A stretch of DNA of 34,007 nucleotides from a bacterium (lineage in GTDB: Bacteria > BMS3Abin14): positions 1 to 34,007 of the forward strand of contig JARGFV010000017.1 of NCBI GenBank assembly GCA_029210545.1, read 5' to 3'. The number at the start of each line of letters is the position of its first letter. The first letter of the stretch is position 1. A program made the translations under genes and the position numbers. This document shows, in pieces, positions 1-34,007 of the stretch. The notes below the pieces were generated by a model. That model worked only from the letters and a program-made list of their open reading frames with translations, made no database searches and had not been told where the DNA came from.

Positions 1-95
1 TTCCCTTTCCTTACAAATCAATGACTTACGGAGTGAGTCATTGATTTGGGCACCCCACGCGGGGTGCGTTGATGGACTTTTTGCGAGTCCATCAA
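1..95 (+). repeat. Modular multi-stem intergenic repeat, copy A
   Basis: Three consecutive hairpins are visible. Stem 1 is AAATCAATGACT (15-26) with AGTCATTGATTT (36-47), and the stem can continue inwards almost to a GGA loop. Stem 2 is GCACCCC (50-56) with GGGGTGC (61-67). Stem 3 is TTGATGGACT (69-78) with AGTCCATCAA (86-95) around the loop TTTTGCG. The same modules in the same order recur at 3395-3504, at 8167-8429 (expanded) and on the minus strand at 33904-34007. The preceding TTCCCTTTCC is the truncated right half of a leading hairpin that is complete at 3395-3413. It lies 12 nt beyond the stop codon of the minus-strand HD-GYP gene. Confidence 0.9.
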
Positions 96-107
96 GGTTA
101 GCCTGTG

Positions 108-1628
108 CTAATTTTCGGATTCTTTTTCGAACATCTCCTCGAACAGCCCCATGTTGTTTTCGAAGATCCTCATGATGTCAGGGTCGAAATGGCCCGGCAG
201 TGTCCGGTCGTCCCCTTCCAGGATGACGCGGCAGGCCTCGTGGTGGGGGAAGGCTGGTTTGTAGACCCTCCGGTTTCTCAGGGCATCGTAGGTGTCGGCC
301 AGGGCCATGATGCGCCCCTCCACCGGGATCTTCTCGCCCGGGATCCCGCTGGGGTAGCCTGACCCGTCCCACTTTTCATGGTGGGAAATCGCGATGTTCT
401 TGCCCATCTGGAATCGCTTGTGCTCCCCGATGATCTGGGCTCCGTAAAACGTGTGTTTTTTCATCTCCTTCCACTCATCCTTGTCCAGACGGCCCGGTTT
501 TTTCAGGATGATAGTGGGAGTGTGCAGTTTGCCGATGTCGTGGAGTGCGGCCTGGACGCGGATGGTGCGGGAAAAACGGTCGGACAGGCCCATCTTCTCG
601 GCGATGCTGGAGCAGAACGCCCCAACCCTCATGATGTGGCCACCGGTGTCCTCGTCCTGGGCTTCCGCCGCGCGGGCCAGGCTGTAGACGGTGTAAATGA
701 AGGCATCTTCCGTCTCGGTTACCTGATTCGACAGGGACTTGAGGAAAAGGGTCTGCATGATCAGGCTTTCGAGGACAGTAGCTTCGTAGCCGGACACGTC
801 GGTCCCGTAGTTGAGAGCGTAAAGGGAAAGGGAGGGGCTGGCATAGGCCACCATGTTGTCGATGGCCGTCCCGGTTGTTTCGAGGGCGCTTATAAAATCC
901 GTAAAGGGTGAATCGGCCAGATCCGCAGCATTGTAATAATGCACAGTGGGTTTACCCGAAGCTACGGAAAATGGTGCGCAGCTTTCCTGTTTCAGGTTCA
1001 ATGAGGTTTTGTTCACCTTGCCGCCTATGCTTGCATATCTGTAAAAGTGACACTTCTGCTCCTCCCCGACTCCAAGGATGATCGTTGTCGGTTTGGTCGC
1101 GGAACCGTTATGGCGGATCAGTTGGCTGACGATGCTGTCCATGGCGAAAAGAAGGTCGAAATCGGTGGGTTGGAACGTCTGGATGATCGATTCGCCGAAG
1201 GTGGTCAGGTTCTTGATGGTGCTATAGGCGTCGTTTAGTTTTGCGTTGAGTTCCTTGACCTTCAGGAGCATCCTGATGCGCGCGAGGACTTCGCTCTCAC
1301 GGAACGGCTTGGTGATGTAATCATCCGCTCCCGCCTCGATCCCCTGGATCCTGTCCTCGGACTGGTTGAGGGCAGTGATCATGATGATCGGAATGTGCCT
1401 GAGGGCGCTGCTGCCCTTTACGGTGCGACAGACTTCAAACCCATCCATCCCCGGCATGTTGACGTCGAGAAGGATGATGTCCGCCGGGATCTCGCCCAGA
1501 ATCCGGAGAGCTTCCTCCCCGTTCCCGGCTTCCAGAAACTCGAAATCGGCCGAATCAAGCATGTCCCGGACAATGGTTCGGTTGAGCCGCTCGTCATCGA
1601 CGCACAGCACGCGGGGCCGGTGTCGCAT
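108..1628 (-). CDS. Response regulator with C-terminal HD-GYP domain (probable c-di-GMP phosphodiesterase)
   Basis: The 506-residue protein begins with a receiver domain (about 5-125): acidic pair D11-D12, phospho-acceptor D55 in LLDVNMPG, T85 and K107. The middle (about 130-300) resembles no family I can name; it may be a divergent sensor or linker. The C-terminus (about 305-500) is an HD-GYP domain with H363-D364 in HDIGKL, HHE at 416-418 and G424-Y425-P426 in DGSGYPSG. HD-GYP proteins hydrolyse cyclic di-GMP, so phosphorylation of D55 would be expected to switch second-messenger turnover. No partner histidine kinase is nearby, so the input signal is unknown. The ATG follows a strong GGAGGAGAGGG ribosome site and a good sigma70-type promoter. 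Catalytic residues look intact, so an active enzyme is likely. Confidence 0.95.
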   Translation of the reverse strand: MRHRPRVLCVDDERLNRTIVRDMLDSADFEFLEAGNGEEALRILGEIPADIILLDVNMPGMDGFEVCRTVKGSSALRHIPIIMITALNQSEDRIQGIEAGADDYITKPFRESEVLARIRMLLKVKELNAKLNDAYSTIKNLTTFGESIIQTFQPTDFDLLFAMDSIVSQLIRHNGSATKPTTIILGVGEEQKCHFYRYASIGGKVNKTSLNLKQESCAPFSVASGKPTVHYYNAADLADSPFTDFISALETTGTAIDNMVAYASPSLSLYALNYGTDVSGYEATVLESLIMQTLFLKSLSNQVTETEDAFIYTVYSLARAAEAQDEDTGGHIMRVGAFCSSIAEKMGLSDRFSRTIRVQAALHDIGKLHTPTIILKKPGRLDKDEWKEMKKHTFYGAQIIGEHKRFQMGKNIAISHHEKWDGSGYPSGIPGEKIPVEGRIMALADTYDALRNRRVYKPAFPHHEACRVILEGDDRTLPGHFDPDIMRIFENNMGLFEEMFEKESEN

Positions 1629-1651
1629 CCCTCTCCTCCATCAGTGCCTAT

Positions 1652-1663
1652 TACAAATTTGTA
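1652..1663. promoter_or_regulatory. 12-bp perfect palindrome, possible operator
   Basis: TACAAATTTGTA is a perfect palindrome lying between the -10 element (1676-1681) and the ribosome site of the minus-strand HD-GYP gene, at roughly +6 to +17 of the predicted transcript. Its position suits a repressor operator, but no regulator is identified and a short AT palindrome can occur by chance. Confidence 0.35.
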
Positions 1664-1675
1664 CCCCTTCTGATA

Positions 1676-1704
1676 TTAATATTGGTAATTCGGGCGTATG
1701 TCAA
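1676..1704 (-). promoter_or_regulatory. Sigma70-type promoter of the HD-GYP regulator
   Basis: Read on the minus strand, a perfect TTGACA (-35; 1699-1704) is followed by a 17-nt spacer and TATTAA (-10; 1676-1681). This sits about 48 nt upstream of the start codon at 1628. Confidence 0.7.
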
Positions 1705-1860
1705 GACCCGGAATCCGATATTCTTTTGGCGGATTTCGGGTATAGGGAACCCTCAATGCCCGCAACCAGACTATTTCAGATCATGCGAACGGCCTGTCGT
1801 GAAGACCAGCACGTCGAACAATCCCGCCCCAGGTATCTAACGATCGTTGATCCTGACGGT

Positions 1861-1888
1861 AAACAGTGAACTGTGAACCGTAAACTGG
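1861..1888. repeat. Degenerate TGAACNG word repeat
   Basis: Words of the form ACAGTGAACTGTGAACCGTAAACTG are strung together here. The same word family is longer at 33292-33385 next to rtcB. It lies just beyond the stop of the small minus-strand gene. The rest of 1705-1904 shows no gene. Confidence 0.6.
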
Positions 1889-1904
1889 TCAAGATCACCA
1901 GCAG

Positions 1905-2084
1905 TTAAAAACAACCCAGTAAGCAGCTGGTGATCTTGATCTTCTTCCCTTCCTCGTTGCACGCCTTGCCAACCAGGGAAAGGTGGATCCCCAGTTTCTC
2001 GGCGATCAGGTGGGCATCCTGGCAGTTAAGTGTTCCGTCCACCGACTTTTCCGCGATCAGTGCTTTCAGCCTGGCGTCATCCAT
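1905..2084 (-). CDS. Small conserved-looking protein with Cys-rich C-terminus (59 aa), function unknown
   Basis: This 59-residue reading frame starts at ATG 2084 behind a clear Shine-Dalgarno (CCCGGGAGGCCCTT then ATG) and ends at TAA 1905. The protein starts MDDARLKALIAEKSVDG and reads like two short helices (residues 1-13 and about 22-42), with Cys21 in between. It ends ITSCLLGCF, so two cysteines sit in a terminal C-x3-C arrangement just before the stop. The composition looks like a folded helical domain, perhaps HTH-like around residues 22-42, rather than random translation. The C-terminal Cys pair suggests metal or redox chemistry, but that is inference. It is transcribed in the same direction as the HD-GYP gene, about 276 nt upstream of it, and lies downstream of rsmI. 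Confidence 0.65.
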   Translation of the reverse strand: MDDARLKALIAEKSVDGTLNCQDAHLIAEKLGIHLSLVGKACNEEGKKIKITSCLLGCF

Positions 2085-2140
2085 AAGGGCCTCCCGGGAT
2101 CTAACTTCGTTAATACACGGAGGTTTTCCAGTTCTCTTAA

Positions 2141-2229
2141 CCCTGTTTTTTCTCCGCGTCCTCGCGTCACCGTGTCACCGTGTCGAGCGATCCTAACTAA
2201 AGTTGATGGACTTTTTGCGACCCTATCAA
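2141..2229. repeat. 8-bp-word repeat plus decayed stem-3 module
   Basis: At 2154-2184 CGCGTC and GTGTCACC words alternate with about 8-bp spacing, the complement of the GGAGACGC/GGAGACAC words at 7461-7524. At 2203-2229 a stem-3 module (TTGATGGACTTTTTGCGA) appears with a damaged right arm ending CTATCAA. The rsmI stop codon (2226-2228, minus) lies inside that right arm. Confidence 0.65.
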
Positions 2230-3050
2230 AGTTCACTCGCCATCTTATAGATCTCTTTCCTGTCCTCACCCGTGATCTGGGCGAGGACGGCTGCCGTTTT
2301 TGAAGCGGACAGCCCCTCCTTTCGAAGCCGCTTTACCGCCGCAACCAGATCCACGTGTCGTTGGCGGGGAGGAGCCCCTTCGACAAGGATCGTAACCTCC
2401 CCCCTGATCTGGTGTTGCTGCAGGCCGCCGGCAACCTCAAGGGCTGTGCCGCGCACGAACTGTTCGTGTATTTTGGTGATCTCCCGTCCCAGGACCAGCT
2501 TGCGATCACCCATGACCGCGGCGATCTCCCTCAACGTCGCCATGACACGGTTCGGGGATTCGTAGAGCACAACGGGGTAACCGGAGGCGGCCAGTTCCAG
2601 CAAGGTTTCTTTCCTGGCGCCGGCCTTGGGCGGGAGGAAACCCTGGAACAGAAACCGTGTCAACTCAATGCCGGAGACCGACATGAGGGTGGTCGCGGCG
2701 CAGGGCCCCGGAACCGGTGTCACCGTGATCCCCTCCCGGAGGCAGAGGGCGACGAGGTGGTGTCCCGGGTCAGAAATCCCGGGGGTGCCGGCGTCGGTGA
2801 TGACAGCAACATCCCGACCTCTTGACAACTCCTGGAGAATCTTCCTTCCAGCCCCTTCACGATTATGCTCCCGGTAGCTCAGGAGGTTCGGACTCAGACC
2901 GAGGGCCGCGAGAAGTTTGCGGCTGTGGCGGGTATCTTCAGCGGCGACAATGTCCACCTTCCCGAGGATTTCCGCAGCGCGCCGTGTGATGTCCCCGAGG
3001 TTGCCGATAGGTGTCGCCACAACGTAAAGGGTGCCTGTGTCTGTGGACAT
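2226..3050 (-). CDS. rsmI: 16S rRNA (cytidine(1402)-2'-O)-methyltransferase RsmI
   Basis: The protein is 274 residues, the normal size for RsmI, a tetrapyrrole-methylase-fold enzyme that 2'-O-methylates C1402 in the decoding centre of 16S rRNA using S-adenosylmethionine. Diagnostic segments are LYVVATPIGNLGDI near the N-terminus, AEDTRHSRKLL at about 36-46, ITDAGTPGISDPG at about 85-97, and VPGPCAATTLMSVSG, all family signatures. A C-terminal extension after about residue 225 is basic and helical, as usual. The ATG start at 3050 gives the canonical N-terminus. The stop codon falls in a decayed copy of the intergenic stem-3 module, so the last residues may have been reshaped by repeat insertion. 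Confidence 0.95.
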   Translation of the reverse strand: MSTDTGTLYVVATPIGNLGDITRRAAEILGKVDIVAAEDTRHSRKLLAALGLSPNLLSYREHNREGAGRKILQELSRGRDVAVITDAGTPGISDPGHHLVALCLREGITVTPVPGPCAATTLMSVSGIELTRFLFQGFLPPKAGARKETLLELAASGYPVVLYESPNRVMATLREIAAVMGDRKLVLGREITKIHEQFVRGTALEVAGGLQQHQIRGEVTILVEGAPPRQRHVDLVAAVKRLRKEGLSASKTAAVLAQITGEDRKEIYKMASEL

Positions 3051-3394
3051 CGATGCCCTCCGGTGTCAGGTGAGTTAACGTTCGGTTCTCTCGCAATTCT
3101 ACAATAGATGGCGGTCTTTATCAGCCATAAGGTAGACAGGGGCATCAATGCAGGATCGAAGCGCGAAGTGCGAAGGGAGGTATACGGAAGGCGATGGGCG
3201 AAGGGCCAAGTTAAGGGATTGTTCCTCGTTTTTGGACTTCGCTCTTCGCGCTGACATTGAAAGCCTCCGATCATGGGATCACCTTTCGAATTCCATAAAA
3301 CCTTTTAAATCCTAATAATTCTGGTAACTTCATTTGATAGAGTCGCAAAAAGTCCAGGCGAAACTTTTCCTTGGTCATTAATGTCCTGGGGAAA
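3051..3394. other. Gene-free spacer between rsmI and pfkA with word repeats
   Basis: I see no credible gene here. 3155-3205 holds GCGAAG-type words (GCGCGAAGTGCGAAGGG) and 3237-3253 their complement (TTCGCTCTTCGCGC). At 3335-3362 there is an inverted, decayed stem-3 module (TTGATAGAGTCGCAAAAAG). The spacer must contain the divergent promoter for rsmI, but I could not pick a convincing one. Confidence 0.6.
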
Positions 3395-3504
3395 GGGAAA
3401 AGCGTCGTTTCCCCTTTCCTTACAAATCAATGACTTATGGTGCGAGTCATTGATTTGGGCGCCCCGCGCGGGGCGCATTGATGGACTTTTTGCGAGTCCA
3501 TCAA
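3395..3504 (+). repeat. Modular multi-stem intergenic repeat, copy B (most complete)
   Basis: Four hairpins in series. Stem 0 is GGGAAA (3395-3400) with TTTCCC (3408-3413) around AGCGTCG. Stem 1 is AAATCAATGACT (3424-3435) with AGTCATTGATTT (3445-3456). Stem 2 is GCGCCCC (3459-3465) with GGGGCGC (3470-3476). Stem 3 is TTGATGGACT (3478-3487) with AGTCCATCAA (3495-3504). Relative to copy A, stem 2 carries a paired A-T to G-C change that preserves pairing. It ends 2 nt before the -35 box of pfkA. Confidence 0.9.
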
Positions 3505-3506
3505 GT

Positions 3507-3536
3507 TTGACAGTCAGAGTGAACATCTGCTACCTT
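3507..3536 (+). promoter_or_regulatory. Likely pfkA promoter
   Basis: TTGACA (3507-3512), an 18-nt spacer and TACCTT (3531-3536, weak -10). The pfkA ATG at 3574 has a strong AGGAGG (3561-3566) 7 nt upstream. Confidence 0.5.
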
Positions 3537-3573
3537 TTTTTGTTAAGACACCGTTTTTCCAGGAGGTTTCGTA

Positions 3574-4611
3574 ATGAGGATCGGAATCTTGACAGGTGGG
3601 GGGGATTGCCCCGGTCTGAACGCGGTTATCCGCGCAGTGACGAGGAAGGGGATCCAGGAGGGGGACAACATCCTCGGGATCCTCCACGGCTGGAAGGGGA
3701 TGATGACGGGTCAGCACGAGGAGTTGACGTTGCGGGCCGTCTCGGGACTCATCCACAGGGGAGGCACCATTCTCCATACCTCCCGGACCAACCCCTTCAA
3801 GGAAGAGGGGGGCAGTAAACAGGTTCTGGTCACCTTCAAGCGGCTCGGTCTGGATGCCCTGGTGGTTATCGGCGGCGAGGACACCCTTGGCGTGGCGAAC
3901 AGGCTGTACGAGGAGCACCACCTTCCCATCGTGGGAGTCCCCAAGACCATCGACAACGACCTGTCCGGCACCGAAGTCACCTTCGGTTTTGACACGGCTG
4001 TATCCGTCGCCACGGAGGCTATCGACCGGCTTCACACCACGGCCGAATCCCACGACCGTGTCATGGTCGTGGAGGTTATGGGGCGTCACGCCGGCTGGAT
4101 AGCTGTCCACTCCGGGTTGGCCGGGGGTGCCGATGCCATTCTCATTCCTGAAAAGCTCTTCGACCTGGATGCAGTATCAGAGTCGATCCGCGCGCGTCAT
4201 GCCCGGGGAAAAAGCTTTTCCATCGTCGTCGTGGCGGAAGGGTCGAGGCTCGATGACAAACATGGTGAAGGCCTCGTCAAACAGAATGAGGAGATAGACG
4301 AATTCGGCCACGTGCGTCTGGGCGGGATCGGCCATTTTCTCGCCAAGGAGCTGGAACAACGCACCGGTTTCGAGACGAGAGTCTCCGTCCTGGGTCACGT
4401 GCAGAGGGGTGGCTCCCCGACGGCCCATGACAGGATCCTGGCAACCCTCTTCGGGGTCAAGGCTCATGAACTGGTCAAGCTTGGAAAGTTCGGGATGATG
4501 GCCGCCATGGTCTGCGGCAAGATAGACGCTGTGCTTCTTGCGGAGGCGGTCAAGGAATTAAAGACCGTGGATATGGACCTGTACGATATCGCGGGGATCT
4601 TCTTTGGATAA
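3574..4611 (+). CDS. pfkA: 6-phosphofructokinase, pyrophosphate-dependent type
   Basis: The 345-residue protein phosphorylates fructose-6-phosphate at C1. The N-terminal GILTGGGDCPGLNAVIRA binds the phosphoryl donor. The catalytic motif PKTIDND spans 123-129 with base D127, and MGRHAGW (around 169-175) contacts the sugar phosphate. Two donor-selecting positions are informative: GGEDT (100-104) has Asp103 where ATP-dependent E. coli-type enzymes have Gly104, and K124 replaces Gly in PGTIDND. The Asp plus Lys combination is the known signature of PPi-dependent PFKs such as the Amycolatopsis enzyme, which are reversible and spare ATP. I infer PPi use; biochemical donor preference cannot be read with certainty. 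It is monocistronic, between two repeat-rich gaps. Confidence 0.95.
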   Translation: MRIGILTGGGDCPGLNAVIRAVTRKGIQEGDNILGILHGWKGMMTGQHEELTLRAVSGLIHRGGTILHTSRTNPFKEEGGSKQVLVTFKRLGLDALVVIGGEDTLGVANRLYEEHHLPIVGVPKTIDNDLSGTEVTFGFDTAVSVATEAIDRLHTTAESHDRVMVVEVMGRHAGWIAVHSGLAGGADAILIPEKLFDLDAVSESIRARHARGKSFSIVVVAEGSRLDDKHGEGLVKQNEEIDEFGHVRLGGIGHFLAKELEQRTGFETRVSVLGHVQRGGSPTAHDRILATLFGVKAHELVKLGKFGMMAAMVCGKIDAVLLAEAVKELKTVDMDLYDIAGIFFG

Positions 4612-4612
4612 A

Positions 4613-4641
4613 GAGCGAAAGCCCGTGCAGGGCTTTCGCTC
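4613..4641 (+). terminator. Perfect 12-bp hairpin after pfkA
   Basis: GAGCGAAAGCCC (4613-4624) pairs perfectly with GGGCTTTCGCTC (4630-4641) around GTGCA, immediately after the pfkA stop. No T-run follows, so it may be a processing or mRNA-stabilising hairpin rather than a classical intrinsic terminator. Confidence 0.6.
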
Positions 4642-4840
4642 AACGCAACGTGAAAAGCGTCGTTTTCCCGTTGCTCACGGATCGAATATACAGCCCTTGG
4701 CTCTCGATCCGGGCGCCCCTCCCAGGCGCGTTTGTTTAAAGCTGTTAGCTATCAGCTGCCAGCTACAGGCTCGATCTTGATCCGGGCGTCTTTCCCGGGC
4801 GCGGATAGTTGTTGATCCGGGCACCCACCCGGGCGCGTTG
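4642..4840 (+). repeat. Repeat array of GATCCGGGCGCC hairpins
   Basis: It starts with a stem-0 relative (GTGAAAAGCGTCGTTTTCCCG, 4650-4670). Three related GC hairpins follow: 4706-4730 (GATCCGGGCGCC...GGCGCG), 4779-4803 and 4814-4837. These resemble stem 2 of the modular repeat (GATTTGGGCGCC), with TT changed to CC. Between the first two, 4739-4768 is an AGCT-rich word repeat (AGCTGTTAGCTATCAGCTG). No gene is present. The remaining bases up to gpsA (4841-4895) must hold its promoter. Confidence 0.7.
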
Positions 4841-4895
4841 GTAATTTTTTGTGAAGCCATCTAATTGTTGTCGATCACACTAGGGCTGGCGTGAT

Positions 4896-5927
4896 ATGAC
4901 TGATAAAAATAATACTAAAGTGATTGGGAAAATGGCAGTCATCGGTGGAGGAAGCTGGGGTACTGCGCTGGCTATCCACTGCGCCAGGATCGGCATGCCG
5001 GTGAGCCTGTGGGTTTACGAGAAGGATCTGGCGGCCAGAATGGCCGATTCGAGGATAAATGACGTCTACCTGCCGGGGGTGACTCTGCCCGAAACCATTC
5101 AACCTACCGGGAGTTTTGCGGACTGCCTGTTGGGCGCCAGGATGGTGATGTCGGTAGTGCCGTCCCACGTGGCGCGAGCGGTATGGAGTGAGGCGCATTC
5201 CTACCTCCCCGTCGATGCCGTTATCATCAACGCCACCAAGGGGATCGAGGAGGGGACCTATCTCACCAGCTCGGGCGTCCTGGCTGAATCCATCGGGGGA
5301 AATATCCAGGACCGCATGGTAACGCTCTCAGGTCCCACCTTTGCCAGGGAAGTGGCCCAGGGACTCCCTGCGGCCGCTGTGATCGCAGCCGTGAAGGCCG
5401 ATCTGGCCCGGGACGTTCAGATGGCCCTGAACTCTGACAGCCTGCGGTTCTACACCAATGCCGATCCCGTGGGTGTCGAGGTCGCCGCTTCCCTCAAGAA
5501 CGTCATGGCCATCGCGGTAGGGATCTGTGACGGCCTGGAGCTTGGCCTTAACGCCAGGGCGGCCCTGATCACCAGGGGGCTTGCTGAGCTGGCAAGGCTC
5601 GGAACCGCTCTCGGGGCCGATCCCCTGACATTCCAGGGACTTGCCGGGGTGGGTGACCTGGTCCTGACCTGCACCGGAGACCTTTCCCGGAACCGGACAC
5701 TCGGCCTGCGGTTGGGAAAAGGTGAAAAGCTCGCCCGGATCACCGCATCCACCCCTATGGTGGCTGAGGGGGTCAAGACGACCCGGTCAGCCCACGGCCT
5801 GGCAGAGCGCGAGGGTGTGGACATGCCCATCACCGCGGAGATCTACCAGGTTCTCTACGGGTCCCGGGACCCGCTGGATGCGCTCAGGACGCTCATGAGC
5901 CGATCGCCCAAGAGCGAGAATGTATAA
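4896..5927 (+). CDS. gpsA: Glycerol-3-phosphate dehydrogenase [NAD(P)+]
   Basis: The 343-residue cytoplasmic enzyme reduces dihydroxyacetone phosphate to sn-glycerol-3-phosphate, the backbone of phospholipids. The N-terminal Rossmann motif is VIGGGSWGTALAIHCA (about 14-29). NATKGIEEGT carries a conserved active-site lysine, LSGPTFAREVAQGLP is the family signature, and SLKNVMAIAVGICDGLELGLNARAAL contains the catalytic lysine and substrate-binding asparagine/arginine. GLAGVGDLVLTCTGDLSRNRTLG is also diagnostic. The length is slightly above the usual 330 because of about 12 extra N-terminal residues; ATG 4932 (MAVIGGG) is an alternative start. It heads a cluster with pgpA, which uses the downstream product of the same lipid pathway. 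Confidence 0.96.
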   Translation: MTDKNNTKVIGKMAVIGGGSWGTALAIHCARIGMPVSLWVYEKDLAARMADSRINDVYLPGVTLPETIQPTGSFADCLLGARMVMSVVPSHVARAVWSEAHSYLPVDAVIINATKGIEEGTYLTSSGVLAESIGGNIQDRMVTLSGPTFAREVAQGLPAAAVIAAVKADLARDVQMALNSDSLRFYTNADPVGVEVAASLKNVMAIAVGICDGLELGLNARAALITRGLAELARLGTALGADPLTFQGLAGVGDLVLTCTGDLSRNRTLGLRLGKGEKLARITASTPMVAEGVKTTRSAHGLAEREGVDMPITAEIYQVLYGSRDPLDALRTLMSRSPKSENV

Positions 5928-6123
5928 GGTCGTTGAAACCCAGTTGGTGACTGATGATGTCATCGAGGACATCATCAACTGCTGGGTTGCCAAGGGGTGG
6001 CTTTTAGACAGCATACGTTTTGCCATGAGCGACGCCAGCCGGAGGCCGGCCATGGCCTTTATCCTTTTTGTCCGTGAAGACGCGGGACCTGGTGAAGGAG
6101 AAAAAGATGGAACAGAGCCCTGA
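5920..6123 (+). CDS. Small DUF4177-like protein, function unknown
   Basis: This 67-residue frame starts inside the 3' end of gpsA (8-nt overlap) and its 3' end overlaps the RDD gene by 17 nt. The sequence MYKVVETQLVTDDVIEDIINCWVAKGWLLDSIRFAM has the shape of DUF4177-type proteins: a beta strand, a helix ending in (A)KGW, then strands finishing AFILFVRED. The last dozen residues (GPGEGEKDGTEP) are low complexity and coincide with the ribosome site of the next gene. Its retention between two tightly spaced genes supports it being real. The family assignment is by pattern only, and no biochemical role is known to me. Confidence 0.6.
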   Translation: MYKVVETQLVTDDVIEDIINCWVAKGWLLDSIRFAMSDASRRPAMAFILFVREDAGPGEGEKDGTEP

Positions 6124-6532
6124 TCTGCCCAAGGCAAGCGTACTCAAGAGGATCATGGCGCGTCTTGTGGACGGTCTCGTGGCGTGGGCTCTCGCCCTGG
6201 TCATGCCGCCTGTGGGGATCCTCGCAGGCCTTCTGTATCTCGCCGCCGCCGACGGTGTCCAGAAGGGTCAGAGCCTTGGAAAGATGGTGTTCGGTCTCGA
6301 GGTGATGACACGGGAGGGGGAGCTGTGTGACCTGAAGGGTTCCATCTACCGGAATATCCCCTTCGTCCTTGCACTGCTTTTTGCCGCGGTTCCCCTCCTG
6401 GGATGGATCCTCCTGGTTATTGCGGGTATTCCCATCCTCCTCATCGAGCTGTGGCTTGTCATCGTGGATGATCATGGAAACCGTCTCGGTGATCGTATCG
6501 CCGGAACCACCGTGGTGGAGCGGGTCCACTGA
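6107..6532 (+). CDS. RDD-family integral membrane protein
   Basis: I choose ATG 6107 (141 residues) because AAGGAG (6095-6100) lies 6 nt upstream; a TTG at 6068 would add 13 residues. The protein has the RDD-family pattern: KRIMARLVDGLVAWALALVMPP (Arg and Asp of TM1), a short loop, GQSLGKMVFGLEVMTREGE, a second hydrophobic span (about 86-115, FVLALLFAAVPLLGWILLVI), and the closing DDHGNRLGDRIAGTTVV. RDD proteins are small membrane proteins of mostly unknown role, some linked to ion or osmotic homeostasis. It sits between a small unknown gene and pgpA in a translationally coupled cluster. Confidence 0.85.
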   Translation: MEQSPDLPKASVLKRIMARLVDGLVAWALALVMPPVGILAGLLYLAAADGVQKGQSLGKMVFGLEVMTREGELCDLKGSIYRNIPFVLALLFAAVPLLGWILLVIAGIPILLIELWLVIVDDHGNRLGDRIAGTTVVERVH

Positions 6533-6999
6533 ACGGCAGAACACCCGGAACCGGCTTTCTCCGATTCGTAGCCACCGGTCTGGGGACCGGTTATTCGCCC
6601 GTTGCCCCAGGCACTGTGGGTACGCTGGCGGCGATCCCCCTTTATCTCGCCCTGGCGCCGGCGGGCGTCATCCCTTACCTGGCTATCCTGGCCGGGGTGG
6701 TCCTGATCGGAGTATACGCTGCCGATCACATGGAAAAGGCCCTTCGGATCAAGGATCCCGGACTGGTCGTCATCGACGAGATCGCGGGGTATCTCGTCAC
6801 CATGTTTCTCTCGCCGCCTGACATTCTCCATGTGGCCGCCGGTTTCTTTCTGTTCAGGTTCTTCGACATATTCAAGCCGCCGCCTGTGCGCCAGGCTGAA
6901 CGGTTTTTCCCGGGCGGTCTGGGGATCATGGCCGACGATCTCCTGGCCGGCGTCTACGCGTGGGCAGGGTTGAGGATCATGGAGGTCCTTTTCCTTTGA
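6529..6999 (+). CDS. pgpA: Phosphatidylglycerophosphatase A, apparent CTG start
   Basis: PgpA removes the phosphate of phosphatidylglycerophosphate to give phosphatidylglycerol in the inner membrane. The first ordinary start (GTG 6616) would delete conserved sequence: in-frame codons from 6532 read NGRTPGTGFLRFVATGLGTG and continue YSPVAPGTVGTL, which is the canonical PgpA N-terminus. The only sensible initiator I find is CTG at 6529, overlapping the RDD stop as CTGA, with GGAG at 6517-6520. That gives 156 residues, the usual size. Other signatures are DPGLVVIDEIAGYLV, FRFFDIFKPPPV and GGLGIMADDLLAGVYA. A sequencing error that destroyed an ATG or GTG is the alternative. It pairs functionally with gpsA upstream. 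Confidence 0.88.
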   Translation: MNGRTPGTGFLRFVATGLGTGYSPVAPGTVGTLAAIPLYLALAPAGVIPYLAILAGVVLIGVYAADHMEKALRIKDPGLVVIDEIAGYLVTMFLSPPDILHVAAGFFLFRFFDIFKPPPVRQAERFFPGGLGIMADDLLAGVYAWAGLRIMEVLFL

Positions 7000-7460
7000 A
7001 GGTTCAGGAACTCTGCGTCCGTAGAGGGTTGACACTGGCAGTGGCGGAATCGTGCACGGGAGGTCTCCTCGGAGGCAGTCTGACGGCGCTTCCCGGAAGT
7101 TCCGGATATTTTCTCGGCGGCATCATCGCCTACTCCAACCGTCTTAAAACCGACCTTTTGAACGTTCCGGCCGACCTCCTGGAATCCGAGGGGGCGGTGA
7201 GCAGGTCAGTGGCCGAGATTATGGCAAGAGAGGTTACCGTTGTCACCGGCGCTGATTGCGGGATCTCGGTCACCGGTGTCGCCGGACCGTCGGGCGGGAC
7301 CGTGGATAAACCGGTGGGGACTGTGTGGATCGGTATCGCGGTACCTGCGGGGACGATCTCCCGGCTGTACCATTTTTCAGGACACCGCGATGAGGTGAGG
7401 GAACAGGCGGTTGCCGCGGCTCTTGGCCTGTTCCTCGAGATAGCCGGGGAAACCGTTTGA
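6996..7460 (+). CDS. pncC: CinA C-terminal-domain protein, nicotinamide-nucleotide amidase
   Basis: I choose TTG 6996, which overlaps the pgpA stop as TTGA and has GGAGGT at 6981-6986; this gives 154 residues. An upstream in-frame start at 6960 would lack that site. The protein is the single CinA-C domain: LTLAVAESCTGGLLGGSLTALPGSSGYFLGGIIAYSN, GAVSRSVAEIMAREV and ISVTGVAGPSGGT(x)DKPVGTVWIG. Stand-alone versions (PncC) deamidate nicotinamide mononucleotide to nicotinate mononucleotide, salvaging the pyridine ring of NAD. The Ser in ESCTGG and the TGVAGP loop form the active site in known structures. An 8-bp tandem array starts directly after the stop. Confidence 0.93.
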   Translation: MKVQELCVRRGLTLAVAESCTGGLLGGSLTALPGSSGYFLGGIIAYSNRLKTDLLNVPADLLESEGAVSRSVAEIMAREVTVVTGADCGISVTGVAGPSGGTVDKPVGTVWIGIAVPAGTISRLYHFSGHRDEVREQAVAAALGLFLEIAGETV

Positions 7461-7524
7461 CACGGAGACGCGGAGACGCGGAGACGCGGAGACACGGAGA
7501 CGCGGAGACACGGGGACGCGGCGA
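7461..7524. repeat. Eight tandem copies of an 8-bp unit (CGCGGAGA)
   Basis: Eight consecutive 8-bp units alternate between CGCGGAGA and CACGGAGA, with CACGGGGA and CGCGGCGA at the end. The array starts at the first base after the pncC stop. The complementary words recur at 2154-2184 and 29182-29212. Confidence 0.9.
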
Positions 7525-7535
7525 ATCGGAAAAAA

Positions 7536-7622
7536 CATGAGTTTTTTTGGATTTTGGGTTTTGGATTTTAGATTAAATTACCTTTGGAATCTGGAATTTG
7601 GAATATGGAATTGGAAATCAAG
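7536..7622. repeat. TTTGGAAT / TTTTGGATTTT word repeat overlapping the thpR start
   Basis: TTTTTTGGATTTTGGGTTTTGGATTTTAG-type words (7542-7571) are followed by GGAAT words spaced about 7 bp (7583-7620). The thpR start codon at 7605 and its upstream region lie inside this array. A related word occurs at 22733-22746, just before gspG. Confidence 0.7.
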
Positions 7623-8192
7623 TCGCTGCGGATTTTCCTCGCCATCCCCATTGCACCCGATATCCTCGAAGCCTTGGGGAAGGGTGTTGAAACCCTCCGG
7701 GAGACCCGGGCGCCGGTCAGCTGGGTCCGTCCGGGAGGCATGCACCTTACCGTTAAGTTCCTCGGGGATACCGAGCCGGAGTGGATAGCCCCCCTTGCGG
7801 ACTCGTTGGCCGGGATCTGCGGCCTGATCGAACCGTTTCCTGTCTCTGTGGCCGGGATGGGAGCTTACCCAAGCCTGCGCCGGCCGAGGGTGATCTGGGC
7901 CGGGGTGGAAGAACTCTCAGGAACCCTGCTGCGTCTGCACGAAGGGGTCGATAATGTGTGTGCCGGGATGGGTTGGCCCAGGGAAAAAAGAAAGTTTTCC
8001 CCCCACGTCACAGTCGGGCGCGTGAAAGGGAATATCAACCTCGCCCGCCTTTCCGCTGCCATGGGCGAGATAGAGGACGAGCACTGGGGTGACCAGGAGG
8101 TGATGTCCATGGTGCTGTACCGGAGTCACCTGGAGAAGGGCGGGGCGAGGTATGAGGAAATGAGAATTTTCCCTTTCCTTACAAATCAATGA
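7605..8192 (+). CDS. thpR: RNA 2',3'-cyclic phosphodiesterase
   Basis: This 195-residue 2H-phosphoesterase (LigT/ThpR family) opens 2',3'-cyclic phosphate RNA ends to 2'-phosphates. The two catalytic HxTx motifs are HLTV (47-50) and HVTV in the middle (FSPHVTVGRVKG). The N-terminal LRIFLAIPI and LYRSHLEKGGARYEEMRIF near the end are typical. ATG 7605 (MELEIKSLRIF) is preferred over 7584, which adds a tail of repeat-encoded residues. Both ends come from repeats: the start lies in a GGAAT word array, and the last eight or so codons (FPFLTNQ, then TGA) are translated from the modular intergenic repeat. The family usually ends at about YEEMRIFPL, so the tail looks like a repeat-provided stop. Confidence 0.92.
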   Translation: MELEIKSLRIFLAIPIAPDILEALGKGVETLRETRAPVSWVRPGGMHLTVKFLGDTEPEWIAPLADSLAGICGLIEPFPVSVAGMGAYPSLRRPRVIWAGVEELSGTLLRLHEGVDNVCAGMGWPREKRKFSPHVTVGRVKGNINLARLSAAMGEIEDEHWGDQEVMSMVLYRSHLEKGGARYEEMRIFPFLTNQ

Positions 8193-8429
8193 CTGCTGAT
8201 AGATCACCAAAGCCTGTGCGAGACTTTGGCTCTATGGGAAGGGAAAAGCGTGGTTTCCGGTTCCCTCACGGATCAGTGACATGTATTTCAGTCACTGATC
8301 CGGGCGCCTCTCCCAGGCGCGGCAGTTTTCACGGGTCATCGATCCGGGCGCCCTTCCCAGGCGCGGCGGGTCATTGATTTGGGCACCCCGCGCGGGGCGT
8401 GTTGATGGACTTTTTGCGGGTCCATCAAC
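8167..8429 (+). repeat. Modular multi-stem intergenic repeat, expanded copy C
   Basis: It begins with TTTCCCTTTCCTTACAAATC shared with copies A and B. The order then is a CCAAAG/CTTTGG hairpin (about 8199-8227), a stem-0 relative (8239-8258), and a 11-bp hairpin GGATCAGTGAC (8270-8280) with GTCACTGATCC (8291-8301). Three GC hairpins follow (8297-8321, 8341-8365, 8376-8400), then stem 3 GTTGATGGAC (8401-8410) with GTCCATCAAC (8420-8429). The thpR stop is inside its left end. It looks like two nested or fused copies of the element. Confidence 0.8.
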
Positions 8430-8524
8430 CTTTCCACATTTCATCCCGGGAATGGTTCATCGCTATGAATTGCCGTAAAGGATGGTTTTTTTTTCGTACT
8501 TCGATCTTTGTCCTTCGCTCTGAG

Positions 8525-8549
8525 CAACCGGCCATTTCTCGGCCGGTTG
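8525..8549. promoter_or_regulatory. Perfect 9-bp inverted repeat upstream of recA
   Basis: CAACCGGCC (8525-8533) and GGCCGGTTG (8541-8549) flank ATTTCTC. There is no T-run. It is just upstream of the predicted recA promoter, so it could be an operator or a DNA hairpin. It does not match the E. coli (CTGT-N8-ACAG) or Bacillus (GAAC-N4-GTTC) LexA boxes. The rest of 8430-8524 shows no gene. Confidence 0.45.
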
Positions 8550-8560
8550 TATGGCATATC

Positions 8561-8580
8561 GGCACATAATTTGCTATCAT
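8561..8580 (+). promoter_or_regulatory. Predicted recA-operon promoter (extended -10; overlapping sigma54-like motif)
   Basis: TGCTATCAT (8572-8580) fits an extended -10 (TGN plus TATCAT, 5/6). The same stretch reads GGCACATAATTTGC (8561-8574), a GG-N10-GC spacing with TTGC matching the sigma54 -24/-12 consensus except for the base before GG. The sigma70-type reading is more natural for recA. Confidence 0.5.
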
Positions 8581-8631
8581 CCTTCGGTTACGAGTGCCAT
8601 CGGACCCGGAGACACCGGGAGGTTGTGTGAA

Positions 8632-9663
8632 ATGACTCAGAAAACCGAAAAAGAGAAGGCCATCGAGGCGGCTGTCACCCAGATCGAGAGACAGTTCGGC
8701 AAGGGCTCCATCATGAGGCTGGGGTCTGACGAAGCGGTTCCCGGGGTACCGGTTATCAGCACCGGAGCCCTTCCCCTGGACATCGCATTGGGTGTCGGGG
8801 GCGTCCCACGTGGCAGGGTGACCGAGATCTACGGACCGGAGTCCTCCGGGAAGACCACCATGATGCTCCACGTGATCGCCGAGGCTCAGAAAGAGGGCGG
8901 AGTAGCGGCGTTCATCGACGCTGAGCATGCCCTTGACGTTGGTTACGCGAGAAAGCTCGGCGTTCGTACGGATGACCTCCTCATCTCCCAGCCGGACACG
9001 GGAGAGCAGGCGCTGGAGATCGTCGAAATGCTGCTCCGCAGCGGGGCCATGGACATCATCGTCATCGATTCGGTTGCGGCCCTGGTTCCCCGGGCCGAGA
9101 TCGAGGGTGAGATGGGCGATTCCCACATGGGCCTCCAGGCACGGCTCATGTCCCAGGCCCTGCGAAAACTGACCGGGGCGATAAGCAAAACGAGAACAGC
9201 CCTGGTCTTCATCAACCAGATCCGGATGAAGATCGGTGTCATGTTCGGGAACCCGGAGACCACCACCGGCGGGAACGCCCTGAAGTTCTATTCGTCTGTC
9301 CGCATGGATATCCGCCGTATCGGCACTCTCAAGGATGGTGACAAGCCTGTGGGCAGCCGCGTCAGGGTCAAGGTCGTGAAAAACAAGCTGGCCCCGCCTT
9401 TCCGCCAGGCAGAGTTCGACATGATCGACGGGGAAGGGGTCTCCAGGGAAGGTGCCCTCATCGACATGGCCCTGGAGGCCGGTTTCGTAACCAGGAGCGG
9501 AGCCTGGTACTCCTACGGCGACGAACGTATCGGCCAGGGCCGGGAAAACGCCCGGCAGTTCCTCAAGGACAACCCGGAGACCGCCGGTGAGATCGAGAAG
9601 AAGGTCCGGCAGCATTTCGGGATCGGTAAGCCGGACGAGGAAAACAGGAGTGATGAGCAATGA
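8632..9663 (+). CDS. recA: Recombinase RecA
   Basis: RecA is the ATP-dependent strand-exchange protein and SOS co-protease. ATG 8632 is chosen (343 residues; GGGAGG at 8618-8623), as the 27-residue upstream extension from 8551 is unlike RecA. It has [15 protein letters not shown], Walker [10 protein letters not shown] (about 66-74), [20 protein letters not shown] (Walker B and loop L1), and [26 protein letters not shown] (loop L2). The C-terminal domain ends [14 protein letters not shown], acidic as in other RecAs. It overlaps pilT by ATGA and heads a long co-directional unit. No LexA box is recognisable upstream. Confidence 0.98.
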
Positions 9664-10868
9664 GCGAGCAGGATATCCTTGATATCAATGAGCTTCTGAA
9701 AGCCTCTTCCGCCTACAAGGCATCCGATCTTCACATCAAGGTCGGCAACCCGCCGGTGCTGCGGGTGGACGGCCGTCTGCATCCCATGCCCAGTATCAGG
9801 AGGGTCACACAGGAAGATGTGATGAAGATCGCTTTCTCCGTCATGAACGACGCCCAGAAGGAGAAGTTCAAGCGGAGCAATGAGATCGATATTGCCTACA
9901 GCGTGCCCGGTCTGGGCCGGTTCAGGGTCAACATTTTTCAGCAGAGGGGTACGATCGGGCTCGTCTTCAGGCTCATCCCGGTCAAGATCCTGACCATCGA
10001 GGATCTCGATCTGCCCCCGGTGCTGGGAACCATGGCGTTAAGGCCCCGGGGCCTGATCCTCGTAACGGGTACCACTGGAAGCGGAAAGTCCACGTCCCTC
10101 GCCGCCATGATCCACCACATCAACGAGAACCGCACCTCTCATATCATCACGGTGGAAGATCCCATCGAGTATCTGCATCGCGATGTCAAGTCCATCGTCA
10201 ACCAGAGAGAGGTGGGATCGGACACCCTGTCCTTCGGCGCGGCCCTTAAAAGCGCGCTGAGGCAGGATCCGGACGTTATCATGGTCGGTGAGATGCGGGA
10301 CTTCGAGACCATCGAGACGGCTCTGGTGGCAGCCGAGACGGGCCACCTGGTCATGAGCACTGTCCACACGGTGGACGCCATGGAAACAGTGAACCGGATC
10401 ATCTCCGTGTTCCCGCCCTACCAGCAAAAGCAGGTCCGCATGCAGCTCGCCGGTGTTCTCCAGGGGATCATCTCCATGAGGCTCGTGCCGAAATCCGACG
10501 GCAAGGGGCGGGTTCCGGCAGTCGAGGTCCTGGTCGCCACCAACCGCGTCAAGGAGTGCATCATCGACAAGGACAGGACGGTCGAACTTACCGACATCAT
10601 CGCTTCCGGGTACACGCAGTACGGCATGCAGTCCTTCGATCAGGCTCTCATGATGCTGTTCAAGAAAAACCTCATCACCTACGAGGAAGCCCTGAGGCAG
10701 AGCACCCGGCCGGACGACTTTGCCCTCAAGGTCAAGGGGATCGACGGCACTGCGGACGCGTGGTCCGAGTTGGAGAAGATGCAGAGCGATGATCAGAAAG
10801 AGGTTGAGGCATCGGCCCCCGGAGGGACGAGTGAAGACGGGGATAAGCTGAAGCTCGACCGGTTCTGA
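9660..10868 (+). CDS. pilT: PilT/PilU-family type IV pilus retraction ATPase
   Basis: This 402-residue hexameric cytoplasmic ATPase powers pilus retraction. It has an N-terminal PAS-like domain ([19 protein letters not shown]), Walker A GTTGSGKS (137-144), an Asp box ([10 protein letters not shown]), Walker [13 protein letters not shown] with catalytic E211, and a His box [20 protein letters not shown]. The AIRNLIRE motif of classical PilT is replaced by [14 protein letters not shown], and the tail carries a PilU-like [12 protein letters not shown], so it may be a PilU-type or accessory motor. The acidic tail ([20 protein letters not shown]) is unusual. It overlaps recA (ATGA) and recX (TGATG). 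No pilin genes are in the window, though T2SS pseudopilus genes follow downstream. Confidence 0.93.
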
Positions 10869-11346
10869 TGGCCGGGGGAAATGAGGCAGCATCCGCCAGG
10901 AGATGGGCCCTGCAGGCGCTGACTCGCCGGATGCACACGACGCGTGAAATTCGGACCGGACTGGAAAGGCGCGGGTTCGACCGGGACGTCATCGACGGTG
11001 TGGTCGCCGGGCTTGTCAGGCTCAAATATGTGGACGACCGGCAGTTCGCGGAAGTCTGGATAAGCAGCCGATCGGCTCTCCGTCTTCACGGCCGTCTCAG
11101 ACTGGCAAGGGACCTGAAACAAAAGGGAGTTTCCGAAAAACTCATCCGGGAAGCCATGGAACTGTCGCTCACCGTGGAAGCAGAACTGGAATTCGCCCGC
11201 AAAGCCGCTGAAAAGAAGGTCCGAAATCTCCGATCCGCAGGTCCCAGGGCCAGGGCGGCCCTGTATCGGCATCTGAGTTCGAGGGGTTTTACGGCCGACG
11301 TGGTGCGCGCCGTCCTGGACGACATCGATCTTGAGGAGAAACTGTC

Positions 11347-11350
<4 letters not shown>
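10868..11350 (+). CDS. recX: Regulatory protein RecX
   Basis: RecX binds RecA filaments and inhibits strand exchange and co-protease activity. At 160 residues it is in the family range. Recognisable elements are ARRWALQALTRRMHTTREIRTGLERRGF in the first helical repeat, VVAGLVRLKYVDDRQFAEVWI (family core LxxxxYLDDxxFA), and GRLRLARDLKQKGVSEKLIREAM. A late repeat, YRHLSSRGFTADVVRAVLDDI, matches the third three-helix unit. The ATG overlaps the pilT stop (TGATG) and the stop overlaps the alaS TTG start. Co-transcription with recA is the common arrangement; the intervening pilT is the variation here. Confidence 0.92.
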
Positions 11351-13988
<2,638 letters not shown>

Positions 13989-13992
<4 letters not shown>

Positions 13993-16403
13993 GCTTTCAC
14001 AAGCCGGCGATGATGGCCCTGCTGCTCACCCTCGCCGCCACGACAACCGGGTGCTGGATCCCCCTGCCCGAAGAGACCGCCATCGTGGTGGAGGTCTTTG
14101 ACGCCCAGGGCGGTCCTGTGAAAGGCGTTTCGTTCATCCTTGACGGCAGCGACACGGTCATTACCGGCACCCAATTCAGTGATGGGCAGGTGTTTAAAAG
14201 CCTGAGTGTCGCGGGCCCGCATTACCTCCAGATGGAGATGGATTCCCTCACCGATCCCCAGGGGGGGACAGGATGGGTGCCCCTGGCAAGCCAGATCTCC
14301 GGAGAGTTGGTGCCTTTGTCCTTCGCCAACAGGCCCTTCGCCGGAGGCAGCGACCTCCTGACCGTTCCCGTCAACAAGGGGGAGATCACGGTGGTGAGCG
14401 TTTACCTTGCCGACGCCCTTGAGTCTCCCGCCGACAACCAGTGGCTCACCGACGGATCCAACCCTTCCGGTTTCAGGGCCGGCAACGACACCGACGAGTT
14501 CAGGGACAGCCCGGAACCGGTGTTCTGGTGGCGCCAGGATCCCTCCATGGGTGTGACCGTCGATTTCACGGTCCAGCTCTGGGAGGACGACGACACAGAT
14601 ACGCGATACCCCCTGGGCATCGTGGATCATGTCCAGTACGGGGCGGCCATGAACCCGGCCAACGCAGCCTACCAGGCGCCGGACTGGCAGGTGCCCCTGG
14701 CCGGGATCCAGCGGGCAGAGAGCGCATCCACGGTCAACCAGGTGGTCCTGTGGGCAAGCCAGGCTTTCGACGGAGCGGGTACACCCGCGACGGCTTACGA
14801 TCTTTATTACGCGCCGGCATCACACTGGAACGGGTCCGACCTGGAAAGCAACCCGGTTCTCAGGGACCTTTCCTACTCCATCGACGGTTCGGCAGCCAGG
14901 TTCCAGGTCGGTATAGGCACACTCAACGATGGCCTGGTCCTCAAAAACGGGGTTCCGTATACCTTTGCACTGGCAGCCCGGGACGAGGCTTCCAACCTGG
15001 ACACCGTTACTGCTGGAACACCGCGGGGTGAGCGCATGGCCGCACCGAGGGAAGAGGGCAATACCCTTGGCAGTGTCAGCGGCCTGGTGGTTACAGATAA
15101 CCCAGATGGCGGTACCCTGACGGTGGCGTTCAACTGTGCTCCCAGTGATTCGCTCCGGATCTATGCCGCGCCAAGTGGCGCGTTTAACACAAGGCCGTTC
15201 GACCCCAGGTTTGTCCGGGAAGAGATCTCCTGCCCGGGGTCTTCCCCGCATGATATCGAATACCTTCTCAGCGGCGTGACGTACTCCATCGGTATCGAGC
15301 CCTTCGATAGCGACGGGAACGTAGGCATTGCCTCCTCGATTATAGATGGAACGCCTTCCGCCAGCCTGTTTGAGACCGTTAAGCCGGCATTTCTCACGAC
15401 CCCTGTGCTTACCGTGGTCAAGCTGGGCGCGGGGGTGGTCCAGCTTAACATCGCGGCCGCGGCCGATTCATCGAACCTTATCCGAAGGGTTTACTGGGCG
15501 CCGGCTTCATGGACCAACGCTGAAGAAGCGATGGAGCATGTTAACCTGAGCGCGGCGGCCCAAACCTCAATTATTCTCTCCAATATACCCAGTTGGGTCC
15601 CTTATAACTACGTGGTGCGGGCCATCGACGAATACGGCAACTCTTCCATTGCCGATTCCCAGGTGACCATTGCCGAGCCGGCGGACACGACGGGTCCCGC
15701 CTGGGCCTCGGACGACCAGGCGTTTTACACAACCTTCAGCTACGCGGCAGGTTCCACCGTCTGGCCCCTCGGAGCGACCTGGAAATACGAGGGGTTCGCC
15801 CTCGGCCGGGATCCCGCCCGGGGAGAAGGCGAGTACGTGTGGAGGGTCATCCAGGAAAACCCGGATCGCCTGGTCACCAGGGAATCCAAGCTGGGCGCGT
15901 TTTACACCTGGTCGGGTTACTACTATGCCACCACTCAGAGCAGTGGTCTGTCCATGTCATCAGCCTCTACAAACGTCGCTCACCAGAACGTGTTCAGCTT
16001 TATCGAGAGTGCGGTGGGCACGGCGGACGTGATGGGCTTACCCTTTGACAGTGGTGATCCCGCTGGTTTTAAGCAGAGGACCGCGGCCTGGTTTGCCGGT
16101 TCTCTTGCCGCCGGGTCGAGCACTGCCAATCAGCTGAGGATCATCTATAACACCGATGAGGATGGTCAAGCGGTGGCCTACGCCGCAACGCCCTCCGGCT
16201 ACCTCGGGATCCTGAAGGTCCAGGCTGTGAACAAGCAGCGCCCCCTGCCCACCGCTGAGCCGCACCTCCAGGGGAAGGAGTTCCAGCTTTCCTATTACAC
16301 CGATGATGACGACCTGGTGACCATTCCCATCCCTCTTTTCGGAGGCGGGATCTACTATTTCGGGACGCTGGATGAGCCCGATTACCTGGATCCACTCTGG
16401 TAA
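13989..16403 (+). CDS. Large putative lipoprotein with three FnIII-like modules
   Basis: I do not recognise a named family for this 804-residue protein. Residues 1-22 form a lipoprotein-type signal (hydrophobic AMMALLLTLAA ending TTTGC, Cys22), a slightly atypical lipobox. Residues 30-120 resemble a carboxypeptidase-regulatory-like beta domain (VVEVFDAQGGPVKGVSFILDG). From about 240 to 560 there are three beta-rich modules with a shared motif: YYAPASHWN (about 273), IYAAPSGAFN (about 391) and VYWAPASWTN (about 500). Each is followed by FnIII-like endings such as YNYVVRAIDEYGNSS. The last 240 residues are aromatic and Gly-rich. It is translationally coupled to alaS (ATGA) and lies 27 nt before gspC, so a surface or secreted role tied to the T2SS is plausible but unproven. 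Confidence 0.75.
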
Positions 16404-16430
16404 GGATCCGTTGCTGGAGAACTGACCTGT

Positions 16431-17357
16431 TTGGAACCGATCCGGAACTACAGATTCCTTTTTACTTTTGCCGACGTGGCCCTCCTTGTCCTCGCGGCTC
16501 TTTTCGCGTCCCGGGTCGTTTCCGCCATACTGGTATCGCCATCTGAGCCGGCACGGCCTGCCGCCGTGTCGGGCGTTCAGGATGCTGCCGGGGCAAGGAT
16601 CGCCCCCCCGACCGATACGGGAGCGATCCTGGGAAAGAACCTTTTCGGCAGCCGGATCGACGGATCGTCCAGGTCTCCGGTGGACATCAGTGACGATGAC
16701 CTGGAGAAACTGCCGGAAAGCACCCTCCCGCTGAAACTGCTGGGCACCGTGGTCCAGGTGGAAGGAAAGCGCTCTTTTGCCGTCATCCAGGACACCGGCA
16801 CGAGGCAGCAGCAGCTCTATTTCGCCGGAGAGGAGATCCAGGAGGGAGTCGAGCTGGCTTCCGTGAGCCGGAACCGGGTGGTCCTGGTCCGGAACGGGCA
16901 GGAAGAGATCCTGGAAAGGGCCGAGGATGGGGTTCCCTCGCCGCCGGCGAGGCAGGCGGCAGCCCGGTCCCGACGGCAGCGACCTTCTCCCGCGGGTGAC
17001 ACCGCCAGCGGTGATATCTCCGTCCGCAAGATGGGCGACAACAGCTATGTCATGGACAGGCGCGAGGTCGAAGGGGTCCTGCAGGATTTCAACAAGCTGC
17101 TGACCCAGATACGGGTGGTCCCCCACTTCGCGGACGGCAAACCTGACGGGTTCAAGGTGTTCAATATCCGCCCCGGCAGCCTGTTCGCCCAACTGGGGAT
17201 GGTGAACGGGGATATCATAAAAAGGGTCAACGGCCTTGACATCACCGGGCCGGAACAGGCGCTCCAGATGTTTACGCAACTGAGGGACGAAAGCAGCGTC
17301 GCCGTGGATCTGGAGCGGTTCAGGAAGAACATTACACTTCAGTACGATATAAGGTGA
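16431..17357 (+). CDS. gspC: Type II secretion system protein GspC
   Basis: The 308-residue bitopic inner-membrane protein links the secretin to the inner-membrane platform. A short cytoplasmic N-terminus is followed by a TM helix (about 12-33). A periplasmic HR region has LPLKLLGTVVQVEGKRSFAVIQD (about 98-120). A Pro/Arg-rich linker (about 165-185) leads to a C-terminal PDZ domain (about 225-308, FNIRPGSLFAQLGMVNGDIIKRVNG). The start is TTG 16431, the only one that leaves the N-terminal segment and TM helix complete; GGAG lies 11 nt upstream. gspD starts 4 nt after it. Presence of PDZ, rather than a coiled coil, matches the common GspC type. Confidence 0.92.
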   Translation: MEPIRNYRFLFTFADVALLVLAALFASRVVSAILVSPSEPARPAAVSGVQDAAGARIAPPTDTGAILGKNLFGSRIDGSSRSPVDISDDDLEKLPESTLPLKLLGTVVQVEGKRSFAVIQDTGTRQQQLYFAGEEIQEGVELASVSRNRVVLVRNGQEEILERAEDGVPSPPARQAAARSRRQRPSPAGDTASGDISVRKMGDNSYVMDRREVEGVLQDFNKLLTQIRVVPHFADGKPDGFKVFNIRPGSLFAQLGMVNGDIIKRVNGLDITGPEQALQMFTQLRDESSVAVDLERFRKNITLQYDIR

Positions 17358-17361
17358 CGAC

Positions 17362-19365
17362 ATGATGTCAAAACTTGAAGTTACGTTAATGGTCTTTCTC
17401 GCGGCGGCCCTTTTCCTGTGTCCATCGGGAGCGGGGGCTGCCAAGAGCTACAATATCGATTTTAACGATGTCGAGATCCGGCAGGTCATCGAAACGGTGA
17501 GCGAGATCACCGGGAAAAACTTTCTCGTCGACGACCGTGTCCAGGGGAAGGTGACCGTCATCGGTCCGAAATCGCTGACTGCGGCGGAGATCTACCAGGT
17601 CTTCCTTTCCATCCTCCAGGTGAAAGGGTTCGCCATGGTGCCGGCCGGCAAGATCAACAAGATCGTACCGGCTGCCAATATCTCGAGCTACGGCATCGAG
17701 ATGAAGGTGGGCAGGTCAGAAGGGGAATCAATCCTCGACTCCTACGTCACCCAGGTCATCCCTGTCCAGTACACCGAGGCCGAGGATCTGAAGAACCTCC
17801 TGGCGCCCCTCATCCCCAAGACCGACAGCATCTCGTCCTATCCGCCCACCAACCTCCTCATCGTGACCACAACCGAGTCCCTCCTGACCAGGCTCAGCCA
17901 GGTCATCGCCATGGTGGATGTGCCCGGGGCAAGGGAGGAAGTGCGCATCATCCCGGTGGGTTACGCCCCTGTCCAGGACCTGGCCGCCAAGATCACACAG
18001 GTTATCCAGAGCCAGTCCCCGGCGTCGGCGCAGGGCGGCAGGGCGGCCCGCGGACAGCAGCCCGCGGCCGCGGCAGCGGCCTCCCAGGTCAAGATCATCG
18101 CTGACGAGAGGACCAATACCCTCATTGCCATCGGCGACAGCCAGTCCCTTGACCGCATCGAGGACCTCGTCGGAAAGCTCGACGTCCTGGTTCCGGAGGG
18201 GGCCGGGAAGATCCACGTTTACTACCTCCAGCACGCTGACGCCAACGAGCTTTCCAGTGTCCTATCCGGGATCCCGCTGGAAGAGTCCCTCCCCCAGACC
18301 GAGGGTGCGCCCGCTCCGGGAGCGGCCAAGGCGCCGCCCAGGGGCCCGAACGTCAAGTCGGGCATCTCCATCATCGCCGATACGGCCACCAACGCCCTGG
18401 TGATCACGGCAACCCCGGAAGAGCTGGAAGCGTTAAAGGCGGTCATCGCCAAGCTTGACATCCCGCGGGAACAGGTGCTGGTGGAGGTCCTCATCGCCGA
18501 GGTGTCCTTCACCAAGACCCTGGAACTTGGCGTGGAGTGGAGGGTTGCCGAGGATTTTGACGGGGAAGTGCTGGGCATAGCCGGATCCGGCTTCGGGCAG
18601 ATCGACCAGACCGTTGCCGGCCTCCCCGCCATGCCAAACGGTCTCGTGCTGGGAGCCATCGGGAACGAGATCAACTTCAACGGTGTGGCCCTGCCCAACC
18701 TGGGTGCGCTCATCCGTGTCCTGAAGACCGATTCCGATGTCAACATCCTGTCCACTCCCACCATTGTCACCACCGACAACAAGGAAGCCGAGATCATAGT
18801 CGGTCAGACTGTGCCGTTCCAGACCAGCCAGAAGTTTGACGCCAACAACCAGCCCATCTATACTTTCGATTACCGGGACGTGGGACTTACCCTGAGACTG
18901 ACCCCCCAGATCAACAGCAGCCGTTTCGTGAAGCTGGATATCTTCAGCAAGCTCGAGGCCCTCGTGTCCAACGCCATCGGCACCCAGGAACTGGCTCCCA
19001 CGACCCTCAAGCGCCAGGCCAACACCACGGTGGTCGTCAAGGATGGCCACACGGTGGTCATCGGCGGGATGATCCGGGACGACAAGATCGAAAACACAAG
19101 CCGGGTACCGGTCCTGGGAAGCCTCCCTCTCTTCGGTCCCCTGTTCCGTTCCCAGACGACGAGATCTGAAAAGACGAACCTCCTCATCTTCCTGACCCCC
19201 CATGTCATCTCCAGTTCCCAGCGGCTCCAGACAATTGCCGGTGAAAGGGTCGACAGCATCCAGGAGATCCCCGCCGAAATCAGGGACAGGATGGATTTCG
19301 GCGACGACGAGGCGGCAGATCCCCTTGAGCCGGGGGAGCAGAGCGAGCAGGAAAAGGCTCCATGA
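17362..19365 (+). CDS. gspD: Type II secretion system secretin GspD
   Basis: The 667-residue outer-membrane channel has a Sec signal (1 to about 27, ending GAGA then AKSYNIDF). The N0 domain (FNDVEIRQVIETVSEITGKNF) is followed by N1 (VIPVQYTEAEDLKNLLAPLI), N2 (IIPVGYAPVQDLAAKITQVI) and N3 (VYYLQHADANELSSVLSGIP). An Ala/Gln-rich loop inside N2 (about 215-240, QPAAAAAASQ) and a Pro/Ala-rich one inside N3 are low-complexity insertions. The secretin core starts VLVEVLIAEVSF and includes VPFQTSQKF, VGLTLRLTPQI and VPVLGSLPLFGPLFRS. A C-terminal acidic tail follows, where some secretins bind a pilotin, but none is identified. Coupled to gspE by ATGA. Confidence 0.96.
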   Translation: MMSKLEVTLMVFLAAALFLCPSGAGAAKSYNIDFNDVEIRQVIETVSEITGKNFLVDDRVQGKVTVIGPKSLTAAEIYQVFLSILQVKGFAMVPAGKINKIVPAANISSYGIEMKVGRSEGESILDSYVTQVIPVQYTEAEDLKNLLAPLIPKTDSISSYPPTNLLIVTTTESLLTRLSQVIAMVDVPGAREEVRIIPVGYAPVQDLAAKITQVIQSQSPASAQGGRAARGQQPAAAAAASQVKIIADERTNTLIAIGDSQSLDRIEDLVGKLDVLVPEGAGKIHVYYLQHADANELSSVLSGIPLEESLPQTEGAPAPGAAKAPPRGPNVKSGISIIADTATNALVITATPEELEALKAVIAKLDIPREQVLVEVLIAEVSFTKTLELGVEWRVAEDFDGEVLGIAGSGFGQIDQTVAGLPAMPNGLVLGAIGNEINFNGVALPNLGALIRVLKTDSDVNILSTPTIVTTDNKEAEIIVGQTVPFQTSQKFDANNQPIYTFDYRDVGLTLRLTPQINSSRFVKLDIFSKLEALVSNAIGTQELAPTTLKRQANTTVVVKDGHTVVIGGMIRDDKIENTSRVPVLGSLPLFGPLFRSQTTRSEKTNLLIFLTPHVISSSQRLQTIAGERVDSIQEIPAEIRDRMDFGDDEAADPLEPGEQSEQEKAP

Positions 19366-21089
19366 CACCAGCTGCCCTCGATGACCTGATCAGAAAGGCC
19401 CTTTCCGAGGGCGGCTTCCTGAGTCCTGAGCAGCTGGTCGAGGCCGATTATCAGGCACGCCGCAAAGGGGTTGGGCTGGGCAATTTCCTGGTGGACGCAG
19501 GTTACCTCGGGGAGGACCAGTACCTCACGGTGGTCGGTGAGGTGGCCGGGATCCCCTTCCGTGCCGATCTGCCCTCGGGGCCGTCCGTCAGGAACCTTCC
19601 ACACCCCCTTCCTATCCAGTTTGCGAGAAAACACACCGTTTTCCCTTTCCGGGACCCCGAGGACGGCAGCCTCTACGCCGCCGTCAGCCGGATCGACGAG
19701 GAGGTGCTGGAAAACGTCCGGACCCTTTTCTCCGACCAGGTCCAGGCGGTCCTGAGCACCAGGAAGTCGATCTCGGAGGCCATCAACCTGACCTACGAAA
19801 GATCATCCGAATCCGCCGAGGAGGTCATCGAGAACCTCGAGAACGGTGATCTGGCCATCCGCGTGTCCGACCTGGATGAACCCCAGGACCTCCTTGACTC
19901 TTCCGACGAGGCTCCCATCATCAACTTCGTCAACTCGGTGCTCTACGAGGCGGTCAAGGACAGGGCAAGCGACATCCACATCGAACCTTTCGAGGGGACC
20001 CTTTCCATCCGTTACCGCGTTGACGGTGTTCTCCACAACGCGCACCATCTTTCAAAAAAACTGCACTCTCCCATCATCTCCAGGGTCAAGGTCATGGCCA
20101 ACCTGGATATCGCGGAAAAACGCCTTCCCCAGGACGGGCGGATCAGGATCAAGATAGCGGGAAAGGACATCGATATCAGGGTATCCACTGTGCCCACCAG
20201 CTTCGGAGAAAGGGGAGTCCTGAGGCTCCTGGACAGGAGCCAGGTGCTGCTGGGGCTTGAGGATATCGGGATGGCGGGCGACCATCTGCGGGCCATGGAG
20301 CGTGTGACGACCTCAAGCCACGGGATCAGCCTGGTGACGGGTCCAACCGGAAGCGGAAAAACGACGACCCTGTATGGTGCCCTGACACGGATCAACTCCG
20401 CGGACAAGAACATCATCACCATCGAAGACCCCGTGGAATACCAGCTCACCGGCATCAGTCAGATCCAGGTCAACCCGAAGATCAACCTGACCTTTGCCAC
20501 GGGCCTGAGGTCCATCCTTCGCCAGGACCCCAACGTCATCATGGTGGGGGAGATCAGGGATCTGGAGACGGCGGAGATCGCCATCCAGGCGTCCCTGACC
20601 GGCCACCTCGTTTTCTCCACCCTCCACACCAACGACGCCGCCGGCGCGGTGACCAGGCTCATCGATATGGGGGTCGAGCCGTTCCTCGTGGCATCCTCCG
20701 TGACCTCGATCCTGGCCCAGCGGCTCGTCAGGTGTATCTGTTCGAATTGCCGTCGCCAGTATCAGCCGCTGAAAGAAGAACTGGACGAGATCGGGATCAA
20801 GGAGGATCAGATCCCCGAGGGAGGCATCTGGCGAGGTGTCGGATGTGAACAGTGCCTGGACACCGGTTACATGGGCAGGACGGGGATCTACGAGCTGCTG
20901 CTGGTCAACGATGTGATCAAGGCGGCTGTACTCCAGAACCCCGACAGCGGGACGATAAAAAGGGCAGCCCTCGAAGGAGGGATGCGGACCCTCAGGCAGG
21001 ACGGGGCTTCCAAGGTCCTTGCCGGTGTGACCACCATCGAGGAGGTCCTCAGGGTGACCCAGGAAGAAAACGGCCATGCCCCTGTTTGA
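19362..21089 (+). CDS. gspE: Type II secretion system ATPase GspE
   Basis: The 575-residue cytoplasmic hexameric ATPase energises pseudopilus assembly. It has an N-terminal N1E/N2E region (1-150; LIRKALSEGGFLSPEQL is the GspE/PilB N-domain pattern). Walker A GPTGSGKTTT starts at about residue 327, followed by ITIEDPVEYQLTG (Asp box), DPNVIMVGEIRDLETAEIA (Walker B) and GHLVFSTLHTNDAAGAVTRL (His box). The C-terminal zinc module is present, CSNC (about 459-462) and CEQC (about 494-498). The full C1E/N2E arrangement argues for a T2SS motor rather than PilB, and gene order confirms it. It begins with ATGA at the gspD stop and overlaps gspF by 14 nt. Confidence 0.96.
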   Translation: MTPAALDDLIRKALSEGGFLSPEQLVEADYQARRKGVGLGNFLVDAGYLGEDQYLTVVGEVAGIPFRADLPSGPSVRNLPHPLPIQFARKHTVFPFRDPEDGSLYAAVSRIDEEVLENVRTLFSDQVQAVLSTRKSISEAINLTYERSSESAEEVIENLENGDLAIRVSDLDEPQDLLDSSDEAPIINFVNSVLYEAVKDRASDIHIEPFEGTLSIRYRVDGVLHNAHHLSKKLHSPIISRVKVMANLDIAEKRLPQDGRIRIKIAGKDIDIRVSTVPTSFGERGVLRLLDRSQVLLGLEDIGMAGDHLRAMERVTTSSHGISLVTGPTGSGKTTTLYGALTRINSADKNIITIEDPVEYQLTGISQIQVNPKINLTFATGLRSILRQDPNVIMVGEIRDLETAEIAIQASLTGHLVFSTLHTNDAAGAVTRLIDMGVEPFLVASSVTSILAQRLVRCICSNCRRQYQPLKEELDEIGIKEDQIPEGGIWRGVGCEQCLDTGYMGRTGIYELLLVNDVIKAAVLQNPDSGTIKRAALEGGMRTLRQDGASKVLAGVTTIEEVLRVTQEENGHAPV

Positions 21090-22299
21090 GTACACCGTCC
21101 TCGACGGCAGGGGGAAGAGGAAGGCCGGGTTCGTCGAGGCGGCTTCTCAGCAGTCCGCGCGGGAGAGTCTCAAAAAGGACGGCCTGTATATCGTATCCCT
21201 GTCTTCGGCCGCCCAGGGCGGTTCGGTGGCATCCGGGGAATCGATCTCAATCGGCAGGCGCGTCAGCAGAGCGGACCTTGCTTCCATGACCCGCCAGCTC
21301 TCCACCCTTCTGCGTGCGGGCCTTCCCCTGGTGCAGGCGTTGGAGGCCCTGGTCGAGCAGCTTGAAAAACCGGCCCTTCGCAAGACCCTTTCAGGGGTCC
21401 GGAACCTGGTCAACGAGGGTGCGGCGTTTCACGAAGCCCTGGAACGGTACCCCCGGGTTTTTCCCGCCATGTATGTCCAGATGTGCCGGGCCGGCGAATC
21501 GGGAGGATTCCTCGAGCGGATCATGGAACGCCTTGCCGACACCCTGGAAAAAGAGGTGCGCCTCAGGGGAAGGGTCATGGCGGCCCTGGTCTACCCCATC
21601 GTGATGACGGTTCTCGGCGCGGTCTTCCTCCTTTTCCTTTTCGCCTACGTCGTGCCCCAGGTTGTGGGGATATTCGCCGATTTCGGCCGGGCGCTGCCCG
21701 TTCCAACACGGATCCTCCTTTTTGTGAGCGGACTGGTTTCAAGGTACTGGATCGTCATCCTGGCGGTTGTCCTTCTTGCCGTGATCGGATGGCGGTTCCT
21801 GTCGCGAAGCGGAAGGTTCGGGTCCTCTGTGGATGCACTGAGGCTTCGCTTTCCCATGGCCGGCAAGCTATCCCTCAAGGTGGCCACCGTGAGGTTGTCA
21901 CACATCCTGGGGACGCTCCTGGCCAGCGGTGTTCCCCTCATAAAATCCCTGGAGGTCGTGAGCGACGTCATGGGGAACAGGATCCTGTCCGACGCGGTAA
22001 GACAAGCCGCCGTCTCGGTTTCCCGGGGGGGCTCCCTTGCAGACGCGTTCCGCGCAAGCGGGGTGTTCCCCCCCCTTCTGCCGAGGATCGTGGCAGTGGG
22101 GGAACAGAGCGGTGAACTAGCGGAGATGCTCACGGGAGTAGCGGATGCCTATGAAGAGGAGGTCACCCGGACGGTGCAGGCCATGACGGCGGTCCTCGAA
22201 CCGGCGCTGATCCTTGTCATGGCGGGCGTTGTCCTGTTCGTGGTGGTGGCCATCCTGCTGCCGATCTTCGAAATGAACCAACTCGTTCGAACCGGGTGA
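21076..22299 (+). CDS. gspF: Type II secretion system inner-membrane protein GspF
   Basis: GspF is the polytopic platform protein bound by GspE. The 407 residues contain two homologous GspF domains, each ending in helices: MTRQLSTLLRAGLPLVQALEAL (first) and VRLSHILGTLLASGVPLIKSLEVV (second). TM helices are at about 172-196 (VYPIVMTVLGAVFLLFLFAYV), 223-242 and 376-398 (ALILVMAGVVLFVVVAILLPIF). The N-terminus, MPLFEYTVLDGRGKRKAGFVEA, is canonical. It is the last gene of the tightly packed recA-gspF unit, and the next T2SS gene (gspG) is 471 nt away across a repeat-rich gap. Confidence 0.96.
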   Translation: MPLFEYTVLDGRGKRKAGFVEAASQQSARESLKKDGLYIVSLSSAAQGGSVASGESISIGRRVSRADLASMTRQLSTLLRAGLPLVQALEALVEQLEKPALRKTLSGVRNLVNEGAAFHEALERYPRVFPAMYVQMCRAGESGGFLERIMERLADTLEKEVRLRGRVMAALVYPIVMTVLGAVFLLFLFAYVVPQVVGIFADFGRALPVPTRILLFVSGLVSRYWIVILAVVLLAVIGWRFLSRSGRFGSSVDALRLRFPMAGKLSLKVATVRLSHILGTLLASGVPLIKSLEVVSDVMGNRILSDAVRQAAVSVSRGGSLADAFRASGVFPPLLPRIVAVGEQSGELAEMLTGVADAYEEEVTRTVQAMTAVLEPALILVMAGVVLFVVVAILLPIFEMNQLVRTG

Positions 22300-22770
22300 A
22301 AAGGCTTTATTTACCACAGAGGACACCCTTCGATCACGCCATCAGCGTGACTCAGGGCAGGCAGAGGACACAGAGAAAGGCGAAAATCAGGGGGAAGGGT
22401 TCAGGCGTCTGCCGTAAACACCCTGAAGGGAGTTCACCACGGAGACACGGAGAAAATCGGAGGAAGACTGAACCTTGGGGAAAGCGTAACTTTTGTAGTA
22501 ACAATAAAAGCTTTAACGCAGATGGGCGGCTCGCTGGTAGGCTGCCCGACCCGCAGAGAACCGCAGTTAACCTGGTTCATGAATACCATCCAAGATCCAG
22601 GGTTTTAGCTGCGGCCCCCTGCGGCAGCGCCGGGAAAAGGGCGCTATCTGCCCTTCGACGTACTTACGTTTGCTCAGGGCTGTGAGCCTGTCGAACGGCG
22701 GCCCTCTGCGTTACAGCTTTTTAACATTTGGAATCTGGAATGTCGGATTTTAACTGTCAGGAGATTCGGT
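22300..22770. other. Repeat-filled gap between gspF and gspG
   Basis: There is no credible gene. 22316-22376 holds CCACAGAGGACAC and GGACACAGAGAAAGG words. 22433-22450 has TTCACCACGGAGACACGGAG, seen again in decayed form at 24336-24354 and 24597-24612. 22690-22700 has TGAGCCTGTCGAACGG, and 22733-22746 TTTGGAATCTGGAATG just before gspG. These interrupt what is normally one continuous gsp operon. gspG has a ribosome site (CAGGAG, 22758-22763). Confidence 0.7.
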
Positions 22771-23217
22771 ATGAAATATTTGAGAAATAGCGGTCAAAAA
22801 GGCTTCACCCTCATCGAGCTCATGGTGGTCATGGTGATCCTGGCGACCCTGGCGTTCATCGTCGCGCCCAGGTTCCTTGGGGAGCCTGAAAAGGCGAAAC
22901 GCCTGAAGGCGGAGGTGACCATAGCCAACATGGAGACGGCCCTGAAGACCTATTACCTGGATAACGGTTTTTACCCCACGACCGATCAGGGCCTGGAGGC
23001 TCTTGTACGTGAACCCACCACCGATCCCATCCCGGGGAAGTGGCGTGAAGGCGGGTATCTCGAGAAGGGCAAAGTCCCGGCTGATCCCTGGGGCAACGAA
23101 TATGTCTTCCTTTCTCCCGGTATGCACAGTGATTTCGACATCATCTCCTTCGGTGCGGACGGCGTCGAGGGCGGGGACGATCGAAACGCCGACGTCGAGT
23201 CCTGGAACCTCCAGTGA
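22771..23217 (+). CDS. gspG: Type II secretion system major pseudopilin GspG
   Basis: The 148-residue precursor has a type III signal: basic leader of 11 residues ending KG, cleaved before F12 (FTLIELMVVMVILATLAF), with Glu at mature position 5 (E16). After methylation it polymerises into the pseudopilus. The C-terminal domain carries family marks: YYLDNGFYPTTDQGLEALV, DPWGNEY, FDIISFGADGVEGG, the last part of the calcium-binding loop, and NADVESWNLQ. All are canonical for GspG. A GGAG site lies 7 nt before ATG 22771. A prepilin peptidase (GspO) must process it, but none is in the window. Confidence 0.97.
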   Translation: MKYLRNSGQKGFTLIELMVVMVILATLAFIVAPRFLGEPEKAKRLKAEVTIANMETALKTYYLDNGFYPTTDQGLEALVREPTTDPIPGKWREGGYLEKGKVPADPWGNEYVFLSPGMHSDFDIISFGADGVEGGDDRNADVESWNLQ

Positions 23218-23294
23218 CAGCCCGGGGCCTGCCGGAGAACCCGATACAGCCTTCCGGGTGTTGATTGTCCTTCGACAAAATGGAACCGGATAAC

Positions 23295-23834
23295 ATGTCT
23301 TCCGACAAACCAGCCAGTCACGCCGACTTGTCGCGGGCGGCATCCGGCGGCTTTACGCTTCTCGAGATCGTGATCGTGGTCACGGTAGTCGCTCTCGTGG
23401 TGGGTATCACCCTTCCCAGGCTGCCCGATGTTGGCGGCACCAGGATCTACCGCAGCGCCCGCAAGATCGGCAACGCACTCCTGCTGGCCCGCTCCCGTGC
23501 CGTATCCCTTCGTCGATATTACCGTGTCGACCTGGACCTTGAAGAGAACAGTATCGAGCTTTCCTATTTCGGCCCGGAGGGTACCTTTATCAAGGATGAC
23601 GAGCTGCGTCCCGCGGTGCTGGGTCAGAAACATATGACCGATGTGGTGACCGGCAGCGGGGGCAAGACCCGGGAGGGGGAGGGCTCGATCCACATCTCCC
23701 CGCGGGGACAGGTCGAACCGTCCCTCGTGCATCTGGCCGATGACCGCGGGCGCGTTCTCACGGTCATTCCCGCGCCTTTCGGTGGACGGGTGACTGTCAA
23801 CGAAGGCTACCTCGAACTGGCTGCGGGGCTCTAG
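23295..23834 (+). CDS. gspH: Type II secretion system minor pseudopilin GspH
   Basis: A pseudopilin with signal SRAASGG then FTLLEIVIVVTVVALVVG (Glu at mature +5) and a GspH-type core including RKIGNALLLARSRAVSLRRYYRVDLDLEENSIEL. I place the start at ATG 23295 (180 residues, 19-residue leader); ATG 23280 and TTG 23265 would add 5 and 10 residues, and none has a strong ribosome site. GspH is a minor subunit near the pseudopilus tip. The next gene starts directly after its stop. The 47 nt separating it from gspG carry nothing noteworthy. Confidence 0.88.
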   Translation: MSSDKPASHADLSRAASGGFTLLEIVIVVTVVALVVGITLPRLPDVGGTRIYRSARKIGNALLLARSRAVSLRRYYRVDLDLEENSIELSYFGPEGTFIKDDELRPAVLGQKHMTDVVTGSGGKTREGEGSIHISPRGQVEPSLVHLADDRGRVLTVIPAPFGGRVTVNEGYLELAAGL

Positions 23835-24209
23835 ATGATCACGCAGCCGCGGAGGAGAAGGGGTGAATCCGGCTTCACCCTCCTGGAGGTCCTGGCGGCC
23901 CTTTCCATCCTGGGGCTGTCGCTCCTGGTGCTCCTCCAGACCGATGGGCTCAACTCGTCCAGGGCTCTTCATTCCCAACGTCTGCTGGGAGCCGTCAGGC
24001 TGGCTGGAGAACAGATGGAGGAGGTTTTCAGCTCCGGGACCGAAGGCCTGGCATCCGGGGAGGGACAGGATGAAGGCGGCCTGTACCGGTGGGAAAGAGT
24101 CGTGGTTGACACCGAGTATGCCGGGTTGAAGGAGGTGCAACTCACCGTCCGCTGGTCCGAGGGGAGGCGGGAGGAAAGCTACCTCGTCCTTGCCTACCTC
24201 CCGGAGTAA
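23835..24209 (+). CDS. gspI: Type II secretion system minor pseudopilin GspI
   Basis: The 124-residue precursor has leader MITQPRRRRGESG, then FTLLEVLAALSILGLSLLVLLQ with Glu at mature position 5. The rest (ALHSQRLLGAVRLAGEQMEE, RWERVVVDTEY, VQLTVRWSEGRREESYLVLAYLPE) has the short two-sheet GspI pattern; WSEG and the final LxxYLP are typical. GspI normally initiates tip assembly with GspJ and GspK. The start abuts the gspH stop. gspJ should follow but is replaced by a 647-nt gap. Confidence 0.92.
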   Translation: MITQPRRRRGESGFTLLEVLAALSILGLSLLVLLQTDGLNSSRALHSQRLLGAVRLAGEQMEEVFSSGTEGLASGEGQDEGGLYRWERVVVDTEYAGLKEVQLTVRWSEGRREESYLVLAYLPE

Positions 24210-24856
24210 TCCTGACGGACGGGAAAAACGGCGCTTTTCCCTTTCCCCAGAACATCAATGAGCCAGGAAAAGTCCCGGACTGAACTTTTTGCGACCCTGT
24301 CAAGTTTCGGCCGAGCGGCGCAAAGGCCTGGTTTTCACCACGGAGGCACGGAGAAATGCGTAGGAATGCTGAATGTCGGGGGATAAAGCTTGTCATCGCG
24401 AGCCCAAATATAGTCAATTTCCATATTCTTCCTCCCCTCATGTAGGCTTACTTCCTTACCCTTCCTCCCCCTGCCGAGGGGGGAGGATCAGAGGTGGGGG
24501 TGAAAGTGACTGCCGAGGGGGGAGGACCGAGGTGGGGGTGAAAGGAACCTGCCCAGGCGAAGCGATCTCAGGCGTATGCCGTCAGAGCGTAAAGAGCATT
24601 CACCACGGAGCTTGCTATAACAGAAAATCTCAAGCGTGTGAGCGGGGTGACTACCGTCTTGTGCCATTAAGGCGACGTTGTCGACCTTCGCACAGAGCAA
24701 GCTAGCGCCCCGTTTGCACCTTAGCCCGCATGAAGCAAGGTAAGGGCTCCGTTGAGACCCTCGAATCACCAGAGGCGGGCAAGGTGCTATAAATAAAAAG
24801 CTTGACTACAATAAACCAGGTCACAGAGAAAGACAAATGCGAAAAAGGTCGAGGGC
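24210..24856. other. Repeat-filled gap at the expected position of gspJ
   Basis: No pseudopilin-like sequence is seen in any frame on either strand. The 5' part (24222-24310) holds decayed modules of the intergenic repeat: a stem-0 relative (GGGAAAAACGGCGCTTTTCCC) and GAACTTTTTGCGACC. Next come TTCACCACGGAGGCACGGAG (24336-24354), the direct repeat at 24471-24547 and another ATTCACCACGGAG (24598-24610). 24640-24800 shows no known motif and no tRNA. The region just before gspK ends AAAAGGTCGAGGGC, a poor ribosome site. Confidence 0.75.
24471..24547. repeat. Tandem pair of a 38-nt GC-rich sequence, REP-like
   Basis: Two adjacent copies (24471-24509 and 24510-24547) each read CTGCCGAGGGGGGAGGA, then a GAGGTGGGGGTGAAAG ending. 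The first is preceded by TCCTCCCC, which pairs with GGGGAGGA to make a hairpin (about 24463-24486). Confidence 0.8.
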
Positions 24857-25867
24857 ATGATGGTGACTGAATACCCGGTGGCTGAATTCAAAAGGCAAGA
24901 GGGGATTGCCATGATCCTTGCCATCGTGGCGGTCTTCCTCCTTTCGGTCGCGGTCCTGGCGACACGGTCCGGCGTGGACCTGGCCTCCGGGATCGCGGCC
25001 AGTGCCGCGCACGAGACACAGGCGGGTTACCTGGCAAGATCCGGGTTGGCCATGGTCAGCGCCGCGCTGGCAGAGGATGATACAGCTGTGGACTCCTTCA
25101 ATGACGACTGGGCGGCTGCCAACGACATGGGGGCAGTTCCCATCGCGGATGTGGGCTGGGCTGTGGGAAAGGTCACCGACGAGGAAGGGAAGCTGAACGT
25201 CCTGGACCTTGTCAACAAGGATCGGATGTCCGATGAGCTTACCGAACTGGCCGAGATCCGCCTCCTGGATCTTCTCATGATCATCGGCCTGACAGAATCC
25301 AGGGCCGATGAGATCGTTGACAGTCTCGTGGACTGGATGGATGAGGACAGCACCGTGACCGGTTTCGGGGCGGAGGATTCCTACTACGGGTCCCTGGTCC
25401 CGGAGTACAGCTGCCCGGACACTTATTTGATGACCGTTGACGAGCTGGCACTGGTCAAGGGGATCGGGCCGATCCTGCTGTACCAGGGTGAGGGTGAGGT
25501 ACCGCCCCTTCTGCGGTTTGTCACCGTTTACGGGGATAAGGCCGGTGACTACCGGAAAGTGAACATCAATACGGCCCCGGTGGAAGTCCTCATGGCGCTG
25601 GCTCCGGAGATAGACCGGCAGCTGGCAGAGGAGATCGTGGCCTCCAGGGACACCGAACCGTTCACTTCCCCCGCCCAGATCAAGGACGTGCCCGGCTTTC
25701 CCGGGGATCAGTTCTACAGCGAGACCCTCGCTTCCCTGGTCGACGTTTCCAGCTCCCATTTTTCGGCCAGGATCACCGGTGAAACGCCGTCGGCTTCCAG
25801 CCAGGCCTTCGGCGTCTTCAGAAGGACAGGTCAGGCGGTCAAGCTTGTTTACTACAAATCCTTTTGA
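24857..25867 (+). CDS. gspK: Type II secretion system minor pseudopilin GspK
   Basis: The 336-residue precursor caps the pseudopilus tip. Leader MMVTEYPVAEFKRQEG is cleaved before IAMILAIVAVFLLSVAVLA; position +5 is Leu, and the absence of Glu5 is normal for GspK. After the helix, GYLARSGLAMVSAALAEDD leads to the alpha domain with EGKLNVLDLVNKDRM, VDSLVDWMDEDSTV, VNINTAPVEVLMAL and helix-hairpin-helix-like VDELALVKGIG segments, all family signatures. The stop codon lies within the left arm of a perfect 25-bp inverted repeat. It is separated from gspI by the repeat-filled gspJ gap and from gspL by 285 nt of inverted repeats. Confidence 0.94.
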   Translation: MMVTEYPVAEFKRQEGIAMILAIVAVFLLSVAVLATRSGVDLASGIAASAAHETQAGYLARSGLAMVSAALAEDDTAVDSFNDDWAAANDMGAVPIADVGWAVGKVTDEEGKLNVLDLVNKDRMSDELTELAEIRLLDLLMIIGLTESRADEIVDSLVDWMDEDSTVTGFGAEDSYYGSLVPEYSCPDTYLMTVDELALVKGIGPILLYQGEGEVPPLLRFVTVYGDKAGDYRKVNINTAPVEVLMALAPEIDRQLAEEIVASRDTEPFTSPAQIKDVPGFPGDQFYSETLASLVDVSSSHFSARITGETPSASSQAFGVFRRTGQAVKLVYYKSF

Positions 25868-25919
25868 TAATGTGAACCGGCACAAAGAGAAATTGGTTCA
25901 CATTATCAAAAGGATTTGT
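25854..25919. repeat. Perfect 25-bp inverted repeat over the gspK stop
   Basis: Arms at 25854-25878 and 25895-25919 are exact reverse complements, starting ACAAATCCTTTTGAT on the left, around a 16-nt loop. The left arm encodes the final residues and TGA stop of gspK. No T-run follows, so it is not a standard terminator, though the RNA would form a very stable hairpin. 25920-26088 holds no recognisable gene. Confidence 0.95.
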
Positions 25920-26088
25920 GAAAATTACAATTTGGCTTACTGGAAGTCTTCAGTCGAAGTGGAGTCTCCATAGGTCGATGGCATTCTAACCGGAAGAAAT
26001 GGGACACGGATCCAGGTTTCATGAATCCGGATGATACCGAACTGTCTCACTGAGGAACAAGGCCGGATAAATGGAACCAGCATATCCA

Positions 26089-26155
26089 CATTTTAATTTT
26101 CAGTCATCCGTTAACCAGGAACTTTATCCCCCAGGGATGACTGGAAATTAAAATG
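26089..26155. repeat. 21-bp inverted repeat sequestering the gspL start codon
   Basis: The arm CATTTTAATTTTCAGTCATCC (26089-26109) pairs with 26135-26155 (GGATGACTGGAAATTAAAATG) over 20 of 21 positions, the exception being a G.U-type pair in RNA. The loop is 25 nt. The gspL ATG (26153-26155) and the only nearby purine-rich stretch (GGAAATTAAA) are within the right arm. Confidence 0.9.
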
Positions 26156-27547
26156 TTTGAACGAAGATCCACAGGCATATCCCTCGAGGCCGACGGTACC
26201 GTCAGGGTTGCTGAACTGACGGCCACGCCGCGCAGCCTCGCCCTGTCCCGGATGGCGTCCTTTGAACCGGAAGGCCCGGATACCCATACGTCATGGGAAA
26301 ACGGGATTCGAAAGGCGGGCGTGGAAGGGTACGAGATGTCCTGTGTGGTGATCGGGATCCCTGATGCCCTGGTGTTCCGCAAATCCCTCACACTTCCTTT
26401 CAGGAACCGGAACCGGATCATGCAGGTCCTTCACTCTGAACTGGAAGGGGAGATCCCCCTGCCCCCGGGGACCTTCGTCGCCGATTATCTGGATGGCCCT
26501 CAGGAAGGTGACGGCGTCTCGGTGACCGTCCTGGCCGTGGAAAACGATACCATCTCGCGTGTCCTGGAGATGGTGGGCCCCGATGCCGGGGTCAGAGGGG
26601 TCCAGACAACGGGTGTCGGTATCATCGCCGCCTCTCTGCGGGCCGGGATCGACGAAGGTGTCGTCGTCTGGTGCGGCCACACCGATGCGGTGGTTGTGGA
26701 GATGCGTTCTTCCGTTCCCGCAGGTATCAGGCGTTACCATCTGTCCGGACGGGACCAACCCGACGCCGCCCTTCTGGCTGACGCTGTCAGGCCCTTGTCC
26801 AGAGTCGGTGACAGGATTTGCCTGATGGGAGCGGGACCCATGGATACGCTGGCTCCCATGCTCAGTGCAGAGGGCACCTTGAGGATCGCCAGGTCTCTGG
26901 AACTGGGGATCGTCTCAGAGCCTGCCGTGGTGGCCGGCGACCTGCAGGATCACCTGCCCGCTTTCGGGTTGGCCCTTCGCGGTGTGGGGGCAAGGGGGGG
27001 GCTGCCCTTCGACCTGAGACAAGGGCAGTTCCTTGAAAGCCGGCCCCTCCAGGACCTCAAGGGCCCCATCATCCGGACAGCGGCCATTGCTGTCCTCGCT
27101 CTGCTGCTGGGAATTGGAAGCCTCGTCCTCGGCCTCGACAGCGCCAGAAAGGAGTACAACGGGTACGTGACGCGAATGGAAAGTGAGTTTACGGAGCTTT
27201 TCCCGGGCACGAGGGTGGTGAACGAGATCGCGCAAACGACCGAGAAACTGGAACTTCTCAAGAAGAGAACGGAGACCCTGGCAGGCCTTTCCGGTGGAAG
27301 CGCCCTCGGGGCCCTGTCCCGGCTGAGTGCGCTTGTGCCTCCTGACGTCGCCCTGAGGCTCGACGAACTGTCCTACGATTCCCGAAAGCTGAGGTTGGAA
27401 GGGTCCGTTTCCTCCTTCGACGCCGTGGACAAGATCAAATCCAGCCTCGAAGGGGATCCCATGTTCGCCCAGGTTCAGGTGCAAAACGCCCAGGTCGGCG
27501 CCGATCTCAACAAGGTGACCTTCCGCCTCGTCATGGAGGTCCGGTAA
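26153..27547 (+). CDS. gspL: Type II secretion system protein GspL
   Basis: The 464-residue bitopic protein recruits GspE to the membrane. The cytoplasmic part (1 to about 300) is an actin/PilM-like fold: STGISLEADGTVRVAELTA at the N-terminus, VVIGIPDALVFRKSLTLPF and LHSELEGEIPLPP. It is followed by a TM helix (about 306-325, IRTAAIAVLALLLGIGSLVLG), a coiled-coil-like linker (ARKEYNGYVTRMESEF) and a periplasmic ferredoxin-like domain (VALRLDELSYDSRKLRLEGSVSSFDAVDKIKSSL). Assignment rests on this architecture and on its position between gspK and gspM. The start codon is in a strong inverted repeat, which suggests controlled translation. Confidence 0.85.
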   Translation: MFERRSTGISLEADGTVRVAELTATPRSLALSRMASFEPEGPDTHTSWENGIRKAGVEGYEMSCVVIGIPDALVFRKSLTLPFRNRNRIMQVLHSELEGEIPLPPGTFVADYLDGPQEGDGVSVTVLAVENDTISRVLEMVGPDAGVRGVQTTGVGIIAASLRAGIDEGVVVWCGHTDAVVVEMRSSVPAGIRRYHLSGRDQPDAALLADAVRPLSRVGDRICLMGAGPMDTLAPMLSAEGTLRIARSLELGIVSEPAVVAGDLQDHLPAFGLALRGVGARGGLPFDLRQGQFLESRPLQDLKGPIIRTAAIAVLALLLGIGSLVLGLDSARKEYNGYVTRMESEFTELFPGTRVVNEIAQTTEKLELLKKRTETLAGLSGGSALGALSRLSALVPPDVALRLDELSYDSRKLRLEGSVSSFDAVDKIKSSLEGDPMFAQVQVQNAQVGADLNKVTFRLVMEVR

Positions 27548-27548
27548 G

Positions 27549-28085
27549 ATGACCGACCTGCTCGGGCGATTATCCCCGCGGGAGAGATGGCTTGTGGCAG
27601 GGGCCGCCGCGTTTGTCGGGCTGGCGATCCTTTACGGGTTCATCATCCAGCCCCTTGTGGACAGCCAGAGGCGATACGAGAGCATGGCCCTGCGCAAGCA
27701 GGACGAAATGGCCCGGTTCAGATTGATCACGGTGCAGTACCGGGAACTGGAGTCCGCTTTGCAGCTCCTGGAAAAGAGGGCTCTTGCGGGCGGTTCCGAC
27801 GGATCCCTTCTGGCCCTCATGGAGTCGGAAGCGAAGAAGCTTGGCCTGGCCGACAAGATAGCCAGCATGAAACCGTTCACCAGTGAGCTGGAATCGGGTG
27901 TGGTGCAGTCAAGCGTCGAGATGCGGGTCGAAAAGATCGACCTGAAGGGGCTCGTCGACCTTCTCGAAGCGTTGGAAAACAGGAAGCAGTCCGCTGTCAC
28001 CTCCAGGCTGAGGATCAAGACCCGTTTCGATGACCCGACACTGCTGGATGCCACGGTCATGGTCAGCACCCTGGAGGCCCGATGA
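27549..28085 (+). CDS. gspM: Type II secretion system protein GspM
   Basis: The 178-residue protein begins MTDLLGRLSPRERWLVAGAAAFVGLAILYGFI, a short cytoplasmic segment and TM helix (about 15-35). The family pattern LSPRERW(L) is clear. The periplasmic region is helical first (LRKQDEMARFRLITVQYRELESALQLLE), then a ferredoxin-like domain near the end (EKIDLKGLVDLLEALENRK, RLRIKTRFDDPTLLDATVMVSTLE). GspM forms a dimer and complexes with GspL. GGAGGT lies 8 nt upstream of ATG 27549, and the gene overlaps gspN by ATGA. Confidence 0.92.
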   Translation: MTDLLGRLSPRERWLVAGAAAFVGLAILYGFIIQPLVDSQRRYESMALRKQDEMARFRLITVQYRELESALQLLEKRALAGGSDGSLLALMESEAKKLGLADKIASMKPFTSELESGVVQSSVEMRVEKIDLKGLVDLLEALENRKQSAVTSRLRIKTRFDDPTLLDATVMVSTLEAR

Positions 28086-28936
28086 AACGCCAGGGCGTTT
28101 ACCGTTATCTCATATACATTGCGATCTTTTCAGTTTTCACCTCACTTTTCTTCCTCTACGGCTTTCCCGCGGAGCGGTTGACGAGCATTGTCAACGGCAG
28201 GTTGAGCACAATGACGGGTTCGGCTGTTTCGGTTGACGAGGCTTCCCTCGGTTTCCCCCTGGCTCTCAAGCTGAAGGGGATGGAGACAGCCTGGTCCGGC
28301 GAAAGTGTCCTCCTGGGAGACGCGTTCGTCTCACCAGACCTTGTGGGGCTGCTGACGGGGAAAAAGGGAGGCAGGATCAGGCTCAAAGGCCCCCTGGGGA
28401 CAGCGCGCCTTTCGATACGGACAGGCGGTCCGGGTGCCCGTATCACGGTCAAGTCCCTCGTTGCCGATCTGCAGGGGGTTTCCGGGGCTCTCCAGTCGCC
28501 TGTCCAGGTCGATGGCTTCGTGGAAGGCAGCGCCGCCTTCGAAACCGCGGATCTTGCTTCCGGCAAATGGAACGGCCGGGGGACCGTTAAAGCGGATTCG
28601 GTTATCCTGACGGGACCGCTGCTCGAGGCATTCGGTATGGCCCCGTTTGAGCTTGCCGGCCTTAAGGCGGCTTTTTCCCTCGAGGAGAACCTGCTGACCC
28701 TCGGGGAGAACAGCATCGAGGGCGATCTGGGTGCCAGCGCGAGGGGGACCATCAGGCTCGTTCCCGCCAGGCCGGGGTCTTCCCGGCTGGACCTTGTGGT
28801 GGATCTCCGGCCCGGTATCGGGATGAGGGAAAAGATCTCACCTCTCCTGACCCTCATGGGGGCAAGGCCACGGGCCGACGGCAGCGTTCAGCTGAAGGTG
28901 CGCGGGACGGTGGGTAGGCCGTCCGTCACATCCTGA
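28082..28936 (+). CDS. gspN: Type II secretion system protein GspN
   Basis: The 284-residue protein has an N-terminal TM helix (about 9-28) and a largely beta periplasmic part; it has the AsmA/GspN-like look of delta-type GspN proteins. Features are LTSIVNGRLSTMTGSAVSVDEASLGFPLALKLKGMET (membrane-proximal strand) and SRLDLVVDLRPGIGMREKISPLLTLMG, RADGSVQLKVRGTVGRPSV at the end. GspN is accessory and not universally present in T2SS. It lies at the 3' end of the gsp set, after gspM. The predicted terminator at 29271-29303 may close the operon. Confidence 0.82.
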   Translation: MKRQGVYRYLIYIAIFSVFTSLFFLYGFPAERLTSIVNGRLSTMTGSAVSVDEASLGFPLALKLKGMETAWSGESVLLGDAFVSPDLVGLLTGKKGGRIRLKGPLGTARLSIRTGGPGARITVKSLVADLQGVSGALQSPVQVDGFVEGSAAFETADLASGKWNGRGTVKADSVILTGPLLEAFGMAPFELAGLKAAFSLEENLLTLGENSIEGDLGASARGTIRLVPARPGSSRLDLVVDLRPGIGMREKISPLLTLMGARPRADGSVQLKVRGTVGRPSVTS

Positions 28937-29249
28937 CGGCGATTCCATAATCCATCCGTCTTCGCTTTCAGCTATGACATGACAGGGATTCAAATTCCGG
29001 TTCATCCGATTAATGCGTACCTGAGTGGTGTCACTTCAGAGCCCGGAAGAGCATTAACCACGGAGGTATCCCTCGACAAGCTCCCTTCGATAAACTCCTT
29101 TCGACGAGCTCAAGGCAGGCAGGGCAGGCAGGGCAGGCAGGGCAGGCGGGGAAGGGGAGACAAGGGGTAAGATCTTTCTCCGCATCGCCGCGTCACCCCG
29201 TCTCCGCGTCGGTCCTTCTCCTTCCCTTCCTTTTCCTGCGCGGAATGGT
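28937..29249. other. Repeat-rich spacer after gspN
   Basis: There is no gene. 29050-29069 has AACCACGGAGGTATCCCTCG, followed by TTCGACGAGCTC-type words (29062-29110). 29114-29149 is four copies of a 9-bp unit GGCAGGCAG. 29182-29212 holds CCGCGTC words at 8-bp spacing, as at 2154-2184. 29216-29234 is pyrimidine-rich (CTTCTCCTTCCCTTCC). Confidence 0.7.
29114..29149. repeat. 4 x 9-bp tandem repeat GGCAGGCAG
   Basis: Four contiguous 9-bp units, the last ending GGCAGGCGG. The unit also appears singly near 22355 (CAGGGCAGGCAG). Confidence 0.9.
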
Positions 29250-29255
29250 TATAAT
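29250..29255 (+). promoter_or_regulatory. Consensus -10 box TATAAT
   Basis: A perfect TATAAT without a good -35 (TTCCTT at the 17-nt spacing). It could transcribe the propeptide and S8 genes from about 29262. Confidence 0.45.
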
Positions 29256-29270
29256 GACCATGGGAGTTTG

Positions 29271-29303
29271 GGGGGCGCCGAGGGTGACGGCCCCCTTTTT
29301 TTT
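29271..29303 (+). terminator. Intrinsic terminator, possible attenuator
   Basis: GGGGGC (29271-29276) pairs with GCCCCC (29290-29295), followed directly by eight Ts (29296-29303). It either ends the gsp transcript or attenuates the short transcript from the TATAAT at 29250. The propeptide ribosome site GGAG (29306-29309) starts two bases after the T-run. Confidence 0.7.
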
Positions 29304-29317
29304 CTGGAGACAGAAAA

Positions 29318-29653
29318 ATGTTGAATAAAGGAAGAGGCTGTACATTTTTCTGTGTGTTAATGATCGCTGTCACGATCGCAGGCCCCGTTTGGGGCATGTC
29401 ACGTAAACCCCCTGAGCCCGCTTACGTCGAGGGTCAGGTTCTGATCAAGTTCCACGAAAACGTGTCCGAAGACAGGATTTTCGAGATTCTGGATTTGGAG
29501 AACTGTGAAATCATAGACCGTATAGAGATGATCGGTGTGTTTGTCGTAAATATCCGGGACGATGAGACAGTTTCTGAGAAAGTGGATAGTTTCAGCGCTT
29601 ATCCTGAGGTGAATTATGCTGAGCCCGACTATAAAGCGAAAGCCCTCCGGTAG
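29318..29653 (+). CDS. Stand-alone subtilisin-propeptide-like (I9/fervidolysin prodomain) secreted protein
   Basis: The 111-residue protein has a Sec-type signal (TFFCVLMIAVTIAGPVWG, about 9-26). The mature part reads YVEGQVLIKFHENVSEDRIFEILDLENCEIIDRI, VFVVNIRDDETVSEKVDSFSAYPEVNYAEPDYK. This is the (V)xGxVL(I)KF... AEPD pattern of subtilisin N-terminal prodomains. The downstream protease has its own copy (YVPGRVLVKF... NVLFAEPDRY). Thus this gene appears to encode a free propeptide, which in known systems can fold or inhibit its protease. It has no catalytic domain. Function as a chaperone or inhibitor of the adjacent S8 enzyme is inferred. It is 12 nt upstream of that gene. Confidence 0.75.
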   Translation: MLNKGRGCTFFCVLMIAVTIAGPVWGMSRKPPEPAYVEGQVLIKFHENVSEDRIFEILDLENCEIIDRIEMIGVFVVNIRDDETVSEKVDSFSAYPEVNYAEPDYKAKALR

Positions 29654-29665
29654 GTCAGGTGTCTT

Positions 29666-31717
29666 GTGAAGAGAGTTAGCCGGACAGGTATCATAATTTC
29701 CGGGATCGCCCTTGGACTGTTCCTTTTTTGGGGGGCGGGTACCCTTGAGGGAAAACCGGAGAAGGGCAGGCCCGACTACGTCCCGGGCCGTGTCCTCGTC
29801 AAGTTCAGACCCGGATTGCAGGGGGACCTTAGAAGTGGCGCCGTTCATGCCATGGGAGCCCGGCAGCGGGAACGGCTCCCCCTGGTGGACGTAGAGGTGT
29901 TGAACCTGCCGCCGGGGCTTTCAGTTGAAGATGCTATCGATCGTCTAAAAAAAAATCCCAATGTCCTTTTTGCGGAGCCGGATCGTTATGTAACTCCTTT
30001 GGGGACGATTTCCCCCGTAGACCCAAAATATCCCAGCCAGTGGTATCTGAACACAAATCCGGTTTCCGATTCCATGGGGTCAATCGACGTGGATATCGAC
30101 GCCCCGGAAGGGTGGGCGATCCTTTCATCCCTGGAGGCCGGCATCGGTACGACCCTGCAGAGCATAGTTGCCGTTGTGGATAGCGGGTGCGGTGATACCG
30201 CATACGCCTATACGGACAATGCCGTGGGTTATATTCCCGGACATCCGGATCTTCTGAACAGTCTCCTGTACACAAACACTGACGAAATAGGGGCCACGGC
30301 GGGGTCCGACGACGACGCCAACGGGTTGAAAGATGACTACAACGGTTGGGATTATCTCGCCAGCCCCGAAGACAACAAGCCCGCTGGTGCAGATTCTCAC
30401 GGCACCTTTATCTGCGGGATTGTGGGAGCAGCGTGGAACGATACAGGAATAGCGGGAATAGGCAGTGAATATTTGCGGATTCTTCCTTTAAGGGTAGCTG
30501 GTACCACCAGCAGCATAGCTAAAGGTATCGTTTATTCGGTCCAGAGGAAACTCAGAGGGGATCCTGTGGCAGGAATAAACCTCAGTTGGGGTCTAAGGTC
30601 CAACGACTCGACATTGAGGAGTGCTATCCAGGAGGCGGAGGCGGCTAGTGTGATGGTTTACGCGGCCGCCGGTAATGATGAGCAATTTCCATGGTACGAC
30701 AACGATGTTACTCCATTGTATCCTTCGTCGTATTCCACGATGTTAAATAATGTCATTGGTGTTGCCGCCACCGATTCTTCGGGTGATTTTACGAGTTTTA
30801 CACATTTCGGACGTAACTCTGTGCAGGTTGCGGCTCCAGGACAAAATATCACTTCTACTACACTGAACAGCCAGGGTAGTTGGGCAACAGGTAATGGGAC
30901 ATCTTTTTCGGCTCCCATTGTCGCTTCTGTAGGGGCGCTTGTCGCTGCGGTTGATACAACCATTTCCCTGGAACAGGTAAAAAACAGGCTTGAACTTGGT
31001 GGAACCTTTGATGAAATGTTGACTGAAAAGATCGCCTGGGAGAGGCGGGTCAACCTGGCGGGGTCTTTGGCTCCCTTCTATCCTTTTTCAGGACTGGCAC
31101 CGATCTATTCGACAGACACACCTTTGTACAGCTACACAGACAGGATCGGCCTGCTCTATGGCGATATTGTTCAGGCTATCAGCAGCAGCAACAGCATTGC
31201 CGTAATGGACACCGACTCAGCGGGTAATTGGTATGTCAGGCCTTACAGCCCCGGCATGGTGAGTTTCACAATCACCTATTCGGGGGGGGCGGTATCGGCC
31301 TACAGGACGGGAACCTGGCGGGTAACCGGGATCAAACCTTTTTCAGCAACGATTTATATTGGTCAAACATTGGATTTTGAAAATAACACGGGAACCAGTG
31401 GAACATGGTTTGTGGAAAATCCACCCATCGGCGATATTGATCCTTCTTCAGGGCATTTCGTTGCACAAAGTGAGGGAGTGACCAGCGTTTATCTCATGTC
31501 CAATGGAACGCGATTGGACCAGAGTGGGAATGTTGTTGTTGAAGTGAGACCGATTTCATCAAATGGCGCAGGCTGCTGCGGAGCGACAGCGCCGCCCGGG
31601 GATCCTTACATTCCAGGGGCAGTGGAAATGACACTGATGGCTGTTCTTTTGTTGTTTGTGAGAAGAAGGTACCTGGCGGAAGTGAGTGCAAAGTCCAAAG
31701 TCCAAAGCCCAAGGTGA
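29666..31717 (+). CDS. Secreted S8 (subtilisin-like) serine protease with C-terminal anchor tail
   Basis: GTG start; 683 residues. Signal peptide about 5-28 (IIISGIALGLFLFWGAGTLEG), prodomain about 30-110, then a subtilase domain. Catalytic triad: D172 (VAVVDSG), H245 (DSHGTFICG), S413 (GNGTSFSAP); the oxyanion Asn is in VYAAAGNDE. After the catalytic domain, a beta-rich region (about 480-630) has Ig-like sequence (NTGTSGTWFVENPPIGDIDPSSGHFVA). The C-terminus holds GCCGATAPPG (C637, C638), a hydrophobic helix (about 652-668, ending RRR) and a short tail. This is a tripartite tail like bacterial sorting tags. The final SAKSKVQSPR is translated from a CCAAAGT word repeat. Substrate unknown; proximity suggests T2SS export. 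Codon usage looks AT-richer than neighbours. Confidence 0.9.
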   Translation: MKRVSRTGIIISGIALGLFLFWGAGTLEGKPEKGRPDYVPGRVLVKFRPGLQGDLRSGAVHAMGARQRERLPLVDVEVLNLPPGLSVEDAIDRLKKNPNVLFAEPDRYVTPLGTISPVDPKYPSQWYLNTNPVSDSMGSIDVDIDAPEGWAILSSLEAGIGTTLQSIVAVVDSGCGDTAYAYTDNAVGYIPGHPDLLNSLLYTNTDEIGATAGSDDDANGLKDDYNGWDYLASPEDNKPAGADSHGTFICGIVGAAWNDTGIAGIGSEYLRILPLRVAGTTSSIAKGIVYSVQRKLRGDPVAGINLSWGLRSNDSTLRSAIQEAEAASVMVYAAAGNDEQFPWYDNDVTPLYPSSYSTMLNNVIGVAATDSSGDFTSFTHFGRNSVQVAAPGQNITSTTLNSQGSWATGNGTSFSAPIVASVGALVAAVDTTISLEQVKNRLELGGTFDEMLTEKIAWERRVNLAGSLAPFYPFSGLAPIYSTDTPLYSYTDRIGLLYGDIVQAISSSNSIAVMDTDSAGNWYVRPYSPGMVSFTITYSGGAVSAYRTGTWRVTGIKPFSATIYIGQTLDFENNTGTSGTWFVENPPIGDIDPSSGHFVAQSEGVTSVYLMSNGTRLDQSGNVVVEVRPISSNGAGCCGATAPPGDPYIPGAVEMTLMAVLLLFVRRRYLAEVSAKSKVQSPR

Positions 31718-31746
31718 AGTAACAATACCAAAGCCCACTACTTTAG

Positions 31747-31776
31747 AACCGCGGCATGTGCCTGCGGTTTTTCTTT
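31747..31776 (+). terminator. Intrinsic terminator of the S8 protease gene
   Basis: AACCGC and GCGGTT arms enclose GGCATGTGCC-like inner pairing, followed by TTTTTCTTT. CCAAAGT words flank it in opposite orientation (31688-31712 forward, 31778-31803 complementary). Confidence 0.7.
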
Positions 31777-31814
31777 GGCCTTTGGACTTTGGTCTTTGGA
31801 CTGTCCTCTTTGCG

Positions 31815-33275
31815 TCAACCCTTTATGACACAAAGGGGACGCATTCTAGCCACCTTCTCCGCGATCCCGGCCCCGTGCACTACCTCCACCACCGCCGACA
31901 CGTCCTTGTAGGCCTCCGGCATCTCCTCGGCGAGGGACTGTTTGCTCGCGGCCCTGGCGAAGATGCCCCTGTCTTCCAGTTCCCGGTGGATGGCACGCCC
32001 CCTGGCGGCCCTGGTGGCGGCCTTTCTCGAAAGGACCCTTCCTGCCCCGTGGCACGAACTCCCGAAGGTCTCGGACATGGCTGCCGCGGTTCCCATGAGC
32101 AGGTAGGAGGCCGTCCCCATGTCCCCCGGGATGATCACGGGCTGTCCGTGGGGACGGTAGGCATCGGGAAGCTCGGGGTGACCCGGTCCGAAGGCCCGTG
32201 TGGCGCCCTTGCGGTGGACGGCAAGGGAGAGGTCCCTGCCGCCGATCTCGTGTTTTTCCAGCTTGACGATGTTGTGGGCCACGTCGTAGACCAGCCGGAA
32301 CCCCAGCTCCGAAGGCCCCACCTGGAAAAAATCCATGAAAATCTCCCGGACCTGGTGCATGAGACACTGGCGGTTGGCCCAGGCGTAGTTGGCGGCGCAC
32401 TTCATGGCTTTCCAGTACTCCTGCCCTTCAGGCGAGAGGAAGGGGGCGCAGGCGAGCTGCCGGTCGGGAAGTTCGATGCCGTATTTGCGCACCGCCCGGT
32501 TCATGACCTCGAGATAGTCGGTGCACACCTGGTGGCCAAGGCCCCGGGAGCCGGAGTGGACCATGACCGTGACCTGGCCTGTGTGGACACCGAATGCCGA
32601 AGCGGCGTTTTCGTCATACACCTCGTCGACGTACTGGACCTCGATGAAATGGTTGCCGCTGCCCAGGGTCCCCTGTTGGGGCATACCCCGCTCGATCGCG
32701 CGCTCACTCACCGCATCCGGGTCGGCGCCCTCCAGGCACCCCCCGGCCTCCGTAGTGATGAGGTCGGCAGCTTCTCCCATCCCGTTTTCCACGGCCCACC
32801 GCGATCCCCTTGTCAGGACTTTTCCCAGTTCCTTGCCGCCAAGCCGGATCGAACCCCTGGTCCCGACGCCAGTTGGGACTTTATTGAAAAGGGTGTCCAC
32901 CAGTTTTTTAAGCCTGTCGGCTCGCGCCAGGTCATCTTTCGACAGGTTCGTCACGGCGAGACGGACCCCGCAATTGATGTCGTAGCCCGTGCCGCCGGGG
33001 GAGATGATGCCGCCGGCGTTGATGTCCGTGGCCACCACGCCGCCGATGGGAAGGCCGTATCCGAAATGCATGTCCGGCATGGCCATGGAAGCGCGAACGA
33101 TGCCGGGCAGGGTCGCTCCGTTGGCGACCTGGCGGGCGCTGGCGTCCTTCCTGATATCCTTCATGAGGAGGTCGTCGGCATAGATGAACCCCGGGACCCT
33201 CATGCCGGGAACGGAGCCTTTGGGGATCTCCCAGCGGTAGGGTGAGATCCTGTTGATTGTTATCTGGTCGGACAT
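31815..33275 (-). CDS. rtcB: RNA-splicing ligase RtcB (3'-phosphate/cyclic phosphate to 5'-OH)
   Basis: RtcB joins RNA 3'-phosphate or 2',3'-cyclic phosphate ends to 5'-OH ends using GTP and Mn2+. I use ATG 33275 (MSDQITINRISPYRWEIP) because AAGGAGG lies 7-8 nt upstream; the extension to 33362 reads as repeat sequence. The 486-residue protein contains DMHFGYGLPIGGV, GGTGYDINCGVRL (metal-ligand C102), GTLGSGNHF, HSGSRGLGHQ, PGDMGTASYL and SSCHGAGRVLSRKAA with the guanylated His at about 409. All active-site motifs look intact. It is downstream of archease in the same direction, 113 nt apart, with a word repeat between. Role: RNA repair or tRNA splicing; physiological substrate unknown here. 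Confidence 0.97.
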   Translation of the reverse strand: MSDQITINRISPYRWEIPKGSVPGMRVPGFIYADDLLMKDIRKDASARQVANGATLPGIVRASMAMPDMHFGYGLPIGGVVATDINAGGIISPGGTGYDINCGVRLAVTNLSKDDLARADRLKKLVDTLFNKVPTGVGTRGSIRLGGKELGKVLTRGSRWAVENGMGEAADLITTEAGGCLEGADPDAVSERAIERGMPQQGTLGSGNHFIEVQYVDEVYDENAASAFGVHTGQVTVMVHSGSRGLGHQVCTDYLEVMNRAVRKYGIELPDRQLACAPFLSPEGQEYWKAMKCAANYAWANRQCLMHQVREIFMDFFQVGPSELGFRLVYDVAHNIVKLEKHEIGGRDLSLAVHRKGATRAFGPGHPELPDAYRPHGQPVIIPGDMGTASYLLMGTAAAMSETFGSSCHGAGRVLSRKAATRAARGRAIHRELEDRGIFARAASKQSLAEEMPEAYKDVSAVVEVVHGAGIAEKVARMRPLCVIKG

Positions 33276-33291
33276 GGGATGTCCTCCTTGA

Positions 33292-33385
33292 AGTGAACAG
33301 TGAACGATGAACGGTGAACAGAAACTGGTGAACCGTGAAGCGTGAAACGCAAAACCGTTCACGATTCACTATTCACATTTCACCG
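33292..33385. repeat. TGAACNG word repeat between archease and rtcB
   Basis: About ten degenerate 7-8-nt words of the type GTGAACAGTGAAC / CGATGAACGGTGAAC / GTGAAGCGTGAAACG run 33292-33352, then their complement (TTCACGATTCACTATTCACATT) 33357-33380, so the region can also fold. The same words occur at 1861-1888. Confidence 0.75.
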
Positions 33386-33388
33386 ATC

Positions 33389-33811
33389 TCATACATCAAA
33401 TATCACCCTCACCCGGACCTCCCCGGGTGTCTCCTCGATAGCCAGCCCGTGGTAGGTGGCCGCCTTGACGTGGGTGTTGATGATGTGCCTGGAAGGGTCG
33501 TAGATCGTGCCTGTCAGGGTGGCCTCGAGGCGGCCGCCCACGATCTCGAGGCTCGGAACGTTTACGGGAATAAAGCCTTCGGTGTCTTCCCGGTAGATGA
33601 TCTCGTTGAGGAACCTGATGAGGAGATCCTGTGGCGATGGAGCCTGGACGAGAACGGTCCGTGTGACCTTGTCATCTTCCGTCGGGAGGTCGGCCATGAC
33701 GGCGGCGAGCCCGAGGCCCGCCTGGACAAACGCCTCTTCAAGGGTCTCCCCCCACGCCTCGAGGCCGAGGTCGGCAGTGATCCCATCAAGCTCTTTGTAC
33801 CCGCCCGCCAT
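33389..33811 (-). CDS. Archease, RtcB cofactor
   Basis: Archease accelerates RtcB guanylylation and turnover. The 140-residue protein has KELDGITADLGLEAWGETLEEAFVQAG near the N-terminus, where many archeases read DHTAD; here the His is missing and the spacing differs (DGITAD). PSPQDLLIRFLNEIIYREDTEGFIP (core) and the acidic C-terminal VRVIFDV match the family. The gene is immediately upstream of rtcB, the standard pairing, which supports the call. ATG 33811 is the only start, as a TGA precedes it by one codon; there is no visible ribosome site. The motif variation could alter metal binding, but such variants exist. Confidence 0.87.
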   Translation of the reverse strand: MAGGYKELDGITADLGLEAWGETLEEAFVQAGLGLAAVMADLPTEDDKVTRTVLVQAPSPQDLLIRFLNEIIYREDTEGFIPVNVPSLEIVGGRLEATLTGTIYDPSRHIINTHVKAATYHGLAIEETPGEVRVRVIFDV

Positions 33812-33816
33812 ATTTC

Positions 33817-33845
33817 ATAATAGCTGTGCGGCGGCACTGCCGCAA
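33817..33845 (-). promoter_or_regulatory. Possible promoter giving a leaderless archease mRNA
   Basis: On the minus strand TTGCGG (33840-33845), a 17-nt spacer and TATTAT (33817-33822) lie just 5 nt before the archease ATG. No Shine-Dalgarno exists between, so transcription would start at or next to the ATG. The -35 box is weak (3/6). Confidence 0.45.
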
Positions 33846-33903
33846 CGGGGAGAGCAGGACCGAAACGGATAATACACCGACAGGGCGACGGGGCGATTAA
33901 GGA

Positions 33904-34007
33904 TTGATGACTTTGCAAAAAGTCATCAATGCGCCCCGCGCGGGGCGCCCAAATCAATGACTCACTCCGTAAGTCATTGATTTGTAAGGAAAGGGAAAAC
34001 GACGCTT
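33904..34007 (-). repeat. Modular multi-stem intergenic repeat, inverted copy D
   Basis: Read on the minus strand the order matches copies A and B: a stem-0 remnant (AAGCGTCGTTTTCCC), stem 1 identical to copy A including its loop (33951-33983 in plus coordinates), stem 2 GCGCCCC/GGGGCGC (33931-33948), and stem 3 in a variant form TTGATGACTTT/AAAGTCATCAA (33904-33929). It runs off the window end. 33846-33903 contains no gene. Confidence 0.9.

What the first reader, a model, noticed from the sequence alone, without database searches (positions are those of the whole stretch)
1..34007. A modular multi-stem intergenic repeat family with paired base changes
At least four copies (1-95, 3395-3504, 8167-8429 expanded, 33904-34007 inverted) share an ordered set of hairpins: stem 0 GGGAAA/TTTCCC, stem 1 AAATCAATGACT/AGTCATTGATTT, stem 2 GCGCCCC/GGGGCGC and stem 3 TTGATGGACT/AGTCCATCAA, plus decayed pieces at 2203-2229, 3335-3362 and 24222-24310. 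Stem 2 has a paired A-T to G-C difference between copies A and B. Stem 3 differs in both arms in copy D yet still pairs. This suggests structure is maintained or copied as a hairpin, as in REP/BIME or MITE-like elements. No transposase or RAYT gene is in the window to explain mobility.
Basis: seen in the sequence. Interest (0 to 1): 0.78.

Follow-up and report, generated by a model that had tools for sequence, protein, structure and literature searches.

The report
Modular hairpin-rich mobile repeat (MITE)
The repeated hairpin blocks are copies of a small, gene-less jumping DNA element, hundreds of copies strong in this uncultivated bacterium and its relatives, that leaves a 6-letter duplication where it lands and was probably moved by the enzyme of a larger transposon with matching ends found elsewhere in the same genome.

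Summary
The repeat is real and is a MITE, not a REP/BIME. The standard unit is about 155 bp: imperfect terminal inverted repeats (GATRGRGTCGCAAAAAGTCC) around a chain of five hairpins. Elements are flanked by an exact 6-bp target duplication (AANNTT): 26 of 66 paired-end elements in this genome (shuffled flanks: mean 1.6, maximum 7) and 10 of 20 in related genomes. At the conserved trmD-rplS junction only one of eleven genomes carries a copy. Copy B and the 'decayed piece' at 3335-3362 are the two ends of one element (3336-3502). The window is one contig, cut at both ends inside copies. A 1665-bp IS elsewhere in the genome has the same ends and an IS1182-related DDE transposase that lost its catalytic-E region; homologues in two other genomes begin exactly at the same end. 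Paired stem changes are genuine (35 two-sided cells; 7.8 in shuffles), but G-U is no commoner than A-C, so nothing marks an RNA strand. Longer forms carry nested extra module sets. The genome's RAYT has its own unrelated flanking repeat. Eleven of twelve genomes of the taxonomic family carry the repeat; essentially none of 133 others do.

The parts
1..93 (+). Copy A: right part of an element (end of hairpin M2, hairpins M3, M4, M5 and right terminal repeat), cut by the contig start; right half of the target duplication AAGGTT at 94-99
   Evidence: cmsearch E 9e-31; sequence
2205..2227 (-). 23-bp solo unit GATAGGGTCGCAAAAAGTCCATC flanked by perfect 6-bp duplication AAAGTT (2199-2204 and 2228-2233)
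   Evidence: sequence
3336..3502 (+).
4607..4861 (+).
   Evidence: cmsearch 4607-4746 E 2e-21 and 4764-4861 E 2e-6
8166..8426 (+). Copy C: 5'-truncated outer element whose third hairpin encloses a second, inner set of modules (8198-8365); right half of the target duplication AACCTT at 8427-8432
24215..24301 (-). Left-end half of an element (terminal repeat, M1, M2), right part missing
   Evidence: profile hit, hmm positions 2-76
33906..34007 (-). Copy D: right part of an element, cut by the contig end; right terminal hairpin is the GATGACTT/AAGTCATC variant
   Evidence: cmsearch E 2e-35

Best explanation
The repeat is a family of miniature inverted-repeat transposable elements. A DDE transposase supplied in trans bound the ~20-bp ends, GATRGRGTCGCAAAAAGTCC, and inserted the element into a 6-bp AANNTT target, which was duplicated (the duplication is shown; the enzyme is inferred). 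The probable source of the enzyme is a 1665-bp IS with the same ends and an IS1182-related transposase, now seen only as defective or incomplete copies. The inside is a chain of hairpins that varies by substitution with both arms changing together, and by gain of nested inner module sets. The copies look like mobile-element baggage rather than host genes' regulators: gene arrangement and orientation around them are neutral.
For: Copy number: 136 left-end matches at <=3 mismatches with 0 in the reversed-pattern control; 209 segments in 1.53 Mb. Ends and duplication: exact 6-bp duplication at 26/66 elements, shuffled mean 1.6 and max 7, no other length favoured; replicated 10/20 in G003-G011 with ends set independently by the covariance model, shuffled mean 0.9 and max 4. 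Mobility: trmD-rplS holds an element with AATATT duplication in G003 and none in ten other genomes. Partner: IS at G000:C1:15758-17422 with ends GACGGCATCGCAAAAAGT... and GATGGACCCGCAATTAGTC..., DUF772 + DDE_Tnp_1; homologues in G009 and G007 align from exactly base 1, inside ends GACGGACTCGCAAAAAGT and GATGGCTTCGCAAAAAGT. Neutral context: tandem/divergent/convergent 23/11/7 against 414/150/143 gaps; same/opposite strand 10/13.
Against: The IS copy in this genome is flanked by AATATT and AAGGTT, which fit the target consensus but do not match each other, so its own 6-bp duplication is not shown. It lacks about 227 bp, including the presumed catalytic-E region, and no intact copy was found in twelve genomes, so the link rests on shared ends. 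IS and MITE share only the outer ~18-20 bp. Only about 40% of duplications are exact; the rest have decayed or never existed.
Confidence: 0.85

Rival explanations
1. REP/BIME-like repeats spread by a RAYT (Y1 transposase) acting on single-stranded hairpins.
For: Hairpin-only solo units of 23 bp and 46-bp inverted pairs look like REP and REPIN; a true RAYT gene exists at G000:C150, with one copy of the repeat about 800 bp upstream.
Against: Exact 6-bp target duplications and long terminal inverted repeats; no GTAG/GGAG foot at 25 hairpins; the RAYT is flanked by its own unrelated inverted repeat CCCGGTGTCAGAGCA; ends match a DDE IS instead.
Confidence: 0.04
2. A conserved structured RNA (regulator or 3'-UTR element) that spread as a mobile element and is kept for its RNA function.
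For: Several hairpins with compensatory changes and conserved linkers; highly stable fold.
Against: G-T pairs are not commoner than A-C pairs on the modelled strand (17 v 29 over four stems; 17 v 16 in hairpin M2); no preferred gene strand or arrangement; no Rfam match; absent from orthologous sites.
Confidence: 0.08
3. The repeats are MITEs, but moved by a different, unsampled transposase; the IS1182-related IS shares ends by descent only.
For: No intact IS copy and no matching duplication around the one in this genome.
Against: Ends match on both sides of the transposase gene and at independent homologues in two other genomes, with the homology starting at the first base.
Confidence: 0.2

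Closest known systems
BOX elements of Streptococcus pneumoniae (boxA-boxB(n)-boxC; PMC3049150)
   Same: Modular small interspersed repeat with terminal inverted repeats and target duplications, variable number of internal modules, stable stem-loops, a partner IS proposed from shared ends
   Different: No sequence relation shown; here modules are nested (an inner module set sits in the loop of an outer hairpin), the duplication is 6 bp AANNTT and the proposed partner is IS1182-related
Other bacterial MITEs such as Correia and ERIC (review PMC10969869)
   Same: Small, gene-less, terminal inverted repeats, target duplication, mostly intergenic, hairpin-forming
   Different: Different ends, duplication and host group
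IS1182 family, including IS1272 (stem-loop-replacing transposition, PMC5678879)
   Same: Transposase related to IS1182 (NF033551, 116 bits); hairpin DNA is prominent in both
   Different: Below the family cut-off (270 bits); IS1272 targets palindromes and leaves no duplication, whereas this MITE duplicates 6 bp
REP/REPIN with RAYT
   Same: Short hairpin units, singly and as inverted pairs, in hundreds of copies
   Different: No GTAG/GGAG foot, RAYT not associated, true target duplications present

Membership tests
MITE | Terminal inverted repeats | tested here: met
   Paired inverted ends at fixed spacings 46, 154/155, 167, 175, 188 bp
MITE | Target site duplication | tested here: met
   26/66 exact 6 bp in own genome, 10/20 in relatives, well above shuffled flanks
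MITE | Short, no transposase gene, high copy number | tested here: met
   About 155 bp; 136 left ends in 2.7 Mb
MITE | Ends match an autonomous element in the same host | tested here: met
   IS at G000:C1:15758-17422, though that copy is defective
MITE | Insertion polymorphism at orthologous sites | tested here: met
   trmD-rplS: present in G003, absent in ten other genomes of the family
REP/BIME (RAYT-associated) | Copies flank a RAYT gene | tested here: not met
   RAYT at C150 is flanked by its own inverted repeat; the nearest copy of this family lies about 800 bp away on one side
REP/BIME (RAYT-associated) | GTAG/GGAG tetranucleotide at the hairpin foot | tested here: not met
   0 of 25 hairpins
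IS1182 family (for the partner IS) | Transposase over the curated family cut-off | tested here: not met
   NF033551 116 bits against a cut-off of 270
IS1182 family (for the partner IS) | Intact DDE triad | tested here: inconclusive
   Own copy lacks the C-terminal stretch that carries the presumed catalytic E in the G007 homologue
BOX elements | boxA/boxB/boxC sequence homology | not tested
   Compared by architecture only, from PMC3049150

The most novel reading that the evidence does not exclude
The hairpins are working parts of the mobility mechanism: an IS1182-type transposase that favours stem-loops inserts new copies into the hairpin loops of older ones, so that elements grow as nested hairpins inside hairpins, and arm-to-arm copying during that process keeps both arms of each stem matched.
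Probability: 0.15. Interest if true: 0.65.

Novelty: new variant of a known kind. Interest (0 to 1): 0.42.

Why it matters
It is an apparently undescribed, family-wide MITE with a measurable target (AANNTT), a candidate partner IS and a graded series from 23-bp units through 155-bp units to 564-bp nested composites, so the growth of modular repeats such as BOX can be studied by comparison. Copies lie at 35 of 89 contig ends examined, so the repeat explains much of the fragmentation of this draft genome. The paired stem changes in DNA without an RNA-strand signature are a caution for covariation-based RNA discovery in mobile repeats.

Tried and rejected
RAYT as mobiliser: rejected. IS1634 as partner: the one fragment (C154) is itself interrupted by a copy of the repeat and lacks these terminal repeats; other IS1634 hits in the family have none nearby. 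Canonical IS1182 (486 aa, G003:C29) has different ends. A 3174-bp pair of end-like motifs in C6 encloses ordinary genes. Rfam: no match. Phage and plasmid records and viral contigs: no match. Literature: the end sequence was found only in unrelated papers. Gene arrangement and strand bias: none. Inversion of hairpin M2: 1 of 81, so flipping is not a major route. A first pattern for hairpin M2 was off by one base and found only random sequence, which served as a no-pairing control. One weak model match in an unrelated genome (G103, E 2.5e-9) and a 25-nt match in G067 were not inspected.

Full report
What is there. The window is a complete contig (G000:C17) of a 2.72-Mb draft genome in 241 contigs.

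In the window. Copies A (1-93) and D (33906-34007) are cut by the ends of the contig. An unreported, diverged multi-module copy lies at 4607-4861, and 24215-24301 is a left half. At 2205-2227 a 23-bp unit GATAGGGTCGCAAAAAGTCCATC (minus strand) is flanked by perfect AAAGTT on both sides. That size can be obtained from a full element by deletion between the AGTCC in each end, and the 46-bp class by deletion between GGACTTTT repeats; this is inference from the sequence.

Chance and number. The left-end 47-mer at up to 3 mismatches occurs 136 times in the genome and never in the reversed-pattern control. A terminal-repeat 22-mer occurs 281 times, control 0. In the 1.53 Mb read directly there are 209 element segments, 1.3% of the sequence, and 35 of 89 contig ends lie in or within 25 nt of a copy.

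Transposition. Pairing the ends gave 69 pairs, most at fixed lengths of 46, 154-155, 167, 175 and 188 bp. Of 66 elements with both flanks, 26 have an exact 6-bp direct duplication; pairing left flanks with the right flanks of other elements gives a mean of 1.6 and a maximum of 7 in 1000 shuffles; no other length is favoured. The target is AANNTT (A 37/40 and 32/40, then T 30/40 and 38/40). In nine other genomes, with element ends set by the covariance model rather than by the flanks, 10 of 20 have the exact duplication (shuffled mean 0.9, max 4). At trmD-rplS, G003 carries an element flanked by AATATT, while ten other genomes of the family have no copy there. Together these show a transposed element; they exclude REP-type spread as the main route.

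The partner. Of the DDE transposases sought in the genome, one at G000:C1 (ORF 520 aa, DUF772 plus DDE_Tnp_1; NF033551 IS1182 at 116 bits against a cut-off of 270) lies between GACGGCATCGCAAAAAGTATC and, inverted, GATGGACCCGCAATTAGTC. The flanks AATATT and AAGGTT fit AANNTT but differ from each other. Compared with G007 the copy in this genome lacks about 227 bp, which in G007 encodes the stretch with the presumed catalytic glutamate (VEATMS), and the G009 copy is truncated. So the link is by shared ends, not by demonstrated activity, and the source may be extinct or unassembled here.

Paired changes. On 29 full-length copies from own and other genomes, 41 pairs in four stems: 96.2% of cells pair (shuffled 93.0), 35 cells have both sides changed (shuffled 7.8, 0/500 as high), and sliding the partners by 1-3 columns gives 0-5. 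These controls do not remove shared ancestry, but changes such as M2 column 49/66 (GC 18, CG 6, UA 3) and M3 column 84/102 (UA 24, CG 3, GC 2) need several events. In 53 distinct M2 hairpins found by linker and loop, the outer eight pairs are 390/424 Watson-Crick against 317 with shuffled arms. If an RNA strand were selected, G-U should exceed A-C mismatches. It does not: 17 against 29 over four stems (the A-C excess coming largely from one M1 pair) and 17 against 16 in M2. Hence matching of the arms at DNA level, by arm-to-arm copying or by a need for the palindrome in transposition, is the more economical reading; this is inference.

Modular growth. Elements longer than 160 bp parse as M1-M2 repeated one to several times, then M4-type hairpins one to three times, then M5. 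In the 271- and 327-bp forms and in copy C the extra block sits between the two arms of the outer M3, begins with a diverged copy of the terminal repeat (GATAGATCACCAAAGTC) and lacks its own M5, so it reads as a nested relative in the loop of the outer hairpin. Several share the same junction, so a single nesting followed by spread is as likely as repeated nesting. IS1272, an IS1182-family member, is reported to target stem-loops (PMC5678879); whether that applies here is untested.

Function. Among 41 full-size elements in clear gaps, tandem/divergent/convergent is 23/11/7 against 414/150/143 for all gaps, and strand relative to tandem genes is 10 same, 13 opposite (simple ORF calls). Median distance is 83 bp to stop codons and 107 bp to starts. 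I find no sign of a host role.

Distribution. Eleven of the twelve genomes of the taxonomic family have copies; G001, complete, has none. Among 133 genomes outside, the model finds one weak match in one genome. No phage or plasmid record, viral contig or held paper contains it.

Verdict. A new MITE family with an IS1182-related candidate partner, 6-bp AANNTT duplication, and nested modular hairpins; closest in architecture to pneumococcal BOX (PMC3049150). Shown: ends, duplication, number, polymorphism, covariation. Inferred: the enzyme, the cause of paired changes, the nesting mechanism.

Noticed in passing
L202 (G003:C29), near 24027-25109 of the contig: An intact canonical IS1182-family transposase (486 aa) sits beside MITE copies; a MITE left end nearby breaks off just before where its M2 hairpin would begin, which would fit insertion at a stem-loop.
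   Followed up: partly
L143 (G000:C154:4106-4989): An IS1634-like transposase gene is interrupted by a copy of the repeat; its 5' part lies beyond the contig end.
   Followed up: partly
L032 (G000:C150), gene at about 1466-2118: A true RAYT (NF047646, 84 bits) flanked by its own 15-bp inverted repeat CCCGGTGTCAGAGCA/TGCTCTGACACCGGG, probably a separate REP system.
   Followed up: partly
window 25855-25921 and 26093-26157: Two long near-perfect inverted repeats between gspK and gspL (CAAATCCTTTTGATAATGTGAACC... and ACATTTTAATTTTCAGTCATCC...), unrelated to the family studied.
   Followed up: no
window 7459-7520: Tandem octamer GGAGACGC/GGAGACAC after cinA, and similar 'ACGGAG' runs elsewhere (22433, 24334).
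   Followed up: no
window 1859-1890 and 33293-33376: Runs of GTGAACNGTGAAC-type repeats in gaps on both sides of the window; similar wording is seen in several other loci of this genome and of G003.
   Followed up: no
L072 4703, L079 15369, L105 9922, L118 1054, L128 7926: A second internal type with the same ends but a different inside (AAGTCTCTTCGAGCCATTTTGC ... GTCACGCCG.CGGCGTGAC), perhaps another MITE subfamily of the same transposase.
   Followed up: no

Follow-up and report, generated by a model that had tools for sequence, protein, structure and literature searches.

Very probable relocation of gspJ out of a gspC-N type II secretion operon with dispersed repeats between gspI and gspK

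The tip complex of the type II secretion pseudopilus has the I-J pair as its core in Pseudomonas, and secretion stops when either protein is lost (PMC6211770). The retention of gspJ, be it at a distance, is therefore expected of a working system. Such a distance has a precedent in Acinetobacter, where the T2SS genes are distributed over five distinct gene clusters at distant loci and yet encode a functional system (PMC4713064). The locus described here resembles that arrangement in that components of one machine are encoded at distant loci, but it differs in two respects: it is not the whole set that is split into five groups but one minor pseudopilin gene that lies off an otherwise complete operon, and, unlike in Acinetobacter, gspJ is found at different places in different branches. 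Compared to the canonical gspC-N operon, all the other components and their order are the same, and gspJ itself is located upstream of gspK in two relatives (G001 and G007) and in nearly all outgroups examined; here, gspJ alone has been removed and sits as a single gene at an unrelated locus.

The window, i.e., the whole stretch of 34,007 nucleotides that was analyzed, is the entire contig C17 of a draft genome (G000; 2.72 Mb, 241 contigs, 97.5% complete). It contains a gsp operon in the order C-D-E-F-G-H-I-K-L-M-N, all these components being recognized by family models, and GspN being of the Leptospira type (TIGR04411). The canonical gspJ between gspI and gspK is not found, and both genes are separated by 647 nt (Table 1). 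The original prediction, according to which gspJ is absent from an ordered cluster and replaced by a repeat-filled gap of this length, was confirmed by family models, BLAST, tblastn and profile searches, and its coordinates are right. The gap is also, as predicted, devoid of any pseudopilin signal. The class III prepilin motif is absent from every ORF of the gap, and so is the more specific G-FTLLE pattern. On its six frames, a GspJ-family profile did not rise above noise (best score -3.0 bits, E about 1). No match better than E=0.2 was obtained when ten GspJ proteins were compared with the gap by tblastn. The similarity between the length of the gap and that of gspJ is best taken as a coincidence. 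Elsewhere in the window, an 804-aa ORF between alaS and gspC (13989-16403) has no Pfam match, and a gene located just after gspN (29666-31717) encodes a protease of the subtilase family with a fervidolysin-type prodomain, which could plausibly be exported by the secretion system.

Table 1. Position in the window of the genes, junctions and repeats discussed in the text.
Feature	Position	Strand	Description
F-G junction (gspF-gspG)	22300..22770		471 bp, vs roughly 20-250 bp in relatives; R3-type repeat
gspI	23835..24209	+	immediately precedes the gap; TIGR01707 E=5.1e-9, N_methyl above its cut-off
Gap at the ancestral gspJ position	24210..24856		dispersed-repeat mosaic, without pseudopilin or gspJ remnant
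R1 dispersed repeat	24222..24305	+	~80 bp, two short hairpin-like arms, left end truncated here
R3-type repeat	24334..24381	+	TTCACCACGGAG...; related piece in F-G junction, 81% over 48 nt
R2 repeat	24386..24545	+	CTTCCTCCCC ... GGGGGAGGA-GAGGTGGGGGTGAAAG; match in own-genome search
R4 element	24592..24829	+	238 bp; one other copy at C15:5503-5738 (L076), minus strand, 95%
gspK	24857..25867	+	first gene after the gap; NF037980 145 bits, cut-off 130

When the gap was compared with its own genome by BLAST, about 65 further matches were obtained. In this comparison, R1 was delimited to ~82 bp (24222-24303). The R1 repeat, whose right end is sharp (GCGACCCTATCAA; boundary also given as GACTTTTTGCGACYCTRTCAA), is present in about 40 copies in G000, many of them less than 200 bp from contig ends, and its family is also represented in the window at 3334-3410. 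Related matches are found in G003, G006 and G007 but, at the same threshold, none in G001, G002, G005, G008 or G009, and the R1 core is found in other genomes of the bacterial family too. R1 behaves like a REP/MITE-type element. R2 contains two occurrences of a 28-nt unit, at 24479-24506 and 24517-24544, and the R3-type repeat is seen at two places in the gap (24334 and 24599). R4 is limited to the two copies of G000, the second of which sits between pyrC and carA, and is absent from the other genomes of the bacterial family. Its fold is more stable than that of shuffled sequence (z -2.6), and it may represent a non-autonomous mobile element of small size; no Rfam family matched it, its assignment to a known structured RNA such as HEARO is thus without Rfam support, and no match was obtained with plasmids for R4 or with viral contigs for its 23-nt core. 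An Rfam search over the window and a permissive run over the gap gave no credible family, the weak matches being low-complexity ones to eukaryotic, viral and archaeal families. The junction between gspF and gspG is also enlarged in the window, yet no gene is missing there. This junction carries a CACCACGGAG-type repeat; a 129-aa ORF within it (22296-22685) was considered and rejected as a gene, as it is not conserved in relatives.

Gene order was then compared with that of 11 genomes from the same bacterial family (G001-G011). Only two of them, G001 and G007, keep gspJ between gspI and gspK, and the distance from the gspI stop to a conserved gspK motif is there of 687-719 nt. In the eight other relatives in which the junction is assembled (it is not in G010), the gap is closed, this distance being of 40-41 nt in G002, G003, G006, G008 and G011, and of 51-62 nt in G004, G005 and G009. 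The genome of the window (G000) belongs to a clade with G002, G003, G006, G008 and probably G011; in these relatives, the gspI stop and the gspK open frame overlap or nearly so. As the junction is closed in these eight relatives, the repeats most likely entered it after gspJ had left, and the repeat-filled gap is most likely a later, unremarkable build-up of the common dispersed repeats of the genome. The original prediction had considered, as a refutation, the existence of relatives that never had gspJ in this position: this holds for the clade relatives of the window, but G001 and G007 keep it there.

In the window, the same distance is of 692 nt, close to that of the genomes keeping gspJ in place, and R1 copies are often situated close to contig ends, as would be anticipated if gspJ really belonged to the gap and had been removed by an assembly collapse at the repeats. 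Such a collapse is nevertheless highly improbable: the assembly already has the start of gspJ at another locus (see below), and gspJ is found between gspI and gspK in none of the five clade relatives with an assembled junction, of which G002 and G008 are single-contig.

The search of the rest of the genome with GspJ profiles, recommended in the original prediction, was successful with one of two models. TIGR01711, a model that also covers the GspJ N-terminus, detected an incomplete gspJ at C139:5511-5615, the match stopping 17 bases from the end of the contig. PF11612 gave no match, because the contig ends inside the gene and the fragment is too short for the domain. The 5' part of gspJ extends over C139:5463-5632 and comprises the first 56 codons from a Met at 5463, translated as MMPARKASTHRNGSNSGFTLIEVMTAVTILALMAAMTFTVVFGAVKRSRVIDARSE. 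No stop codon interrupts its frame as far as the contig extends, and the truncation is therefore an assembly limit. The remaining ~160 codons, i.e., the 3' three quarters of the gene, were found nowhere in the G000 draft assembly; the profile used in this search included the own fragment, and its E-value for C139 was set aside. The C139 protein shares 60-74% identity with the clade GspJ proteins (E 1e-16 to 1e-18), the best of the other pilins of the genome giving 35% (E 2e-6).

The detached protein is a genuine GspJ homologue. All detached copies, including that of C139, have a class III prepilin leader (G-FTL-E), in the form (G/A)FTL(I/V)E then ILA..., and a hydrophobic helix. N_methyl and TIGR01711 match all 11 GspJ proteins, and the T2SSJ domain PF11612 matches ten of the 11 at E<=0.01; for member 1 of the set, the PF11612 score is of 32.5 bits, over the cut-off of 28, and TIGR01711 is the top model. 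The equivalog cut-off of TIGR01711 (64.85 bits) is not reached, the best match in the bacterial family being of 47.7 bits, but the in-operon GspJ of G001 and G007 are also below it, so that this cut-off cannot separate detached from canonical proteins. In the PDB, the GspJ profile retrieves EpsJ at E=3e-7. The GspJ fold is also predicted for the G005 copy by an AlphaFold model (pLDDT 80.6), all 17 PDB matches of which at E<=0.001 come from EpsI:EpsJ, XcpVW(X), XcpW or XcpGHIJK entries. With regard to the GspI-J-K tip complex (EpsI:EpsJ 2RET; XcpVWX 5VTM; PMC6211770), the detached protein thus matches EpsJ by profile, and the G005 copy would, as modeled, match both EpsJ and XcpW by fold; the difference is that GspJ is here encoded away from its GspI and GspK partners.

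The original prediction had left three options open, namely that gspJ was lost by recombination between repeats, that it was moved elsewhere, or that another pseudopilin replaces it. As to the last one, the genome does encode other minor pilins (on C8, C62 and C30), and one of these, e.g., a type IV pilus minor pilin, might take the place of GspJ in the tip. However, the clustering of these minor pilins points to type IV pili (C8 has several together), and a replacement is unnecessary since a real GspJ exists; it almost certainly did not take place.

A TIGR01711 search of the bacterial family revealed a full-length gspJ off the operon in G002, G003, G004, G005, G008, G009 and G010. That of G006 is a weaker match but is full length once translated, and no gspJ was found in G011, a fragmented draft. 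In the window's clade, the comparison of gene order places the detached gene at the liv-guaB locus: gspJ lies between livF and guaB in G002 and G006 (liv operon-gspJ-guaB), and just before guaB in G003 and G008 (gspJ-guaB-guaA). A complete gspJ thus precedes guaB in all four clade relatives where it was found, the transporter being seen directly upstream in two of the four. In G000, the branched-chain amino-acid ABC transporter operon of C139 lies upstream of gspJ, which follows livF and is interrupted by the contig end; guaB, located on a separate contig (C35), has a different upstream neighbor, and the complete liv-gspJ-guaB arrangement is therefore not conserved in this genome. In three genomes outside the clade (G001, G004 and G009), the livF-guaB interval contains no gspJ.

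A terminator-like hairpin is present upstream of gspJ in both genomes scanned (G000 and G002), in G000 between the last transporter gene and gspJ, and the gene is therefore probably a separate transcription unit in these two genomes. The interval between gspJ and guaB repeatedly contains, in the window's clade, a TTGACA-like promoter as well as a GC-rich hairpin with a T-run (CCCCGCCCCGCGCGGGGTTTT); located upstream of guaB (L110, L112, L107 and L108), they resemble a guaB leader.

These landing sites also bear on a complete loss of gspJ, in which recombination between dispersed repeats would have deleted the gene and left the 56-codon piece of C139 as a dead fragment. The repeats do occupy the exact place of gspJ, and the C139 piece is incomplete, with an R1-type repeat just upstream. 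Nevertheless, its frame runs open to the contig end and it lies in a synteny where relatives have a full gspJ. Furthermore, gspI and gspK abut without any repeat between them in the relatives lacking gspJ at this place, and R4 is found in G000 only. The proximity of a distant gspJ to other repeats, which the original prediction had suggested looking for, is only partly observed: gspJ is preceded by an R1-type core in G000 and flanked by one on each side in G003, but none lies within 900 bp of the detached gspJ of G002, G006 and G008. A loss through the repeats is thus improbable.

Among the three options, it is the relocation that is favored, by the gspJ of C139, the synteny of the relatives and the empty sites of the outgroups. 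gspJ has very probably moved out of the operon without being lost, the repeats entering later, a reading supported by the presence of the gene, homology, synteny, empty sites and closed junctions. In the ancestor of the clade, gspJ would have left its slot between gspI and gspK, then landed between the livF end of the branched-chain amino-acid ABC transporter operon and guaB, the gsp operon then closing up to I-K. Only later, in the lineage of the window's genome, would R1, R2, R3 and R4 have entered the closed I-K junction, as at the F-G junction; we infer this order of events for the window's own lineage. In the genome of the window, gspJ would be intact, expressed and functional. The product of the distant gene should remain able to assemble with GspI and GspK at the tip of the pseudopilus, so that no component of the type II secretion system is expected to be lacking.

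Outside the clade, gspJ is located at other places. It lies just before a HIT-family gene in G004 and G009, preceded in G009 by a small zinc-ribbon-like gene, and the zinc-ribbon and HIT genes of G007 and G010 have no gspJ between them. The neighbors of gspJ in G005 are a cupin gene on one side and a 4Fe-4S protein gene on the other, the latter gene also following gspJ in G010. Four positions of gspJ thus coexist in one bacterial family (operon, liv-guaB, zinc ribbon-HIT and cupin-4Fe-4S). The same groups are obtained in the GspJ, GspK and concatenated trees, the clade of the window being recovered in each with 100/100 support, and the descent of gspJ therefore looks vertical. If its landing sites are counted, gspJ appears, from gene order, to have relocated at least three times. 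It is more doubtful whether it left the operon independently at least two times in this family, for a different place each time, which would suggest an advantage and not chance. A single exit could not be rejected (p-AU 0.095), and the outgroup rooting is weak, with long branches and two poorly trimmed outgroup rows. If the exits were nonetheless independent, they could reflect an advantage in expressing a tip pseudopilin apart from the other genes, for example to set its dosage.

Finally, these results correct the tempting reading of a secretion machine devoid of an essential tip subunit. They illustrate how a gene can seem to be missing when a draft contig ends inside it and the profile used models the protein in its later part only. 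The different positions of gspJ in this family may also constitute a small natural experiment on whether it matters that the I-J-K tip genes are linked in one operon.
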